Shown: positions 1 through 64,000, numbered from the stretch's first letter. The stretch: DNA of 64,000 nt from Pseudomonas muyukensis (GCF_019139535.1 NZ_CP077073.1:3500501-3564500); one strand, 5' to 3'. Notes: a model not told the origin generated them from the sequence alone. Translations and numbers: made by a program.

Positions 1-237
1 CTGCCGATGTTCTGGCAACTGCCGCCGGCGTTCCTGGCGGGCACTGCCCAGGTCACCGGGATTGCCATGATCAGTTCGTTCGGCAGCATCGCGGCGTTCC
101 TGGCGCCTTACCTGATCGGCTGGATGCGCGATACCGCCGCAAGCCCAGGGCTGGCCCTGCAGGTGCTGGCGGTGGCGATCATGCTGGGTGGGTTGCTGGT
201 GCTCAAGGTGCCGGCGGCGCTGGCGGATCCGTGCTGA
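1..237 (+). CDS. MFS transporter, C-terminal fragment
   Basis: The reading frame is open from the window edge and stops at 235-237, so only about the last 78 residues are present. They form two to three hydrophobic segments with a charged loop (GWMRDTAASPGL) between the last two helices, the pattern of the C-terminal half of a major facilitator transporter of the anion/cation symporter kind, where the loop reads G-x-x-x-D-x-T. The protein would sit in the inner membrane. Substrate cannot be read from this fragment. A REP pair follows directly and separates it from the convergent trmK. Confidence 0.7.
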   Translation: MPMFWQLPPAFLAGTAQVTGIAMISSFGSIAAFLAPYLIGWMRDTAASPGLALQVLAVAIMLGGLLVLKVPAALADPC

Positions 238-267
238 CCGCCGTGCTGTCGCGCAGGGAACCATGCC

Positions 268-384
268 CTGTGGGAGCGGCCTTGCGTCGCGAAAGGGGCG
301 CGTAGCGGCCCTAGATTCCGAGCCCTCATCGAAATTGCTGGGGCTGCTGCGCAGCCCTTTCGCGACGCAAGGCCGCTCCCACAG
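268..384. repeat. Inverted pair of REP elements
   Basis: Left arm 268-295 (TGTGGGAGCGGCCTTGCGTC...) and right arm 355-384 are near-perfect reverse complements separated by about 60 bases. The same pair recurs at 41395-41510 and 59840-59955, always between genes. This is the common extragenic palindromic repeat layout of Pseudomonas; here it lies between convergent transcription units, where it could stabilise mRNA ends. Confidence 0.85.
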
Positions 385-433
385 CGTTAACGGTTTGCTC
401 CATGGTAGCCGGCTTGCCAGGCGCCGCGCGCAA

Positions 434-1129
434 TCAGCCCAGCAGCTCGCTGATCCAACGCGCCTGGCGGGTCATCTCGCGCACCTTTTCCTCTGGTACC
501 GCCTGCCGCGCCCGGGCGAAGTTGTCCAGGGTCTGCTGCTTCTGGCGCAGCATGCGCCGCCATTTCACCAGGAACGCCGGGCTGCGCGCCGCCATCAGCA
601 ACGGGCCGAAGTACAGTTGCTCGGCGCTGTAGCGCACCGCCTCGCAGCGTTCGGCAACGATGATTTCGTAGTCGAAGCGATTCTCGCGCAGCACTTCCTC
701 GACCAGGATCCGATAGCCGTTGTCCATCAACCACTGACGCAGCGGCTGCTCGCCGCCGTTGGGTTGCAGGATCAGGCGCTCCTGGCCGCTGAGATACGCC
801 TTGCCCGCCTCGAGGATGGCGCAGATGGTCTCGCCGCCCATGCCGCAGACACTGACCGCGGTGATGCCATCCTGCGCCGCGATCGCCGCCAGGCCATCGG
901 CGTGACGCACGCTGACCTGCGCCTCGAGGCCGTTGTCACGCACGGTGCGCTGGGCCGAAAGAAACGGCGTCAACGCCACCTCGCCGGCCACCGCGGCGCT
1001 GATCGCCCCACGGCGCACCAGCGCCACCGGCAGGTAGCCGTGGTCCGAGCCGATATCGGCCAGGCGCGCGCCCGCCGGGACATGGGCCGCCACGCGCTCC
1101 AGGCGCGCGGACAATCTGTGTTCGTTCAA
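434..1129 (-). CDS. trmK: tRNA (adenine(22)-N(1))-methyltransferase TrmK family
   Basis: A 231-residue cytosolic SAM-dependent methyltransferase. The N-terminal half has the class I SAM pocket with the family signature LADIGSDHGYLPVALV at about residues 23-38 and the second conserved block VCGMGGETI at about 94-102, followed by LQPNGGEQPLRQWL, all typical of COG2384/TrmK, whose studied members methylate N1 of A22 in tRNA. The start is a TTG codon: it is preceded by AGAGAGGCAGCAG, a good ribosome site, and gives the expected MNEHRLS beginning. Length is normal for the family. It is convergent with the upstream MFS gene and divergent from ridA. Function is by family; the tRNA target in Pseudomonas is not shown by sequence. 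Confidence 0.88.
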   Translation of the reverse strand: MNEHRLSARLERVAAHVPAGARLADIGSDHGYLPVALVRRGAISAAVAGEVALTPFLSAQRTVRDNGLEAQVSVRHADGLAAIAAQDGITAVSVCGMGGETICAILEAGKAYLSGQERLILQPNGGEQPLRQWLMDNGYRILVEEVLRENRFDYEIIVAERCEAVRYSAEQLYFGPLLMAARSPAFLVKWRRMLRQKQQTLDNFARARQAVPEEKVREMTRQARWISELLG

Positions 1130-1294
1130 CTGCTGCCTCTCTCACAACCTGGGCCCGGCGCCTGCGGCCGGGTCGGGGCGCGATTCTGCCGGGGCTGGCC
1201 GTGCATTTCAAATGCCCGCGACCAGTACCCGCCTCGACCTGCCCGGCGCGCTCGCGTAGGCTTGCCGCTTTCCTTCCGTTGCAAGGCGAGCCCC

Positions 1295-1675
1295 ATGGCC
1301 AATAACGACATCATCTACACCCCCGACCCAGACGCCGACTCGATTTCCTCGGACGTCGCCGAGTACAACGGCATCCTGGTCAGCACCCAGATCCCGGTGC
1401 ACGCCGATGGCAGCCTGGCTCTCGGCGACATCACCACCCAGTGCGAATGCACCCTGCAGGCGCTGAAAGTCGCCCTGGAACGCGCCGGCAGCTCGATGGA
1501 CCGGGTACTGCACCTGACCATCTACCTCACCGACATGGCCGACCGCGCCGCGTTCAACGAGGTCTACCAGCGCTTCTTCAGCAAGCCATGGCCGGTGCGC
1601 GCGGCCGTGGGCGTGGCGTCGCTGGCGTTCGAAGGCATGCGCGTGGAAGTGACGGCGATGGCGGCCAAGGGCTGA
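1295..1675 (+). CDS. RidA family protein (reactive imine/enamine deaminase)
   Basis: A 126-residue small cytosolic protein of the YjgF/YER057c/UK114 (RidA) family, usually trimeric with active sites at the subunit interfaces; archetypes hydrolyse 2-aminoacrylate and related imines released by PLP enzymes. Visible family features are the central TLQALKVALERAGSSMDRV helix, the YLTDMADRAAFNEVY block and the C-terminal PVRAAVGVASLAFEGMRVEV, which carries the arginine (about residue 105) that binds the carboxylate in active RidA proteins. The start at 1295 has GGCGAG seven bases upstream; a longer open frame exists but is non-coding in character. It stands alone between trmK and the pentapeptide gene. 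Which RidA subfamily it belongs to is unclear. Confidence 0.88.
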   Translation: MANNDIIYTPDPDADSISSDVAEYNGILVSTQIPVHADGSLALGDITTQCECTLQALKVALERAGSSMDRVLHLTIYLTDMADRAAFNEVYQRFFSKPWPVRAAVGVASLAFEGMRVEVTAMAAKG

Positions 1676-1714
1676 TCGTCTGGCCAGGCGGCCAAGGCAA
1701 GCCTTGGCCGCCAC

Positions 1715-3451
1715 TCACTCCTTGGGCAGCAGCGGCAAATAGAATGGCATCTCGAACTCCGGCATGCCGGAACCATCCGCCGGCCTCACGACCACCTTGC
1801 CATCCTTGCAATAGCCGCCGATCACGCTCATCTGGCCGACCACCGCCATCAACGAACGCTTGGCCATGCGCGTCTCGCGCTCCTGCGGGCTGGTAAAGCA
1901 CGGCGCCATGCTAGCCTGCAGGCCATCGTCGAGTAGCGGTGGTTGGTCTGGGGCGGCGCAACTGGCGTCGAGCATTGCCTGGTCCAGTCCCTTGGCCCCT
2001 TTCAAATTTGCCCCGCTCAGATTGACTTCGGCCAGGTTCGCCCCCTGAAACTTCGCGCCAGCCAGGTCGGCGTCCTCGAAGTCGGCCAGCATCAGGTCCG
2101 CCCCCGAAAAATCGGCAGCGCCTAGCTTTGCCGAAGTGAACGTCGCGCCATTGAGGGTGCTGGCCGAGAAATCGCTGCCGCGGGCGGAAGCCCCCTTGAA
2201 GTTGGCGAACAACATGTTCGAGCGTTGGAACCGTGCTTCTTCCAGAACAGCATTGGCGAAGGAACTGGCGTTCAACTCTGAAAACGACAAGTCACTCATC
2301 GTCATCCGGCTACCGTTGAAGTTGACGCCCGTGCCGTGCAAAGAACGGGCGGACATCCGGATCATCTGCAACCGAGACAGGTCCTGGCATTGCACAATGG
2401 CACCGTCCAGGTCGATACCGTCCAGCACCGCCGACGCCGAGCGTAATGTCGCGACGGCCTCGGGGAATTCCGCCGGCAACAGGCTGCCACGGGCGGATGC
2501 GACGGTGCCAAATGCTTTTTCCAGGTAACTTTGCGCCAGGGGTTTGTGGTTGAACCAGATGATCCCCCCGGCGACGGCGCCCACCGCCAGGACGAACGCT
2601 GCCTGACGCAGCCTCGAACGACGCCGCCTTCCCGACAGGTAGCCATCCACGCGGGCGCTGATGGCGGCGACCTCTACGCGCTTGTTCTGGACCAGCCGCA
2701 ACGCGGCGCCTTCGCCCGACATCACCGAGGTGAACACATCGATACCTGGCAACCCGTAGCTGCTCGCATCCTCCACCGCCTGCTGCACGCTTGCGCCCAG
2801 CCGAGCAAGCTCTGCCACCGACAACGCACTCACCTCAGGTACGCCGTTCAGCGCGGTGATCACGCTCTCGCGAAGTGACTCCAGCGCAGGCCCGACCATG
2901 AACGCCAGCTTGCCCAGGACCGCGGCAAGCACATCGCTGGCCAGGCCGGTCTTGCCGACCAGCACCGCCAATTCGTCGGCACAGGCCTGGTTGGACCTGT
3001 CGAGCGAGGTGATCCATGACTTGAGCAGCACAAGGCTCCGGCTCTTCCTTGCGTCATCGTCAGCGGATTCACCCGGGATATAGGCCGCGACGTTGCTGCA
3101 GATCACATAGCGGTGGATGCGCGCACCCCAGGTAGCTTCCAACTGACCGAAACGAACCAACGCCTTGACCATGTCCGCGTCGCGCGTGGTCCATTTGCCG
3201 TTGCCCTGGCGCGTCTTGACCTGGAACACGTCGATCCCGCCGTCACCCCGCACCCCGAGGATGTCCTCCCTGTGTTCGAACCAGAATTCGTTATAGGTTC
3301 TGGTGCGCATCGCATCAAACAGCAGTAGCACCCCCATGGTTGCCTGGTATCGATAGCGTCGCTGCACATCGGCGGCGATATCGGATGATTGGCTTGGGAG
3401 CTGGCTCGGCGCCGTAAGCGGCGGCTGCCTCATTGGGTCATGGGTGGTCAA
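1715..3451 (-). CDS. DUF4297/Cap4-like nuclease domain fused to a TM helix and pentapeptide repeats
   Basis: A 578-residue protein with three parts. Residues about 30-150 resemble the DUF4297 (Cap4-type) PD-(D/E)xK nuclease: the RYRYQATMGVLLLFDAM helix, acidic residues E59/E62/D63, then GGIDVFQVKT with the Q-x-K signature (Q77, K79). A single membrane helix lies near 283-303 (AAFVLAVGAVAGGIIWF). Residues about 373-487 form a run of A(D/N)Lxx pentapeptide repeats predicted to fold as a right-handed beta helix, followed by a tail with several Cys. I chose a TTG start because GGAGGAAGACC precedes it; an in-frame ATG lies at 3433 with no ribosome site. It has no operon partners and is divergent from core gene rlhA. 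Base composition is a little less GC-rich than its neighbours. The likely role is as a membrane-tethered defence nuclease, by analogy with Cap4; the function is inferred, not shown. Confidence 0.72.
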   Translation of the reverse strand: MTTHDPMRQPPLTAPSQLPSQSSDIAADVQRRYRYQATMGVLLLFDAMRTRTYNEFWFEHREDILGVRGDGGIDVFQVKTRQGNGKWTTRDADMVKALVRFGQLEATWGARIHRYVICSNVAAYIPGESADDDARKSRSLVLLKSWITSLDRSNQACADELAVLVGKTGLASDVLAAVLGKLAFMVGPALESLRESVITALNGVPEVSALSVAELARLGASVQQAVEDASSYGLPGIDVFTSVMSGEGAALRLVQNKRVEVAAISARVDGYLSGRRRRSRLRQAAFVLAVGAVAGGIIWFNHKPLAQSYLEKAFGTVASARGSLLPAEFPEAVATLRSASAVLDGIDLDGAIVQCQDLSRLQMIRMSARSLHGTGVNFNGSRMTMSDLSFSELNASSFANAVLEEARFQRSNMLFANFKGASARGSDFSASTLNGATFTSAKLGAADFSGADLMLADFEDADLAGAKFQGANLAEVNLSGANLKGAKGLDQAMLDASCAAPDQPPLLDDGLQASMAPCFTSPQERETRMAKRSLMAVVGQMSVIGGYCKDGKVVVRPADGSGMPEFEMPFYLPLLPKE

Positions 3452-3657
3452 GGTCTTCCTCCGTTGCACCCAAGATGCGGCGCAAAAGCATTTTTTCAAG
3501 AGAATTCATGCAGATACCCAGCGAATTTGGCCAAGAGCCGCCGCGCCTGGCCGAGCAGGCGGCATCGATCCGTCGCCTGCGGGTAGTGAAAGGTGCGAGC
3601 GCCCTGTTTCGCCGTTACAATGCCCGCCTTACCGTGACAGCCCGAACCTATAACGAC

Positions 3658-5658
3658 ATGTCCCTTCCAAAGCACCACCTGGAACTGCTCAGCCCTGCCC
3701 GTGACGTGAGCATCGCCCGCGAGGCGATCCTGCACGGCGCTGACGCCATCTACATCGGCGGCCCGAGCTTCGGCGCGCGCCACAACGCCTGCAACGATGT
3801 CAGCGACATCGCCGGCCTGGTCGAATTCGCCCGGCGCTACCACGCCCGGGTGTTCACCACCATCAACACCATCCTCCACGACAACGAACTGGAACCTGCG
3901 CGCCAGCTGATCCACCAGCTGTACGACGCCGGCGTCGATGCGCTGATCGTCCAGGATCTGGGGGTGATGGAGCTGGACATCCCGCCGATCGAGCTGCACG
4001 CCAGCACCCAGACCGACATCCGTACCCTGGAGCGGGCCAAGTTCCTCGACCAGGCCGGTTTTTCCCAACTGGTGCTGGCCCGTGAACTGAACCTGCAGCA
4101 GATTCGCGCCATCGCCGGCGAAACCGACGCGGCCATCGAGTTCTTCATCCATGGCGCGCTGTGCGTGGCCTTCTCCGGCCAGTGCAACATCTCCCACGCC
4201 CAGACCGGGCGCAGTGCCAACCGTGGCGACTGCTCCCAGGCCTGCCGCCTGCCATACACCCTCAAGGACGACCAGGGCCGCGTGGTCGCTTTCGAGAAGC
4301 ACCTGCTGTCGATGAAGGACAACAACCAGACCGCCAACCTGGCTGACCTGGTCGATGCCGGCGTGCGCTCGTTCAAGATCGAAGGCCGCTACAAGGACAT
4401 GGGGTATGTGAAGAACATCACCGCCCACTACCGCAAGGAGCTCGACGCCATTCTCGAAGGCCGCCCGGAACTGGCTCGCGCCTCCAGCGGGCGCACCGAG
4501 CACTTCTTCCTGCCCGACCCGGACAAGACCTTCCACCGCGGCAGCACCGACTATTTCGTCACCGACCGCAAGGTCGACATCGGCGCCTTCGACTCGCCGA
4601 CCTTCACCGGTTTGCCGGTGGGTGTGGTGGAGAAAGTCGGCAAGCGCGACCTGCAGGTGCTCACCGAGGTGCCGCTGACCAACGGTGACGGCCTGAACGT
4701 GCTGGTCAAGCGCGAAGTCGTGGGTTTTCGCGCCAACATCGCCGAGCTCAAGAGCGAATCCGAGGAAGACGGCCAGAAGCGCTACCGCTACCGCGTCGAA
4801 CCCAACGAAATGCCCGAGGGCCTGGACAAGCTGCGCCCGAACCACCCGCTGTCGCGCAACCTCGACCACAACTGGCAGCAAGCCCTGCAGCGCACCTCGT
4901 CCGAACGCCGGGTCGGCGTCGAGTGGCACGCGGTGCTGCGCGAGCAACGCCTGCTGCTGACCCTCAGCAGCGAGGAAGGCATCAGCGTGCAAGTGGCGCT
5001 GGACGGCCCGTTCGGCGCGGCCAACAAGCCGCAGCAGGCGCTGGAGCAACTGCACGACCTGCTCGGCCAGCTGGGCACCACGATGTACCACGCCAACGCC
5101 ATCGAGCTGGATGCGCCACAGGCGTACTTCATCCCCAGCTCGCAACTCAAGGCCCTGCGCCGCGAGGCCATCGAGGCACTGACCCAGGCCCGCGTCCAGG
5201 CCCACCCGCGCGGCTCGCGCAAGGCCGAAGCCACCCCGGCGCCGGTGTACCCGGAGTCGCACCTGTCGTTCCTGGCCAACGTCTACAACCAGAAGGCCCG
5301 CGACTTCTACCACCGGCACGGCGTGCAGCTGATCGACGCGGCGTACGAAGCCCACGAGGAGCACGGCGAAGTGCCGGTGATGATCACCAAGCATTGCCTG
5401 CGCTTCTCGTTCAACCTGTGCCCCAAGCAGGCCAAGGGTGTCACCGGGGTGCGCACCAAGGTGGCGCCGATGCAACTGATCCAGGGCGACGAAGTGCTGA
5501 CCCTGAAGTTCGACTGCAAGCCGTGCGAGATGCATGTGATCGGCAAGATGAAAGGCCACATCATCGACTTGCCGACCCCTGGCAGCGCGGTGGCCCAGGT
5601 GGTCGGGCACATCAGCCCGGAAGACCTGCTCAAGACCATCCCACGCGCCCCTCACTGA
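3658..5658 (+). CDS. rlhA: U32-family protein, 23S rRNA C2501 hydroxylation factor RlhA
   Basis: A 666-residue peptidase-U32 family protein, the length of E. coli RlhA (YdcP), which is needed for 5-hydroxylation of C2501 in 23S rRNA with iron-sulfur cluster and prephenate-linked chemistry. The U32 signature is intact at about residues 161-196: EFFIHGALCVAFSGQC, then GRSANRGDCSQACRLPY, supplying the conserved cysteines. Further cysteines occur in the C-terminal domain (HCLRFSFNLCPKQ and FDCKPCEMHVIG), as in the long U32 subgroup. The ATG at 3658 starts MSLPKHHLELLSPARD, the conserved N terminus; the open frame extends upstream without coding signal. Monocistronic, followed by a hairpin terminator. 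Confidence 0.9.
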   Translation: MSLPKHHLELLSPARDVSIAREAILHGADAIYIGGPSFGARHNACNDVSDIAGLVEFARRYHARVFTTINTILHDNELEPARQLIHQLYDAGVDALIVQDLGVMELDIPPIELHASTQTDIRTLERAKFLDQAGFSQLVLARELNLQQIRAIAGETDAAIEFFIHGALCVAFSGQCNISHAQTGRSANRGDCSQACRLPYTLKDDQGRVVAFEKHLLSMKDNNQTANLADLVDAGVRSFKIEGRYKDMGYVKNITAHYRKELDAILEGRPELARASSGRTEHFFLPDPDKTFHRGSTDYFVTDRKVDIGAFDSPTFTGLPVGVVEKVGKRDLQVLTEVPLTNGDGLNVLVKREVVGFRANIAELKSESEEDGQKRYRYRVEPNEMPEGLDKLRPNHPLSRNLDHNWQQALQRTSSERRVGVEWHAVLREQRLLLTLSSEEGISVQVALDGPFGAANKPQQALEQLHDLLGQLGTTMYHANAIELDAPQAYFIPSSQLKALRREAIEALTQARVQAHPRGSRKAEATPAPVYPESHLSFLANVYNQKARDFYHRHGVQLIDAAYEAHEEHGEVPVMITKHCLRFSFNLCPKQAKGVTGVRTKVAPMQLIQGDEVLTLKFDCKPCEMHVIGKMKGHIIDLPTPGSAVAQVVGHISPEDLLKTIPRAPH

Positions 5659-5674
5659 CCCAGTAGCAGCCCAA

Positions 5675-5715
5675 TTGCTGGCGAACCGGCGACACAGCGC
5701 CGGGTTCGCCAGCAA
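5675..5715 (+). terminator. Hairpin after rlhA (REP-like, terminator candidate)
   Basis: TTGCTGGCGAACC and GGGTTCGCCAGCAA form a 13-bp stem with a short loop 16 bases after the rlhA stop. The arms match the GCTGGCGAACC class of REP seen elsewhere in the window. There is no strong T run, so it may stabilise the 3' end rather than terminate by itself. Confidence 0.55.
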
Positions 5716-5802
5716 GATGCCGCCGCGAGGTCGAGTCTTTTTAGTCTCATGTGATACACTCGAGCATCTTTGGCATAGCCAGACATCGACTCGAGGCCAC
5801 CC

Positions 5803-6360
5803 ATGCGCATCACCCTCCAGGAAGAACGCCTGCTCAAGGCGCTGGCCCACGCCATCGTGGTCCACCCCCGCGCCACCCTGAAAGAGCTGGCCGAGACCGC
5901 CGGCGTCAGCAAGGCCACCCTGCACCGCTTCTGCGGCACCCGGGAAAACCTGCTGAGCATGCTCGAGGACCATGGCGAACACGTACTCAACCAGGTCATC
6001 GACGAAGCAGACCTGACCCAGGCCGAGCCGCTGCACGGTATCCGTCACCTGATCGCCGAACACCTCAAGCATCGCGAGATGCTGGTGTTTCTAATGTTCC
6101 AGTATCGCCCCGACACCCTGCTCAACGACGCCGAGGACCAGCGCTGGCTGGCCTATACCCAGGCCATGGACGCCTTCTTCCTGCGCGCCCAGCAACTGGG
6201 CGTGCTGCGCATCGATATCAGCGCGGCGGTCTTCACCGAGATGTTCATGACCATGATCTACGGCATGGTCGATGCCGAGCGCCGCGGCCGCGCCGCCAGC
6301 GCCAACAGCGCCCAGACCCTTGAGCAGCTGTTCCTGCATGGGGCCCTGGCACCTGCCTGA
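5803..6360 (+). CDS. TetR/AcrR family transcriptional regulator
   Basis: A 185-residue regulator. The N-terminal helix-turn-helix is clear: PRATLKELAETAGVSKATLHRFCGTRENLL at about residues 22-52 matches the TetR pattern (A-x-x-A-G-V-S-x-x-T-x-x-x-x-F-x-x-K/R-E-x-L). The rest is an all-helical ligand and dimer domain ending in EQLFLHGALA, where TetR C-terminal families often carry E-x-x-F. A cysteine replaces the usual tyrosine/serine near the HTH end (RFCGTREN). It is between rlhA and the aldehyde dehydrogenase; the 324-bp gap and its own hairpins suggest it does not share their transcript. Ligand unknown. Confidence 0.88.
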   Translation: MRITLQEERLLKALAHAIVVHPRATLKELAETAGVSKATLHRFCGTRENLLSMLEDHGEHVLNQVIDEADLTQAEPLHGIRHLIAEHLKHREMLVFLMFQYRPDTLLNDAEDQRWLAYTQAMDAFFLRAQQLGVLRIDISAAVFTEMFMTMIYGMVDAERRGRAASANSAQTLEQLFLHGALAPA

Positions 6361-6441
6361 CGCCGCTCGGCGAACACCTGGTCGCCCAGGAGACCGAGCG
6401 CCGCTCGCGGATGGTTCGCCTTAGGTGATCTAGCGCCTGTG

Positions 6442-6477
6442 AGACCGAGCGCCGCCCGCGCGGGCGGCGCTCGGTCT
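6442..6477. repeat. Perfect 36-bp palindrome (REP-type)
   Basis: AGACCGAGCGCCGCCCGC followed at once by its exact reverse complement. Partial copies flank it (6384-6402) and the same core forms the base of the long inverted repeat at 45.0-45.3 kb, so it is a second extragenic repeat family in this genome. It lies between the TetR gene and the aldehyde dehydrogenase promoter. Confidence 0.8.
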
Positions 6478-6526
6478 GATAGGCGCTGCATCTGCGTCGG
6501 CGAACACCTGTCAGCCATCACGCCCC

Positions 6527-6553
6527 TGTCTCACCCCGTCTCATTCTGCGACA
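6527..6553. promoter_or_regulatory. Candidate enhancer site TGTCTCA-N13-TGCGACA
   Basis: An inverted repeat with 7-bp half sites (6527-6533 and 6547-6553, one mismatch) lies 76-102 bases upstream of the sigma-54 promoter of the aldehyde dehydrogenase gene. Half sites of the TGTCGCA kind are used by AcoR/ExaE-like activators, and such an activator is encoded just downstream. Inferred from spacing and symmetry. Confidence 0.5.
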
Positions 6554-6628
6554 CCCCGCGCCAAGCCCTGCCCGCGCCACCCAGGACAAAACCCTTTGGC
6601 GCCGGGCCCATCGCCACTTCACAGCCCT

Positions 6629-6643
6629 TGGCACGCCCTTTGC
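6629..6643 (+). promoter_or_regulatory. Sigma-54 promoter of the aldehyde dehydrogenase gene
   Basis: TGGCAC-GCCCT-TTGC is an exact match to the -24/-12 consensus, 41 bases before the start codon. It fits the neighbouring sigma-54-dependent activator gene at 8262-10178. Confidence 0.8.
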
Positions 6644-6684
6644 CAAAGCCCTGGCTACCCCCAAAAGCCAAGAGGCACCGTCTG

Positions 6685-8178
6685 ATGAATACCGAACTGC
6701 CGATTCTCCCCGCTACCCGCGCCTTCCTGGCGCGCAAGCTGAAGATGCGTATCGGCGCTGAGTGGCAGGATGCCGCAAGTGGCCAGACCATGACCTTCCG
6801 TAACCCGGCCACCGGGGAAGTGCTTGGTGAAGTGCCCTCGGCCCAGGCACAGGACGTGGACCGCGCGGTGCACGCCGCGCGCCAGGCCTTCGACGACTCG
6901 GCGTGGAGCCGCATGCGCCCCCGCGAACGGCAGAACCTGCTGTGGCGCCTGGCCGACCTGATGGAGCGCGACGCCCAGCAGCTCGCCGAACTGGAGTGCC
7001 TGAACAACGGCAAGAGCGCCGTGGTGGCCAAGGTGATGGATGTGCAATTGGCCATCGACTTCCTGCGCTACATGGCCGGTTGGGCCACCAAGATCGAAGG
7101 CAGCACGGTCGAGCCGTCGATGCCGCTGATGCCCGACGGCGACTTCCATGCCTTCGTCCGGCGCGAAGCCGTGGGCGTGGTCGGCGCCATCGTCGCCTGG
7201 AACTTCCCGCTGCTGCTGGCCTGCTGGAAACTCGGCCCGGCCCTGGCCACCGGCTGCACCATGGTCCTCAAGCCCGCCGACGAAACCCCGCTGAGCGTGC
7301 TCAAGCTCGCCGAGCTGGTGGATGAAGCCGGCTACCCGGCCGGGGTGCTCAACGTGGTCACCGGCACTGGCCTGAACGCCGGCGCGGCCCTCAGCCGCCA
7401 CCCCGGCGTGGACAAGCTGACCTTCACCGGCTCCACCGAGGTCGGCAAGCTGATCGGCAAGGCGGCCATGGACAACATGACCCGTGTCACCCTCGAGCTG
7501 GGCGGCAAGTCGCCGACCATCGTCATGCCCGATGCCAACCTGCAGGAAGCCGCCGCCGGCGCCGCCATGGCGATCTTCTTCAACCAGGGCCAGGTATGCT
7601 GCGCGGGCTCGCGCCTGTACGTGCACCGCAAGCACTTCGACAACGTGGTGGCCGATATCGCCGGCATCGCCAATGGCATGAAGCTGGGCAACGGCCTCGA
7701 CCCTTCGGTGCAGATGGGGCCGCTGATCTCGGCCAAGCAGCAGGACCGGGTCACCGGCTACATCAACCTGGGCCGCGAGCTGGGCGCGACCCTGGCCTGC
7801 GGCGGCGAAGGCTTCGGCCCGGGCTACTTCGTCAAGCCCACGGTGCTGGTGGATGTCGATCAGCGCCACCGCCTGGTGCAGGAGGAAATCTTCGGGCCGG
7901 TACTGGTGGCCATGCCGTTCGATGACCTCGACGAAGTGGTGCGCCTGGCCAACGACAACCCCTATGGCCTGGGCGCAAGCATCTGGTCCAACGACCTGGC
8001 GGCGGTGCACCGCATGATCCCGCGGATCAAGTCGGGCTCGGTGTGGGTCAACTGCCACAGCGCCCTGGACCCGGCGCTGCCGTTCGGTGGCTACAAGATG
8101 TCCGGCGTGGGTCGCGAGATGGGCGCGGCGGCGATCGAGCACTACACCGAGCTCAAGGCGGTGATGATGAAGCTCTGA
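6685..8178 (+). CDS. NAD+-dependent aldehyde dehydrogenase, phenylacetaldehyde dehydrogenase-like
   Basis: A 497-residue ALDH superfamily enzyme oxidising an aldehyde to its acid in the cytosol. Seen in the sequence: the NAD-binding VAWNFPLLLACWKLGPALATG block, TFTGSTEVGK, the general-base motif LELGGKSP near residue 270, the catalytic cysteine in NQGQVCCAGSR near residue 303, and the EEIFGPV block near 400. The overall sequence and the LPFGGYKMSGVGREMG end resemble FeaB/PadA/StyD phenylacetaldehyde and other aromatic or aliphatic aldehyde dehydrogenases. The ATG at 6685 follows AGAGG; an upstream in-frame extension runs over the promoter and is rejected. It is controlled by a sigma-54 promoter and probably by the convergent AcoR-like activator. 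Exact substrate unproven. Confidence 0.88.
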   Translation: MNTELPILPATRAFLARKLKMRIGAEWQDAASGQTMTFRNPATGEVLGEVPSAQAQDVDRAVHAARQAFDDSAWSRMRPRERQNLLWRLADLMERDAQQLAELECLNNGKSAVVAKVMDVQLAIDFLRYMAGWATKIEGSTVEPSMPLMPDGDFHAFVRREAVGVVGAIVAWNFPLLLACWKLGPALATGCTMVLKPADETPLSVLKLAELVDEAGYPAGVLNVVTGTGLNAGAALSRHPGVDKLTFTGSTEVGKLIGKAAMDNMTRVTLELGGKSPTIVMPDANLQEAAAGAAMAIFFNQGQVCCAGSRLYVHRKHFDNVVADIAGIANGMKLGNGLDPSVQMGPLISAKQQDRVTGYINLGRELGATLACGGEGFGPGYFVKPTVLVDVDQRHRLVQEEIFGPVLVAMPFDDLDEVVRLANDNPYGLGASIWSNDLAAVHRMIPRIKSGSVWVNCHSALDPALPFGGYKMSGVGREMGAAAIEHYTELKAVMMKL

Positions 8179-8261
8179 CGGCCCGACCTCAAGCCAACCT
8201 GCACACGCCAGCCTTGCTGGCGAACCCGGCGTGAGCAGGCGCGCGAACAGACGCCCCTGGC

Positions 8262-10178
<1,917 letters not shown>

Positions 10179-10321
10179 GCGCTGCCTCGTTTGTACGAGG
10201 CATCCAATTTTTCGGCAGTGTGCGTCAGAAATGGGTTGGCGTCATCAGGTGAGGGTTGTTCGTCGGGGGGATTTGCCGCCAGGCACGCGTGCAGGTGGCT
10301 TCATCGAGCAGGCGACGCGGC

Positions 10322-11233
10322 TCAGACCTCCCACGGCACGCCGCCCTCCCAGCGCGCCACCAGCAGGTCGATGAACCCTCGCACCCGTGGCGACAGGTGG
10401 CGCTTGCTCGGGTAGACGATACGGATCGGCTCCGCTGGCGGCCGATAATCGTGCAACACCTCCAGCAAAGCCCCGGCGCGCAAGTCGTCGCTGGTGATGT
10501 AGGTCGGCAGGTGGATCAGCCCGAACCCGGCCCGCGCACCGGCCAGCATGGCTTCTGAGCTGTCGATGTTGAGCCGCCCGGGTTCCTCGCACAGGTGCAG
10601 CCCGGCCTCGGTGCGAAAGCGCCAGGGCGCGGACTTTTCGCCAACCAGGAAGGCAATCTTGTCATGCCCATACAGGTCCGCCGGCACCTGCGGGGTGCCG
10701 TGACGCTCGAGGTAGCCGGGCGAGGCGCAGGTGACGAACTGCTGCCAGGCCACGGTACGGGTCAGCAGCTGCGAGTCCTCTTTCGGCGCGCCGATACGCA
10801 CCGCCACGTCGACGCCCTCCTCGACCAGGTCGACATACCGGTCGGTGAACCGGATATCGGCGCGCAGGTCGGGCCACTGCTTGAGATAGGCATCGAGAAT
10901 CGGCAGCACATGGCGCTGGCCGAACGACAGCGGCGCGGTCAGGCGCAGGGTGCCGGTGGGCTTGCCCCGGCGCAGGGCCATGGTGCTCTCGACCTCGTCG
11001 AGGTCGTCGAGAATCTGCCGCCAGCGCTCGAACGCCACCAGCCCTTCGTCGGTCAGGCTCAACTTGCGCGTGGTGCGGTTGAGCAGGCGCACGCCCATGC
11101 GCACCTCCAGGCGGGCGATGCCCTTGCCCACCGCCGAGCGGGTCAAGCCCAGGCTGGCCGCCGCTGCGGTGAAGCTGCCGGCTTTCACGGCGCTGACAAA
11201 GGCGGCGATATCGCCGAAACGGTTGGGTTCCAT
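10322..11233 (-). CDS. LysR family transcriptional regulator
   Basis: A 303-residue regulator with the LysR winged helix at residues 1-60 (FVSAVKAGSFTAAAASLGLTRSAVGKGIARLE) and a periplasmic-binding-like effector domain at about 90-295. The ATG at 11233 (MEPNRFGD) is chosen because AGGAAACAGC precedes it; a start seven codons earlier lacks a site. It resembles the CrgA/DsdC-like group that often regulates an adjacent divergent gene, but here the neighbour upstream is the co-directional YdjM-like gene, 59 bases away. The effector and targets are unknown. Confidence 0.88.
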   Translation of the reverse strand: MEPNRFGDIAAFVSAVKAGSFTAAAASLGLTRSAVGKGIARLEVRMGVRLLNRTTRKLSLTDEGLVAFERWRQILDDLDEVESTMALRRGKPTGTLRLTAPLSFGQRHVLPILDAYLKQWPDLRADIRFTDRYVDLVEEGVDVAVRIGAPKEDSQLLTRTVAWQQFVTCASPGYLERHGTPQVPADLYGHDKIAFLVGEKSAPWRFRTEAGLHLCEEPGRLNIDSSEAMLAGARAGFGLIHLPTYITSDDLRAGALLEVLHDYRPPAEPIRIVYPSKRHLSPRVRGFIDLLVARWEGGVPWEV

Positions 11234-11292
11234 GCTGTTTCCTGGGTAAGGCAAGACCTGCTAGATGGGTGCGGCCTGGCCGATTGCAAGGG

Positions 11293-12354
11293 TCAGTGCC
11301 CGGCCTCGATGGCCGGCGTCGCCCAACTGGCCAAGGGTAACGGCGGCTGCGGGGCCAGGATCCGCCGCCAGATCAACCCCAGCTTGGCGCCATCGAACAT
11401 CGACGCCGCGCCGCCACCGGCCCAATCCCGTGGCGCAATCGCTGCCCACTGCCCGGCGGCGTCACGCCGGGCCATCTCGAAGCGAAAACTGTAGTTGCCC
11501 GGCAAGCCCATGCGCAGGTCGCTGACCACCAGCGCGTCGCCAATCACGTCGTAACGCAGCCAATCCCCGGTGAACCAGCGCAAGCGCTGCAGCAACGGCG
11601 CATCGGCCAGTACCTCACCGGCCTGAAGATTACGTGGCAGGCGCAGGTGCTCCGCGGGCGTGCGGTCGAAAAGGCTGCTCACGCCCTCGTAATAATGGCC
11701 ATCCGGGGTTTTCGCCAGCAGCCGCCAGACCAGGCTGTTGAAGGCGATCGGCACGGCGCGCACTTCGCTTGCGGCTACACCCTGGGCCTGCAACGCCTGC
11801 TCGAAGCGCTGCTCGACGAGTATCCGTCCGGCCAGGCCGAAGCCCAGGTAGGCCGTACTGAAGGCCAGGGCCAGCGACAGCAGTGCCACGGCCCGGCCAC
11901 GCAAGCCCCGGCACCCGGCATACAGCACCGCCGCCAGCAGCGGCAGGGTGTAGAGCGGGTCGATGATGAACACCGCCGCCCAGCTTTGCGGGGTCGGCTG
12001 CAACGGCCAGAACAGTTGCGTGCCGTACACGGTGAAGGCATCCAGCAACGGATGGGTCACCAGCACCAGCCAGAAGGCCAGGAACAAGCGGGGCCAGGCG
12101 TAGCCCTTGTGGCGCCCGACCCAAGCGACCAGCCAGGCCAGCAACAAGGCCAGGCCGCTGAGCACGAACAACGAATGGGAGAAGCCGCGATGGTAGGTCA
12201 TCTGCGACACCGGGTCGGCGTAGCGGATCAGCACGTCGAGGTCTGGCAGGGTGCCGAGCGCGGCGCCATACAGCAGCGCGCGGCGGCCCTGGACACGGCC
12301 CAGCACGGTGCCCTGCAGGGCGGCGCCGAGAACGGCTTGGGTCAATGAGTCCAA
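11293..12354 (-). CDS. YdjM/DUF457 family membrane-bound metal-dependent hydrolase
   Basis: A 353-residue integral membrane protein. The N-terminal MDSLTQAVLGAALQGTVLG, then LGTLPDLDVLIRYADPVSQMTYHRGFSHSLF at about 32-62 and VTHPLLDAFTVYGTQLFWP at about 98-116, carry the conserved Asp and His residues of the family annotated as LexA-regulated membrane-bound hydrolases (YdjM). At least five hydrophobic helices lie before residue 190; the C-terminal 160 residues are soluble. The family's reaction is not established, though the metal-site residues look intact. It may be cotranscribed with the LysR gene 3' of it. Confidence 0.8.
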   Translation of the reverse strand: MDSLTQAVLGAALQGTVLGRVQGRRALLYGAALGTLPDLDVLIRYADPVSQMTYHRGFSHSLFVLSGLALLLAWLVAWVGRHKGYAWPRLFLAFWLVLVTHPLLDAFTVYGTQLFWPLQPTPQSWAAVFIIDPLYTLPLLAAVLYAGCRGLRGRAVALLSLALAFSTAYLGFGLAGRILVEQRFEQALQAQGVAASEVRAVPIAFNSLVWRLLAKTPDGHYYEGVSSLFDRTPAEHLRLPRNLQAGEVLADAPLLQRLRWFTGDWLRYDVIGDALVVSDLRMGLPGNYSFRFEMARRDAAGQWAAIAPRDWAGGGAASMFDGAKLGLIWRRILAPQPPLPLASWATPAIEAGH

Positions 12355-12445
12355 GGGGCAGGATCCTTTATGCTGATCGATCCGTGGAACCTACCCGGAT
12401 CCAGGCACCCCGTGCAAACCCTCGTTCACCGCCAACGCGACCGCC

Positions 12446-13198
12446 TTAGAACTGCACCCCACGGGTCAGGCCACCATCGACCAGCAGGTTGGTGCCGGTG
12501 ATGAAGCTTGCCGCGGGGCTGGCCAGGAACACCGCCGCCCGCGCCACTTCATCGGGCCGGGCCATGCGCCCCAGGGGGTTGGCGGCCAGGCTGCGGGCGA
12601 AGGCCTCGGGTTGCTCGCGCTCGATCTTGCCCCATACGCCATCGGCGAAATAGACATTGCCCGGCGACACGCAATTGACCCGGATGCCCTCGTGGGCATG
12701 GCGCGCCGACAGGGTCTTGCCATAGTGATTGAGGGCGGCCTTGAGCACGCCATAGGGTTCGTCGAAGCTGCTCAGTTCCCGGCCCGACACGCTGGAAATC
12801 AACACCACCGCCGCCCGCGCCGAAGCCCGCAACCATGGCAGCGCCGCCGCGACCAGGCCGACGCTGCCCAGCAGGTCGGTCTCGAACGCCTGGCGCCACA
12901 CCGCGGCCTCGCTGCCATGGGCCAGGGCGCTGACATTGGGCACGACGATATCGACGCCGCCCAGGCGCTCAGCCGCCTGGGCAACCCAGGCCGTGACTTG
13001 CCCGGCATCGGTGATATCCACCGCCCAGCCCTGGGCATCGGCCCCCAGCTCGGCCTCGGCGGCGCGCACGCCGGCCTGGTCACGGGCACAGAAGGCCACC
13101 TGGGCGCCTTCGCCCAGGAAGCCCTCGACGATTGCCCGGCCAATACCGCGGGTGCCGCCGCTGACCAATACCCGTGCGCCTTGCAGTTGCAGGTCCAT
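12446..13198 (-). CDS. SDR family NAD(P)-dependent oxidoreductase
   Basis: A 250-residue classical short-chain dehydrogenase. Seen: the dinucleotide loop GGTRGIG at about residues 14-20, the NxS-type VPNVSAL replacing the usual NNAG, the catalytic ISSVSG serine near 143 and the YGVLK Tyr/Lys pair near 158-162, and the C-terminal FITGTNLLVDGG. The VPN in place of NNAG is an unusual variant of the structural motif. The start at 13198 has AGAGGAAACATGC before it; a longer frame runs into the promoter region. Divergent from the IclR regulator, which probably controls it. The substrate is unknown. Confidence 0.85.
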   Translation of the reverse strand: MDLQLQGARVLVSGGTRGIGRAIVEGFLGEGAQVAFCARDQAGVRAAEAELGADAQGWAVDITDAGQVTAWVAQAAERLGGVDIVVPNVSALAHGSEAAVWRQAFETDLLGSVGLVAAALPWLRASARAAVVLISSVSGRELSSFDEPYGVLKAALNHYGKTLSARHAHEGIRVNCVSPGNVYFADGVWGKIEREQPEAFARSLAANPLGRMARPDEVARAAVFLASPAASFITGTNLLVDGGLTRGVQF

Positions 13199-13368
13199 GC
13201 ATGTTTCCTCTGGCTGATTGAAGTGGCGCGAGTCTAAGGGCGATCGCGCGCCAGCCTGCGCTATGGGCCGAGAAAAGCCATGCAGTTCGACAATGCCGAA
13301 CAGGCACGCCTGCAAGCCTGGCCGATTGCAGGCACAATGGCCGGCCACCGCCCACTCGGGATCGCCCC

Positions 13369-14088
13369 ATGTCCAGCAATAGCCGCCAGATCCAGTCCCT
13401 CGAACGGGCCATGCACCTGCTCGAGCTGATCCGCGCCGAGGGCGGCCGCGCCCGCCTGAACGACCTGGCCGCACTCAGCGGCCTGGGCAAGAGCACCGTG
13501 CATGGGCTGCTCGACACCCTGATGTCGCTGGGCTATGTCAGCCGCGACCAGCGCCATTACGCCCTGGGCCTGCGCCTGCGGCAACTGGCGCAGCCGGTGG
13601 GCGAAACCGAGCAACGCCTGCGCCAGGCCTTCACCCCGGCCTTGCGCGCTTTCGCCGAACTGTGCGGCGAGCGTTGTTTCCTCGCCGTGCCCGGCGGCAC
13701 CCGAGCCTACCTCACCCTGGCCGCGCTCGATGGCCGCGGCCAGCCCCTGCAACTGCCGGCGGACACCCGCCGCGACGGCCTGACCACCTCGGCGATCGGC
13801 AAGGTGCTGCTGGCCCACGACCGGCAACTGGCGCGGCAGTTGGCGCGCACCCAGCCGGTGGCCGAGGCCTTGACCGAGGACCTGCGCCAGGTGGCCAACC
13901 AGGGGTATGCCCTCGACCTCGCCGCCTCGCGCCCCGACCTGCACTGCTTCGCCCTGCCCCTGCGCCTGCGCGGCCAGGTGGTCGCCGCGCTGGGCGCCGG
14001 CGGCCCGGCCGAACGCCTGCAGGCGCCGGTGATGCGCCGCATGGCGAGCCGAGCAATGCGTTCGCTGTTCGACCTGGTCAAGTGCTGA
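13369..14088 (+). CDS. IclR family transcriptional regulator
   Basis: A 239-residue regulator with an N-terminal winged helix (SLERAMHLLELI, LAALSGLGKSTVHGLLDTL at about 10-55) and the IclR ligand domain (about 80-235), recognisable in TSAIGKVLLAHD and GYALDLAASRPDLHCFALPL. The cysteines around FAELCGERCF are typical. The 170-bp gap to the divergently transcribed SDR gene is the likely operator region, and the pair probably forms a small catabolic unit in which the regulator represses the dehydrogenase. Effector unknown. Confidence 0.88.
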   Translation: MSSNSRQIQSLERAMHLLELIRAEGGRARLNDLAALSGLGKSTVHGLLDTLMSLGYVSRDQRHYALGLRLRQLAQPVGETEQRLRQAFTPALRAFAELCGERCFLAVPGGTRAYLTLAALDGRGQPLQLPADTRRDGLTTSAIGKVLLAHDRQLARQLARTQPVAEALTEDLRQVANQGYALDLAASRPDLHCFALPLRLRGQVVAALGAGGPAERLQAPVMRRMASRAMRSLFDLVKC

Positions 14089-14107
14089 GCGCTACAGGCG
14101 TTTAGCC

Positions 14108-14127
14108 ATTAGCACAGGCGTGCTAAT
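14108..14127. promoter_or_regulatory. 20-bp palindrome ATTAGCAC-AGGC-GTGCTAAT
   Basis: A perfect 8-bp inverted repeat with a 4-base spacer sits 19 bases after the IclR stop and 65 bases before the next start, just upstream of a TATAGT -10-like box near 14151. It has operator geometry for a dimeric repressor. No T run follows, so a terminator role is less likely. Confidence 0.4.
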
Positions 14128-14192
14128 CGACCCTGGCCAGCCAAGCCCCCTATAGTCCCTGCCTGTATTGGAAAAATCAGGAAAGGACCTCC

Positions 14193-14756
14193 ATGCCCCG
14201 CACACTTGCCCACGCCTGCCGCTGGCTGGCCGCCCTGGCCTTGGCCGGCAACGCAGCGGCCATGGCCGCGCAGCCCTCGGGCGACTACTGGATCATCTAC
14301 GGCAAGGGTGAGCGTCTGCACAACGAGGTGTATGTCGCCGATGCCGCCGGCATCATGCAAAAGCCCGGTGGCGTGCAATCGGCGCAGGTCATGCAGCTGT
14401 TCGAGGACCCGGCCTTCCCGACCCTGGCCGCCTACGAGGTGCAGGTCAAATGCAAGCAGCGCCAGATCCGCATCGACAGCGCCCGGGCGATCCGCCGCTT
14501 CGACGGAGCCCTGCGCGATGTGAAAACCAATGTCAAAGGCTGGGTCGCACCGAAGGACTACTGGCTGCAACGCACCTTCGCCTTCGTCTGCGCCCCCGAC
14601 AACCGCGCGCGCAACCAGATGCTGGCGCTCGGCAAGATGCCGGCGGCGCAGATGGTCGCCACCATCCAGGCCATGTTCATCCAGCTGATTGGCGTGCAGG
14701 CCAACAGCCAGGCGGTGCAGGAGCTCGACGACATGCTGGGCAACAGCCCACGATGA
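14193..14756 (+). CDS. Exported protein of unknown function
   Basis: A 187-residue protein with a clear Sec signal peptide (hydrophobic [16 protein letters not shown], cleavage near residue 26). The mature part starts [25 protein letters not shown] and holds two cysteines (KCKQRQIRI and FAFVCAPD) that could form a disulfide. The [20 protein letters not shown] pattern resembles surface-adhesin-like small exported proteins that are mostly uncharacterised. It overlaps the next lipoprotein gene by ATGA, so the two are translationally coupled and probably act together at the envelope. AGGAAAGGACCTCC upstream is a strong ribosome site. No function can be assigned. Confidence 0.75.
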
Positions 14757-15142
14757 GCACTCGCGCGCGACTGATCCTTGGCCTGTTGCTGCCGACCCTG
14801 GCCGGCTGCATCCCGACCCTGCCGGAGCTGTTGGCGAGCAACCAGTGGCAAGGGCGCGACGCCAAGCAGGCCATCGACTTCTTCGGCCCGCCCATGCGCA
14901 TGGAGCCCTTGCCTGGCGGCGCTGGCGTGCAACTGGGCTGGTACCGCGATACCACCTACGTGCGCAAGGAGGTGGTCGGCAGTACCGCCGAGATGCAAGG
15001 CAACGTGATGGTCCACACCAACTACTGGGACGACGTGGCCCATCCTGGCGGCTGCACCATCCTGATGAGCGTGAACAAGGCACGGCAGATCAGCGATTTC
15101 GCCACCAAAGGCCGCTGCAACGGCGTCGACCTGGCGCCATGA
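14753..15142 (+). CDS. Small lipoprotein, unknown function
   Basis: A 129-residue protein with a lipoprotein signal ([13 protein letters not shown], lipobox LAGC with Cys19). Residue +2 is Ile, so the default is outer-membrane sorting. The mature part has [27 protein letters not shown] and a late cysteine pair (GGCTILM, GRCNGV). Its start overlaps the stop of the preceding exported-protein gene (ATGA). Similar small lipoproteins occur widely in Pseudomonas without assigned roles. Confidence 0.75.
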
Positions 15143-15266
15143 GCGCGGGGCCAGCCCGCGTTCGCGGCCAGCCAGGACTTGCCCCGCGCGTGTAGGGCGC
15201 CGCCCTGGCCAAACACGGCGAACCGTCTTTACTTGCTGGTACACCCCTTGCCCTCGGTGTACGCCC

Positions 15267-15653
15267 ATGAAGATCGTGGTCACCAGCATCCTCGTCGACG
15301 ACCAGGCCAAGGCCCAGGCCTTCTACCACCATGTGCTGGGCTTCGAGCCCAAGCACGACATCCCCCTGGGCAAGCACCGCTGGCTCACCCTCACCTCGCC
15401 CAACGACCCCAACGGGGTCGAACTGCTGCTCGAGCCCGACGCCCATCCGGCGGCCAGGACCTACAAGGCCGCCCTGAAACAGGACGGGATCCCCGCCACC
15501 TCGTTCGGGGTGCGCGATATCCAGGCCGAATACCAGCGCCTGTGCAAGGCCGGTGTGCAGTTCACCCAGCCACCCACGGACGTGGGGCCGGTCACGGTGG
15601 CAGTGTTCGACGATACCTGCGGCAACCTGATCCAGATTGCCCAGCGGCATTAG
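15267..15653 (+). CDS. VOC (glyoxalase/bleomycin resistance) superfamily protein
   Basis: A 128-residue single-domain VOC protein: two beta-alpha-beta-beta-beta modules, with VTSILVDDQAKAQAFYHHVLGFEPKHDIP at the start and FGVRDIQAEYQRLCKAGVQFTQPPTD at about 76-101, ending VAVFDDTCGNLIQIAQ. Putative metal ligands are a histidine in KHRWLTL, a glutamate in VELLLEP and the residue in the last strand. Such stand-alone proteins include small lyases, isomerases and drug-binding proteins; nothing nearby fixes the substrate. Confidence 0.85.
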   Translation: MKIVVTSILVDDQAKAQAFYHHVLGFEPKHDIPLGKHRWLTLTSPNDPNGVELLLEPDAHPAARTYKAALKQDGIPATSFGVRDIQAEYQRLCKAGVQFTQPPTDVGPVTVAVFDDTCGNLIQIAQRH

Positions 15654-15725
15654 CCGAACTGACGGCTGTCCAGCAGGTGCGCCCTAGGGCCCACTCCCCC
15701 AGCGCAGCCACAACAAGGAAAACCC

Positions 15726-16295
15726 ATGCGCTACGAGTTCAGCGAAGTCCTCAATGACCAGGTCGACTATTTCCTGCTCGGTGATATCCAGTTGCTCGAG
15801 CAGTTCAAGCAACAGCATCAACTGCCCGATGACCTGGCCCGTGCCTTCACCAGCGGTGACAGCGGCGACCAGGCGGTGCGCGAGGGCGTCATCCTGCCCC
15901 TGGCCGGCATCGACAACCTGCCCTACCGCATCCTCTTCACCCTCGATGGCCATACCCCGGCCCTGCTCGAACCTGGCAGCCGCCTCAAGCACCGCCGAGA
16001 CGGGCACCGGCTGCGGGTCGAGCATCGCGGGCTGATGCTGTTCACCTGGCGCATCCTGCAGCACTTCACCAACAAGACCCTCGGCGACCTGCTGGCGCGC
16101 TACCAGGAGCCGGGGCGGCCGCTGATCGCCCTGGACAATGGCGAGTATGACGTGCAGGTGCTGGCCGGGGCGCTGGTGCGCGACGGGTTGTACGAGCCGG
16201 CGTTCGAGTTCGTGCTGCGCAAGGTCCACCGCCGCGAGCCGGTGGCCGAGGTGGACATCAGCTATCGCTATGCCCTGCGCGGCTACTTCGACTGA
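15726..16295 (+). CDS. Conserved hypothetical cytosolic protein
   Basis: A 189-residue soluble protein with no signal peptide or membrane segment. AAGGAAAACCC precedes the ATG. The sequence is rich in aromatic and acidic residues (MRYEFSEVLNDQVDYFLLGDIQ) and looks like a compact alpha/beta domain. I do not recognise a family with confidence. It is flanked by the VOC gene (70 bases upstream) and a REP cluster downstream, so it is probably the last gene of a short plus-strand run. Confidence 0.65.
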   Translation: MRYEFSEVLNDQVDYFLLGDIQLLEQFKQQHQLPDDLARAFTSGDSGDQAVREGVILPLAGIDNLPYRILFTLDGHTPALLEPGSRLKHRRDGHRLRVEHRGLMLFTWRILQHFTNKTLGDLLARYQEPGRPLIALDNGEYDVQVLAGALVRDGLYEPAFEFVLRKVHRREPVAEVDISYRYALRGYFD

Positions 16296-16330
16296 GATCT
16301 GGCCATCGCGGGTCAAGCCCGCGCTGCCTG

Positions 16331-16402
16331 GCACCGGCCATGCCGGTGTTCGCCGGCAAGCCGGCTCCTAGCCCAGCCCCTAGCCTTGCTGGCGAACCAG
16401 GC
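16331..16402. repeat. REP elements (GCCGGCAAGCCGGCTCC type)
   Basis: GGCACCGGCCATGCCGGTG, CGCCGGCAAGCCGGC and a GCTGGCGAACC copy lie in tandem between the convergent hypothetical gene and the MHS transporter. The same blocks recur at 51371-51470 and 61411-61498. Confidence 0.75.
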
Positions 16403-16418
16403 GCCGCGAAGGGCTGCC

Positions 16419-18098
<1,680 letters not shown>

Positions 18099-18304
18099 GG
18101 GTCGCCTCCGGGATGATCGGTGCGGGCCGGCGTATTCCCAACGATCTCGAACGCACATACCCAGGCCGCAGGGCTTTAAGGTTGCGCGAAGCACGACGAG
18201 GCGCGGCCTCGGATCGCGGCAAGGTAATCTGAAGCATAATCGCCTTTGCGTGGATATCCACCCAGGTGCCAAGCAGGTAGACCAATGACGCGAACGGATA
18301 CCCC

Positions 18305-18991
18305 ATGACAACAAGCCCCGACACCGCCTGGCATGGCGAGCTGTGGTTGGCCGACGACCATTGCCTGGTGCTCGGCACCCCCGGGCGCACCTCGGCCCAT
18401 GCCCACTACGCCCACCAGGTGCTGATCGCCGAGCACGGCGAGCTGTGCCTGGAGATCGCCGGCCAGCGCCAGTGCGGCGCCTTGCTGGCGGTGCCGTCGC
18501 TGCAAGCCCATGCCGTGGTCGAGCCACAAGGGCGCTGCATCACGGTGTTCGCCGAGCCGCTGGCGTTCGACCTCGATACCCTGGTTGCACTGTGCCGCCA
18601 GGCCCAAGGCGATGCCCAGGCCTTGGCCGAACGCCTGCGCGATTGTCCGCGTCGCCCGCTCGACCCACGCCTGGCCTGCGCCCTGGCGCGCCTGCGCGCG
18701 CTGGATGAACAGCCCCTGCCGGCGCACGCCCTGGCCCAGGCCGCGAGCCTGTCGCTGAGCCAGCTGGAACGGCTGTTCAGCGCCCGCCTGGGGCAGTCGG
18801 TGCGACGCCTGGTGCTGTGGCAGCGCCTGCGCCTGGCCTTGCAGCGGGCGTTGGCCGGCGACAACCTGACCGCCGCGGCCATGGCCGCCGGCTTCGCCGA
18901 CTCGGCGCACCTGTCGCGCAGCCTGCGCCAGCAGTTCGGCATTCGTGCCAGCGAGGCGCTGCGTCATCTGCGCTCAGGCGCCCTCCCCTAA
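18305..18991 (+). CDS. AraC family transcriptional regulator
   Basis: A 228-residue regulator with a short cupin-like N-terminal ligand domain (HAHYAHQVLIAEHGEL, GALLAVPSLQAHAVV) and the two-helix-turn-helix AraC domain from about 130 (ALAQAASLSLSQLERLFSARLGQSVRRLVLWQRL, then MAAGFADSAHLSRSLRQQFG). The ligand domain is about 50 residues shorter than in canonical AraC. Divergent from the MHS transporter with a 206-bp shared upstream region, so it probably controls transport. Its 3' end overlaps the convergent desaturase gene by 18 bases. Confidence 0.87.
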   Translation: MTTSPDTAWHGELWLADDHCLVLGTPGRTSAHAHYAHQVLIAEHGELCLEIAGQRQCGALLAVPSLQAHAVVEPQGRCITVFAEPLAFDLDTLVALCRQAQGDAQALAERLRDCPRRPLDPRLACALARLRALDEQPLPAHALAQAASLSLSQLERLFSARLGQSVRRLVLWQRLRLALQRALAGDNLTAAAMAAGFADSAHLSRSLRQQFGIRASEALRHLRSGALP

Positions 18992-19867
18992 GGCCGCGCG
19001 CAAAGCCGCCGGCACGCTGGCCGGTGGCTGCTGGGCGCGTGCATCACACCAGGGTTCGCGCAACTGGGCCAGGTACCCGACCGGGTAGTCCGGACGGTCG
19101 CCGATGCCCATGTCGTCGTCGGCCAGGGCATAGCCCGGCAGGTGCAGCGCGGTGCCCAGCAGGCGGTCCCACAGCGGCAGGAACAAGGCGAAATTGACAT
19201 CGCCCACGTGGCCGTACTTCAGGTGATGCAGGCGATGTACCGGCGCCCAGGCGAACACATGGCGCAGCCAGCCGATGCGCATGTCGACATTGCTGTGCTG
19301 CAGCAGCAACTGGATGGCGATGCTGAACGCCAGCAAGGCCGCGACATCCTGCGGCAGGCCCAGCAACACCAGTGGCAAAACGCCGCCCAGGGCCTCGGCC
19401 AGCTGATGCAACGGGTGTTTCATCAGGCCATTGAAACCGTACAGCCGGGTCACGCTGTGGTGCACCGCATGCAGGCGCCAGAGCAGCGCGCTGCGGTGGC
19501 TGGCGTAGTGCACCAGGGTGATGCCCAGGTCCGCCAGCGGGATCGCCAGCAGCAGTTGCCAATGCACGGCCCAGTGGCTGGGCCAGCAATCGCTGCTCGG
19601 CAGCCAGGCGGGCAGCAGCGCGATGGCGGCGATGCTGAGGCTGTTGAGGGTCTCGTTGACCAGGGCGTGCAGATAGTCGCGCGGTCCTTCGCCGGCGCCC
19701 GAGGCCCAGGCCTGTTTGTAGGGGTACAGGGCCTCGCAGCAGAACGACAACAGGATGGCCACGGCCAGCAGCGGCAGCAGCCAGGCAATGCTGGCACCGA
19801 GGTGGATCAGGTAGAGCGCGGTGCCGATGAAGCCGAAGAACAGGCACGGGGCGTAGAGGAGGCGCAT
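18974..19867 (-). CDS. Sterol desaturase / fatty acid hydroxylase family protein
   Basis: A 297-residue membrane di-iron enzyme candidate. The eight-histidine signature is present: HYASHRS near residues 120-126, HAVHHSV near 135-141 and HRLHHLKYGHVGD near 215-227, with four hydrophobic helices before and between them. Members hydroxylate or desaturate lipids at the inner membrane; the substrate here is unknown. The ATG at 19867 begins MRLLYAPCLF; the longer open frame crosses the divergent sigma-54 region and is rejected. It overlaps the AraC gene tail-to-tail and is head-to-head with the curli-like operon, 268 bases away. Confidence 0.83.
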   Translation of the reverse strand: MRLLYAPCLFFGFIGTALYLIHLGASIAWLLPLLAVAILLSFCCEALYPYKQAWASGAGEGPRDYLHALVNETLNSLSIAAIALLPAWLPSSDCWPSHWAVHWQLLLAIPLADLGITLVHYASHRSALLWRLHAVHHSVTRLYGFNGLMKHPLHQLAEALGGVLPLVLLGLPQDVAALLAFSIAIQLLLQHSNVDMRIGWLRHVFAWAPVHRLHHLKYGHVGDVNFALFLPLWDRLLGTALHLPGYALADDDMGIGDRPDYPVGYLAQLREPWCDARAQQPPASVPAALRAALGEGA

Positions 19868-19957
19868 GGGTAGGTCCGTCTCTGGTTGGGGAGACGCCAG
19901 TGTTGCTTGAGCGCGGCGGTGCGGGCTTGAACGAATGGCGCATGTTGCCGCTGCCCA

Positions 19958-19975
19958 TTCCCCAACCCTGGGGCC
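19958..19975. promoter_or_regulatory. Palindrome TTCCCCAACCCTGGGGCC, candidate enhancer site
   Basis: This 18-bp site matches TTCCCCA-N4-TGGGGAA except for the last two bases and lies 91-108 bases upstream of the sigma-54 promoter of the csg operon. Two perfect copies lie at 39073-39090 and 39117-39134 ahead of another sigma-54 promoter. The position is right for an enhancer-binding protein. Confidence 0.55.
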
Positions 19976-20065
19976 ACTCGCCCACCCAGGAGCCCTCGGG
20001 CAAAGCCCCTGTGCCACTGCCGCGAGCCGCGGTCCAGAGCCTGCCGTGCGCCCTGCCGAAGAACC

Positions 20066-20080
20066 TGGCACAACAGTTGC
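20066..20080 (+). promoter_or_regulatory. Sigma-54 promoter of the curli-like operon
   Basis: TGGCAC-AACAG-TTGC fits the -24/-12 consensus exactly, with transcription expected to start about 12 bases later, some 45 bases before the first start codon at 20136. Confidence 0.8.
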
Positions 20081-20135
20081 CCATCCCTCCCCAGACGCCC
20101 CAACCCCTGGGCCCGTATGCAGGAGGACGCGACTC

Positions 20136-21482
20136 ATGCACCGACCGACACCCCACCCGCTGGCCGTGGCGATCTTCGCCGGCCTGCTCCAGCTACCGGC
20201 CCAGGCTGCGCTGTATGCGGTCGACACCGGCCCCTACGCGCTGCCCACCGGCAAGTTCCCCGCCTGGTACCAGGACACCCATGGCCGGGTCCTCGACCTG
20301 TGCCTGTCCAAGGCCGTCAGTTCGCGGGTGGCCGGCGCCCCCGGCGCGCCGTCGTACATGTGCACCCTGCTGCCCACCCCGGGCGTGTTCGATGACACCC
20401 GCCCGCTGGCCTTCCCCAGCAACTTCCCCGACGAAGCCTTCTGGTTCACCGCCGACGCCGCCATCGTCGACGCCGCCCGCGGCATCGACCTGAGCTTCGG
20501 CACCGCCATCGAGGCGGCCTTCGGCGGCGGCGATCCGAAGGACAACGACCAGGTCAGCTTCGCCCGGGTGCGCATCCGCGTCGATGTGCCGGTGGCCGGC
20601 ACCTACGTGGTCACCCACCCCTACGGCGTCGATGTGTTCGACGTGCCGGCCGGGGGCCGCCGGGCGATCAACATGACCCGCGACATCGGCATCGGCTCGC
20701 CGGGCGATTTCAGCGGCGCGCTCAAGGGCGACGTCGGGCCATTCCTGCGCAGCGTCAATGGCCCCTACAGCGAAACCAACCCGGACACCGGCGCCAGCGA
20801 GCGCTACGTCGGCGACCCGAACCTGGAAGAGCCGGTGACCGGCAGCCCGTTCAACACCAACTTCGTGCGCATCGAGGGGCCCAACGGTATCGACCTGCGC
20901 ACCGAGCTGTTCGCGGTCTCTGGCAAGTTGTCCACGGTCAACCGCCCGACCCCGCTGATCCCGCAGCGCAGCACCTACTCGCGACACAGCGAGAACGGCG
21001 ACCTGCGCGCCCAGCAGGATGTGTTCGTCATGGCCCCGCCAGCCCCGGCCACGGTGACCCTGAGCAGCCAGGCCCCGACCCTGGCCCTGGGCGAGGCCAA
21101 CGGCACCGGCGCCTGGTACGCCCAGTCGGCGCTCAACCCGACCTTGCCGCTGACCTTGCAGGTGACCGCCGACAACAGCCTGGCCATCGCCACCAGCACG
21201 CCGACCACCGCAGCCATGCCCCTGGTCGACCTGGTGACCATCAGCCGCGCCGAGTACAGCCTGGCCAGCGGCCAGCTGACCCTGGTCGCCAGCAGCAGCG
21301 ACGAGACCAGCCCGCCGGCGCTCACCGCGCGCACCGGCACCGGCACCTTGATCGGCAGCCTCAGCGGCAACGGCGCGGTCAAGACCCTGACCACCGGGCT
21401 TTCGCCGATTCCGCCGGCACGGGTGCAGGTCAGCAGCGCCAATGGCGGCAGCGACAGCGAAGACGTGGTGCTGGTGCCATGA
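20136..21482 (+). CDS. Exported matrix-associated protein, first of two paralogues
   Basis: A 448-residue protein with a signal peptide (LAVAIFAGLLQLPAQA, cleavage before ALYAV). Residues about 25-290 share a domain with the next gene: GPYALPTGKFPAWYQD, SSRVAGAPGAPSYMCTLLP, INMTRDIGIGSPGDFSGALKGD and NTNFVRIEGPNG recur almost unchanged. The remainder is a Thr/Ser-rich beta-structured tail (TLTLVASSSDETSPPAL). Two cysteines (LCLSK, MCTLL) may form a disulfide. AGGAGGACGC precedes the ATG. It is the first gene behind the sigma-54 promoter and is followed by its longer paralogue, then csgB- and csgA-like genes, which suggests a surface role in the amyloid matrix. No known family is recognised with certainty. 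Confidence 0.8.
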   Translation: MHRPTPHPLAVAIFAGLLQLPAQAALYAVDTGPYALPTGKFPAWYQDTHGRVLDLCLSKAVSSRVAGAPGAPSYMCTLLPTPGVFDDTRPLAFPSNFPDEAFWFTADAAIVDAARGIDLSFGTAIEAAFGGGDPKDNDQVSFARVRIRVDVPVAGTYVVTHPYGVDVFDVPAGGRRAINMTRDIGIGSPGDFSGALKGDVGPFLRSVNGPYSETNPDTGASERYVGDPNLEEPVTGSPFNTNFVRIEGPNGIDLRTELFAVSGKLSTVNRPTPLIPQRSTYSRHSENGDLRAQQDVFVMAPPAPATVTLSSQAPTLALGEANGTGAWYAQSALNPTLPLTLQVTADNSLAIATSTPTTAAMPLVDLVTISRAEYSLASGQLTLVASSSDETSPPALTARTGTGTLIGSLSGNGAVKTLTTGLSPIPPARVQVSSANGGSDSEDVVLVP

Positions 21483-21514
21483 ACAGACAAAGGCCCCGCC
21501 CTCAAGGAGGCAGC

Positions 21515-23755
21515 ATGAACACTTGGTCACGCCGTGCCCTGTGCGCCGCCGGTTTCACCCTCACCCTGAGCAGTGCGGCCTGGGCCGCGCTGTCCGAGGT
21601 CGACCCCGGCCCCTACACCTTCGCCACCGGGGGCTACCCCATGTGGTACAAGGACCACACCAACCTCGCCCTGGAGCTGTGCCAGTCGCGCGCCACCAGC
21701 AGCCGCGCCCCCGGCGCGCCCGGAGCCCCGGCCTACATGTGCACCCTGCTGCCCGAGCCAGGCGTGTACGACGACGCGCTGCCGCTGGTGTTCCCCGACA
21801 ACTGGCCGCCAGAGATGTTCTGGTTCCTCGCCGAGACCGAGATCCCGCAGGTCGGCAACAGCGGCTATGAGCTGGAGGTCTACGTGGCCGGCCTGGAGGC
21901 GGCATTCGCCGCCGAGAACCCGGTCGACGGCGACCAGCAGAGCTTCGCCCGCATCCGCATCCGCGCCTCGGTGCCGCGCGCCGGCACCTACACCATCACC
22001 CACCCCTATGGCGTGGAGACGGTCAACGTCGCCGCCGGCCAGGTCGGTCGACGGGCGATCAACATCACCCGCGACATCGGTATCGGCGCCCCGGGCAACT
22101 TCAGTGGTGCCCTGACCGGTGACCTCGGCCCGTTCCTGCGCGGCATCGGCGGCCCCTACACCGCGGTCAACCCTGATACCGGCGCCACCGAGACCTTCGT
22201 CGGCGACCCGAACATCACCGAGGCGGTGACCGGCAGCCCCAACAACACCAACTTCGTGCGTATCCAGGGCCCGGCCGGGACCATCCAGACCAACGTCTTC
22301 ACCGTCTCCGGCAAGGTCCTCGACCAGCGCCAGCAGACCCCGGTGAGCCTCGAGCGCGCCACCTACCAGCGCAACGCCGCCGGTACCCGAGTCGAGGTCT
22401 ACGCCAAGGCGCCGAACAGTGCCAGCCTGTGCTTGCGCAACGGCCTGGCGCTGGTCGGCACGCCGCCTTCGCCGTGCCAGTTCGCCCTGCTCGCCGACAA
22501 CAACGGGCTGTTCTTCAGCCAGCAACTGAGCCAGGCCGTGCCGCCGCCCGTGGTGGTGGTCACCGCCAGCAGCCCCACCGGCAGCACCCGGCCCACCTCG
22601 CTGTCGAGCAAGCTCAGCGACGTGGTCAAGGTCAACACCGCCCGCTATGACTGGGCCAACAAGCGCCTGCTGATCGAGGCGCGCTCCAGCGACGAAGTGG
22701 TGGTGCCCGACTTGCTGGTGCAGGGTTTCGGGCGCATGTCCAAGGCTGGCGTGGCGCAGAGCCTCACGGTCAACGACCTGGGCCAGCCGCCCGCGTCGAT
22801 TACCGTCAAGTCGGCCCACGGTGGCAGCGATGTCGAGCCAGTGGTGGTGGTCGGCAGCGCGCCGGTGCAGGCCGAGAACCAGGCACCGATCGCCCGCGCC
22901 GATGCGGCCAGCACCAGCGTCGGCGTCCCCGTGACCCTCAGCCTGCTGGCCAACGACAGCGACCCGGACGGCAACGTGCCGCTGTCGATCAGCGACCTCA
23001 CCCAACCTGGCACCGGCCTGGGCGGCGTGGTGCTCAATGGCACCACTGCCGTCACCTACACCCCGCCGGCCGGGGCCACCACGCCACTGCTGGTCACCTT
23101 CAGCTACCGCGCCATGGACGCCAAGGGCCTGAAGTCGACAGCAGCCACGGTGACCGTCAACGTCGCGCCGAACCAGCCGCCCAGCGCGGTGGCCGACAGC
23201 GCCGCCACCCTCGGCGTGCCGCTGACCATCAATGCCCTGGCCAACGACACCGACCCGGAAGGCAACCTGCCGCTGAGCATCGCCAGCGTCACCCAGCCGA
23301 CCACCGCCGGGCGCGGTACGGTCAGCACCGACGGCAACGTCATCACCTACACGCCACCGGCCTCGATCCCGAGCGGGTTCACCACCAGCTTCAGCTACGT
23401 CGCCCGTGATGCCCTCGGGGCGCTGTCCAGCCCCGCCACGGTCACCGTGCAGGTATCGCCACGGCCAGCCCAGGAGACCTTCGCGGTCACCGCGGCAACG
23501 GTCACCGCGCGCTCGAACAACCGCTTCAACTGGGACATCAGCGGCACCTCCTCGGTGACCACCGGCAACACCATCACCGTGCGGGTGACCACCACCACTG
23601 GCGTGCAGACCCTGGGCACCACCACGGTGCCGGTGACCGGGCGCTGGCGCCTGGCAGTGAGCAACAGCACCACGGCCGTGCCGACCGCGGCGCCAACGGC
23701 CACGGTAACCAGCAGCCAGGGCACCACCCGTACCGTCAACGTGACCGTGCAATAG
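21515..23755 (+). CDS. Exported protein with paralogous N-domain and two Ig/cadherin-like repeats
   Basis: A 746-residue secreted protein: signal peptide (CAAGFTLTLSSAAWA), then about 290 residues homologous to the preceding gene product (GPYTFATGGYPMWYKD, GAPGAPAYMCTLLP, INITRDIGIGAPGNFSGAL), a linker, and two tandem Ig/cadherin-like repeats at about 458-550 and 551-647, each with a calcium-type loop (ANDSDPDGNVPLSISDLTQP and ANDTDPEGNLPLSIASVTQP) and ending in VTVNV/VTVQV. A Thr-rich beta tail closes the protein. AAGGAGGCAGC gives the start at 21515, 32 bases after the first paralogue. No LPXTG or autotransporter domain is seen, so it may be a soluble or fibre-bound matrix protein. Function is inferred from context only. 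Confidence 0.82.
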   Translation: MNTWSRRALCAAGFTLTLSSAAWAALSEVDPGPYTFATGGYPMWYKDHTNLALELCQSRATSSRAPGAPGAPAYMCTLLPEPGVYDDALPLVFPDNWPPEMFWFLAETEIPQVGNSGYELEVYVAGLEAAFAAENPVDGDQQSFARIRIRASVPRAGTYTITHPYGVETVNVAAGQVGRRAINITRDIGIGAPGNFSGALTGDLGPFLRGIGGPYTAVNPDTGATETFVGDPNITEAVTGSPNNTNFVRIQGPAGTIQTNVFTVSGKVLDQRQQTPVSLERATYQRNAAGTRVEVYAKAPNSASLCLRNGLALVGTPPSPCQFALLADNNGLFFSQQLSQAVPPPVVVVTASSPTGSTRPTSLSSKLSDVVKVNTARYDWANKRLLIEARSSDEVVVPDLLVQGFGRMSKAGVAQSLTVNDLGQPPASITVKSAHGGSDVEPVVVVGSAPVQAENQAPIARADAASTSVGVPVTLSLLANDSDPDGNVPLSISDLTQPGTGLGGVVLNGTTAVTYTPPAGATTPLLVTFSYRAMDAKGLKSTAATVTVNVAPNQPPSAVADSAATLGVPLTINALANDTDPEGNLPLSIASVTQPTTAGRGTVSTDGNVITYTPPASIPSGFTTSFSYVARDALGALSSPATVTVQVSPRPAQETFAVTAATVTARSNNRFNWDISGTSSVTTGNTITVRVTTTTGVQTLGTTTVPVTGRWRLAVSNSTTAVPTAAPTATVTSSQGTTRTVNVTVQ

Positions 23756-23770
23756 CCGCCGGAGGACACC

Positions 23771-24241
23771 ATGAAGCCCCTGCATACCCTGTTGCTGTGC
23801 CTGGCCCTGGTCGGCCAGGCCCAGGCCGACGACCTGATGGACAACGCCGACCTCGCCGCCGGCAACGACCTCGGCGAGCCGCTGGTGGTGCGCCTGCTGC
23901 CGCTGGCTGCCGGCCAGGCGGCGCTGATCGAGCAACAGGGCACAGGCAACCGCGCCGCCCTCGACCAGTCCGGCCAGGCCCTGCTGGGCCGCATCGTCCA
24001 GGCCGGGGGCGCGCAGGAGGCGTACATCCTCCAGCAAGGCAGCGACCTCAGCGCGACCATCAGCCAGCAGGGCTACGGCAACGACGCGTCGATTCGCCAG
24101 AGCGGCAGCAGCAACAGCGCCGCCATCGAGCAGGTCGGCAACCACAACAGCGCCAGCATCGACCAGCGCGGCACGGGCCTGAACAGCACCGTGACCCAGG
24201 CCGGCAATGGCCAGCAGATCCACATCACCCAGTACCGCTAG
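23771..24241 (+). CDS. csgB: CsgB-like minor curlin (nucleator)
   Basis: A 156-residue secreted amyloid subunit: signal peptide ending AQA-DDL, a short N-terminal segment, and five curlin repeats of about 22 residues following the S/A-x5-Q-x-G-x-x-N-x5-Q pattern (LIEQQGTGNRAALDQSG, TISQQGYGNDASIRQSG, AIEQVGNHNSASIDQRG). In enterobacteria CsgB is exported through CsgG and nucleates CsgA fibres. The last repeat ends NGQQIHITQYR, with a terminal arginine as in CsgB. The gene is 15 bases after the 746-residue protein gene and 20 bases before the csgA-like gene, so one transcript is likely. Assignment as nucleator rather than major subunit rests on size and order. Confidence 0.82.
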   Translation: MKPLHTLLLCLALVGQAQADDLMDNADLAAGNDLGEPLVVRLLPLAAGQAALIEQQGTGNRAALDQSGQALLGRIVQAGGAQEAYILQQGSDLSATISQQGYGNDASIRQSGSSNSAAIEQVGNHNSASIDQRGTGLNSTVTQAGNGQQIHITQYR

Positions 24242-24261
24242 ACAGACCTGGAGGCATCACC

Positions 24262-25707
24262 ATGCATACGCTCGCCCCCCTGAGCGCCGCCATTGTCCTG
24301 GCCCTTGCCGGCCAGGCGCTGGCCGACGACAGCAACTCGACCCAGTCCCAGCAGGGCAACCAGAACATCGCCGAGGTCAAGCAAATGGCCGCGCCGTTCG
24401 CCTCGGCCACCCAGACCCAGACCGGCCAGGGCCACAACCACATGGCCCTGCAGGACAACAGCACCAGCCATATCCAGCAGAGCGCCAGCGGCTCGTACAA
24501 CGCCGGCTACGCCGAGCAGTTGTTCGAGAACGGCAGCCAGATCACCCAGCGCGCCGGCGGCAACACCAACGATGCCTTCGCCAGCCAGTCGGTGGGGGTC
24601 AACAACGAGGCGCTGCAGGTGCAGCAAGGCGGCGGCAACCGCTCGGTGATCTGGCAGGACACCCAGACCACCAGCCAGGCCACCACCCTGCAGTCCGGCC
24701 ACGGCAACGACGCGACCATCGAGCAGTTGTTCGGTGGCACCAACAACAAGGGCCTGATCCAGCAAGGCGGCACCGGCAACCAGGCCGCCGCCGAACACAT
24801 GACCCACCTGGACGGCGATATCGCCATCTACCAGGAAGGCAAGCAGAACTGGGCCTATGGCGACCAGCGCGATGGCCTGGGCGGCAGCATCGGCATCAAC
24901 CAGTACGGTACCGGCAACTCGGTGGAGGTGTGGCAGGACAACCAGTCCGCCAGCTATGCCAACGTCTACCAGAATGGCCAGCAGAACGAAGGCTACATCG
25001 ACCAGAGCTTTGGCCAGGGCAACACGGCCGGCCTGAGCCAGACCGGCCGCGGCAACGCCAGTTGGTCGGACCAGTTCGAGACCAGCCAGTCGGTCACCAG
25101 CATTTCGCAGATCGGCAACAACAACCTGCATTTCACCTACCAGACCGGCGACAACCATAGCCTGAGCATCAGCACCCAGGGCAATGGCAACCAGATCATG
25201 GCCAGCAACTGGAAGGGCGCGAAGTCAGGTGGGCAGTTCGGTGACAGCCAGCACGCCGAGATCAACCAGGCCGGCAATGGCAATGGCGTGAACATCACCC
25301 AGGAAGGCAGCAGCCAGCTGGCGCGGTTGAACCAGTACGGTAACCGCAACCAGATGGAGACTCGCCAGGGCGACAGCAACAACGAGTTGTATTTCGAGCA
25401 GAACGGTAGCGACAACCTGCTGATCGCCGACCAGCGCGGTAGCGCCAACTACGCCGAGGGCCTGGCCGGGGGCAATGGCGGCAGCATCAGCCTCGATCAG
25501 TCCGGCAGTGGCAACCAGAGCTATACCTACCAGCTGTATGGCCAGGGCAACCAGGCCACCATCAAGCAGACCGACGGCGTCAACCTGGCCTACGTGACTC
25601 AGGGCGGCAATGGCAACCAGGCCTTTGTCGACCAGAGCGGGGCCAGCCAGACGGCCACCATTACACAGTACGGCAATGCCAACATGGCGACCGTTACCCA
25701 GCAGTGA
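24262..25707 (+). CDS. csgA: Very long CsgA-like major curlin
   Basis: A 481-residue secreted protein, three times the length of E. coli CsgA (about 150). After the signal peptide (AAIVLALAGQALA) nearly the whole chain is made of about 19-20 repeats of 22-23 residues with the curlin spacing Q-x-G-x-x-N-x-x-x-x-x-Q (examples INQYGTGNSVEVWQDN, LSQTGRGNASWSDQF, INQAGNGNGVNITQEG, ITQYGNANMATVTQQ). Gln/Asn ladders and Gly turns at fixed positions are what build the curli cross-beta solenoid. There is no cysteine. GGAGGCATCACC precedes the ATG. A terminator and a G-quadruplex motif follow. Export would need CsgG/E/F, encoded at 29.4-31.1 kb on the other strand. Confidence 0.85.
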   Translation: MHTLAPLSAAIVLALAGQALADDSNSTQSQQGNQNIAEVKQMAAPFASATQTQTGQGHNHMALQDNSTSHIQQSASGSYNAGYAEQLFENGSQITQRAGGNTNDAFASQSVGVNNEALQVQQGGGNRSVIWQDTQTTSQATTLQSGHGNDATIEQLFGGTNNKGLIQQGGTGNQAAAEHMTHLDGDIAIYQEGKQNWAYGDQRDGLGGSIGINQYGTGNSVEVWQDNQSASYANVYQNGQQNEGYIDQSFGQGNTAGLSQTGRGNASWSDQFETSQSVTSISQIGNNNLHFTYQTGDNHSLSISTQGNGNQIMASNWKGAKSGGQFGDSQHAEINQAGNGNGVNITQEGSSQLARLNQYGNRNQMETRQGDSNNELYFEQNGSDNLLIADQRGSANYAEGLAGGNGGSISLDQSGSGNQSYTYQLYGQGNQATIKQTDGVNLAYVTQGGNGNQAFVDQSGASQTATITQYGNANMATVTQQ

Positions 25708-25724
25708 TGCCCTTCCCCCTTGGA

Positions 25725-25767
25725 CCGCGGTGTTGGCCTCTCCCTGGCACTGCGGTTCTTTTTTTTC
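25725..25767 (+). terminator. Intrinsic terminator of the curli-like operon
   Basis: CCGCGGTGTTGG pairs with CCTGGCACTGCGG (12 pairs including G-U) around a short loop, and the stem is followed by TTCTTTTTTTT. It lies 18 bases after the csgA stop. Confidence 0.65.
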
Positions 25768-25788
25768 TGGGAGCTGTTCTGTTGTTCT

Positions 25789-25818
25789 GGGGTTTTGGGG
25801 TTTTGGGGTTTTGGGGGG
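25789..25818 (+). repeat. Telomere-like G-quadruplex repeat (G4T4)3G6
   Basis: Four G runs (25789-25792, 25797-25800, 25805-25808, 25813-25818) are separated by exactly four T each. This meets the strict intramolecular G-quadruplex rule and is the ciliate telomere motif. It sits on the coding strand just past the csg terminator. Confidence 0.8.
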
Positions 25819-25852
25819 CTTTGACTTCCCGAGCGTGGGTTTTGAAAGCTAT

Positions 25853-26537
25853 AGGCGCATTCATTGGCTATATCGACGCACAGTCACCTTTTCGCCTTTA
25901 CGGCGACCTACTTTTGCACGCGGGCAAAAGTAGGCAAAAACCGCTGGCTCCATTCATCCGGCCCCTACGCTTCGCTCCGGGGTCCCCTCGCTCCGTTCTT
26001 GCTCCCGTGGGGACCGCGCTGTACGCCCCATCCTGGGGCGCAGCGCTCGACGGCCATCCATGGCCGTCGCCCCACTACGCAAGAACTCCACTCGGCCTCC
26101 TGAAGTCGCAATTGGCGGCGCCTGAACTATCGCGCGCTTAGAAGCAAAATCAAGAGCAGATCAAGAGCAGATCAAGAGCAGAGATATCGCTTTATATGTT
26201 GTTTGCCCCGCGATGCGATCCAGAGTTCCCACTGTTTCAACTAGCGACTAGCTGCGCCAGTGCAGGCGCCGCCCGTAACTTCGCGACTTCAGGAGGCCGA
26301 ACGCAGGCCTTGCGTAGGGAGGTGACGGGCATGGATGCCCGTCAAGCGCTGGGGCCCAGGATGGGCCCTACAGCGCGGTCCTCCCGGGAGCAAGGCCGGA
26401 GTGAGGGAACCCGGAGCGTAGCGGAGGGCCGGATGAATGGAGCGCACGGTTTTTGGTTCCTTTTTGCCACGACAAAAAGGAACTCGCCGTAAAGGCGAAA
26501 AGGTGACTAAGCGTCGATATAGCCAATGAATGCGCTT
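25853..26537. repeat. Long inverted-repeat element with internal direct repeats
   Basis: Arms of about 270 bases (25853-26124 and 26262-26537) are roughly 80 percent reverse complementary, beginning GCGCATTCATTGGCTATATCG on the left and ending in its complement on the right. Each arm holds its own hairpin (CCTACTTTTGC...GCAAAAGTAGG and TTCCTTTTTG...CAAAAAGGAA). The 137-base centre holds three 11-bp direct repeats ATCAAGAGCAG at 26149-26181. No transposase or credible coding sequence is present; short open frames in the arms are typical of this noncoding repeat. With the terminator, the G-quadruplex and the TTTGAC repeat it fills the 1-kb gap between csgA and mqo. Confidence 0.75.
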
Positions 26538-26564
26538 ACATCTGTGAGTACCCACGCCGACCGA

Positions 26565-26596
26565 CTTTGACTTTGACTTTGACTTTGACTTTGACT
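26565..26596. repeat. Hexanucleotide tandem repeat (CTTTGA)5
   Basis: About five perfect copies of CTTTGA in a row lie 28 bases outside the right arm of the inverted-repeat element. Such a short tract is prone to slippage. Nothing else is evident between it and the mqo stop at 26730. Confidence 0.8.
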
Positions 26597-26729
26597 TCAA
26601 GAGCCATAACCCATTGAAGCCCTACCCGCGAACACAACAACCAACGCCACACAACGAATAGCAAGACAAACACCCCAAAAAGAAGGGATGCCGCCCCCAC
26701 CTCCCGGCAGCAGCGAACATCCCCCTCGG

Positions 26730-28304
26730 CTACTGCCCCGCCACCTCACTGGCCGGCGCCAGCTGCAACACCTCGCTGGTATAAGCCCACTCCTCCTGAA
26801 CCTTCTGCGGATGCTCGTTCAACTTGATCCCGTAGGACGGAATGATCTGCCTGACCTTCGCCTGCCACTGCGGCGTGGCCAACTTGTCCTTGAATACCTT
26901 GCCCAGCAAGTCGAGCATGATCGGCGGCGCGGTCGAGGCCCCCGGCGAAGCGCCGAGCAAGCCGGCGATGCTGCCGTCCTTGGCGGTGACGATCTCGGTA
27001 CCCAGCTTCAGCACCCCGCCCAGGTTCTCGTCCTTCTTGATGATCTGCACCCGCTGCCCAGCCTGCCACAAGCGCCAATCCTCCTTCCTGGCCTCGGGAA
27101 AGTAGGTCTGCAACGCGGCGAAACGGTCATCGTCCGATTGCAGCACCTGGCCAACCAGGTACTGCACCAGGTCGAACTCACGCACCCCCACCCGTACCAT
27201 CGGCCAGGTGTTGTGCAGCGACATGCTGGCGAACAGGTCGAACAGCGAACCCTCCTTGAGGAACTTGGTGGAGAACGTGGCGAACGGCCCGAACAGGATC
27301 ATGCGCTTGCCATCGAGCACCCGGGTGTCCAAGTGCGGCACCGACATCGGCGGCGCGCCGGTGGCGGCGATGCCATAGGCCTTGGCCATGTGCCGCTGGG
27401 CGATGGCCGGGTTGTCGGTAACCAGGAACGAGCCCCCCACCGGGAAGCCGGCATAGTCCTTGGCCTCGTCGATCCCCGACTTCTGCAGCAGCGTCAACGC
27501 CGCGCCGCCGGCGCCAATGAACAGGAACTTGGCATCGGTGGCGGCGCTGCTGCCGTCCTTGAGGTTCTTGTACTGCACATGCCAACTGCCATCGTCGTTG
27601 CGGGTGATGGCCTCGACCTCGCTGGACAGCTTGAGGTCGAAGTTCGGCCGGGTCTGCAGGTAGCCGACGTACTGGCGGGTGATCTCTCCGAAGTTGACGT
27701 CGGTGCCGATCGGCGTCCAGGTGACCGCGAGTTTCTGCTTGGGGTCGCGCCCTTCCATCATCAGCGGCACCCACTTGGCGATCTGCGCCGGGTCTTCGGA
27801 ATACTGCATCGGCTTGAACAGCGGGCTGGCCTGCAACGCCTGGTAGCGGCGCTTGAGGAAGCTGATGTTGTCGTCGCCCCAGACGAAGCTCATGTGCGGC
27901 GTGGTATTGATGAACGAGCGCGGGTTCTGCAGCACCCCCTGCTTGACCTGCCAGGCGAGAAACTGCCGCGTCACCTGAAACGACTCGTTGATCTCCACCG
28001 CCTTGCTGATGTCGATCTTGCCGTCCTTCTCCGGCGTGTAGTTGAGTTCGGCCAGGGCCGAGTGGCCGGTACCGGCGTTGTTCCAGCCGTTGGAACTCTC
28101 CTCGGCGACCTTGTCCAGGCGCTCGACCATCTGCATCGACCAACTCGGTTCCAGCTCGTTGAGCCAGACCGCCAGGGTGGAACTCATGATGCCGCCGCCC
28201 ACCAGCAGCACGTCCACACGCTTGCTCTCGGCGGCCTGGGCATGCAGCCCCAGGGCCAGGGCCAGGCCGGCCAGCGCCCATTTGCTCTTGTCGGTGATCT
28301 TCAT
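26730..28304 (-). CDS. mqo: Malate:quinone oxidoreductase
   Basis: A 524-residue FAD enzyme that oxidises malate to oxaloacetate and passes electrons to the quinone pool at the inner membrane. Seen: the FAD-binding [24 protein letters not shown] at about 32-55, [25 protein letters not shown] (the Mqo signature), and the late [20 protein letters not shown]. The N-terminal [18 protein letters not shown] looks like a signal peptide or anchor, found in one of the Mqo paralogues of pseudomonads and absent from the cytosolic type. Transcribed alone toward the inverted-repeat element and divergent from yddG. It lies between the two halves of the csg system without an evident link. Confidence 0.92.
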
Positions 28305-28471
28305 GTGCTCTCCCTCTTCGCCTGTGCGGGTCCTTTGAGTACGCCTGGGTCAAGCGTAGCTGAGCGAACCGCGCGGGCATGCCCGCCTGGCCAATGCGCA
28401 GCTACGCCCGAAAGGCGCGATAGCGACAGGATGTTGGTTTAGACTGCGCGCCATTTCCCAGGACAGCGACC

Positions 28472-29377
28472 ATGGCGACGATCATCGGCCCTCGTGCAAC
28501 CCTCTGCGGCCTGGCCGCGATCCTGCTGTGGAGCACGGCCTCGGCGCTGATCCGCAGCGTCAGCCAGTATTTCGGCGCCATTGGTGGCGCCGCCCTGATC
28601 TACAGCCTGGGCGCCGGGCTGCTGGTGCTGTTGCTGGGCAAGCCGCGGCTGCGCAAGGCCTCGCCCGGCTACCTGCTAGGCGGCTCGGCGTTGTTCGTGG
28701 CGTATGAGGTGTGCCTGTCGCTGGCCCTGGGCTACGCGCTGGACAGCCACCAGGCGATCCAGCTGATGGTGGTCAACTACCTGTGGCCGAGCCTGACCGT
28801 GGTGCTGGCCATCGTGATGAACCGCCAGCGCACGCGCTGGTACATCGTGCCGGGCACGGCCATGGCCCTGCTGGGCATTCTCTGGGTGGTCAGCGGTGAG
28901 GGGCTGTCGCTGCAGGGTGTGCTCGCCAATATTCGCTCCAACCCACTGGGCTACAGCCTGGCGACCACCTGCGCGATCACCTTCGCCCTGTACTGCAACG
29001 TGACCCGGCGTTATGCCGACGGGCAGAACCATGTGGTGCTGTTCTTCCTGCTGACCGCCGCGGTGCTGTGGCTGAAGTATGCCTTCAGCCAGGAAGTACT
29101 GCCGGCATTGCGCTGGGACGCGGGCCTGGAGTTGCTGGGGGCCGGCCTGGCCATGGCCGGCGGCTACGCGTTGTGGAACATCGGTATCCTGCGCGGCAAC
29201 CTCACCCTGCTGGCCACTGCCTCGTATTTTGCCCCGGTGCTGTCGTCCGGGTTCGCCGCCCTGTGGCTGGGGGCGCACCTGGCGCTGCAGTTCTGGCAAG
29301 GGGCGGCGCTGGTTACCGCCGGATCGTTGTTGTGCTGGCAGGCGACCCGCGCGCCCCGCCAGCGCCGTGCTTCGTAG
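28472..29377 (+). CDS. yddG: YddG-like aromatic amino acid / DMT family exporter
   Basis: A 301-residue inner-membrane protein with ten predicted helices of the EamA/DMT superfamily. The start ATLCGLAAILLWSTASALIRSVSQYFG and the middle YLWPSLTVVLAIVMNRQRTRWYIVPG and GYALWNIGILRGNLTLLATASYFAPVLS match YddG, which exports aromatic amino acids and paraquat in enterobacteria. The end is only 21 bases from the convergent csgG stop. Substrate by family only. Confidence 0.85.
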   Translation: MATIIGPRATLCGLAAILLWSTASALIRSVSQYFGAIGGAALIYSLGAGLLVLLLGKPRLRKASPGYLLGGSALFVAYEVCLSLALGYALDSHQAIQLMVVNYLWPSLTVVLAIVMNRQRTRWYIVPGTAMALLGILWVVSGEGLSLQGVLANIRSNPLGYSLATTCAITFALYCNVTRRYADGQNHVVLFFLLTAAVLWLKYAFSQEVLPALRWDAGLELLGAGLAMAGGYALWNIGILRGNLTLLATASYFAPVLSSGFAALWLGAHLALQFWQGAALVTAGSLLCWQATRAPRQRRAS

Positions 29378-29398
29378 CCACCGGCGGGACCTGCGCCG

Positions 29399-30235
29399 TC
29401 ATGGCTGCTGATACTGGCTCAGGTACTTGTCCAGCACTGCCTTGTCGCCCTCCCCGGCCACCTGCCACAGGCGCCGCTCGATACCCTGGGCCAGCAGATG
29501 CCCCACCGCCGCCTCGATCGCCGACAGCACGCACAACTGCGCCGGCTCGTTGGTGGTGTAGCCCACCTCGGCCTCGAGCAGCTTCTTGAATTCGATGAAC
29601 TTGAACACCCCGGCGCTGCGCCCCACCGAGTAGATGGTCTTGCTGGTCATGACGTTGGCCAGCACCTGCCCGGTGCGCACATCCACTGCCCGCAGGTTGA
29701 CCGTGACCTGGTCGACCCGGTACTCGCGGGACAGGTCGATGCCCAGGTAGCGCGCGCCCTCGCCGCCGCTGCGCACATTGGTGTCGTAGGCGATGATGCC
29801 GCCCTCGAGCATCAGGTTGGCGGCCTGCAGCGGCGGCAGCTCGCCCTGGATATTCTCGGCCACGTCGGGCTTTTTCTGCGAGGCGCGGATGATCTTGCGC
29901 TCGGTCAGCAGGTTCTGCAGGCCTTCGCGCTCCAGCACCACGAACCAGCCACTGGCATTGAGCGCGTCCATCAGCATGCTGGCCGCGCCCTGGGTGACGC
30001 TGGTGGAAAACGAGCTGGCCGGGGTCGGCTTGTACTGCCCGGTCTGGTCGCGGAAGCCATACACCACCGCCATCAACCGCCCCCGCGGCCTGGGCATGTT
30101 GATCAGGTCGTAGTAGGTCGAGGCGCGCGGCGTCAGGGTCGGGGTCTGGCTGTCCTGTTCGGCCGGCATCGGCTCGCGCAGGCCGCAGCCTTGCAGGGCG
30201 GTGAGGATCAGCAGTGTGCTCAGCAGACGTTTCAT
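29399..30235 (-). CDS. csgG: CsgG, curli secretion channel lipoprotein
   Basis: A 278-residue outer-membrane lipoprotein (lipobox LQGCG, Cys17). CsgG forms a nonameric pore that exports unfolded curlins. Family features: VVYGFRDQTGQYKP near residue 60, SSFSTSVTQGAASMLMDAL, FVVLEREGLQNLLTERKIIRAS near 100-120, SEYRVDQVTVNLRAVDVRTGQVL near 175-200, and SVGRSAGVFKFIEFKKLLEAEVGYTTNEP, which matches the E. coli transmembrane-hairpin region. It is the last gene of the minus-strand block, 33 bases after csgF. Its substrates are presumably the CsgA/B-like proteins encoded on the other strand 4 kb away. Confidence 0.92.
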   Translation of the reverse strand: MKRLLSTLLILTALQGCGLREPMPAEQDSQTPTLTPRASTYYDLINMPRPRGRLMAVVYGFRDQTGQYKPTPASSFSTSVTQGAASMLMDALNASGWFVVLEREGLQNLLTERKIIRASQKKPDVAENIQGELPPLQAANLMLEGGIIAYDTNVRSGGEGARYLGIDLSREYRVDQVTVNLRAVDVRTGQVLANVMTSKTIYSVGRSAGVFKFIEFKKLLEAEVGYTTNEPAQLCVLSAIEAAVGHLLAQGIERRLWQVAGEGDKAVLDKYLSQYQQP

Positions 30236-30268
30236 GGTGTTCTCTCCCCTTGGAAATGGCCGTCCCTC

Positions 30269-30688
30269 TCAGGGGTTCAGGCCGCTCACGTCGATGATCG
30301 AGACTTGCCCGGTGGCGCGGTCGGTGACCCGGATGCTCAAGGCACCGGAGTCGTCGATCACATCGATGAGAAAGGCATCGGTGGCCATGCTGCCGCCCTG
30401 GCCGTTGCCAATGTTGTCCAGCAGTTGCCCCAGCAGCCGCGATTCGAGCTGGTTGCTGAAGCGCTCCAGGGCGCTGGTAGTGGCGAACGCCGAGCTACGG
30501 TCCTTGAGGTCCGGGTCGTCATGATCGTTCTGCGCCTGGGCGTTGTTCAGCAGCCAGGTGCCGTTGAGCGGGTTGCCGCCGAAGGCCGGGTTGACCGGGG
30601 TGTACACCAGCTCCGTGGCCAGGGCCTGGCAACCGAGGCCGGCGGCCAGCAGGCAGGCGGCGACTCGCAGGGGTATGTGGTGGCTCAT
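30269..30688 (-). CDS. csgF: CsgF, curli assembly factor
   Basis: A 139-residue secreted protein with a signal peptide ending QALA-TEL. The conserved start of mature CsgF, ELVYTPVNPAFGGNPLNGTWLLNNAQAQN, is present; this segment inserts in the CsgG pore and holds nucleator at the surface. The C-terminal AFLIDVIDDSGALSIRVTDRATGQVSIIDVSGL also matches. Its ATG overlaps the csgE stop (ATGA), giving translational coupling. Confidence 0.92.
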   Translation of the reverse strand: MSHHIPLRVAACLLAAGLGCQALATELVYTPVNPAFGGNPLNGTWLLNNAQAQNDHDDPDLKDRSSAFATTSALERFSNQLESRLLGQLLDNIGNGQGGSMATDAFLIDVIDDSGALSIRVTDRATGQVSIIDVSGLNP

Positions 30689-31080
30689 AGCTCGTCCCTC
30701 TCCAGATCGGTTGTGTCCTGCAGCAGCCGTTGCAACTTGCGCTGGATAATCTGCTGGCGGACCAGGTCGGCGGCCTCGACGGCCTCGTCATTGAGTTGCG
30801 TGGTGTTTGGCGGCAGGAAGCGCCGGTACACCACCTCGCGTTCGTACTCCACCGTCACCAGGCTGCCCCAGCGGGCATCCGGGCGCTCGCGCACCACCAG
30901 GTTGAAGTCGAGCCGGCTGGTGGCGCGCAGCCGGTCGCTGAAGGCGTAGTAGAAGTCGTGGCCGATGTGCGAGATGGTGTTGTCGACGATGAACCCCATC
31001 ATCTCGTCCTCGTCGCCGGCGTAAACCTGTGCCTGTGCCAGGGCCAGGCACAGGCAGGCCATGGCCGCCAGGCGCTTCAT
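30685..31080 (-). CDS. csgE: CsgE, periplasmic curli export adaptor
   Basis: A 131-residue periplasmic protein with a signal peptide (MACLCLALAQAQVYA). CsgE caps CsgG and brings curlin to the channel. Family features are MMGFIVDNTISHIGHDFYYAFSDRL near 27-50, LDFNLVVRERPDARWGSLVTVEYEREVVYRRFLPP and a helical tail with QQIIQRKLQRLLQD. The start codon overlaps the stop of the preceding pseudopilin gene (ATGA), which ties the curli export genes to the secretion-pilus operon. A longer frame upstream is rejected. Confidence 0.92.
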   Translation of the reverse strand: MKRLAAMACLCLALAQAQVYAGDEDEMMGFIVDNTISHIGHDFYYAFSDRLRATSRLDFNLVVRERPDARWGSLVTVEYEREVVYRRFLPPNTTQLNDEAVEAADLVRQQIIQRKLQRLLQDTTDLERDEL

Positions 31081-31598
31081 GGCGCATCTCCTGCGCCTGC
31101 ATGGCTGCGGGCGCCGCTGGCGCTCTCGGCGAATGCCTGCTCGGCCACGAACTGCCAGTCGCTGTAGCGCTGCAGGCCTTCGAACGCGCTCCACTGGGCG
31201 TCGAAGCCGCTGCGCTTGAGCGGCGCGGCGTCGGAGCGGCTGTACACGCCGGTGATGCGGCCATCGACCGCGCGCAGCAGGCCCCAGTCATCACTGCCGG
31301 TGACCGGGTCGGGGTACAGCCGACGCAGGTGCCGTTGCGGCGACGGGAAGCGGTTGTCCTCGAGCAGTTCGGCCAGCGCCTGCGGGTACTGGGCCAGCCC
31401 CGGGGAGGCGCGATAGAAGCTGCGCAGCGCCTGGGCGTACTGGCCGCCGATCCACAGCAGCTGGCGCTCGTGCTCGCGCTGCACGCAGGTGCTCCACAGG
31501 GTGCCGCTGGCGGCCAGGGCCACGCTGCTGACCGCGATCAGCAACAGCACCCCCAGGTAGGTGAAGCCACGTTCACCACTCGGCATAGAGGCTGCCAT
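31077..31598 (-). CDS. Pseudopilin-like protein lacking Glu5 (tip subunit candidate)
   Basis: A 173-residue protein with a type IV prepilin-like leader: MAASMPSGERG followed by FTYLGVLLLIAVSSVALAAS. Position +5 is Gly, not the Glu that almost all major pilins and pseudopilins have; GspK-type tip pseudopilins also lack it. The globular part (YPDPVTGSDDWGLLRAVDGRITGVYS) has the PYPDPV-type strand of GspG-like minor pilins. GGGAGGGCGC precedes the ATG; a further in-frame ATG four codons later is possible. It overlaps the previous gene by 26 bases and csgE by ATGA. Confidence 0.78.
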   Translation of the reverse strand: MAASMPSGERGFTYLGVLLLIAVSSVALAASGTLWSTCVQREHERQLLWIGGQYAQALRSFYRASPGLAQYPQALAELLEDNRFPSPQRHLRRLYPDPVTGSDDWGLLRAVDGRITGVYSRSDAAPLKRSGFDAQWSAFEGLQRYSDWQFVAEQAFAESASGARSHAGAGDAP

Positions 31599-31947
31599 CA
31601 CGCGCCCTCCCTGTAGCCCCGCTCTTGATGTCGGCGACGCCACCGGCCACGCCCTCGGGCGGCGGTACCAGCTGCCAGGCGTCGCGGCGCTCGCTGATCG
31701 GGTCCAGCGGCGCGCTGCGCAGGTAGCGTTGCTCCACCAGTTGCTCGAGGGAATCGGGGTAGCGCCCGGTGTCGCCGTAGTAATGGTCCAGGGCCTCGCG
31801 CAGCACCGCCAGGCTCTGGCGCAGGGTGGCCTCGCGGGAGGCCTCGAGGCTGTTGAAGTAGCGCGGCAGGGCGATGGTCATCAGGGTGGCGATGATGGCC
31901 ATGACCACCAGCAGTTCGATGAGGGTGAAGCCCTTGCTCGGTTTCAT
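31573..31947 (-). CDS. GspG-like major pseudopilin
   Basis: A 124-residue prepilin with a classic short leader and cleavage site, MKPSKG|FTLIELLVVMAIIATLMTIA, Glu5 included, then the GspG-like DHYYGDTGRYPDSLEQLVEQRYLRSAPLDPIS. Would be cleaved and N-methylated by a prepilin peptidase encoded elsewhere. Length is close to GspG. It starts 5 bases after the previous pseudopilin gene. Confidence 0.85.
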   Translation of the reverse strand: MKPSKGFTLIELLVVMAIIATLMTIALPRYFNSLEASREATLRQSLAVLREALDHYYGDTGRYPDSLEQLVEQRYLRSAPLDPISERRDAWQLVPPPEGVAGGVADIKSGATGRARDGSLYAEW

Positions 31948-31952
31948 CGCCG

Positions 31953-32426
31953 TCACCATTGCCCATAGGGGATGTTGTTGAGGCCCTTGCCCGGGGCCTG
32001 GGAGTACACGTCGAACACATCCTCGCCTTCGCGCGGGTTGTCCGCGGCGCTGTCGTAGGCGCGCAGGCCCCAGCCGCCCTGGTCGTCGGCCTTGGCCGCG
32101 CGCAGCGGGTCGTGGGGGATGCGCCGCAGGAAGTAGAACTTCGCGCCCTTGGCGCTGCGCACATCGCGCACGCCGTCCACCAGCACCTGCAGGTTCGGCG
32201 GGTAGCCGCTGGCGTTCAGGCGCTTTTCGATATAGCCGGCGTCGAAGGCGCGCTTGTAGGCGTCGATGGCGTCGCGGATCTGGTACAGCGCCTCGCGCAA
32301 CTGCTGCTCCTTGCCCCGGCGCACCACTGTCTCGGTCAGCGGCGCGGCCATGCTGGCCAACAGCCCGAGCAGCGCCAGGGTCAGCACCACCTCGATCAGG
32401 CTGAAACCGCGCTGGGCGGGGTTCAT
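31953..32426 (-). CDS. Pseudopilin / type II secretion minor subunit
   Basis: A 157-residue prepilin: MNPAQRG|FSLIEVVLTLALLGLLASMA with Glu5, then a globular domain with REALYQIRDAIDAYKRAFDAGYI and YPPNLQVLVDGV, again GspG-like (two related genes in tandem). Ends NNIPYGQW. The ATG overlaps the secretin stop (ATGA). Confidence 0.83.
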   Translation of the reverse strand: MNPAQRGFSLIEVVLTLALLGLLASMAAPLTETVVRRGKEQQLREALYQIRDAIDAYKRAFDAGYIEKRLNASGYPPNLQVLVDGVRDVRSAKGAKFYFLRRIPHDPLRAAKADDQGGWGLRAYDSAADNPREGEDVFDVYSQAPGKGLNNIPYGQW

Positions 32427-34300
32427 GGCCGTGGGCTCCGCTCGCTGGGCACCACCGCCATCTGGCCCTGGACCACCGGTGCGGCGTCGGTTTCCGGGCT
32501 GGGCGCGTCGGTCGGCACGGCGCCGCTGGGCAGCGGCTGGGCCAGCTGGCGCACCTGCAGGCTCGATTCGGTGCCGGTGGCGAACTCCATGTCCGAGGGG
32601 CTCTGGTACGGCAGGTTGCGTACGATGCGCGGGGTGATCGCCAGGACCAGCTCGGACTTGCTGTTCTCGTCATGGTTGCTGCCGAACAGCCGGCCCAGGC
32701 CGGGGATGTCGCCAAGGCCGGGGATCTTGTTGCCGCTGCCGGTCTTGTCGTTGCGCACCAGGCCCGCCAGTACCTGGGTCTCGCCATCGTGCAGGCGCAG
32801 GCTGGTCTGGGCGTTGCGGGTGTCGACCTGCACCGGGATGGTGCCCTGGCGGGTCGGCTCCAGGGGCGTGGCGTTGCTCACTTCCAGCGCCACCTTGATC
32901 GCCACTTCGTTGTTCAGGTGCACGGTGGGCTGCACCTCGAGCTTCAGGCCGACGTCGAGGTAGGTGACGCTCTCGGTGATCACCGGCCCCTGGGTCGACG
33001 GTACCGAAGTGGCGCTGATGATCGGCACCCGCTGGCCAATGTGGATGCGCGCCTGCTCACGGTTGCTGACGCGGATCACCGGGCTGGCCAGGGTGTTGAT
33101 GTCCTTGTCCTGGGCGTTGATCTTGGCCTGGGGCGCCGGGGCGATGGAGATGCGCCCGGAATTGATGCCGCGCAGCTGGTCGAGCACGCCCACCGGGGTG
33201 CCGTCGCTGTTGATCACGCCGAAGGTGTTCGGCCATTGCAGGCCGAGGTCGAGGATGCGCGAACGGGCCACCTCCATCACCTCCACCTCCAGCACCACCT
33301 CGGGGTTGGACTGGTCCTGGGACTGCAGCAGCTTCTCGGCCATGCGCACGGCGTCGGGGGTGTCGCGCATGGTCAGGGTGTTGAGGCGCTCGTCGACGAA
33401 CACGTCGCGGGTCTTGAGCATGGTCTTGACCATGTTCAGCGCGGTATTGGCGTCGATGCTGGTCAGGTAGAAGGTGCGCATGACCAGTTCCTGGTAGTCC
33501 TTGGTCTTTTGCGGCGAGTCGGGGTAGATCAGCAAGGTGTTGTCGTTGACGATCTTCTGGTGCAGCTGGTTCTGCTCCAGCAGCAGGGCCACGGCGTCCT
33601 CGATGCGCACCTCGCGCACGAAGATGGTGGCTTTGATGTCCGGGCGCAGGTCCTTGTCGAAGATGAAGTTGATCCCGGCGACCTGGGCCAGCACCTCGAA
33701 AATGGTCTTCAGGTTGGCGTCGCGAAACTCCAGGGTCACCGGCCGCTCCAGCTTGCTGCGCAACTGCGGGAACGGCGTGGCGGTGCGCGCCTGGACGTTC
33801 TCGATGTCGCTGCGCAGGGTCTGGCCCTTCTGGTTCTGCGGGTCGAGGCGCAGCACTTCGCGCATGTAGCGCTCGGCGCCGAACAAGTCGCCCTGGCGCA
33901 GCGCCGCCTGGCCCAGGGCGACGCGCTCGTCGAGGGTGCGGATCAGCTCCAGTTGGCGGATGCCTTCCAGGGCTCGGCGGTTGTTCGGCTCCAGGGTCAG
34001 GACCCGGCCATAGCCCATGCGCGCGCCGGCGAAGTCGTGGCGGCCACGGTCGCTGTCGGCCTGGCCGAGCAAGGCCTCGACCGCGGTCTGCCGGCCGTGG
34101 GCCAGGGCGATGTTCAGCTCGGTGTTGCGCGGGTCATCGCGCAGGGCCTCTTCCAGGCGGGCGATGCCAGCTTCGTACTGGCCTTCCTTGATCAGGTCCT
34201 CGCTGTCCTCGCGCACGGCGCTGGAGCCGCAGGCGGCCAGCGCCGCGCACAGGGCCAGGAGCAGGAATGGAGCAGGCTTGCACGACTTCGAAGGCTTCAT
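32423..34300 (-). CDS. Secretin (GspD/PilQ/MshL-like) with N-terminal repeats
   Basis: A 625-residue outer-membrane secretin. It is a lipoprotein (lipobox LAACG, Cys24) with TPR-like helices at about 40-180 (GQYEAGIARLEEALRDDPRNTELNIAL), short N0/STN-like domain at about 200-270 (LEFRDANLKTIFEVLAQVAGINFIFD), and the secretin barrel at about 390-570, with the family signature VPIISATSVPSTQGPVITESVTYLDVGLKLEV and IPGLGDIPGLGRLFGS. The TPR-plus-secretin order resembles MshL/MshN-like and Bfp-like pilus secretins more than GspD. A Pro-rich tail follows. Fully coupled to neighbours by ATGA overlaps. Confidence 0.88.
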   Translation of the reverse strand: MKPSKSCKPAPFLLLALCAALAACGSSAVREDSEDLIKEGQYEAGIARLEEALRDDPRNTELNIALAHGRQTAVEALLGQADSDRGRHDFAGARMGYGRVLTLEPNNRRALEGIRQLELIRTLDERVALGQAALRQGDLFGAERYMREVLRLDPQNQKGQTLRSDIENVQARTATPFPQLRSKLERPVTLEFRDANLKTIFEVLAQVAGINFIFDKDLRPDIKATIFVREVRIEDAVALLLEQNQLHQKIVNDNTLLIYPDSPQKTKDYQELVMRTFYLTSIDANTALNMVKTMLKTRDVFVDERLNTLTMRDTPDAVRMAEKLLQSQDQSNPEVVLEVEVMEVARSRILDLGLQWPNTFGVINSDGTPVGVLDQLRGINSGRISIAPAPQAKINAQDKDINTLASPVIRVSNREQARIHIGQRVPIISATSVPSTQGPVITESVTYLDVGLKLEVQPTVHLNNEVAIKVALEVSNATPLEPTRQGTIPVQVDTRNAQTSLRLHDGETQVLAGLVRNDKTGSGNKIPGLGDIPGLGRLFGSNHDENSKSELVLAITPRIVRNLPYQSPSDMEFATGTESSLQVRQLAQPLPSGAVPTDAPSPETDAAPVVQGQMAVVPSERSPRP

Positions 34301-34791
34301 GGTGCGCTCCCGACAGACAAGGTCTGTGGCTGGTGCAGTGGCAGGTAGACCAGGCTCAGCTCGGTGGCCGAGACGCGGTCGAGGCGGTAGGTGTCGTCGA
34401 TCACATCGCCCTGGCGCACGACGTAGAGCTTTTCGCCGCTCTGCAGGAAGATCTGCAGGTCGTCGCGCTCACCCATGCGGCCGATGAACTGGAACGGCAG
34501 CGCCGGGGCACTGGGGGCAACGGGCGTGGGTGCGCTGAGCACAGGTTGTTCGGTGACCGTGGCCAGGGTTTGCGGTGCGGTCCATTGCTGGCTGGGGAAC
34601 AGGTCGCGTGAAGGGCTGGCGGCCTCATCGCCGGGCACGGCCGCTTGCACCTTGACGGACGTCGCGTGGGAGCGCGCTTGCCCCGCGATCGGGGCAACCG
34701 CCTCCACGCCGAACCAGTGCCCCGGCGCCCACGCCAGCACGGCGCTCAAGCCCAGGAAACCGCCCCACATCACCGCACGCTGAGTGTTCAT
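34297..34791 (-). CDS. GspC/PilP/MshK-like inner-membrane protein
   Basis: A 164-residue protein: one N-terminal membrane helix (VMWGGFLGLSAVLAW), a Pro/Ala-rich periplasmic linker, and a small beta domain (LPFQFIGRMGERDDLQIFLQSGEKLYVVRQGDVIDDTYRLDRVSATELSLVYLPL) with the homology-region fold of GspC/PilP that contacts the secretin. Overlaps the PilO-like gene (TGATG) and the secretin (ATGA). Confidence 0.72.
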   Translation of the reverse strand: MNTQRAVMWGGFLGLSAVLAWAPGHWFGVEAVAPIAGQARSHATSVKVQAAVPGDEAASPSRDLFPSQQWTAPQTLATVTEQPVLSAPTPVAPSAPALPFQFIGRMGERDDLQIFLQSGEKLYVVRQGDVIDDTYRLDRVSATELSLVYLPLHQPQTLSVGSAP

Positions 34792-35342
34792 CACGACCTC
34801 GACAGGTAAAGGGTCATGCGGACACGGCCGCTGAGTTCGCGGTCGCCGATACGCTTGCGTTGCAGCTCCAGGTCCTCGAGCACCAGGGTCGGCAGCTGGC
34901 CGCTCAAGCCCTTGAGGAAGCCGCGAATCTGCGGGTAGCTGCCACGCACCGGCAGGACGATCTGGTAGCGCGCCAGCTGTGTCCTGGGGTCGATGCCCAG
35001 GGCATATTCGCCGCGCGCCAGGCTGATGCGCTCGGCGCTGGCCAGGTGGTACAGGCGCTCGATCAGTTCGCTGGCCTCGGGTTGGCCGGGCAGTTGCTGG
35101 CGCAGCTCGTCCAGGGCCTGCTGCTCGGGCTTGGCCTGGACCTTCAGCTCGCCCCGCGCCAGGCGCTGAACCTGCACCGTGGCGTCGGCCTCGGCGGCGC
35201 GCAGCGCCCGCACGGCCTGCCACTGCGGCAGCACCGTGGCCAGGACGAAGCCCAGGGCCAGCAGGCCGACCAGCAGCGCGGCCAGCCCTGCCCGCCCCAG
35301 GCGCAGGACGGCTTCATGGAGCAACAGGCTAGGGACGCGCAT
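34791..35342 (-). CDS. PilO/GspM-like platform protein
   Basis: A 183-residue bitopic protein: membrane helix LAALLVGLLALGFVLATVLP at about 20-40, a coiled coil (RALRAAEADATVQVQRLARGEL) and a ferredoxin-like domain ending LELQRKRIGDRELSGRVRMTLYL. This layout is that of PilO/GspM, which dimerises with PilN/GspL in the inner membrane. Overlaps PilN-like gene by 14 bases. Confidence 0.75.
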   Translation of the reverse strand: MRVPSLLLHEAVLRLGRAGLAALLVGLLALGFVLATVLPQWQAVRALRAAEADATVQVQRLARGELKVQAKPEQQALDELRQQLPGQPEASELIERLYHLASAERISLARGEYALGIDPRTQLARYQIVLPVRGSYPQIRGFLKGLSGQLPTLVLEDLELQRKRIGDRELSGRVRMTLYLSRS

Positions 35343-35871
35343 GGCCGGTCTCCCAGGTGGCGGTGAGGTTGAAGCGCACCGGGTGCTCGGCCTGCCCGGC
35401 CAGCACTTCGTGGTTGAGCAAGGACACGTCCGAGAGCTGCTCGCTGCGCTCCAGGCGCTGGTGGTACTGCAGCATCGCCTCGAGGTTGCGGGCCTCGGCG
35501 CCGATCCGCAGCTGGCCCTTGCGCGCGTCGGGGGTGAGGCTGAGCAGCGCCACGTCTTCCTGGGGCATCGCCTCGAGCATGGCGAACAGCTGCTGCCAGG
35601 GCCGCTGCAGCTGCAACGAGACGCTGCGCATCTGGGCCAGGCGCTCGGCCTGCTGGCGAATCATCGCGCTGCTCTGTGGCGCGGCAGTGGCCGGGCGCCG
35701 GCCGAGCTTGAGTTCGAGCTGGTGCACGCGGCCTTCGAGGGCCACCTGCTCGCTCACCAGGTGCTGCTGGGCCAGTACCAGCACCGCCAGCGCGGCGCCG
35801 CCCAGGGCCAGCAGGGCCCAGGCTGCCGGGCCGCTGTGGCGGGGCTGGAATTCCAGGTCGAGGCGGCGCAT
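35329..35871 (-). CDS. PilN/MshI2-like platform protein
   Basis: A 180-residue bitopic protein starting MRRLDLEFQPR, followed by membrane helix AAWALLALGGAALAVLVLAQ and a coiled coil (LEGRVHQLELKL), then a small alpha/beta domain. The short N-terminal cytoplasmic peptide with L-x-F before the helix matches PilN, which binds PilM. The start codon lies 1 base after the stop of the PilM-like gene. Confidence 0.75.
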   Translation of the reverse strand: MRRLDLEFQPRHSGPAAWALLALGGAALAVLVLAQQHLVSEQVALEGRVHQLELKLGRRPATAAPQSSAMIRQQAERLAQMRSVSLQLQRPWQQLFAMLEAMPQEDVALLSLTPDARKGQLRIGAEARNLEAMLQYHQRLERSEQLSDVSLLNHEVLAGQAEHPVRFNLTATWETGHARP

Positions 35872-35872
35872 C

Positions 35873-36655
35873 TCAGGCCACCGCCCGCCACATGGCGCAC
35901 AGCGGGTCGGCCTCGGCGCCCGGCGGGCACAGCTGCACCGCGCCGATAGCCGAGTGCGTGCCACGGCCGGGGGCATGCAGGTACACCCGTGGTGGTTGCG
36001 CGCCGTACAGCTCGCAGGTGCGCTCGATCAGCGCCTGCAAGGCCTGGTCGTTGTCGGCGCAGCCTTGGGCCAGCACCTGCTGCCAGGCACCGCCGGCGGC
36101 CAGCAGCAACACGCTGCGGCGCGGTTCGGCGAGGACGAAGAGAAAATCGCCCGGCTGCAACTGCGCCGCGCAGCGGTTGTAGGCGGCCATCAGGTAGGGC
36201 TGCACCGAACGCAGCCTCAGCTGGTTGTCCCGACCCAGCGCCTGCAAGCCTTGCAGCAGGGCCTCGGGCAGCGCCGTGGCGATGCGCGCGGCACCCGCCG
36301 GCTCGGGCGAAAGCACGATGCGCCAGTCGTCCAGGGCCTGGCCGTAGAGGTGTTCGAAGCAGGCTCGGGCATAGGCCTGCAGTTCGCGCGGATGGCCGAT
36401 GGCATCGCTCCAGGGCACCAGGCAGAAGCGGCTGTAGCGCGCCGAGAGCAGCACCTGCAGCTGCGCGCCGCGCACCGGCTGCTCGGCCAGCAGGCCGCCC
36501 AGGGCGGTCAACGCCGGGGCCCAGGCAGGCTGGGCGGCCTCGCAGGCAACCTCGCGGCTGCCCAGCCACAGGGGTTGATGAGCGTGCCAGCGACCCAGGC
36601 CGACACCCTCGGCGCCGAGCACGGCGCAGTATTTGTCAGGCGATAAATGTGACAC
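35873..36655 (-). CDS. PilM/GspL-like cytoplasmic actin-fold candidate
   Basis: A 260-residue soluble protein in the position of PilM/MshI, between the ATPase and the PilN-like gene. The start is GTG; it overlaps the ATPase gene by 20 bases. Partial family features: SEP..PEALLQGL and RLRSVQPYLMAAYNRC, and a long strand-rich C-terminal half. The actin-type nucleotide motifs are not obvious, so the assignment rests partly on gene order. It would link the ATPase to the membrane subassembly. Confidence 0.6.
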   Translation of the reverse strand: MSHLSPDKYCAVLGAEGVGLGRWHAHQPLWLGSREVACEAAQPAWAPALTALGGLLAEQPVRGAQLQVLLSARYSRFCLVPWSDAIGHPRELQAYARACFEHLYGQALDDWRIVLSPEPAGAARIATALPEALLQGLQALGRDNQLRLRSVQPYLMAAYNRCAAQLQPGDFLFVLAEPRRSVLLLAAGGAWQQVLAQGCADNDQALQALIERTCELYGAQPPRVYLHAPGRGTHSAIGAVQLCPPGAEADPLCAMWRAVA

Positions 36656-38324
36656 GGTTGATCTCCTCCAAGGTGGTGCGGCCGGCGCGGACCAGGTCCA
36701 GGGCCGAGGCCCGCAGCAGGCGCAGGCCGCGCTGGCAGGCCAGCTGCTTGATCTGCCCGAGCGGGCGGCGTTCGACGATCATCTGCCGCAGGTCGTCGTC
36801 CAGGTGCAGCAGCTCGGCAATGGCGCAGCGCCCGCGGTAACCGCTGCCGCGGCACTGGCCGCAGCCCTGGGCGCGGACCAGCTGCCAGCCGCCGACCGCC
36901 TCGCGGCTAAGGCCCGAGGCTGCCAGCAGCTCGTCGTCCGCCTCGCAGGCCTGGGCGCAATGCGGGCAGGCCAGGCGTACCAGGCGCTGGGCCAGCACGG
37001 CGTTGAGCGCCGAGACGAAGCTGTAGGGGTCGACCTGCATCTGGCTGAAACGGCCGATTACGTCGAAGACGTTGTTGGCGTGGATGGTGGTGAACACCAG
37101 GTGCCCGGTGAGCGCCGATTGCACGGCGATCTGCGCGGTGTCCGGGTCGCGGATCTCGCCGACCAGGATCTTGTCCGGGTCATGGCGCAGGATCGAGCGC
37201 AGGCCACGGGCGAAGGTCAGGCCCTTCTTCTCGTTGACCGGGATCTGCAGCACGCCGGGCAGTTGGTACTCGACCGGGTCCTCGATGGTGATGATCTTGT
37301 CCACGCCATGGTTGATCTCGCTGAGCATGGCGTACAGGGTGGTGGTCTTGCCGCTGCCGGTGGGGCCGGTGACCAGGATCATGCCGTAGGGTTCGCCGGC
37401 CAGGCGACGCAGCGCGCGCAGGGTCTGCTCCTCGAAGCCCAGGGCCTGCAGCTGCACGCCGCTGACCTGGTCGCACAGCGCCTGCTTGTCGAGCACCCGC
37501 AGCACCGCGTCCTCGCCGAAGATGCTCGGCATGATCGATACGCGAAAGTCGATCTGACGCTCGCCGATGGCCACCTTGAACCGGCCGTCCTGGGGCACGC
37601 GCTTCTCGCCGATATCCAGCTCGGCCATCACCTTGATGCGCGAGATCACCTGTTCGGCAAAGGTGCTGCCGCTGGCCTTGCCGGCAGCGTTGAGCACGCC
37701 GTCGATGCGGTACTTGATCACCAGGCCCTGGCCGGTCATGCCCAGGTGGATATCGCTGGCGTGCTGCTTGAGGGCGTCGTAGAGGGTCGAGTTGACCAGC
37801 TTGACCACCCGGCTCTGGTCCTCACTGATGCTGGTCAGCGACAAGCGTTGCAGCGGGTCGGCCTCGGTGCTGGCCTCGCTGTCCTGGCCGAGGGCCTCGA
37901 CGGCGTGGAAACTTTCTTCATGGCGGGCAAGGTAGGTGGCCAGGTCGGCGGCGTGGGCCAGGTACAGCGGCAGGCCTTGCAGGCAGTCGTCGATCCAGGC
38001 CAGGCGGGCACTGTCGAAGGGGTCGGCGAACACGCCGATCAGCGCGCCGTCGTGCTCGACCAAGGCGAATTCGCGCTTCAGGCATTGCGCCAGGCTGACC
38101 CGGTCAAAGGCCGGGACGCAGGCGAACAGGGCCTGGGTGGCGAGCATCGGGTAATGCAGGGTGACCGCCAGGCGCTGGGTGAAGGTGGCCGGGGTGTCGC
38201 CGCAGAGGCGCTCCAGGCAGGCCAGCAGGCGCGCTTCGCCGGCTTGCTGGCGGGCCTGGGCGATGAGGTCGCGGGGGTAGCCTCGCGCTGGGTCCAGTGG
38301 ATCTGTATCGAGTGCCTGGGACAT
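36636..38324 (-). CDS. GspE/PilB/MshE-type secretion ATPase
   Basis: A 562-residue hexameric assembly ATPase. N-terminal GspE-N domain; Walker A VTGPTGSGKTTTLYAM near residue 323, Asp box, ITIEDPVEYQLPG, Walker B VGEIRDPDTAQIAVQSALTGH, the His box VFTTIHANN and a tetracysteine zinc site (CPHC..CGQC..C) near 455-510. This marks an extension ATPase, not a PilT-type retraction ATPase. It follows the receiver gene by 53 bases. No GspF/PilC platform gene accompanies it in the window, which is unusual. Confidence 0.92.
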   Translation of the reverse strand: MSQALDTDPLDPARGYPRDLIAQARQQAGEARLLACLERLCGDTPATFTQRLAVTLHYPMLATQALFACVPAFDRVSLAQCLKREFALVEHDGALIGVFADPFDSARLAWIDDCLQGLPLYLAHAADLATYLARHEESFHAVEALGQDSEASTEADPLQRLSLTSISEDQSRVVKLVNSTLYDALKQHASDIHLGMTGQGLVIKYRIDGVLNAAGKASGSTFAEQVISRIKVMAELDIGEKRVPQDGRFKVAIGERQIDFRVSIMPSIFGEDAVLRVLDKQALCDQVSGVQLQALGFEEQTLRALRRLAGEPYGMILVTGPTGSGKTTTLYAMLSEINHGVDKIITIEDPVEYQLPGVLQIPVNEKKGLTFARGLRSILRHDPDKILVGEIRDPDTAQIAVQSALTGHLVFTTIHANNVFDVIGRFSQMQVDPYSFVSALNAVLAQRLVRLACPHCAQACEADDELLAASGLSREAVGGWQLVRAQGCGQCRGSGYRGRCAIAELLHLDDDLRQMIVERRPLGQIKQLACQRGLRLLRASALDLVRAGRTTLEEINRVTFIA

Positions 38325-38377
38325 GGCCTGCGACTCCGCTCAGGGGCGGCGCCGCAGGCCAGGGGCCTTGGGCGCCG

Positions 38378-38908
38378 CTATTCCCCGGTGAGCAGTTGTT
38401 CGTCGTCAGGTTCGGCAGGCCTGCCACCGTTGCGTCGGCGGTCGGCCAGGACCCAGCTGCCATCGTACAACTGCAAGGGGAACGACTCGTTCCTGTTCTG
38501 GCGTCGCTCGACGAACCCCGCGGCGGGGTGGTCCGTGGCCCTGCGCTGGCGCTCGATGCCCATCAGGTCGAAGACGGCGCGGGCCAGTTCCATCAGCGGG
38601 AACGGCTTGAACAGGACATGGCTCACCCCAAGCTCGGCGGCCCGCTCACGAACCTCGGCGGTCGGGTGGGCGGTAATCAGCACGAAATGGCACTGCCTGT
38701 TCCTGCGCACGGCCTCCAGGACCTGAAACCCCTCCATGTCGGGCAAGCGGTAATCCAGCACGATCACGTCCGGTGCCAGGCTCGTGGCCAGTTCGATGCC
38801 AGCGGCACCGTCGTGGGCGAGATGGACCTGCAGGCCTTGCGCCTGCAAATACGCCTGCAGGTTCTGCGCAAGGGTCTGTTCGTCATCGACTACCAGTACT
38901 CTGTTCAC
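38378..38908 (-). CDS. CheY-like response regulator with a short C-terminal extension
   Basis: A 176-residue protein: receiver domain at 1-120 (VLVVDDEQTLAQNLQAYL, phosphoacceptor Asp in VIVLDYRLPD near 53, Thr in LITAHP, Lys in LFKPFP) and a 50-residue tail without recognisable output domain (FVERRQNRNESFPLQLYDGSW). The start is GTG at 38908, preceded by AGGGGAG. It is the first gene behind a sigma-54 promoter and leads the secretion-csgEFG operon, so it may act by protein-protein contact. The kinase is not encoded here. Confidence 0.82.
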   Translation of the reverse strand: MNRVLVVDDEQTLAQNLQAYLQAQGLQVHLAHDGAAGIELATSLAPDVIVLDYRLPDMEGFQVLEAVRRNRQCHFVLITAHPTAEVRERAAELGVSHVLFKPFPLMELARAVFDLMGIERQRRATDHPAAGFVERRQNRNESFPLQLYDGSWVLADRRRNGGRPAEPDDEQLLTGE

Positions 38909-38973
38909 CAAGGTCCACTCCCCTGAACTGCCCGGTTCCCCGGTCTGCGAAGTGCGGCCTTGTAGAGGCTTGA

Positions 38974-38988
38974 GCAGGCTTCGTGCCA
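38974..38988 (-). promoter_or_regulatory. Sigma-54 promoter of the receiver/secretion/csgEFG operon
   Basis: On the minus strand TGGCAC-GAAGC-CTGC, one base off the consensus at the -12 box, lies 66 bases before the GTG start of the receiver gene. Confidence 0.65.
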
Positions 38989-39072
38989 GGCATGAAAAAT
39001 CATCGCACACCGCTGTTAAGTCACTGATATTGCTTAAACTACTTTGCCGCTTTGGGCCGCGCGAGCGGGCGG

Positions 39073-39134
39073 TTCCCCACAACCGGGGAAGCTGATGGCA
39101 CATTGCCCTGCGGCGATTCCCCAACACTGGGGAA
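39073..39134. promoter_or_regulatory. Two 18-bp palindromes, TTCCCCACAACCGGGGAA and TTCCCCAACACTGGGGAA
   Basis: The two sites (39073-39090 and 39117-39134) are centred 44 bases apart, about four helical turns, and lie 85-160 bases upstream of the sigma-54 promoter at 38974-38988. Position, symmetry and phasing are those of upstream activating sequences bound by a sigma-54 enhancer-binding protein. A third copy precedes the csg operon at 19958. Confidence 0.65.
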
Positions 39135-39151
39135 TCGCCTTGGCTAGCCCC

Positions 39152-39787
39152 TCAATCGGCGCGCTCCACTGTAGCCCAATCACGCAAACGTTGGCGCGCC
39201 GCTTGCCGCGCCTGGGCCTGCAATTGCGCGACAAGCGCATCCCTGGCCAGGCGCAGGCCGTGTTCAGTTGAGACAGAAGTATTATCACTTTGGTTCTGCT
39301 TTGCTTGCAGTGCTTGCCCATTGGCTTGATGGAAGGCGGCGATTTCGGCGGCGCTGGGCTCGGCGATGACGGTCAGCCGGGCATAGGCTTGCTGGGCGGC
39401 CAGTTCATGACGAGTGTAGTCCGCGAAGCCCGGGCGATCGAAGCCCGCCTCCTGCAGCCGCCGCTCGAACAGCGCCGGGCTGGCGAACGCCGCTTCCACT
39501 GCGGCCACCTGGGCCTGGACCTGCGCGTCGCTGATCTCGATGCCCTGGCGCCGCGCCTCCTGCCACAGCAGCTCCTTGTCGATCAGCTCATCCAGCGCCT
39601 GGTCGCGCAGGCGCTTGTACAGCGTGGGGTTGCGGATGCTGGTCAGCGCCCGGCCCTGGGCCTGGAGGTAGTCGCTGAAGTAGCGCTCCAGGCGCAGCAC
39701 GCCGATTTCCACGCCGTTGACCCGCGCCACAGGCTGCTCGGCGTAGCTCAGCTGGGCGAACAGCAACAGGCAAAGCAACATTCTCAT
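39152..39787 (-). CDS. SurA-N-like periplasmic chaperone without a rotamase domain
   Basis: A 211-residue periplasmic protein with a signal peptide (LLCLLLFAQLSYA) and a SurA/PrsA-type N domain: VARVNGVEIGVLRLERYF, LRDQALDELIDKELLWQEARRQGIEISDAQVQAQVAAVE. The parvulin core of canonical SurA is missing and the C terminus is a long helix. Probably a holdase for an exported client of this cluster. It precedes the sigma-54 region and is 87 bases downstream of the cytochrome fusion gene. Confidence 0.75.
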   Translation of the reverse strand: MRMLLCLLLFAQLSYAEQPVARVNGVEIGVLRLERYFSDYLQAQGRALTSIRNPTLYKRLRDQALDELIDKELLWQEARRQGIEISDAQVQAQVAAVEAAFASPALFERRLQEAGFDRPGFADYTRHELAAQQAYARLTVIAEPSAAEIAAFHQANGQALQAKQNQSDNTSVSTEHGLRLARDALVAQLQAQARQAARQRLRDWATVERAD

Positions 39788-39874
39788 CAGCGCATCCTCG
39801 CTACCAACCTGTAGAAGCCAGCCTTGCCGGCGAACCCTGGGACGCCCCGCCCCCGCGCCAGATCCTGGATTCGT

Positions 39875-41368
39875 TCATGGCATCTGCGCCGCTGCACGAT
39901 ACGGCGCCACCTCGACAAACCGCGGCCCCGGCAAGCTGACCGCCACCACATGGGCACCTGCCAGGCCCTGGCGCCGCCCCGGGCCAAACCCCAGCAACGG
40001 GGTCAGCCCGGTGTCGACGTCATGCAACTGCTCCAGGGCCGCCAGCAACTGCTCGCGGCTGGCATCGCGGCCAACCTGCTGCAACGCCTCCGTCAGCAGC
40101 CGCCAGGCACACAAGGTGCTGACCTGCAACGAGGCCTGCCGGGCATCCAGCCCCTGGCGCCGCTGCATCCCGGCCAGGGCCGCCCTGCCCTGCGCGGTCC
40201 AGTCGCCGGGCACGAAGGGGTAAGCCAGGAACACCCGCTGCGACCACTGCGCCGGCAAACCTGGCACGGCACTGGCCACTTGCGCCGAGGCCGCGAACAG
40301 ATAGGGGGTGCGCCCAACGGCCTGCAAGCGCCCGGCCAGCTCGGCGAAGGCCTGGGCTCGGCCCACAAAGACGATGCCCTCGCCCGCGGCCTGGGTGGCG
40401 ACGGCCTCTTGCGGCGGCGGTGGCGACCACCCCAGCTGCTGCAGGCGCTGGCGCAAGGCCTCGGCGTCGGCGGCCTGGTCGGCTCCGGCATAGACGATCT
40501 GCAGGTTCTCCAGGCGCAAGGTTTCGCGGGCATGCAGCGCAACGCTGAGCAACTGTTCGGGCACGCTGGGCAAGGGGTCGAATACCAGGCTGGCGCCGCC
40601 TGTACGAGGCGTGCTGCCAATCAACGGCACGCCCGCGCGCTCCAGGGCCTGGGTCTGGAGCAGCGGCGCCACGGGCGCGACCAGCGCGAACACCTGTTGT
40701 TGCAACAGCGCCTGCAATGCCTGCTGGGTGCTGACCGGGTCGTATCCCGGATCCTGCACCACCAGTTGCACGCGCCGGCCATGCACGCCGCCCAGCCGGT
40801 TCAGTTGCTCGACACTATCCTCCAGCACTGCGCGCACCACCCGCCCAGCCTCAGCCAGCGGCCCCTGCTGCGGCAGCAGGGTGCCCAGGCGCAAGGTGTT
40901 CTCTTGCACGCCGGGATCGCGTTCCTCGCCCAGGCGCTTGAGGTAGGCCGTGAGGTTGCGCTGGTCGGCCAGGGTCAGCTCGAAGCGCGGCATCGCCGGG
41001 TCGAGGCGGTTGCCGGCAGGGTCGATGCCGCTACGGATGACGCGCGCCAGGCTGGCGTCGCTGTAGGCCGGGTAGCGCCGGCTATTGCTTTCGCGCTCGC
41101 CCTGGCCCAGCGCCAGGCGCTGCCAGTCCAGGCTCGGCGGGCGCACCCCGCCTTCGCTGCGGCCACGGCCATCGTTGCCGTGGCAACTGGCGCAAGGCAG
41201 CACGCTGGCCGGCACGCTGATGTCGCTGGCGCCGACCCGGGCGGTGAGTTGGGCGTCGCTGCTGGACAGGCCTTCGCGGTACAAGCGTTTGCCGGCTTGT
41301 TCGTTCGCGCTGAGGTCAAGGGCCACAGCGGGGCCCTGGGACGCCAGGCAGTAGATAAGAGCCATCAT
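39875..41368 (-). CDS. Periplasmic cytochrome c / ABC substrate-binding fusion
   Basis: A 497-residue exported protein. After a signal peptide (MMALIYCLASQGPAVA) comes a mono-heme cytochrome c domain with CASCH at 59-63 and a later MPRFELTLADQRNLTAYLKRL carrying the Met ligand near 115. From about 140 to the end is a type I periplasmic-binding fold (LRLGTLLPQQGPLAEAGRVVRAVLEDSVEQLNRLGGV), as in branched-chain amino-acid or amide receptors. No permease is nearby, so it is probably a redox or sensor protein rather than an importer. The start is uncertain: ATG at 41368 or 41365, or TTG six codons earlier with AAGG upstream. Confidence 0.82.
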   Translation of the reverse strand: MMALIYCLASQGPAVALDLSANEQAGKRLYREGLSSSDAQLTARVGASDISVPASVLPCASCHGNDGRGRSEGGVRPPSLDWQRLALGQGERESNSRRYPAYSDASLARVIRSGIDPAGNRLDPAMPRFELTLADQRNLTAYLKRLGEERDPGVQENTLRLGTLLPQQGPLAEAGRVVRAVLEDSVEQLNRLGGVHGRRVQLVVQDPGYDPVSTQQALQALLQQQVFALVAPVAPLLQTQALERAGVPLIGSTPRTGGASLVFDPLPSVPEQLLSVALHARETLRLENLQIVYAGADQAADAEALRQRLQQLGWSPPPPQEAVATQAAGEGIVFVGRAQAFAELAGRLQAVGRTPYLFAASAQVASAVPGLPAQWSQRVFLAYPFVPGDWTAQGRAALAGMQRRQGLDARQASLQVSTLCAWRLLTEALQQVGRDASREQLLAALEQLHDVDTGLTPLLGFGPGRRQGLAGAHVVAVSLPGPRFVEVAPYRAAAQMP

Positions 41369-41394
41369 CCATGAAAGCCCCAAGCGAAACCTTG

Positions 41395-41510
41395 GGGGAG
41401 CGGCCTTGCGTCGCGCAAGGGGCGCGCGGCGACTTCGGGATGTCAGCACAGACACATGAATCGCCGGGGCTGCGTCGCAGCCCTTTCGCGACGCAAGGCC
41501 GCTCCTACAG
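41395..41510. repeat. REP inverted pair
   Basis: GGGGGAGCGGCCTTGCGTCG on the left and its complement ending CTCCTACAG on the right, separated by about 60 bases; same type as at 268-384. It divides the Sco genes from the cytochrome fusion within the operon, where it may cause partial transcript processing. Confidence 0.85.
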
Positions 41511-41562
41511 GCGTTGCGCCAGCGCTCGACAATGTGTTGCCACAGCGACCGGGCCATGGCTG

Positions 41563-42210
41563 CTATCGCCCGGCCAGGGGTTGGGCCAGCAGTTGCAAGC
41601 GCTGGGCAATGGCCGCAGGCGGCGCGTCTGGGCGGATCTTGCTCCAGCGCTTGCCCGCCACGTCGCCGGCGATCAGCTGGGTCGAGTGCTGTTCAGGGCT
41701 GGGCAGGAACTGCCCCAACCGCCCGAGCACCAGCTCGACGCTGGCCTTGTCGCCTGTGAGGAACAGCCAGTTCGGTCCATCCACCCCCTGCTGGCCGGCA
41801 AAGGCCTTGAGCACCTCGGGGCTGTCGTTGAGCGGGTCGCTGCTCACCGAGACGAAGGTCACCTGCGCCGCCAGCGCCGGCCCCATGGCCTCGCGCACCT
41901 CGCGCAGCTTGCGGGTGATCAGCGGGCAGGCATCGTTGCAGTGGGTGAAGATCACATTGAGCATCACCACCTTGTCCTTGAGCACATCGCTGTAGAAGCG
42001 CAGCGCGCGGCCGTTCTGGTCTTTGAGCACGGTATCGGTGAACCAGGCCTGCGCATCGCGGGTACCGCCGCCGCTGACCATCGGCTGCGGCGCAGGTTGC
42101 GCGGTCGGGGCGTGGCCCTCGTGGGCCAACGCCATCGAGGTGAAGATCCACAGGCAGGCCGCCAGCACCAGCCAGTCGAGGCTGCGCATGCGTGAAGTGT
42201 GGCTACTCAT
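41563..42210 (-). CDS. SCO1/SenC-type copper/thioredoxin-like protein
   Basis: A 215-residue periplasmic protein (N-terminal hydrophobic anchor or signal WLVLAACLWIFTSMALA) with the SCO fold: VIFTHCNDACPLI gives the C-x3-C copper site at Cys91 and Cys95, and a downstream histidine (HSTQLIAGD) is the probable third ligand. SCO proteins deliver copper or reduce thiols for cuproenzymes. It overlaps the second SCO gene by ATGA. The natural client is the multicopper oxidase MnxG. Confidence 0.87.
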   Translation of the reverse strand: MSSHTSRMRSLDWLVLAACLWIFTSMALAHEGHAPTAQPAPQPMVSGGGTRDAQAWFTDTVLKDQNGRALRFYSDVLKDKVVMLNVIFTHCNDACPLITRKLREVREAMGPALAAQVTFVSVSSDPLNDSPEVLKAFAGQQGVDGPNWLFLTGDKASVELVLGRLGQFLPSPEQHSTQLIAGDVAGKRWSKIRPDAPPAAIAQRLQLLAQPLAGR

Positions 42211-42860
42211 GGTTGAGCCTCCTGGCCGGCGATGGCCGTGCTCTTGGCATGCACCCGGCGGGCGCCGAGGCGGTTGATCTCGGTGACCAGCACGTTGGGG
42301 TCGGTGAAACCGTAAAAACGTGTCCAATGGCCACTGCGCCCGTCACCGACCAGGATCAGCGGCGGGTGCTCGCTGAGGTTGGCGCTGAAACTGCCCAGCC
42401 CCTTGAGGGTTTCGCTGATGGCGTAGGGCGAGCCGGTCAACCAGCTCCAGCCCGGCCCGTGCTGGAAGGCCCGGGCATACCCGGCCAGGCGCTTGGCATC
42501 GTCGCGCTGCGGGTCGATGCTGATCGACACCAGGCGGATCTCCTCCCCCACCCGACCGCCGAGCTGCTGCTGGACCTTGCTCATGATCGACGACACCACC
42601 GGGCACACCGTGGTGCAACTGGTGTAGATGAAGCCCATGACCACCAGGTGGTCGCCGACCAGGTCCTGTTCCAGGCGCACCGGCATGCCGTCCTGGTCAA
42701 GCAGCGGCACATCGGCGAAGCGCACGCTGGCCTTTTCCTGGCGGGCGGCGGGCGGCTCGGCGGGCTTGGCGCCGTGCTCATGGCCGGCATGGGCCAGGGC
42801 CAACGGGCTGGCCAGCAACAGGCTCAAGCCCAGCAGGGTGATGGCGGTGGGTCGATTCAT
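42207..42860 (-). CDS. SCO1/SenC-type copper protein
   Basis: A 217-residue exported protein (signal ITLLGLSLLLASPLALA) with a His-rich start of the mature part (HAGHEHG) and the C-x3-C site YTSCTTVCPVV at Cys82 and Cys86, then SISIDPQRD. A histidine in LSEHPPLILV is the likely third copper ligand. With the neighbouring paralogue it forms a tandem copper-delivery pair; both are coupled by overlaps to the propeller gene upstream and to each other. Confidence 0.88.
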   Translation of the reverse strand: MNRPTAITLLGLSLLLASPLALAHAGHEHGAKPAEPPAARQEKASVRFADVPLLDQDGMPVRLEQDLVGDHLVVMGFIYTSCTTVCPVVSSIMSKVQQQLGGRVGEEIRLVSISIDPQRDDAKRLAGYARAFQHGPGWSWLTGSPYAISETLKGLGSFSANLSEHPPLILVGDGRSGHWTRFYGFTDPNVLVTEINRLGARRVHAKSTAIAGQEAQP

Positions 42861-44836
42861 CGCAGGCTCCTGGGTTCCCCTTGGGAAGCGGTAGGCGTCG
42901 CCGTGGCCGGCAGCACGCGCAGGCTGGTGTAGTTCTCTTCGGCGAAGGTGCGACCAAGGCTGGGCGACTGCACGTGCAGGTACCAGGCGCCGGCCTCGGC
43001 CAGCTCCAGCGCGGCCTGGTAGACCCCCTCGCCCATGTCCACCAGTTGCACGTTGCGCGGCAGCGACGAGGGCGCGAGGAAGTAGCGCAGGGTCAGGTCG
43101 CTCAGGCCGGTGCGCGGCTGCCCGTCCTCGCCGAGGATGCGCACCCGGGCCAGGTACGGGCTGTGCTGGCGCGCCAGCTGGTCGGCACCGATGAACTCGG
43201 CATGCACGCGCTTGTGCAGGCTGGACTGCGGCAGCGCCGCCACTTCGGTGCTGAAGCAATGGATGATCTGCGGCTGGTTGAGCAGGAACGCCACATCGAA
43301 GGTGCCGGCGGCCGGCAGTTTCACCGTCGAGCCATACACCCCCGGCGCCACCTCGCGCAGGCTGCGGTCGATGACCATGGCCGCGCGGGCCTGCTGGCCG
43401 CGGTTGTTGTAGCCGGACATCGGCGCGTTCATGCCTTCGGCGTAGAAGTAGGTGGTGTTGTCCACCGGGTTGACCACGAACACCGCGTTGTCGTCGCGCG
43501 ACACGCTCACGCCCTGGGCCAGTGGCAGGTCGCCGGCCTGGCGCGGCGCCGCGGGCCCGGCCTCGAAGCCCTGGACGATCGGCTCACGGCCCTGGCCGAG
43601 GCTGGCCAGGTTGATCATGCTGACTTTCGCCGAGGCCAGGCCGCGCACGTAGGCATAGCCCTTGGTGAAGGTCAGCTGGTAGGGCTCGGCGGCCACCGGG
43701 ATGCGGTGGAGCAACTGGTCGTTGCTGGCATCGATCACCAGGGCCTGGTTCTCCAGGGTGTTGAGCACCACGCCATAGCGCCCGTCGCGGCTGAAGCGCA
43801 TCGGCCCCAGGCCCTGCTCGGCCTTGACCTTGTGGCGCAACTGGTGGCTGCGGGCGTCGATCACCCACACCACGCCCTCCTCGCCATCGACCACATACAC
43901 CGCCTGGGACAACGGCGAATAGGCCACCGCCAACGGCTGGCGGCCGACCTCGAGGGTTTTCACCAGGCGCATCTGGGCGATGTCGATGACGCTCAAGGTG
44001 CCGGCGTCGCGGTTGCTGACGAAGGCGTACCGCGAGTCGGCGCTGAAGGCGATCTCGTGGTGGCCGGAGCCGGTGGCGAACGATTTGAGCGTGGTGCGGC
44101 TGGGCACATCGATCACCGTCACCCCGCCCTTGGCCGGATCGCTGCTGTTGTTGCCCACCCACAGCAGGCGCTGGTCAGGTTGCAGGGCCACCCGCAGCGG
44201 CTGTTCGCCGGCCTCCAGGGTGGCCACGCGGGTGAAGGTCTCGGTGTCTATCAACGCCACCTGGTTGCGTTCGGGCATGGACACGAACACCTGCTTGTCG
44301 TCGCCGGTGGCCACCCAGTCCATGGGCCGGCCGGGCAGGTCGATGCGCGCCAGGGTGCTGGTGACCCCGCCCACCGAAACCGTGGGGTCGATCACCGTGA
44401 GGCTGGCGTCCTTGTTCAGCACCAGCAGGAAGTAGCTGTTGAGGTCGAGCAAGGGTCGGGCGCCGATGCTGCTTTTGAGGAACAGCGCCACCCGTGCCTT
44501 GCAGCTGCTGTCGCGATCACCGAGCGGGGCCGCTTGCGCCGGGTCCAGCCAGGCACCGGGGGCCATGCCCGAGAGCGGCTGGCCGCTGGCCTGGTCGCTG
44601 AGCTTGAAGCGGATGCTGGCGAAGTCGCCCTCGCGCAGTTCGCTGCCGCTCAGGGGCCGCGCCTCGAACTCGACGGTCACCCCGTCGCGGCTGAGGCGAT
44701 GCAGGGCCTGGGGATCGGCGGCCTCCTGCAACAGCTCGCGGGGGTCGCACCAGAGCTTTTCGTAGGCGATCCCCAGGCCGATCAGCGCGCTGCCCAGCAG
44801 CAGGCCCAGGTATACCGGGCGCAGCTTGCGGTTCAT
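42857..44836 (-). CDS. Membrane-anchored YVTN-type beta-propeller protein
   Basis: A 659-residue protein anchored by one N-terminal helix (VYLGLLLGSALIGLGIAYEKLW). The core (about 140-470) is a beta propeller with repeated blades (VFVSMPERNQVALIDTETFTRVATLEAG, YAFVSNRDAGTLSVIDIAQMRLVKTLEVG, VYVVDGEEGVVWVIDARSHQLRHKV), followed by a C-terminal Ig-like region (RVRILGEDGQPRTGLSDLTLRYFLAP). Such proteins bind redox partners or scaffold assemblies in the periplasm. The ATG at 44836 overlaps the stop of a 14-codon leader frame. It is the first structural gene behind its own sigma-54 promoter. Confidence 0.8.
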   Translation of the reverse strand: MNRKLRPVYLGLLLGSALIGLGIAYEKLWCDPRELLQEAADPQALHRLSRDGVTVEFEARPLSGSELREGDFASIRFKLSDQASGQPLSGMAPGAWLDPAQAAPLGDRDSSCKARVALFLKSSIGARPLLDLNSYFLLVLNKDASLTVIDPTVSVGGVTSTLARIDLPGRPMDWVATGDDKQVFVSMPERNQVALIDTETFTRVATLEAGEQPLRVALQPDQRLLWVGNNSSDPAKGGVTVIDVPSRTTLKSFATGSGHHEIAFSADSRYAFVSNRDAGTLSVIDIAQMRLVKTLEVGRQPLAVAYSPLSQAVYVVDGEEGVVWVIDARSHQLRHKVKAEQGLGPMRFSRDGRYGVVLNTLENQALVIDASNDQLLHRIPVAAEPYQLTFTKGYAYVRGLASAKVSMINLASLGQGREPIVQGFEAGPAAPRQAGDLPLAQGVSVSRDDNAVFVVNPVDNTTYFYAEGMNAPMSGYNNRGQQARAAMVIDRSLREVAPGVYGSTVKLPAAGTFDVAFLLNQPQIIHCFSTEVAALPQSSLHKRVHAEFIGADQLARQHSPYLARVRILGEDGQPRTGLSDLTLRYFLAPSSLPRNVQLVDMGEGVYQAALELAEAGAWYLHVQSPSLGRTFAEENYTSLRVLPATATPTASQGEPRSLR

Positions 44837-44877
44837 GCCGGCACGCGAGGGGTGGGGAGTTCGAGGGGGCTGAGCAT
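44833..44877 (-). CDS. Candidate 14-residue leader peptide overlapping the propeller start
   Basis: ATG at 44877 follows a very good ribosome site (GGAGGTGCAGC) and encodes MLSPLELPTPRVPA, stopping at TGA inside the ATGA that starts the propeller gene. The propeller ATG itself has no ribosome site, so its translation may depend on coupling to this frame. Confidence 0.5.
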   Translation of the reverse strand: MLSPLELPTPRVPA

Positions 44878-44919
44878 GCTGCACCTCCACAGGTTCAAGG
44901 GGTCTCTGAAGGGGTGCAA

Positions 44920-44934
44920 GCAAGCGTTGTGCCA
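44920..44934 (-). promoter_or_regulatory. Sigma-54 promoter of the propeller/Sco operon
   Basis: Minus-strand TGGCAC-AACGC-TTGC is an exact consensus match, 43 bases before the leader ATG and 84 before the propeller ATG. Confidence 0.78.
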
Positions 44935-45016
44935 TGAAATAAAGGCTTTTTAATCAATGGCTTGGATCTTGGGTGGTCGAGGATGCTGGGGGGGGTGACC
45001 CAAAGCCGGGGGGCGC

Positions 45017-45331
45017 AAGTGTTCGCCGAGAAAGTTGCAGCGCCTGGTAGATCGAGCGCCGCCCGCGCGGCGCATCGCGGATGAATCCGCTCCTACATTG
45101 GTTGCAACGTGGCCATGCCTGATAGGCCATGGTTGTCAGCCTTGTGCGCTCGACGCGTTTTTGCGTGGGCGTTGCCGCCGCCCCGCCTTTCTTGCGCCCT
45201 GCGCCAAGGCTGGCAACCATGGCCTGACAGGTTCGGTACGTTGCAACAGATGTAGGAGCGGATTCATCCGCGATGCGCCGCACGGGCGGCGCTCGGTTTC
45301 ATAGGCGCTGCACTACTTTCGGCAAACACCT
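45017..45331. repeat. Long (about 130-bp arm) inverted repeat between mnxG and the propeller gene
   Basis: Arms 45017-45149 and 45201-45331 are reverse complements over nearly their whole length, around a 50-base loop. They include the GACCGAGCGCCGCCCGCGCG core of the palindrome at 6442 and a GGATGAATCCGCTCCTACA REP block. The transcript would form a very long hairpin at the 3' end of mnxG. It fills most of the 440-base gap; nothing else is evident there. Confidence 0.8.
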
Positions 45332-45378
45332 GGCGGCCTCCCCCAACGCCTCCCCCAACGCCCGCAACTCCCCCCCCC

Positions 45379-48300
45379 CTACTGCCCCGACGCCACCGCC
45401 GGCGGCGCTTCATTGGTCACCCGCAACAACCCCCACAACCCCGACGTATTCCCATACGCCGCATAATCCCGGTACAGGTAATCCCCCGGCAGCGCATTCG
45501 CGCCCCCGGCACTGGGCAGCATGAAGCTGAAGTGCGCCGCCGGCAGCACGCTCTCCTGGGCGCCGATGTACATCGCCATCGGGTTGTAGCCAAAGCGCAC
45601 CGAGCCAATCCCCGGCAGCCCCATCGGATAGCCCTCGACATCATTCTTCTCGGCCTGGAAGTTGTGCAGCGGCCAGACATGCCCATCGAGCTGGTAGGTC
45701 ATGCCGCGGCTCCCGCCGCTGGGCATGACGATATGGTTGCGCACTGGCTGCCCGGGCTTGGCGTACAGCACCGGGGTCTGCGGGTCACCGCCAACCAGGG
45801 CGTTGCTATAGGCCATGTGCGCATTGGGAATATCGGCAAAGCCCAGCCCGTCGGCATGGCCGAACGGCGAGTCCGGGGCCATGCCGAAGCGCAGCCACAA
45901 CGGCTCGGTCCGGTAGTTCACCGCCATGTTGCCGTTGTCCTGCGGGTCACCTGCCGCGCCGTTGCCCTCGGTGTTGATCCCCGCCACCGGGGCGCCGTCG
46001 GCCCAGCGCATGTTCAGCGCCCGCTGCCACACCGTGACGAAGTCGCGGTAGTCGGCCTGGCCGCTGACTTTTACCGTGGCCTGGGCGCGGCTGGCGTTGT
46101 CCTCGGTCCAGGTCGCGCCCTGCGGCAGGATGCTCATCGCGCCCACCAGGCCCTTCTGCGGCTGCTTGATCACGTCCGCCGGGGTCAGGTTGAGGCCGCC
46201 GAACTCGATGGCGGTGGTGTTGATGTTGTCCACCGTGCGGCCCAGTTGCAGGGTCGGCTTGCCTTCGCGCTCCAGGTGCCCGGCATAGTACTGGTACACC
46301 TTGCTCGGGTAGGCGCCGCTGCTGCCAGTGCGCGGCGCCACGGTCTGCACCGGGTTGAGGCCGACGTTGACACCATCGGACTTGGTGATGTCGTAGGCCA
46401 GCAGTTGCGCGTGCAAGCCCACCTGGCTGGACGGACGCATCAGGTTGTTGGCGAAGGCCGTGGCGCCCTCGCTGTCGAAGCGGTCGCGCTTGACCACGTT
46501 GTGCATCACCGCGGTGCTGGGCAGGTCCGGCATCATCAATGGCAGGCGGTTTTCCAGGGTGACGCTGATGCAGTCGCCGGCATTGGCGCGCAGGATCAGC
46601 GGCTCCACCGGCACGCCGGGCTTGAGCTTGCCAGTGCCTGGGTCGAGGTCGGCCTTGCGCACATAGAGGATGGCCGTCGGGTCGTGCAGCGGCGCGCTGT
46701 GGCCACCGACGGTGAAGGTCTCGCCATCCTCGGGGTCGACCCCGCTAACCAGCGGGATGCTGGTACGCCGGCTGTTGAACACCAGGGTGCCGCCATTGGC
46801 CTTGAGCGCCCCGCCAACGTGCTGGCCGACGCCATTGGGGTCGTTGATGGCCAGGTTGTGGCGGTTTTCGAGGATGTCGTTGGCCAGCGCCGCGACCACT
46901 TCGTAGCTGCGCTTGACCGTCGGCCGGGTGCCGATGCCATTGGCGTTGGCCGTGGTTTTCGGGCAGATGCCGTCGAAGTTCACGGTGTTGCGCATGGCCA
47001 CCGGCTGTGGGTTGTTGGGCAGTGGGAACAGGTCGGCGCGTTGTGCGGTGTAGTTGCGCATGATGCCCCAGATACCGTTCCAGTAGCCCTCGAGCGCCGC
47101 GTCCAGCGAGTACAGGTAGTCGCCGTTGCTGGCCGCGGAACTCGAGATCATCGACACCGGCGCCATGAAGCCCAGTTGCTCGGAAATGCCGATCATCTGC
47201 GAGGACTTCCACCCCGAGTTGGAGCTGTTGCCGAAGCCAGAGCCATTCTGTAGCCACTTCACCCCGTGCAAGGTGACGTTGTGTTCCTCTTCGTGGCCAC
47301 CGGCGTGCATGCGCAGGCGCACGTTATCACCCGAATAGGTGCGCAGCATCGGGGTGAACGGGTCGCCCGGCTCGCTGCCGGCCTTGTTGATATGCGGCGG
47401 GAACAAGGTGGTGCCGCCCGTGGGGCCGACCGCCTGGGTGATCGCCGAGGGCGCCAGGTTCATCGCCGGGATGGCCCGGTCGGTGCGGGTCTGCAGGGCG
47501 TAACCAAGGTCGCCGCCAGGCCCGTCGGCCTGCATGCCGCGCTTGCCGTCGGGGCCGACCTTGTTCGGGTCGAACACCCGCAAGGCCAGGGGCTCGTTGC
47601 GGTAGTTGACGACGAACATGCCGGGGTCGTCCACCGAGATCGCCTGCGGGCAGGGCCGAGTCGGGCAGCCGGGGTTGATACCGCCGCGTGCCTCGACAAT
47701 GGCCTCGAGCAGGTTGGAGGCCTTGCCGCGCACCGGCGGGTTGATGGCGTAACGGAAACTGTCGGCGGTGGCCGGGTAGGCCTGGCCGTCCGGCACGCCG
47801 TTGGGGCCGGCGCCAACGTACACGCCGGCTTCATAGGCGTGCTGGAAGTCGCTGTATTCGAGGAAGAACTCGCGGTAGCTGTCGTTCTTGCCATCGCCAT
47901 CGTGGTCGCCGGTCTGGATCACCGCCTGCCACGAGGTCGGGCCGCCGTCCTGGCGGGTGGCCGGGTTGTACAGTTGCTCGCCGGTCTCGGCGTGGTACCA
48001 GGTGGAGCCGGCGGGCTCGGCCAGCACGGTGGCGTACAGGCCCAGTTGCTGGTGGGTCGAGGGGCCGAGGTGGTCGTGGGTGAAGATGGTGCCCAGGCCA
48101 CGGTCGACGTTATGCACGTTGACCAACGGGTCGGCGAACCAGCGCTGCATGGCGGTGCGCGCACCGAGCCAGTCGGCACGGCCGAAGCGGCCGAAGTACG
48201 GATGCTGCTTGGCTTTCGGGCAGGCCGCGGTGCCATCGCGGGCATCGCCCTCGCTGCAATTGTTGAAGCTGCGGATGGCATGCACGCGCTCGACCACGCT

Positions 48301-51222
48301 GCCGGGCGAGAGGATACCGTCCTCGTAGTTCCAGCCGTTGGCCGAACCGTCGGCGGCAGTCAGGTCCCACTTGGGCAGGTGAATATGCTGGCCGATCACG
48401 TCGGTGGGGGTGCGCACCTGGTAGTCGTCCATCTCGTAGAACGACGGGATCAGGTTGGTGTGCACGTACTGGGTGCAGTCGAAGGTGTTCATGCGCATCA
48501 CCAGCGGCTCTGGCGGGCGCTGCTTGGTGATCACCGGCCAGGCGTCCTCCCACAGGGCGAGGATGCGCGCCTGCGGGAAGTGATAGCCGACCTTGTTGTA
48601 CACCGCATCGAACTGGATGTTGGCGGCCTTGTACAGCCGCGGCCGGTCGGCGGTGAAAGTGGAGGCGCCACGGAAACTCATGCCGGTGAGGCTCTCGCCG
48701 CTGAAAAACTCGCCCACCCCGGACGCCTGGGTCAGGCGCTTGCCACGGTCATCCATGCACGGCTCATAGAATGGCGCGCCGGCGGTGGGCAAGGCGCCGT
48801 TGGTGCGAAAAGCCCTGGCCACCGGCTGGCTGCCGGGGATCAGGGCAAAGCTTGGATGCTCGGCCTTGGCGTGGAACTGCATGGCCGCCTGTTCGACCTC
48901 GGTGCCCTCTTCGGGCAAGTAGATCGGCTTGGCCTTGTGCACCACCTTGGAAAAATCCAGCTTGGTGGTGGTGGTCACGGCATCCCCACCGGCAGACACA
49001 CCGTCGAGGGTGTGCCGGCCCAGGCCGCCGTCCCAGCCGTCGACCTGGTTGGGGTCAAGGTTGGCCCACAGGGCCTTGCCGCTGTCCTTGAGCTGACGGG
49101 CCAGGGCCGGGTCGAGCATGTCCAGCGGCGGGGTCGGCGGGCGTTGGCCGACGCTGCTTTCCATGCCGCCGATCCAGAACGGGTAACCGGGGTTCTTCAG
49201 CGTGCCGTCGGCATTGCGGTTGCCCTCGCTGCGGTCGACCAGGGCCAAGGAGCCGACCGCGCGTGGCGCGGCGGGCTCAGCGGGATGATCGTCGCCCTGC
49301 TCCTGGTTATCGTCATGCCCGGCGAGCAGGGTTTCGGACAGCTTGGGCACCACGCTGACCTTGCCCGGCATCGGCGCCATGGCCTTGCCCGGCAACGGCA
49401 CGATGGCCGGGATCGGCGTGCCGGCGACGATCTCGCCGTCCGGCAGCGCCCGGGCACCCAGGGCCGGCTTGCCGCTGCGCAGGGCGAACGGCGTGGTATG
49501 GAAGCCGTTTTCGCCCTCGCCGCTGACGGCCAGCCGGGTGCCGGGCTCGAACACATCGTGCACCCGCCACATGGCCCACATGCCCTGGGCGAAGTGCGGG
49601 TAGAAGTGGCAGTGGTAGATGGCATCGCCCGCCACCCGGTTGCGGTTGCCCGAGCCGCCGTTGGCGATCTCGTAGGTGTAGCCCACCCCGGGGCCGATGC
49701 CCTGGGCATCGATGTAGTCGGAGTTGTCGTCGTTGGGGTTGAACAGCCACTGGTGCCCGTGCAGGTGGAAGATATGCTGCTCGTGGCCATTGTGGGTGTT
49801 GCGAAACTTGGTGAAATCGCCGATGTAGCTGTGGTGCACGTTGGCCGGTTCGGCCGGGTACAGGGCCATGCTCGCCTTCACCCCGATGGCGCTGGCCGGC
49901 GGTACTTCGCCTGGGCGGATATGCTCGAGGCCGACGTTGGCCGGGATGTCCACCAGGGTGCCGATGTCACCGACGGTATGGGCGCTGAGGAAAAACTCCT
50001 CGTAGGCGCACGACAGGCAGTCGTGCATCGGCCCCACCCCCAGGCGATTGGCCACCACCTCGGCGCCCATGCCGCCGGAGCCGTAGTTGATCATGAACGA
50101 GTCGCGGGTCGGCTCCAGCACATGGCCCATCACCGGGTCGGCCCAGTAACCGGGGAAGGCCTGGGTGCCGGCGACTTCGTCGGCGAACTGCGAGGCGAAG
50201 TCGCGAAACGCCTCGAGCCGGTTGGGCAACGCCGGGTTGCGCTTGCCGACGCTTTCCAGCGGGTAGGTATTCTTGGGGAAGCTGCCGTCGGGGTTGGGGC
50301 CCATGACGATGGCATCGGTCTCGCTGTTGATGATCTCGTTGCCATCGACCATGGCGATGATCGGCTTGCCGGCCTTGCCTTCGGCGATCCACGGCTGGCT
50401 TTGCGGGTAGCGCGCCGCGTAGTCGATCACCGGCTGGCCGGTGGCGGTGCGGCCAGTGGTGGCCAGGCGCATTTCCTCCTCGGTCAGGGTGTTGCGATAG
50501 GTACGCCCGGCCTTGGGCACCACCACCACCTGGCCGAACAGGCCGTTGGCGACGTTGCCGGCATTGCCCTCGCCGCCGAACGGCGCGCCGCGACTGGAGG
50601 CGGCGAAGGCGCCTTCACGCTCGGCATACAGGGTGTAGCTGCGGGTGCTGCCCGGGGCCACCAGGAAGTTGCCGTTGCGCCCGGTGTTGGCGGCGATGTC
50701 GGCGATGCTGTTGACCGCCTGCATGCCGTTGACCTGGAAGCCCACGTGACGGTCGCTGACCTGTTGGTCGGCGATGAAGTGCTCGCCCCCCTCGCCGTCC
50801 GGCAGCTCGAGTTCCTCGCCCTCCTCGCCTTCTGGCTCCTCGGGCTCGATGCCGTGCTTGTTGGGGTTGGCCTGGTAAGCCAGCAGGTTGGTCAGGTTGA
50901 CCGTCAGGCAATCACCGGCGGCCACCCGCAGCACGATCGGCCGCGGGCGCTTGTCCGGGCGCAGGGTGACCTTGCCCGGCACTGCGGCGCCGCCGTTGCT
51001 CAGCAGCACCTGGCGCTCGTCCACCACGTCCTGGCGCAGGGCGAACAGCATGCCGTTGGCGTTCTGCGCGCCGAGGCGGTTGAACATCAGTGGCTGGTCC
51101 AGGGCCACCACGTTGGCCACCAGCGTGCGCTGGCACTGCACGGCCGCCTCGCTGCTCGCCTGCCAGGCGAGCAGCGCCAGCAGCAATGAGGACAAGGCCG
51201 GGCCTTTGCGGGGGGTCGACAT
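45379..51222 (-). CDS. mnxG: Giant multicopper oxidase, MnxG-type Mn(II) oxidase
   Basis: A 1947-residue exported protein, matching in size and content MnxG of Mn(II)-oxidising P. putida strains, where it oxidises Mn2+ to Mn(III/IV) oxide at the cell surface. Copper-site motifs: HIFHLHGHQWLF near 487, YHCHFYPHFAQGMWAMWRVHDV near 537, FTHDHLGPSTHQQLGLYA near 1054, HNVTLHGVKWLQ near 1319 and DGHVWPLHNF near 1850, so several cupredoxin modules in series. An acidic patch (EPEEPEGEEGEELELPDGEG, about 125-148) could bind Mn2+. A signal peptide (LSSLLLALLAWQASSEA) is present. GGAGGTGCCCC gives the start; a sigma-54 promoter is 40 bases upstream. Copper loading probably comes from the two Sco proteins downstream. 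Confidence 0.93.
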   Translation of the reverse strand: MSTPRKGPALSSLLLALLAWQASSEAAVQCQRTLVANVVALDQPLMFNRLGAQNANGMLFALRQDVVDERQVLLSNGGAAVPGKVTLRPDKRPRPIVLRVAAGDCLTVNLTNLLAYQANPNKHGIEPEEPEGEEGEELELPDGEGGEHFIADQQVSDRHVGFQVNGMQAVNSIADIAANTGRNGNFLVAPGSTRSYTLYAEREGAFAASSRGAPFGGEGNAGNVANGLFGQVVVVPKAGRTYRNTLTEEEMRLATTGRTATGQPVIDYAARYPQSQPWIAEGKAGKPIIAMVDGNEIINSETDAIVMGPNPDGSFPKNTYPLESVGKRNPALPNRLEAFRDFASQFADEVAGTQAFPGYWADPVMGHVLEPTRDSFMINYGSGGMGAEVVANRLGVGPMHDCLSCAYEEFFLSAHTVGDIGTLVDIPANVGLEHIRPGEVPPASAIGVKASMALYPAEPANVHHSYIGDFTKFRNTHNGHEQHIFHLHGHQWLFNPNDDNSDYIDAQGIGPGVGYTYEIANGGSGNRNRVAGDAIYHCHFYPHFAQGMWAMWRVHDVFEPGTRLAVSGEGENGFHTTPFALRSGKPALGARALPDGEIVAGTPIPAIVPLPGKAMAPMPGKVSVVPKLSETLLAGHDDNQEQGDDHPAEPAAPRAVGSLALVDRSEGNRNADGTLKNPGYPFWIGGMESSVGQRPPTPPLDMLDPALARQLKDSGKALWANLDPNQVDGWDGGLGRHTLDGVSAGGDAVTTTTKLDFSKVVHKAKPIYLPEEGTEVEQAAMQFHAKAEHPSFALIPGSQPVARAFRTNGALPTAGAPFYEPCMDDRGKRLTQASGVGEFFSGESLTGMSFRGASTFTADRPRLYKAANIQFDAVYNKVGYHFPQARILALWEDAWPVITKQRPPEPLVMRMNTFDCTQYVHTNLIPSFYEMDDYQVRTPTDVIGQHIHLPKWDLTAADGSANGWNYEDGILSPGSVVERVHAIRSFNNCSEGDARDGTAACPKAKQHPYFGRFGRADWLGARTAMQRWFADPLVNVHNVDRGLGTIFTHDHLGPSTHQQLGLYATVLAEPAGSTWYHAETGEQLYNPATRQDGGPTSWQAVIQTGDHDGDGKNDSYREFFLEYSDFQHAYEAGVYVGAGPNGVPDGQAYPATADSFRYAINPPVRGKASNLLEAIVEARGGINPGCPTRPCPQAISVDDPGMFVVNYRNEPLALRVFDPNKVGPDGKRGMQADGPGGDLGYALQTRTDRAIPAMNLAPSAITQAVGPTGGTTLFPPHINKAGSEPGDPFTPMLRTYSGDNVRLRMHAGGHEEEHNVTLHGVKWLQNGSGFGNSSNSGWKSSQMIGISEQLGFMAPVSMISSSAASNGDYLYSLDAALEGYWNGIWGIMRNYTAQRADLFPLPNNPQPVAMRNTVNFDGICPKTTANANGIGTRPTVKRSYEVVAALANDILENRHNLAINDPNGVGQHVGGALKANGGTLVFNSRRTSIPLVSGVDPEDGETFTVGGHSAPLHDPTAILYVRKADLDPGTGKLKPGVPVEPLILRANAGDCISVTLENRLPLMMPDLPSTAVMHNVVKRDRFDSEGATAFANNLMRPSSQVGLHAQLLAYDITKSDGVNVGLNPVQTVAPRTGSSGAYPSKVYQYYAGHLEREGKPTLQLGRTVDNINTTAIEFGGLNLTPADVIKQPQKGLVGAMSILPQGATWTEDNASRAQATVKVSGQADYRDFVTVWQRALNMRWADGAPVAGINTEGNGAAGDPQDNGNMAVNYRTEPLWLRFGMAPDSPFGHADGLGFADIPNAHMAYSNALVGGDPQTPVLYAKPGQPVRNHIVMPSGGSRGMTYQLDGHVWPLHNFQAEKNDVEGYPMGLPGIGSVRFGYNPMAMYIGAQESVLPAAHFSFMLPSAGGANALPGDYLYRDYAAYGNTSGLWGLLRVTNEAPPAVASGQ

Positions 51223-51262
51223 GGGGCACCTCCGGGACGCAGGGATTCTGCGGGGAGCCGGA

Positions 51263-51277
51263 GCAAGGCCCGTGCCA
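51263..51277 (-). promoter_or_regulatory. Sigma-54 promoter of mnxG
   Basis: Minus-strand TGGCAC-GGGCC-TTGC is an exact -24/-12 match ending 41 bases before the mnxG ATG. It fits the published need for the sigma-54 activator MnxR for Mn oxidation in P. putida GB-1. A CCACAACCGG block at 51347-51356, shared with the palindrome at 39073, is a possible activator half site. Confidence 0.8.
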
Positions 51278-51370
51278 GGAAATTTATCTGTATTTTTCAG
51301 TTAGTTAAGAACAAGCAGTCGCGATCCAGGGGAACTTGCCCCACTGCCACAACCGGAAGTGGGGATCCGC

Positions 51371-51470
51371 TGGCACCGGCTGCGCCGGTGTTCGCCGGCA
51401 AGGCCGGCTCCTACAACGCTATCTGCGCCATCCCTACCCCGCGTAGGCGCCAGCCTTGCTGGCGAACCCG
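51371..51470. repeat. REP elements upstream of mnxG
   Basis: GGCACCGGCTGCGCCGGTG with CGCCGGCAAGGCCGGCTCC (51371-51410) and GCCAGCCTTGCTGGCGAACCC (51449-51470) belong to the REP family seen at 16331 and 61411. They lie between mnxG and the divergent aroF leader region; apart from them and the promoters I see nothing in 51278-51571. Confidence 0.75.
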
Positions 51471-51571
51471 GCAACGCGGTCCCCACAACGCCCAATCACC
51501 CCGATAGCATTTAATGATTGAACGCCCCCACGCAGGTGCAGTAAGCTCGGTCTCGATCACTGGAGAGCAAC

Positions 51572-51691
51572 ATGTCGAAACAATCCTGCAACCCCGCCCA
51601 TCACACCGGTCGCGCCGCGCACCGCGTGCTGGCCGTTGCCGGTCGTAACGCTGTCGCCTCGTTTTATTTTGGGTATTGGTTTAGCCACTAG
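51572..51691 (+). CDS. Leader peptide with aromatic run, ahead of the DAHP synthase attenuator
   Basis: A 39-codon frame with ribosome site TGGAGAGCAAC encodes MSKQSCNPAHHTGRAAHRVL... ending SFYFGYWFSH: five aromatic residues (F, Y, F, Y, W, F) within eight codons just before the stop. Fifty-seven bases later lies a strong intrinsic terminator. This is the arrangement of amino-acid attenuators in which ribosome stalling at scarce Phe, Tyr or Trp codons allows readthrough, here into the aroF gene. Confidence 0.7.
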   Translation: MSKQSCNPAHHTGRAAHRVLAVAGRNAVASFYFGYWFSH

Positions 51692-51747
51692 GCGCCGATC
51701 CCCATCCGGCGCCCACCTTCGAGGGGCCGCCGAACATGAGAATACTC

Positions 51748-51786
51748 AAACCCCCGGTCGGCTCCCCGACCGGGGGTTTTGTTTTT
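51748..51786 (+). terminator. Intrinsic terminator / attenuator before aroF
   Basis: AAACCCCCGGTCGG and CCGACCGGGGGTTT form a 14-bp perfect stem with loop CTCC, followed by TGTTTTT. It lies between the two leader frames, 234 bases before the aroF start, so it can only be an attenuator for that gene. Confidence 0.82.
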
Positions 51787-51825
51787 CCGGGCCTTCACAC
51801 ACCGATTCAGCTTGAGGACAGATCC

Positions 51826-51969
51826 ATGAACTACACCACCTATTACCGCACTTTCGCCTGGCGATTTAGCCAGTTCCGTTCGGGCCAGCCTGCCGCCTCC
51901 GTTCGGTCGATTTCCGGTGGCATTGCCGCACAAACACCCCTTTCGACGATCTGTCGAACACCTCGATAG
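51826..51969 (+). CDS. Second aromatic-rich leader frame before aroF
   Basis: A 47-codon frame with AGGACAGATCC before the ATG begins MNYTTYYRTFAWRFSQF: three Tyr, three Phe and a Trp in the first 17 codons. It ends 50 bases before the aroF start. It may be a second stalling sensor acting on aroF translation, or a remnant of one; no terminator follows it. Confidence 0.5.
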   Translation: MNYTTYYRTFAWRFSQFRSGQPAASVRSISGGIAAQTPLSTICRTPR

Positions 51970-52019
51970 GGCCGACCGCGCGGGCCAGAACCCGCTGTCC
52001 GCCCAAGGAAGAACACGCC

Positions 52020-53081
52020 ATGCAAGCCACCCACCTCGCCCTGCCCCTGACCCAGCCGCAAGCGGCCAACACCACCGTCAGCCAGCGCCTGCCCAGCCCA
52101 CACCTGCTCAAGCAGCAGATGCCGCTGTCCAGCGAACTCACCCAGCAAGTCCAGGCCCAGCGCCAGGCGATCCGCGCCATTCTCGAAGGCCGCGACGAAC
52201 GCCTGCTGGTCGTGGTCGGCCCCTGCTCGCTGCACGACCCGCGCTCGGCCCTGGAATACGCCGAGCGCCTCGCCGCCCTCAGCCGCGAAGTCGATGACCG
52301 ACTGCTGCTGGTGATGCGCGCCTACGTGGAAAAACCGCGCACCACCGTGGGCTGGAAAGGCCTGGCCTACGACCCGCACCTCGATGGCAGCGACGACATG
52401 CACGCCGGCATCGCCCTGTCCCGCGGGCTGATGCTGGGCATGCTCGAACGCGGCCTGCCGGTAGCCACCGAACTGCTGCAGCCGATGGCCGCCGGCTACT
52501 TCGACGACCTGCTGGGCTGGGCCGCCATCGGCGCACGCACCACCGAATCGCAGATCCACCGCGAGATGGTCAGCGGCCTGGCGCTGCCGGTAGGCTTCAA
52601 GAACGGCACCGACGGCGGCGTCGCCATCGCCTGCGACGCCATGCGCAGCGCCGCGCACCCGCACCGGCATTTCGGCATGGACGCGCAAGGCCATCCGGCG
52701 ATCATCGAAACCCTGGGCAACCCGGACACCCACCTGGTGCTGCGCGGCGGCCACCAAGGCCCGAACTACGACGCGCAGAGCATCGCCCAGGCGCGCCAGG
52801 GGCTGGCCAAGGCCGGGCTGCCGGCACGGATCATGGTCGACTGCAGCCACGCCAACAGCCGCAAGGACCCAGCACGCCAGCCGGCAGTGTTCGAGGAAGT
52901 GTTGCAACAACGTTTGGCCGGTGACCGTTCGATCGTCGGGATGATGATCGAGGGGCACCTGTTCGAGGGCTGCCAGGCGCTGGGCAAGGGCGCGCTGCAA
53001 TACGGGGTGTCGATTACCGATGGGTGCCTGGGTTGGGAGGCCACCGCCGCGTTGTTGCGAGGGGCAGCGCAACGGCGTTGA
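52020..53081 (+). CDS. aroF: 3-deoxy-7-phosphoheptulonate (DAHP) synthase, class I
   Basis: A 353-residue cytosolic enzyme joining phosphoenolpyruvate and erythrose 4-phosphate, the first step of aromatic amino acid synthesis. Seen: LLVVVGPCSLHD near 61, VEKPRTTVGWKG near 102, GARTTESQIHREM (canonical GARTTESQ) near 163, FKNGTDG near 186, MVDCSHANSRKD near 267 and the C-terminal GVSITDGCLGW with metal-site Cys/His set of AroFGH enzymes. AAGGAAGAACACGCC precedes the ATG. It is preceded by tandem leaders and an attenuator, so at least transcript level should respond to charged aromatic tRNA. The allosteric type (Tyr, Phe or Trp) cannot be read with confidence. Confidence 0.92.
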   Translation: MQATHLALPLTQPQAANTTVSQRLPSPHLLKQQMPLSSELTQQVQAQRQAIRAILEGRDERLLVVVGPCSLHDPRSALEYAERLAALSREVDDRLLLVMRAYVEKPRTTVGWKGLAYDPHLDGSDDMHAGIALSRGLMLGMLERGLPVATELLQPMAAGYFDDLLGWAAIGARTTESQIHREMVSGLALPVGFKNGTDGGVAIACDAMRSAAHPHRHFGMDAQGHPAIIETLGNPDTHLVLRGGHQGPNYDAQSIAQARQGLAKAGLPARIMVDCSHANSRKDPARQPAVFEEVLQQRLAGDRSIVGMMIEGHLFEGCQALGKGALQYGVSITDGCLGWEATAALLRGAAQRR

Positions 53082-53096
53082 CGCCTGCGCCTCGAT

Positions 53097-53137
53097 GTGA
53101 GCGGCGCGCAGGGCTCGAAGCCGTGCGCGCCGCTCAC
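53097..53137. terminator. Bidirectional hairpin between aroF and the Ig-like gene
   Basis: GTGAGCGGCGCGCA and TGCGCGCCGCTCAC form a perfect 14-bp stem with a 13-base loop between two convergent genes. There is no T tract on either side. Confidence 0.6.
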
Positions 53138-53158
53138 GGGTGTTGACATCAGGGTGCG

Positions 53159-55378
53159 TCAGGCGTCCAAAGGTGCAACGACCAACACCGGGGCGGTTCG
53201 ATTGAACAGCGCAAGGCCTTTTTCTTTTTCAAGGTGCATGTTCGTCCAATACTGGGTCCAGTTGAAGTTATAGGGCGGCTGGTTCGGGTGAGCAAAGGAC
53301 TGCTGCCACCAATGCCAAGTAATGAAACCGCGCACCGACTCCCACCCTACCCACGGCAGGTTATTGCCGAACGGGTGGGTATAGACACGCGCAAGATCGT
53401 ACCAGTGGTCGCGCGTCATGACGGTGCGGGCCTTGTTGCCATGGTTGTTGCTGAGCCAATCCCTGTATTGGTAGATGTTGAACACGCCAGGCAATTGCTC
53501 CACCTTCCATATGTTGCTCACCACTACCTTATAAGTAACCGCCACCGTTGTTACCGTATCGCGCACGGTGATGGTCGTGGAGCCATTGCCTTCGCCAACT
53601 ACCAGGCCATTGCCATCTACCTTCGCTACCTTGGTATTGCCCGATTCGTAGCTATAATGGCCACTCCCTCCCCTCGCCTGGCGTGTCTCAGTATTACCCA
53701 GTGACTCCTTGCCGCTTCTCGGCCTACCGGGTAGTTTCACCGACAGCCCACTCAGTATCATCTCACTGGTAGCCAGGCCCAGGGCTGGCATCACGGTGAA
53801 CTCCAGCGGAGCGGAACGCCCCAGCTCCTGCCCCTCGTTTATCACCCTATAGCGCACAGTCACCCTGCGCCACTCGTTGCCTCTGAACTGTTCTTCCGGC
53901 AGCTTGATTTCGATGTTTCCGGTAGCGCCAAATTGCCCTGGGAATGACGGAGAGTCCTTGTCTCCATTGTTCATCCAAAGTTCCACGTGCGCGTTCTCCA
54001 GCCCTGCCACGAACGGCACGGTGAAGCTCACCTCGGTGCGCTGCGGGTTCAGGTAAAGCAGGTCGCCCAACACATCGGCAGAAGTGGGCTTGAGCAAGTC
54101 GAAGGCGCTGGCTGTGCTGATATTCAAGAACAGCCGCCTCGAGGTGCCGAATGCAGTGTTATCGCGGAACACGTTGTAGAAGAACCGGACGCGGTCGCCA
54201 ATATGGTCCTTTAGCACCTGCGCCGCGCTAGCGAACGGCACGTGGTAGTTGATTTCCGTGTCCCTGATGGTCACCTCGTCAAGCCTGGCATACGGTAGCT
54301 CAGTCCCGTCGGCCCGCATGATGACGTAACCGATCCTGACCACATCATTGGTGTCGAAGTCGAGATCGTTGGCACGCAGCCTAAGAACGAGCCCACTCGG
54401 ATGCACAGCGCCCACGCCAATTGCGGTGCGAATGCGACTAGCGTCGTTGACCACACCGTTATACACCCACAATTCCGGGAACACCGCAGCGTACTCCGGA
54501 TAAACCTCGGTCGTCTCGGACCACCCCTTCGCGGCCTTGTTCTCGACCACATCCTGTACGGTCCATTGCACCGTCCATTTTTTACGCCCGCGCAGGCTAG
54601 CCAACTGCAGGCCCGTCAAGGTAAAGCGCAGGTCTTCGGTGCCGCCACTGGTCACGGTGAAGGTGAAGTGCAAATTTTCAACTGCGAGGGTGATCTTGTC
54701 GTTTTTGCGTCTGTTGTCGTAAGTGGCAATGGTGAAGCTGACCTCATCCTCGTTGTTCAGCCGCCTCGGCAGCGCCACCTTGAGCGCAGGTAGCTGCTTG
54801 TCGCCACCCGGAATCGAGGTCTTGTAGAGCACCTTGATCGCCGGGGAAGTCTCCTGGTTACCGCTAGGCTGCCTGATGAACCTCGTGTACCAGACTAGCT
54901 CCACCCCCTCCGGCGCAGGTACCGGTGGCATTTCATTTTCGAGCACCCATTTAAGGATGTCCTCAGTGGGGTCTAGTTCAGTGATTGGGTGTATTGACTT
55001 GCCTGTCTCTGGGTTCGCACCCTCGGGGTGGCAAAAGTGATGAGCCTCGCCCAGCTGAAGGTTCTCAGGGCGCTGCAGGAGGATCGGCAAGCCTTTTTCG
55101 TTGTTAAAAACCATGCTCCGATTAATACCGATGATGGCGTTTTCATCATTCGGAAGCTCGATCAGTGGCAGGGGCTGCGCGGGCCATACCCCCGCATCAT
55201 TGAGGCTGATGCTGTTAGGCCATACCATGCGCCTGAACTTGTCACGTTCGTTGAGCTCATCGCTGATCACCATCAAACCCAGGCCATCCTGCGGCCCTTC
55301 CGTGCCTGGCCTCGGCACTGGGTCCGCTGCTGGCGCGGGGGTTCCTGTTTCTTCGACCAAGTCCTTGAACCTGCTCAT
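53159..55378 (-). CDS. Large Ig-like (Big_2-type) protein, unknown function
   Basis: A 739-residue, mostly beta-stranded protein with no signal peptide and no membrane helix. A Big_2-like domain lies at about 539-624 (KVAKVDGNGLVVGEGNGSTTITVRDTV). The N-terminal part has repeated strand segments (LRLRANDLDFDTNDVVRIGYVI, RRLFLNISTASAFDLLKPTSADVLGDLLYL), and a Trp-rich tail follows (WHWWQQSFAHPNQPP). Start chosen at MSRFKDLVEE because GGAG is nine bases upstream. Codon and base use are visibly less GC-rich than all flanking genes, and it sits alone between core genes aroF and ppiC, which suggests acquisition. It could be a toxin-delivery or contact protein of unknown class; I do not assign a function. 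Confidence 0.7.
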   Translation of the reverse strand: MSRFKDLVEETGTPAPAADPVPRPGTEGPQDGLGLMVISDELNERDKFRRMVWPNSISLNDAGVWPAQPLPLIELPNDENAIIGINRSMVFNNEKGLPILLQRPENLQLGEAHHFCHPEGANPETGKSIHPITELDPTEDILKWVLENEMPPVPAPEGVELVWYTRFIRQPSGNQETSPAIKVLYKTSIPGGDKQLPALKVALPRRLNNEDEVSFTIATYDNRRKNDKITLAVENLHFTFTVTSGGTEDLRFTLTGLQLASLRGRKKWTVQWTVQDVVENKAAKGWSETTEVYPEYAAVFPELWVYNGVVNDASRIRTAIGVGAVHPSGLVLRLRANDLDFDTNDVVRIGYVIMRADGTELPYARLDEVTIRDTEINYHVPFASAAQVLKDHIGDRVRFFYNVFRDNTAFGTSRRLFLNISTASAFDLLKPTSADVLGDLLYLNPQRTEVSFTVPFVAGLENAHVELWMNNGDKDSPSFPGQFGATGNIEIKLPEEQFRGNEWRRVTVRYRVINEGQELGRSAPLEFTVMPALGLATSEMILSGLSVKLPGRPRSGKESLGNTETRQARGGSGHYSYESGNTKVAKVDGNGLVVGEGNGSTTITVRDTVTTVAVTYKVVVSNIWKVEQLPGVFNIYQYRDWLSNNHGNKARTVMTRDHWYDLARVYTHPFGNNLPWVGWESVRGFITWHWWQQSFAHPNQPPYNFNWTQYWTNMHLEKEKGLALFNRTAPVLVVAPLDA

Positions 55379-55542
55379 CTCGATCATCTCCAATATGCCG
55401 GGGGTGGGTTGGCTCCTCGGCCCATTGCACTGCACGCCCCTTGACGGCACAACTGGTAGAAATAACAGGTCGAGGGCTCCAGCACGCTGCCAAGACATCG
55501 CTTTTGGGCTACCCTGTGCCTTTTTACTCAAGGAGTTACCCC

Positions 55543-55824
55543 ATGGCCCGCGCCACTGCCCGTCACATCCTCGTCAGCAGCGAAGACAAGTGCAACGAAC
55601 TCAAGGCCCAGATCGAAGCCGGTGCCGACTTCGCCGAAGTCGCCAAGGCCAATTCCACCTGCCCGTCCAGCCGCCAGGGCGGCGACCTGGGTTCGTTCGG
55701 CCCGGGCCAGATGGTCCGTGAGTTCGACACCGTGGTGTTCAGCGCGCCGCTGAACGTGGTGCAGGGCCCGGTGAAGACCCAGTTCGGCTACCACCTGCTG
55801 GAAGTGACCAGCCGCCAGGACTAA
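55543..55824 (+). CDS. ppiC: Parvulin-type peptidyl-prolyl cis-trans isomerase PpiC
   Basis: A 93-residue single-domain cytosolic parvulin, the length of E. coli PpiC. The sequence ARHILVSSEDKCNELKAQIEAGADFAEVAKANSTCPSSRQGGDLGSFG, followed by MVREFDTVVFSAPL and VKTQFGYHLLEV, contains the parvulin active-site His/Cys/Phe and GYH pattern. AAGGAGTTACCCC precedes the ATG. Expressed probably alone. Confidence 0.92.
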   Translation: MARATARHILVSSEDKCNELKAQIEAGADFAEVAKANSTCPSSRQGGDLGSFGPGQMVREFDTVVFSAPLNVVQGPVKTQFGYHLLEVTSRQD

Positions 55825-55888
55825 GTCATCGCCGACAATGACCGCCCCTGTAGGCGCGGATTCCTCCGCGGTAGCACCGGGACAGGCA

Positions 55889-57754
55889 ATGCCGTTGCCT
55901 GGGAAGACGCTATCGCGGATCCATCCGCTCCTGCAGGGCCTCTGTGGCCTGCTGTTGTCATGCATGGCCAACGCCGCCCCGACCCACGCCCTCACCGTCT
56001 ACGGTGAAGCCCCCCGCTACCCCGCCGACTTCCAGCACTTCGACTACGTCAACCCGGCGGCCCCCAAGGGTGGCAGCCTGCGCCGCTCGGCCATGGAGAT
56101 CGGCCAGTTCGACCATGTGTTGCCGTACATCGACAAAGGCACCGGCGTCAGCCAGGTCGATGGCTGGCTGTACGCGCCACTGGCGCTGCGCTCGCTGGAT
56201 GAGCCCTACACGGTCTACGGGCTGATCGCCCAGCGCCTGGAACGCGGCCCCGAGGATGCCTGGCTGCGCGTCTACCTCGACCCACGGGCCAGGTTCGCCG
56301 ACGGCAAGCCGGTGCGCGCCGAGGACGTGCGCTTCAGCTTCGACCTGCTGATGGGCCAGGGCAGCCTGAAGTACCGCACGCAGTTCGCCGACGTCAGCGG
56401 CGTGACGGTCGAAGGCCCGCGCCAGCTGCGCTTCGACTTCAAGCCGGGCCATGGCCGTACCCTGCCCCTGGAGCTGGCCGGCCTGCCGGTGCTGCCCGAG
56501 CACGATTGGCAGCAGCGTGACTTTGCCAACGGCGCCGGTTTCGACCCGCCGCTGGGCAGCGGCCCCTACCGCATCGGCCGCATCGACAACGGCCGCAGCA
56601 TCACCTTCGAGCGCGACCCCAACTGGTGGGCCCGTGACCTGCCGGTGGCCCGCGGCCTGTACAACTTCGCGCGGATCCGCATCGAGTACTTCGGCGACAC
56701 CGAAGTCGCCCGCCAGGTGCTCAAGGGCGGCGGCTACGACTACAACCGCGAATACTCCGCCACGGCCTACACCCTGGGCTACAACGGCGCGGCGCTGGAC
56801 GACGGGCGCCTGCGCCGCGCCCACCTGGGCCCGGCCAAGCCGCAGATCGCCCAGGGCTTCGTGTTCAACCTGGACAAGCCGCCGTTCAAGGACCGTCGCG
56901 TGCGCCAGGCACTGGCCTTGCTCTGGGACTTCGAGTGGAGCAACCGGCAGATGATGCGCAACCTGTACATCCGCCAGCAGAGCCTGTTCTCCAACACCCC
57001 GCTGGCCGCCCGCGCGCTGCCCGACGCCGGCGAGCTCAAGCTGCTCGAACCGTTGCGCGGGCAGGTGCCGGACGACGTGTTCAAGCAGGTGTTCAGGGCC
57101 CCGGTCAGCGACGGCTCGGGTATCGTTCGCGGGCAACAGCTGCAGGCCCTTGCCCTGCTCCAGGCCGCCGGCTGGCGGCCCCAGGGCGATCGCCTGGTGA
57201 ATGCGGCGGGCGAACCGCTGAGCTTCACCTTCCTCAACGGCCAGTCGGGCCTGGAACGCCTGCTGCTGCCGTGGAAACGCAACCTGGCGCAGATCGGCGT
57301 CGAGCTGAACATCCGCAACATCGACGCGGCGCAGTACGTCAACCGGGTGATGGCCCGCGACTACGACATGGTCGTCACCGGCTACCCGGTCACCCTGTCG
57401 CCGGGCAGCGAGCTGTATACCTATTTCGGCTCGGCCGCGGCCAACGACCCCGGCTCGAACAACCTGATGGTGCTCAAGGACCCGGCCGTGGACCACCTGC
57501 TCGATGGCCTGGTGCGGGCCAGCAGCCAGGCCGACATGCTGCGCCATGCCCATGCCCTGGACCGGGTGCTGCAATGGAACTACTACTGGATCCCCAACTA
57601 TTACCCGCCAGGCAGTTCGACAGTGTGGTGGAACCGCTTCGGCCTGCCCAAGGTGCAGGCCGCCTATGACGAAGGCCTGGACACCTGGTGGGAGATCAGC
57701 CCGACGCCGTTGACCGGCGCGCAGATGGCCGACCGCCAGGAGAAAACGCCATGA
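55889..57754 (+). CDS. yejA: YejA-like periplasmic peptide-binding protein
   Basis: A 621-residue family 5 solute-binding protein. The fold is recognised by [63 protein letters not shown] and [20 protein letters not shown]. Relatives YejA and similar receptors bind oligopeptides and microcin C-like peptides. The start is uncertain: a REP-like sequence (GGATCCATCCGCTCCTGCAG) lies at 55915-55937, so the signal peptide [19 protein letters not shown] is partly encoded by it. The ATG at 55889 is used here. It is coupled to yejB by ATGA. Confidence 0.85.
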
Positions 57755-58809
57755 CGGCTTATATCCTGCGCCGGCTGTTGCTGATCGTGCCGACCTTGCT
57801 GGCGATCCTGCTGGTCAACTTCGCCATCGTCCAGGCCGCGCCCGGCGGGCCGGTGGAGCAGGCCGTGGCCCGCTTGCAGGGCATCGGCGGCGGCGCGCCG
57901 GGCGCACGGGTCGAGGCGCTGCAGGGCGGCTCGCGGGCCAGCCGTGGCCTGGACCCGAAACTGATCGAGCAGATCAAGCACCAGTACGGTTTCGACAAGT
58001 CCGCCCCCGAGCGCCTGTGGCTGATGCTCGGCCAGTACGCCCGGCTGGATTTTGGCCAGAGCTTCTTTCGCGGCGCCAAGGTCACCGAGTTGATCCTCGA
58101 CAAGCTGCCGGTCACCTTGTCGCTGGGTTTCTGGGCGACGCTGATCACCTACCTGGTGTCGATCCCGCTGGGCATACGCAAGGCAGTGCGCCACGGCAGC
58201 CGCTTCGATGCCTGGAGCAGCGCGCTGATCGTCATCGGATACGCCCTGCCCTCGTTCCTGTTCGCCCTGCTGTTGATCGTGCTGTTCGCCGGCGGCACCT
58301 CGCTCAACTGGTTCCCGGTGCGCGGCCTGGTGTCGGACGATTTCGACCAGCTCAGCCTGCTGGGCAAAGTGGCCGACTACTTCTGGCACCTGGTGCTGCC
58401 GGTGGGCGCGCTGGTGATCGGCGGCTTCGCCACCCTGACCCTGCTGACCAAGAACGCCTTTCTCGAGGAGATCTCGCGCCAGTACGTGGTCACCGCCCGG
58501 GCCAAGGGCCTGAGCCAGCGCCGGGTGCTGTACGGGCATGTGCTGCGCAATGCCATGCTGCTGGTGGTGGCCGGGCTGCCGCAGGCGCTGATCACGGTGT
58601 TCTTCGCCGGCTCCTTGCTGATCGAGGTGATCTTCTCCCTCGACGGTCTGGGGCGCCTGAGCTACGAAGCGGCGGTGTCGCGGGACTACCCGGTGGTGTT
58701 CGGCACCTTGTTCATCTTCACCCTGGCCGGCTTGCTCATCCGCCTGGTTGGCGACCTGTGCTACACCTGGCTCGACCCACGCATCGACTTCGACGCGGGG
58801 GGCCGCTGA
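57751..58809 (+). CDS. yejB: YejB-like peptide ABC transporter permease
   Basis: A 352-residue inner-membrane permease with [28 protein letters not shown] at the start, six further helices and the cytoplasmic EAA loop [28 protein letters not shown] near 235-262. It overlaps yejA by ATGA and yejE by TGATG, so the three are one operon. Confidence 0.9.
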
Positions 58810-59825
58810 TGCTGTCGCCCATCGCTCGGCGCCGCCTGCAACGCTTTCGCGGCAATCGCCGTGGCTGGGTTGCGCTGTGGCTGTTCGCCGCGTTGCTGCT
58901 GCTGAGCCTCGGCGCCGAGCTGGTGGCCAACGACAAGCCGCTGCTGCTCGGCTACCAGGGCCAGCTCTACAGCCCGGCGCTCAAGCGCTATACCGAGCAG
59001 CAGTTCGGCGGCCAGTTGCCGTTCCAGCCCGATTACCGCAGCCAGTACGTGCGCCAGCTGATCGAGGGCCAGGGCGGCTGGATGCTGTTCGCGCCGATCC
59101 CGTTCAGCGCCGACACGCCCAACTACGACCTGCAGGTGCCCACCCCCAGCCCGCCGAGCACGGTCAACTGGCTGGGCACCGACGACCAGGGCCGCGATGT
59201 GCTGGCACGGGTGCTGTACGGCACCCGGGTGTCGCTGCTGTTCGCCTTCGCCTTGACCCTGCTCAGCGTGCTGATCGGCGTGAGCGCCGGCGCCCTGCAG
59301 GGTTACCACGGCGGCTGGGTCGACCTGCTCGGTCAACGTTTGCTGGAAGTGTGGTCGGGGTTGCCGGTGCTGTACCTGCTGATCATCCTGTCCGGTTTCG
59401 TCGAGCCGGGTTTCTGGTGGCTGCTGGGGATCATGGCGCTGTTCTCGTGGCTGGCCCTGGTCGATGTGGTGCGCGCCGAGTTCCTCCGCGGGCGCAACCT
59501 GGAGTATGTGAAGGCCGCGCGGGCACTGGGCCTGCCGGACACCCAGGTGATGCTGCGGCATATCCTGCCCAATGCCATGAATGCGACCCTGACCTATGTG
59601 CCGTTCATGCTCACCGGGGCAATCACCACCCTCACCGCGCTGGACTTTCTCGGCTTCGGCATGCCAGCGGGCAGTGCCTCGCTGGGCGAGCTGGTGACCC
59701 AGGGCAAGCAGCACCTGGAAGCGCCTTGGCTGGGCTTCACCGCGTTCTTTGCCCTGGCGTTGATCCTGTCGTTGCTGGTATTCATTGGCGATGCGCTGCG
59801 CGAGGCGTTCGATCCACGCCGGTAG
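58809..59825 (+). CDS. yejE: YejE-like peptide ABC transporter permease
   Basis: A 338-residue permease with a membrane helix near 20-40, a long periplasmic loop, and TM core with GTDDQGRDVLARVLYGTRVSLLFAF near 118-142 and the EAA loop VDVVRAEFLRGRNLEYVKAARALGLPDTQVMLRHILPNAMN. The dipeptide/oligopeptide type. No ATP-binding (YejF) gene follows; a REP pair and the HbcR-like gene do. The ATPase must be supplied elsewhere, or the system has lost it. Confidence 0.9.
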   Translation: MLSPIARRRLQRFRGNRRGWVALWLFAALLLLSLGAELVANDKPLLLGYQGQLYSPALKRYTEQQFGGQLPFQPDYRSQYVRQLIEGQGGWMLFAPIPFSADTPNYDLQVPTPSPPSTVNWLGTDDQGRDVLARVLYGTRVSLLFAFALTLLSVLIGVSAGALQGYHGGWVDLLGQRLLEVWSGLPVLYLLIILSGFVEPGFWWLLGIMALFSWLALVDVVRAEFLRGRNLEYVKAARALGLPDTQVMLRHILPNAMNATLTYVPFMLTGAITTLTALDFLGFGMPAGSASLGELVTQGKQHLEAPWLGFTAFFALALILSLLVFIGDALREAFDPRR

Positions 59826-59839
59826 AAACATCACAATTT

Positions 59840-59955
59840 GTGGGAGCGGCCTTGCGTCGCGAAAGGGCCGCAACGCGGCCCCAGCGGTTCGATGTGTTGC
59901 AAGAGTGGTCGGGCTTGCTGCGCAACCCTTTCGCGACACAAGGCCGCGCCTACAG
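59840..59955. repeat. REP inverted pair
   Basis: GTGGGAGCGGCCTTGCGTCG at 59840 and its complement ending at 59955 (CTACAG side), third copy of the pair at 268 and 41395. It separates yejE from the regulator and ends 11 bases before its likely start. Confidence 0.85.
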
Positions 59956-59966
59956 GTTCCGCGCAA

Positions 59967-61376
59967 ATGCTGGCCCAATGGATACCCACCATGCACGACA
60001 ACCTCAAGGACTACCCCCAGGTCCGGCAACTGGCGATCCGCTCGCTGTTCGAGATCATCGAGCAGTCCAGCGAGGGCACGGTGATCGTCGACCGCCAGGC
60101 GCGCATCGTCTGGATGAACGAGCGCTATGCCCGGCGCTTTGGCCTGGCCGACGCCGCCAGCGCCATCGGCCAACCCTGCGAAGCGGTGATCCCCGGCAGT
60201 CTGATGCGCGAGGTGGTCAGCAACGGCAAGCCAATCCTGCTGGACATGCTCGACACCGCCAACGAGCCACTGGTGGTGATGCGCCTGCCGATCCATGACC
60301 ACCAGGGCGCGCTGATCGGCGCCATCGGCTTCGCCTTGTTCGACGAGCTGCGCAGCCTGTCACCGTTGCTCAAGCGCTATGCGGCCCTGCAGCAGGAGCT
60401 GGCCAGCACCCGCTCGCAACTGCGCGCGCGCCAGGCGCGCTACAGCTTCGCCCAGTTCGTCGGCAGCAGCGCTGCGTGCCTTGAGGCCAAGCGCCGGGCC
60501 CGACGTGGCGCCGCCAGCGACTCGCCGGTGCTGCTGCTGGGCGAGACCGGCACCGGCAAGGAACTGCTGGCCCATGCCATCCACGCCACCTCGCCACGGG
60601 CGCCCAAGGCCTTCGTCAGCATCAACAGCGCGGCGATCCCCGAGACCTTGCTCGAGGCCGAGTTCTTCGGCACCGCCCCCGGCGCCTTCACCGGCGCCGA
60701 GCGCAAGGGGCGCAGCGGCAAGCTGCAACTGGCCGAAGGCGGCACGCTGTTTCTGGACGAGATCGGCGACATGCCCCTGGCCTTGCAAAGCAAGCTGCTG
60801 CGGGTGCTGCAGGAGAAGGAGTACGAACCGGTGGGCTCCAACCAGATGCTGCGCAGCGATGTGCGGATCATCGCCGCCACCTCCATCGACCTGCAGGCGG
60901 CCATGGCCCGTGGGACGTTCCGCGCCGACCTGTACTACCGGCTGAATGTGCTGCCGATCGAGGTGCCGCCGCTGCGCGAGCGCCTGGAGGACCTGCCGGC
61001 CTTGTGCGAGGCGATCCTCGCCGAGCTGGGCAGCCAGTATGAGTTGGAACCTGAGGCCCAGGCGCTACTGGGGCGCCATGCCTGGCCGGGGAATATTCGC
61101 GAGCTGCGCAATGTGCTGGAGCGCACGACCTTGCTGGCGGACCAGCCACGATTGAGCGCGCAGGACCTGGCCAATGCGCTGGGGCCGATGAGCCCGGTGC
61201 AGGTCGCCACGCCAGCTTTGGGCTATCGCGAGGCCTGTGTTCAGTTCGAGCGGGGGTTGATTGTCGATGCCCTTGCGCGCAATGCCGGAAATGTACCGCA
61301 GGCTGCGCAGGCATTGGGCTTGGGGCGCTCGACGCTGTACAAGAAAATGGTCGCGCTGGGCATTTCGTCTCAATAA
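59967..61376 (+). CDS. hbcR: HbcR-like sigma-54 activator of 3-hydroxybutyrate catabolism
   Basis: A 469-residue enhancer-binding protein (461 if ATG at 59991 is used; neither start has a strong ribosome site). N-terminal PAS domain (EQSSEGTVIVDRQARIVWMNERYARRFG at about 33-60), AAA+ core with Walker [19 protein letters not shown] near 188-205, sigma-54 loop GAFTGA near 238, [15 protein letters not shown], and a Fis helix-turn-helix at the end (NVPQAAQALGLGRSTLYKK). It stands directly upstream of a GntP permease and a 3-hydroxybutyrate dehydrogenase, the gene set of the Pseudomonas HbcR regulon; it probably activates the sigma-54 promoter at 61580. Confidence 0.85.
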   Translation: MLAQWIPTMHDNLKDYPQVRQLAIRSLFEIIEQSSEGTVIVDRQARIVWMNERYARRFGLADAASAIGQPCEAVIPGSLMREVVSNGKPILLDMLDTANEPLVVMRLPIHDHQGALIGAIGFALFDELRSLSPLLKRYAALQQELASTRSQLRARQARYSFAQFVGSSAACLEAKRRARRGAASDSPVLLLGETGTGKELLAHAIHATSPRAPKAFVSINSAAIPETLLEAEFFGTAPGAFTGAERKGRSGKLQLAEGGTLFLDEIGDMPLALQSKLLRVLQEKEYEPVGSNQMLRSDVRIIAATSIDLQAAMARGTFRADLYYRLNVLPIEVPPLRERLEDLPALCEAILAELGSQYELEPEAQALLGRHAWPGNIRELRNVLERTTLLADQPRLSAQDLANALGPMSPVQVATPALGYREACVQFERGLIVDALARNAGNVPQAAQALGLGRSTLYKKMVALGISSQ

Positions 61377-61410
61377 GGGGAATAAAGTCTCCAAACAGAG
61401 ATGAGCAACC

Positions 61411-61498
61411 CTGTAGGAGCCGGCTTGCCGGCGAACCAGACAACGCGGTGGATGGCACCGGCTATGCCGGTGTTCGCCGGCAAAGCCGGCGCCTACAG
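61411..61498. repeat. REP inverted pair
   Basis: CTGTAGGAGCCGGCTTGCCGGCG at 61411 and its complement ending CGCCTACAG at 61498 enclose further GCCGGTGTTCGCCGG units. Located between the regulator stop and the operator region. Confidence 0.8.
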
Positions 61499-61511
61499 GG
61501 GATCGACGAAC

Positions 61512-61527
61512 GTCTCAAGATCGAGAC
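61512..61527. promoter_or_regulatory. Palindrome GTCTC-N6-GAGAC, candidate HbcR enhancer site
   Basis: GTCTCAAGATCGAGAC is a perfect 5-bp inverted repeat 52-67 bases upstream of the sigma-54 promoter of the GntP gene. A second GTCTC with spaced half site occurs at 61368-61394 (TTCGTCTCAATAAG). Spacing suits an enhancer-binding protein. Confidence 0.5.
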
Positions 61528-61579
61528 AAATTGGCTGCTCATCAATTATTTTTTCAACAAAATCAAGCAGTTACACAGA

Positions 61580-61594
61580 TGGCACGAATATCGC
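61580..61594 (+). promoter_or_regulatory. Sigma-54 promoter of the GntP/hydroxybutyrate operon
   Basis: TGGCAC-GAATA-TCGC differs from consensus only at one -12 base (TCGC for TTGC) and lies 45 bases before the GntP ATG. Confidence 0.7.
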
Positions 61595-61613
61595 TAACAG
61601 CCGATCCAACCAT

Positions 61614-61621
61614 AAAAACAA
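61614..61621 (+). promoter_or_regulatory. Candidate Hfq/Crc CA-type site in the GntP mRNA leader
   Basis: AAAAACAA fits the AANAANAA pattern bound by Hfq with Crc during catabolite repression in Pseudomonas, and lies a few bases before the GGAG ribosome site of the permease gene. Confidence 0.45.
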
Positions 61622-61639
61622 CAGTTGGAGACCCCCTCG

Positions 61640-63031
61640 ATGACCGTGCTCATCGCCCTCGCCGCCCTTGCCCTGCTGATGGTCGCCGCCTACCGCGGCT
61701 ACAGCGTCATCCTCTTCGCCCCCATTGCCGCCCTCGGCGCGGTGCTGCTCACTGACCCCGCCGCCGTGGCCCCGGCCTTCACCGGGGTGTTCATGGACAA
61801 AATGGTCGGTTTCATCAAGCTGTACTTCCCGGTATTCCTGCTCGGCGCGGTGTTCGGCAAGCTGATCGAGCTGTCGGGCTTCTCCCGTTCGATCGTCGCC
61901 GCCGCCATCGGCCTGCTCGGCACCCGCCAGGCGATGCTGGTGATTGTGCTGGTGTGCGCCCTGCTCACCTACGGCGGCGTTTCGCTGTTCGTGGTGGTGT
62001 TCGCGGTGTACCCGTTCGCCGCCGAGATGTTCCGCCAAAGCGACATCCCCAAGCGGCTGATCCCGGCAACCATCGCCCTGGGCGCGTTCTCCTTCACCAT
62101 GGACGCCCTGCCCGGCACCCCGCAGATCCAGAACATCATCCCCAGCAGCTTTTTCAACACCACCGCCTGGGCCGCGCCCTGGCTGGGGTTGATCGGCACG
62201 CTGTTCGTGTTCTGCGCCGGCATGCTCTACCTGCAGCGCCAGCGCAACAAGGCCCGGCGCACCGGCGAAGGCTATGGCAGCAACCTGCGCAACGAACCGC
62301 AGACCGCCGACGACATCGTGCTGCCCAATCCTTGGCTGGCCCTGGCGCCGCTGATCCTGGTGGGGGTGATGAACCTGCTGTTCACCCACTGGATCCCGCA
62401 GTGGTATGGCGCCAGCCACAGCCTGCAACTGCCGGGCATGGGCGCGCCGGTGCAAAGCGATGTGGCCAAGCTCACGGCGATCTGGGCGGTGCAGGCGGCC
62501 TTGCTGGTGGGCATCCTGATGGTCCTGGTGTGCGCCTTCGGCACCCTTCGCCAGCACCTGGCCGAAGGTAGCAAAAGCGCCGTGAGCGGCGCCCTGCTGG
62601 CGGCCATGAACACCGCCTCGGAATATGGTTTTGGCGCGGTCATCGCCTCGCTACCGGGCTTCCTGGTCCTGGCCGACGCCTTGCGCGGTATTCCCAACCC
62701 GCTGGTAAATGAAGCCATTACCGTCACCCTGCTGGCCGGTATCACCGGCTCCGCCTCCGGTGGCATGAGCATCGCCCTGGCGGCCATGGGCGACAGTTTC
62801 ATCGCCGCGGCCAACGCCGCGCACATTCCGCTGGAGGTGCTGCACCGGGTCGCCGCCATGGCCAGCGGCGGCATGGACACCCTGCCGCACAACGGCGCGG
62901 TGATTACCCTGCTGGCGGTGACCGGGCTGACCCACCGCGAGGCCTACAAGGATATTTTCGCCATTACCCTGATCAAGACCCTGGCCGTGTTCGTGGTCAT
63001 CGCCACGTTCTACGCCACCGGCATCGTCTGA
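61640..63031 (+). CDS. GntP family permease, 3-hydroxybutyrate-type
   Basis: A 463-residue inner-membrane transporter with about 12 helices. GntP family signatures are present: CALLTYGGVSLFVVVFAVYPFAAEMFR, FTMDALPGTPQIQNIIPSSFFNTTAWAAPWLGL near 160-195, and GITGSASGGMSIALAAMGD and the late ASGGMDTLPHNGAVITLLAVTGLTHREAYKDIF. Its location before the dehydrogenase gene and behind an HbcR-like activator suggests 3-hydroxybutyrate or related short acids as substrate. The ATG at 61640 is chosen over an upstream TTG; GGAG sits 9 bases before it. Confidence 0.85.
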   Translation: MTVLIALAALALLMVAAYRGYSVILFAPIAALGAVLLTDPAAVAPAFTGVFMDKMVGFIKLYFPVFLLGAVFGKLIELSGFSRSIVAAAIGLLGTRQAMLVIVLVCALLTYGGVSLFVVVFAVYPFAAEMFRQSDIPKRLIPATIALGAFSFTMDALPGTPQIQNIIPSSFFNTTAWAAPWLGLIGTLFVFCAGMLYLQRQRNKARRTGEGYGSNLRNEPQTADDIVLPNPWLALAPLILVGVMNLLFTHWIPQWYGASHSLQLPGMGAPVQSDVAKLTAIWAVQAALLVGILMVLVCAFGTLRQHLAEGSKSAVSGALLAAMNTASEYGFGAVIASLPGFLVLADALRGIPNPLVNEAITVTLLAGITGSASGGMSIALAAMGDSFIAAANAAHIPLEVLHRVAAMASGGMDTLPHNGAVITLLAVTGLTHREAYKDIFAITLIKTLAVFVVIATFYATGIV

Positions 63032-63042
63032 AGGAGAACGAC

Positions 63043-63813
63043 ATGACACTCAAAGGCAAGACCGCACTGGTCACCGGTTCCACCAGCGGCATCGGGCTAG
63101 GGATCGCCCAGGTGCTCGCCGAGGCCGGCGCGAATATCCTGCTCAACGGCTTCGGCGACCCGGCATCGGCCATCGCCGAAATCGCCCGCCACGGGGTGAA
63201 AGTCGCCCATCATCCCGCCGACCTGTCCGATGTCGCGCAGATCGAACAGATGTTCGCCATGGCCGAGCGTGAATTCGGCGCGGTGGACATCCTGGTCAAC
63301 AATGCCGGCATCCAACATGTGGCGCCGGTCGAACAGTTCCCGGTCGAGGCCTGGGACAAGATCATTGCGTTGAACCTGTCGGCGGTGTTCCATGGCAGCC
63401 GCCTGGCCCTGCCGGGCATGCGGGCACGTGGCTGGGGGCGCATCATCAACATCGCCTCGGTGCACGGGCTGGTCGGCTCCACCGGCAAGGCCGCCTATGT
63501 CGCGGCCAAGCACGGCGTAATCGGCCTGACCAAGGTGATCGGCCTGGAGACCGCCACCAGCAATGTCACCTGCAACGCCATCTGCCCCGGCTGGGTGCTG
63601 ACCCCCTTGGTACAGAAACAGATCGATGACCGCGCGGCCAACGGTGGCGATCCGTTGCAAGCGCAACACGACCTGCTGGCAGAGAAGCAACCGTCGCTGG
63701 CCTTCGTCACCCCTGGCCATCTGGGCGATCTGGCGCTGTTCCTGTGCAGCGAGGCCGGCAGCCAGGTGCGCGGCGCGGCCTGGAATGTCGATGGCGGTTG
63801 GCTGGCGCAGTGA
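63043..63813 (+). CDS. hbdH: 3-hydroxybutyrate dehydrogenase
   Basis: A 256-residue NAD-dependent SDR that converts 3-hydroxybutyrate to acetoacetate. Seen: LVTGSTSGIGLG at about 9-20, LVNNAGIQHVAPVEQFP near 85-101 (the IQ-x-V-x-P-V-E-x-F signature), IASVHGLVGSTGKAAYVAAKHG near 139-160 with Ser, Tyr and Lys of the active site, and LETATSNVTCNAICPGWVLTPLVQKQID. 12 bases after the permease gene with AAGGAGAACGAC before its ATG. The downstream acetoacetyl-CoA synthetase continues the pathway. Confidence 0.92.
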   Translation: MTLKGKTALVTGSTSGIGLGIAQVLAEAGANILLNGFGDPASAIAEIARHGVKVAHHPADLSDVAQIEQMFAMAEREFGAVDILVNNAGIQHVAPVEQFPVEAWDKIIALNLSAVFHGSRLALPGMRARGWGRIINIASVHGLVGSTGKAAYVAAKHGVIGLTKVIGLETATSNVTCNAICPGWVLTPLVQKQIDDRAANGGDPLQAQHDLLAEKQPSLAFVTPGHLGDLALFLCSEAGSQVRGAAWNVDGGWLAQ

Positions 63814-63893
63814 AACGGCTAGAGTGAAAGGAGGATGGCACCGGCCTTGGCCGGCGCCTACCTGCGGCCACCCGACCTTTGAGGGTTCCTGAT

Positions 63894-64000
63894 ATGCACG
63901 ACGTACTCTGGCGCCCCACCACCCGCCAGATCGAAGCCAGCCGGATGGACGCCTTCCGCCGCTGGGTCAACTTGCGTTTCAACCTGCAACTGGGCGACTA
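63894..64000 (+). CDS. Acetoacetyl-CoA synthetase, N-terminal fragment
   Basis: Only the first 35 codons are inside the window: MHDVLWRPTTRQIEASRMDAF and RRWVNLRFNLQLGDY, which matches the start of AacS-type acetoacetate-CoA ligases (VLWRP at residues 4-8). It would activate the acetoacetate produced by the upstream dehydrogenase. It continues beyond the window. GAGGGTTCCTGAT precedes the ATG. Confidence 0.8.
   Translation, partial: MHDVLWRPTTRQIEASRMDAFRRWVNLRFNLQLGD

Follow-up and report, generated by a model that had tools for sequence, protein, structure and literature searches.

Manganese oxidation genes that travel, and are probably switched on, with genes for an export machine and amyloid fibres in a Pseudomonas locus

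Gene content of the locus

The window analysed here (the whole stretch of 64,000 nucleotides of Pseudomonas muyukensis DNA) carries, in a single locus, mnxG and the genes of a propeller protein, two Sco proteins, a cytochrome-c fusion, a SurA-like chaperone, a receiver, a T4P/T2SS-like machine and CsgE, CsgF and CsgG, with expA-expB-csgB-csgA lying divergently on the csgEFG side. Every gene that a sequence-only reading had named at 19958..51277 is present, as judged by Pfam or NCBIfam matches and for some by position; Pfam matches were obtained for the two Sco proteins, the propeller, the cytochrome-c and Peripla_BP_6 fusion, SurA_N, the receiver, T2SSE, PilO, the secretin and N_methyl prepilins. 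That interval begins exactly where a palindromic site upstream of expA begins, and its right end is the outer edge of the -24/-12 site of mnxG. Genes of the long operon overlap or touch. The oxidase end of the locus comprises:

45379..51222, minus strand: mnxG, giant multicopper Mn(II) oxidase, 1947 aa (NCBIfam equivalog NF041487, 3862 bits against a cut-off of 3100; Cu-oxidase_3)
42857..44836, minus strand: beta-propeller protein, 659 aa (Cytochrom_D1/YNCE-like propeller matches)
42207..42860, minus strand: sco1, Sco-type copper protein (SCO1-SenC, 1.8e-18)
41563..42210, minus strand: sco2, second Sco-type copper protein (SCO1-SenC, 6.5e-14, on the longer frame)
39875..41557, minus strand: fusion of cytochrome c and Peripla_BP_6 (Pfam)
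39152..39787, minus strand: SurA_N-like chaperone (SurA_N_3, 9.6e-16)

The true start of the cytochrome-c fusion probably lies further in than this frame; matches from more distant Pseudomonas start at about residue 47-86.

The Xcm secretion machine

The next operon is led by a receiver-domain protein and encodes a secretion machine, for which xcm names are used by analogy with Pseudomonas putida GB-1:

38378..38911, minus strand: receiver-domain protein, leading the xcm-csg operon (Response_reg, 2.9e-24)
36636..38324, minus strand: xcm assembly ATPase, GspE/PilB type (T2SSE, 3.6e-125)
35873..36655, minus strand: PilM-position protein (assigned from position and overlap; nothing above cut-off in Pfam)
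35329..35871, minus strand: PilN-like protein (PilN, 1.6e-4, 22.1 bits, just under the cut-off of 22.8)
34791..35342, minus strand: PilO/GspM-like protein (PilO, 1e-6; T2SSM_b, 1.1e-6)
34297..34791, minus strand: PilP-position protein (position only; no Pfam match)
32423..34300, minus strand: TPR-secretin (Secretin, 2.1e-40, plus TPR)
31953..32426, minus strand: pseudopilin 1 (N_methyl, 2.1e-7)
31573..31947, minus strand: pseudopilin 2, GspG-like (N_methyl, 4.6e-10; T2SSG, 2.9e-4)
31077..31598, minus strand: xcmX-like divergent prepilin-like protein adjoining csgE, starting GERGFTYLGVLLLIA

The assembly ATPase, secretin, PilO-like protein and prepilins identify this as T2SS/T4P-type machinery. 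The machine falls short of the equivalog or subfamily cut-offs for GspE, PilB, GspD and PilQ, the ATPase being under both the GspE and the PilB equivalog cut-offs (NCBIfam). By these matches, the Xcm machine is related to both T2SS and T4P and is a member of neither canonical type. A GspF/PilC platform was found outside the operon, in a stand-alone GspG-GspF pair approximately 244 kb beyond the mnxG end that adjoins a palindrome site; from its position in relatives, this pair may well serve the Xcm machine.

GspE/F-secretin pseudopilin operons of the Burkholderiales (Eleftheria, Janthinobacterium and Cupriavidus metallidurans) resemble the Xcm operon in machine type and gene order, with 40-56% identity for secretin and ATPase. 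The xcmX-like protein, which has no Pfam match above cut-off, finds its best matches (40-46%) in the same-position genes of these three operons. However, the stretches fetched around them contain no csg or mnxG match, and the sole ExpB match is to an Ig-domain stretch in the Cupriavidus locus.

Work by de Vrind et al. (2003, Mol. Microbiol.) on P. putida GB-1 reportedly described xcm pseudopilin genes beside csg homologues as needed to secrete the Mn-oxidising factor. The arrangement is said to be xcmT2-xcmT3-xcmX beside csmE-csmF-csmG plus a separate xcmT1-xcmS pair, and a GB-1 xcmX mutant is said to be impaired in secretion of the oxidising factor. Likewise, three prepilin-like genes precede csgEFG in the window, and the window's genome carries a remote GspG-GspF pair. 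The GB-1 work is not known to have brought mnxG, csgBA, ExpA/B, kinases and shared promoter sites together as one locus. The suggestion that a cluster of mnxG, curli and secretion genes was undescribed must accordingly be narrowed: the link of secretion and curli to Mn reportedly goes back to that 2003 work, while the ExpA/B family, the proposed regulatory code and the recurrences outside Pseudomonas are new here.

Curli genes and the ExpA/ExpB family

The operon ends in csgEFG, and the curlin genes follow expA and expB on the opposite strand:

30685..31080, minus strand: csgE (CsgE, 7.9e-39, on a longer frame; 179 bits against an equivalog cut-off of 137)
30269..30688, minus strand: csgF (CsgF, 3.8e-32)
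29399..30235, minus strand: csgG (CsgG, 5.1e-82)
20136..21482, plus strand: expA, exported protein of an MnxG-associated family (no Pfam match on the longer frame)
21515..23755, plus strand: expB, expA paralogue with bacterial Ig domains (Big_9, 7.8e-26, on the longer frame)
23771..24241, plus strand: csgB-like (Curlin_rpt, 5.9e-22, 4 stretches)
24262..25707, plus strand: csgA-like, 481 aa (Curlin_rpt, 3.5e-29, 11 stretches)

As in curli (type VIII secretion) of Escherichia coli, CsgE, CsgF and CsgG, all above Pfam cut-offs, accompany proteins with curlin repeats, which both CsgA and CsgB match. In contrast to E. coli, csgEFG ends a pseudopilin operon, csgBA shares an operon and a sigma-54-type promoter with ExpA/B, and CsgA is long, with 11 repeat stretches matched. 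The CsgA protein stays under the NCBIfam cut-offs (106 of 160 bits for the CsgA model, 87 of 165 for the CsgB model). ExpA and ExpB are 47% identical over their alignment.

Between csgG and csgA, at 26730-29377, lie mqo and a gene for an EamA transporter. Of 18 other MnxG genomes, only G109 showed mqo in its fetched stretch and none showed the EamA gene, and therefore both look unrelated to the locus.

Distribution within Pseudomonas

MnxG was identified in 46 of 149 Pseudomonas genomes. The secretin (at least 69% identity) and ExpB are each present in 46/46 of these and in G021, from which mnxG has been lost; CsgF is present in 45/46 (Fisher P, ignoring phylogeny: approximately 7e-38 for secretin, 7e-38 for ExpB and 3e-32 for CsgF). 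Chance would hardly give such co-occurrence across the genus. The locus runs from mnxG to csgG in one piece in 13 of the 18 other MnxG genomes fetched, in a survey where the stretches of G025, G076 and G133 stop at contig ends and that of G088 starts at pilM; in G102, mnxG lies approximately 180 kb from the rest of the cluster. Eight genes diverge in step over 13 genomes (r 0.83-0.97, calculated without a housekeeping control).

G136 has no CsgF anywhere in its genome and keeps mnxG, xcm and expAB; it counts among the 13 one-piece loci, though csgE is cut and csgF and csgG are gone, and csgG, csgA and csgB are absent from the 40 kb fetched. The coupling of mnx and curli is therefore not absolute, as the oxidase persists without curli. 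Conversely, four of the 149 genomes (G020, G068, G114 and G148) have CsgF without MnxG. Both kinds of exception would fit curli being a general attachment fibre, co-regulated with the oxidase and taking no physical part in Mn oxidation; the retention of CsgF in all but one of the MnxG genomes argues against this.

Promoters and a shared palindromic site

Candidate -24/-12 (sigma-54) promoters and palindromic sites were identified upstream of the main units:

51262..51277, minus strand: -24/-12 site of mnxG, TGGCACGGGCCTTGCT (exact consensus match)
44919..44934, minus strand: -24/-12-like site of the propeller gene (score of at least 5.5 in 5/56)
38973..38988, minus strand: -24/-12 site of the receiver-xcm-csgEFG operon (conserved in 56/56)
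20066..20081, plus strand: -24/-12 site of expA-expB-csgB-csgA, TGGCACAACAGTTGCC (conserved in 22/23)
39117..39134, no strand: palindromic upstream site 1, TTCCCCAACACTGGGGAA (sole exact match in the genome)
39073..39090, no strand: palindromic upstream site 2 (one mismatch)
19958..19975, no strand: palindromic upstream site of expA, TTCCCCAACCCTGGGGCC (two mismatches)

Among the sequences compared, many of which come from close relatives or from the same genome twice, a -24/-12 site precedes mnxG in 58/58 (score at least 5.5), the receiver in 56/56 (at least 5), expA in 22/23 (at least 5, expA operons far from csgG included) and slt in 37/37 of those whose start was read (at least 5). Only 2 of 37 xcmT1 promoters have one at score 5, internal genes of the operons have almost none upstream, and 21 of 3880 shuffled controls, counted at the 5.5 threshold, reach it. 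The proposal that all major units are preceded by sigma-54 promoters holds for mnxG, the receiver and expA and is slightly too strong as worded, since the propeller site reaches 5.5 in just 5/56 sequences.

The palindrome TTCCCCA-N4-TGGGGAA occurs upstream of the mnxG, receiver and expA units, weakly at the window's mnxG (9/14). In the same kind of sample, with its close relatives and duplicates, at least 11 of 14 positions match at the receiver in 54/56, at mnxG in 38/58 and at expA in 19/23 (one at -413), compared with 8/415 for eleven control positions and 5/137 for shuffled sequence. The window's genome has 16 sites with at most two mismatches (reversed control, 3), of which 11 lie elsewhere; of the three with at most one mismatch, two are at the receiver operon and one is in a remote block with a sigma-54 regulator. 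These conserved positions suggest membership of a sigma-54 regulon, with a putative activator site shared by the receiver and expA operons and, more weakly, by mnxG. Transcription of the locus would then be under sigma-54 and one activator.

That the genes form one system, as first supposed, is upheld in that they are one conserved unit whose main units share sigma-54 sites and palindrome even where expA-csgA is far from csgG. The same promoter type and palindrome at the curlin operon weigh further against curli as an uncoupled attachment fibre. A gene island joined by chance or horizontal transfer, with no shared function, would suit the patchy presence of the locus over the genus; it is already disfavoured and highly improbable, given the overlapping or touching genes, promoters shared after relocation, eight genes that diverge in parallel and the reappearance of the combination in other classes.

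The remote regulatory block

The palindrome-marked remote block contains a sigma-54 regulator (Sigma54_activat and HTH_8 domains), two kinases, a GspG gene and the GspF gene that the operon lacks. Two histidine kinases together with a sigma-54 response regulator recall MnxG/MnxS1-MnxS2-MnxR, the Mn(II) oxidation system of P. putida GB-1; the window's MnxG equivalog adds to this likeness. The palindrome with its regulon is a proposal of the present analysis, and the kinases and regulator are MnxS/MnxR-like by domain layout. In G027, G060, G062, G087, G100 and G136 the remote-block genes flank the cluster at both ends; the stretches fetched for G027, G060, G087 and G136 include mnxR, and those of G027 and G060 showed a single kinase.

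The palindrome might instead be bound by some factor other than the sigma-54 protein encoded near xcmT1, and the shared sites would then reflect that factor. In its favour, relatives do not consistently keep the palindrome that precedes mnxS1 in the window's genome (nor did they show a consistent one ahead of mnxS or xcmT1), and no target is assigned to the receiver of the xcm operon. However, the receiver shows no Pfam DNA-binding domain, whereas the sigma-54 regulator has an activator and a helix-turn-helix domain; a protein closely related to it (69-85% identical) is encoded beside the cluster in the stretches fetched for G015, G027, G060, G087, G136 and L136, making another binder improbable.

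MnxG-like loci outside Pseudomonas

Four homologues from outside Pseudomonas scored 807-2345 bits against the cut-off of 3100 and are named MnxG-like only. A propeller match accompanies 33/37 of the MnxG-like loci outside Pseudomonas, and the MnxG core there is often without both T2SS-type export and amyloid. CsgF was found in 4/38 genomes or records, two of them with it on the MnxG contig (L150, L171), and a FapF-like match in 4/38, all under the family cut-off (one 3.7e-5); of these eight matches, only those of L150 and L171 and the FapF of Indioceanicola were shown to be near MnxG. The expectation that csg and mnx genes would not be independent in most genomes holds within Pseudomonas; outside it, curli is missing from most genomes with an MnxG-like gene.

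Of three Hyphomonadaceae loci, two (L150, L171) combine T2SS, MnxG-like and curli genes. Indioceanicola has T2SS, MnxG-like and Fap-like amyloid genes in one cluster, resembling Pseudomonas Fap in its FapF-like (3.6e-31 to PDB 5o65), FapD-like (3.5e-43) and, weakly, FapB-like (3.3e-4) proteins. All three are below the NCBIfam equivalog cut-offs, and the window, in contrast, has curli at its mnxG locus; by homology, which is clear for FapF and FapD, the Indioceanicola amyloid genes are Fap-like. The plasmid bearing this cluster has a further CsgF-CsgG pair at a distance of approximately 680 kb. In all, 47 plasmid records contain CsgG, and among the 30 listed Indioceanicola is the sole overlap with the 16 records matching MnxG.

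This distant CsgG, and the lack of both CsgF and FapF in most of the MnxG-like genomes, again fit an uncoupled attachment fibre; the recurrence of curli or Fap-like genes beside MnxG-like genes does not, and on balance we consider that reading unlikely. Since the pairing recurs with a different amyloid in another class, it may have been selected rather than being accidental.

The Xcm machine could instead export ExpA/ExpB or build a pilus, MnxG reaching the surface by another route. Secretin and ExpB are the most tightly tied parts, also in G021, and 6/37 loci outside Pseudomonas have an ExpA-like gene no more than 10 kb from the MnxG-like gene (L109, L112, L113, L114, L117 and L125). On the other hand, T2SS genes stand beside MnxG-like genes in alpha- and gammaproteobacterial stretches where ExpA was not seen (L100, L101, L129, L150, L163 and L171), and the reported phenotype of the GB-1 xcmX mutant speaks for export of the oxidising factor. 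This alternative is doubtful, somewhat less so than an uncoupled fibre.

Proposed role of the locus

Why bacteria oxidise Mn(II), and how the oxide is placed outside the cell, are long-standing questions. Our preferred reading (probability roughly 0.7) is that this is a Pseudomonas Mn(II)-oxidation locus of which the curli and Xcm genes are true parts, under joint sigma-54 and palindrome control, with surface oxide on a fibre. The two MnxS-like kinases would activate the MnxR-like regulator, which would bind the palindrome and turn the operons on together. From what is known of the families, the Sco proteins would load copper into MnxG, the Xcm machine with the separately encoded GspF/GspG would carry MnxG and/or ExpA/B over the outer membrane, and CsgE/F/G would export CsgB/CsgA as amyloid. 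In the least certain step, the fibre with ExpA/B would hold oxidase and oxide at the cell surface, the amyloid possibly acting as a mineral scaffold.

More tentatively, and a little short of an even chance, Proteobacterial MnxG-type oxidases may stand at the centre of an extracellular apparatus for mineral formation that recurs with T2SS-type export, an exchangeable amyloid, a widely shared ExpA-family protein as linker between enzyme and matrix and, in Pseudomonas, one sigma-54 activator reading the palindrome. The exchangeable amyloid would be curli in Pseudomonas and Hyphomonadaceae and Fap-like in Indioceanicola.

With Mn oxidase, export machine and amyloid genes travelling together, a fibre-bound mineral-forming enzyme is a testable idea. 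The gene set, the proposed regulatory site, ExpA/B and the natural losses (G136 without CsgF, G021 without mnxG) make the amyloid role genetically accessible to such tests.

Gene content and layout of the locus

The genome containing the window (positions 3500501-3564500) is 5.53 Mb in size, and its placement in the genus Pseudomonas also follows from named relatives. The genes of the locus are arranged as follows:

Minus strand, from mnxG towards csgG: mnxG, a beta-propeller gene, sco1, sco2, a cytochrome-c/Peripla_BP_6 fusion, a SurA_N protein and the receiver
Minus strand, continuing after the receiver: an assembly ATPase, genes in the PilM to PilP positions, a TPR-secretin, three prepilin-like genes, csgE, csgF and csgG
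Plus strand: expA, expB, csgB and csgA

MnxG scores above the NCBIfam equivalog cut-off. From the ATPase to csgF, adjacent genes overlap or are separated by a few bases, a spacing resembling that of a single operon (the xcm operon and the csg genes following it). An mqo gene and an EamA gene, situated between the minus-strand set and the plus-strand exp-csg set, look incidental to the locus. The stretch between csgA and mqo (window 25710-26680) is non-coding and carries short repeats of the GACTTT and CAAGAGCAGAT types, along with the sequence CACCTTTTCGCCTTTACGGCGA in inverted copies near 25885 and 26480.

Co-occurrence and gene order in Pseudomonas

Among 149 Pseudomonas genomes, MnxG was identified in 46, CsgF in 49, ExpB in 47 and the secretin in 47 (counted at 69% identity or more, leaving out eight further genomes with a match of 33-36%). 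Secretin and ExpB are present in 46/46 MnxG genomes and CsgF in 45 of these, and the joint set of mnxG, secretion machine and curli proposed in the sequence-only reading is therefore real. The additional genome with secretin and ExpB is G021, while the four CsgF-only genomes encode different curli, their csgE, csgF and csgG being 31-50% identical. Secretion genes and csg genes have reportedly been known since 2003 to be tied to Mn oxidation; what is added here is the complete locus, a shared upstream site, ExpA/B as a partner family, natural losses, and other lineages in which the association recurs, with curli or with a Fap-like amyloid.

The order from mnxG to csgG is unbroken in 13 of the 18 other MnxG genomes fetched. 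The genes expA-expB-csgB-csgA occur, all four in this order, in ten additional genomes, and so they appear to behave as one operon, whose position relative to the rest of the locus varies among surveyed genomes:

On the csgG contig, about 95-420 kb away: G057, G102, G103, G109
On a separate contig from csgG: G025, G129, G130
At the mnxG side: G015, G096
About 11 kb past csgG: G133

Shared promoter and upstream site

Species genomes were scanned with the MnxG alignment and 80 loci were kept of at least 503 relatives, 37 of them labelled neither Pseudomonas nor Pantoea. From these 80 loci, promoter, palindrome and flanking-block counts draw on 40 of the 42 Pseudomonas-labelled ones (the short contigs L146 and L161 were excluded, as was the Pantoea-labelled L148), and they include duplicate sequences because these named loci overlap the surveyed genomes (L160 and a contig of G087, for example, both comprise 94,530 bases).

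Using a sigma-54 score of our own choosing, later slightly widened (by half a point, with T replacing C at one position), -24/-12 elements were found before mnxG in 58/58 sequences (score of at least 5.5), and before the receiver in 56/56 and expA in 22/23 (score of at least 5), with almost none before internal genes. The expA element is kept where the operon is remote (loci L191, L192, L195 and L204), and slt possesses a conserved site in 37/37. A one-mismatch scan of the genome returned 56 sigma-54 sites versus 32 with a reversed control; single sites are therefore weak, and conservation was relied on instead.

An inverted repeat, TTCCCCA-N4-TGGGGAA, accompanies these promoters. It was defined by reading the upstream DNA of this locus, so that its locus counts are not blind: at 11/14 matches or more it lies upstream of the receiver in 54/56, mnxG in 38/58 and expA in 19/23, compared with 8/415 at eleven control positions and 5/137 in shuffled sequences. 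Scans of the window's genome and of the genus served as independent checks. In the former, 16 sites occur at up to two mismatches versus 3 for the reversed control; the three with at most one mismatch comprise a pair before the receiver and the site at 3793726; the expA site and a site at 3795987 are among the thirteen others. In the latter (at most one mismatch), 68 palindromes were found in the 46 MnxG genomes versus 45 in the 103 others (P = 3e-8), while a control pattern gave 43 versus 72 (P = 0.045), a slight difference which indicates that part of the enrichment is due to base composition. The palindrome was rejected as a consistent element before mnxS and xcmT1, being inconsistent there among relatives. 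The predicted shared regulation of the operons is well supported by sequence.

A remote regulator and GspF block

Sites 3793726 and 3795987 fall inside a block about 239-244 kb past the mnxG end, which encodes a sigma-54 response regulator, two histidine kinases, a lytic transglycosylase, GspG and GspF, the last being a platform component absent from the xcm operon. By domain content and position, we take the regulators of this strain to correspond to MnxS1, MnxS2 and MnxR of P. putida GB-1, as candidate identities. GspF-GspG and slt lie upstream of mnxG in 26/40 named Pseudomonas loci, several of the remainder ending too early to show it. Beyond expA, G027, G060, G062, G087, G100 and G136, whose fetched stretches cover that end, carry one kinase or two, in some cases together with the regulator; the regulator is instead at the xcmS side in G015 and locus L136. 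As genes of the block flank the cluster in relatives, all of these genes probably formed a single locus ancestrally, reaching from xcmS to mnxR, which was split in the window's strain.

Natural losses and variant loci

In G136, csgE is cut and CsgF is absent genome-wide, with no match to csgG, csgA or csgB within the fetched 40 kb; the remainder of the locus is kept. G021 retains sco, xcm (as far as a contig end) and expAB, with no match genome-wide to MnxG or CsgF; its contig lacks a propeller, and csgB/csgA are absent beside expAB. These losses show that the oxidase can come apart from the secretion and fibre genes, whereas secretin and ExpB are retained together. The suggestion that the fibre is a scaffold for the oxidase is plausible but unproven, and a strict need for the fibre is disfavoured by G136.

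Other variants were also observed. In G021 (L043:4053-4235), where mnxG and the propeller are gone, sco1 is immediately preceded by a promoter of the mnxG type that has an exact palindrome. Contig 4 of G087 (L025:8177-19978) carries a second mnxG and propeller, oriented divergently to a csgE-csgF-curlin-csgG set of another kind; the fetched stretches gave no match to xcm or sco. In G049 (L062:2703-8213), stops break expB up into several frames, and expA and csgA are matched partly or in pieces; mnxG and xcm are matched over their length despite the broken expB.

MnxG-like loci outside Pseudomonas

The joint occurrence of csg and mnx is the rule in Pseudomonas but not beyond it: among 38 MnxG-like genomes or records outside the genus, CsgF was found in only four and a FapF-like match in four, with neither amyloid in most. 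Four MnxG-like homologues from outside Pseudomonas, scored against the equivalog, were all under its cut-off. MnxG-like genes accompanied by matches to the propeller, Sco and the cytochrome fusion occur in Acidobacteriota, Anaeromyxobacter, Jettenia, a Bacillota bin, Roseomonas and Hyphomonas, the propeller being matched in 33/37 loci. T2SS-type genes adjoin MnxG-like genes in 8/37 (L100, L101, L102, L128, L129, L150, L163 and L171), the call for L102 resting on pseudopilins read by eye.

In Hyphomonas BRH_c22 (L150), the T2SS, the MnxG-like module, CsgF, CsgG and curlin-repeat proteins are consecutive, and in L171 curli genes lie past the module on the same contig; CsgF was not found in the genome of L129, the third Hyphomonadaceae genome. 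The FapD- and FapB-like genes of an Indioceanicola plasmid are set among genes for GspE/F and a secretin, the cytochrome fusion, an ExpA/B homologue and the MnxG-like module; about 6 kb separate MnxG from a FapF-like gene, and the same plasmid carries a CsgF-CsgG pair about 680 kb distant.

A class survey identified CsgF in 6/303 genomes, our own counted. Four of the five others were fetched (G172, a short contig, was excluded), and the fetched stretches of G155, G157, G287 and G421 gave no match to xcm, mnxG or exp. A phylum survey identified MnxG-like proteins in 3/398 genomes, again counting our own; the MnxG-like locus of G602 is cut by a contig end.

The ExpA/B family

ExpA/B is the least explained part of the locus and a good candidate for the surface partner of the oxidase. 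Its first domain gave no Pfam match, and AlphaFold modelling of ExpA with six sequences reached a mean pLDDT of 53, too low for a fold search. Members of the family lie near MnxG-like genes in 6/37 loci from several phyla, and on a Skermanella mucosa plasmid (L078:12173-16698) a multicopper oxidase, a Sco protein and an ExpA/B-type protein are encoded side by side.

Further MnxG-like arrangements

Tandem MnxG-like genes were seen in Methylobacter luteus (L119:10064-20983) and in a gammaproteobacterial bin (L178:3691-15664). In the gammaproteobacterium G539, an MnxG-like gene is accompanied by a propeller, Sco and cytochrome c (L095:225-6389), and a reading frame about 5 kb upstream of it (L089) is presumably tyrosinase-like.
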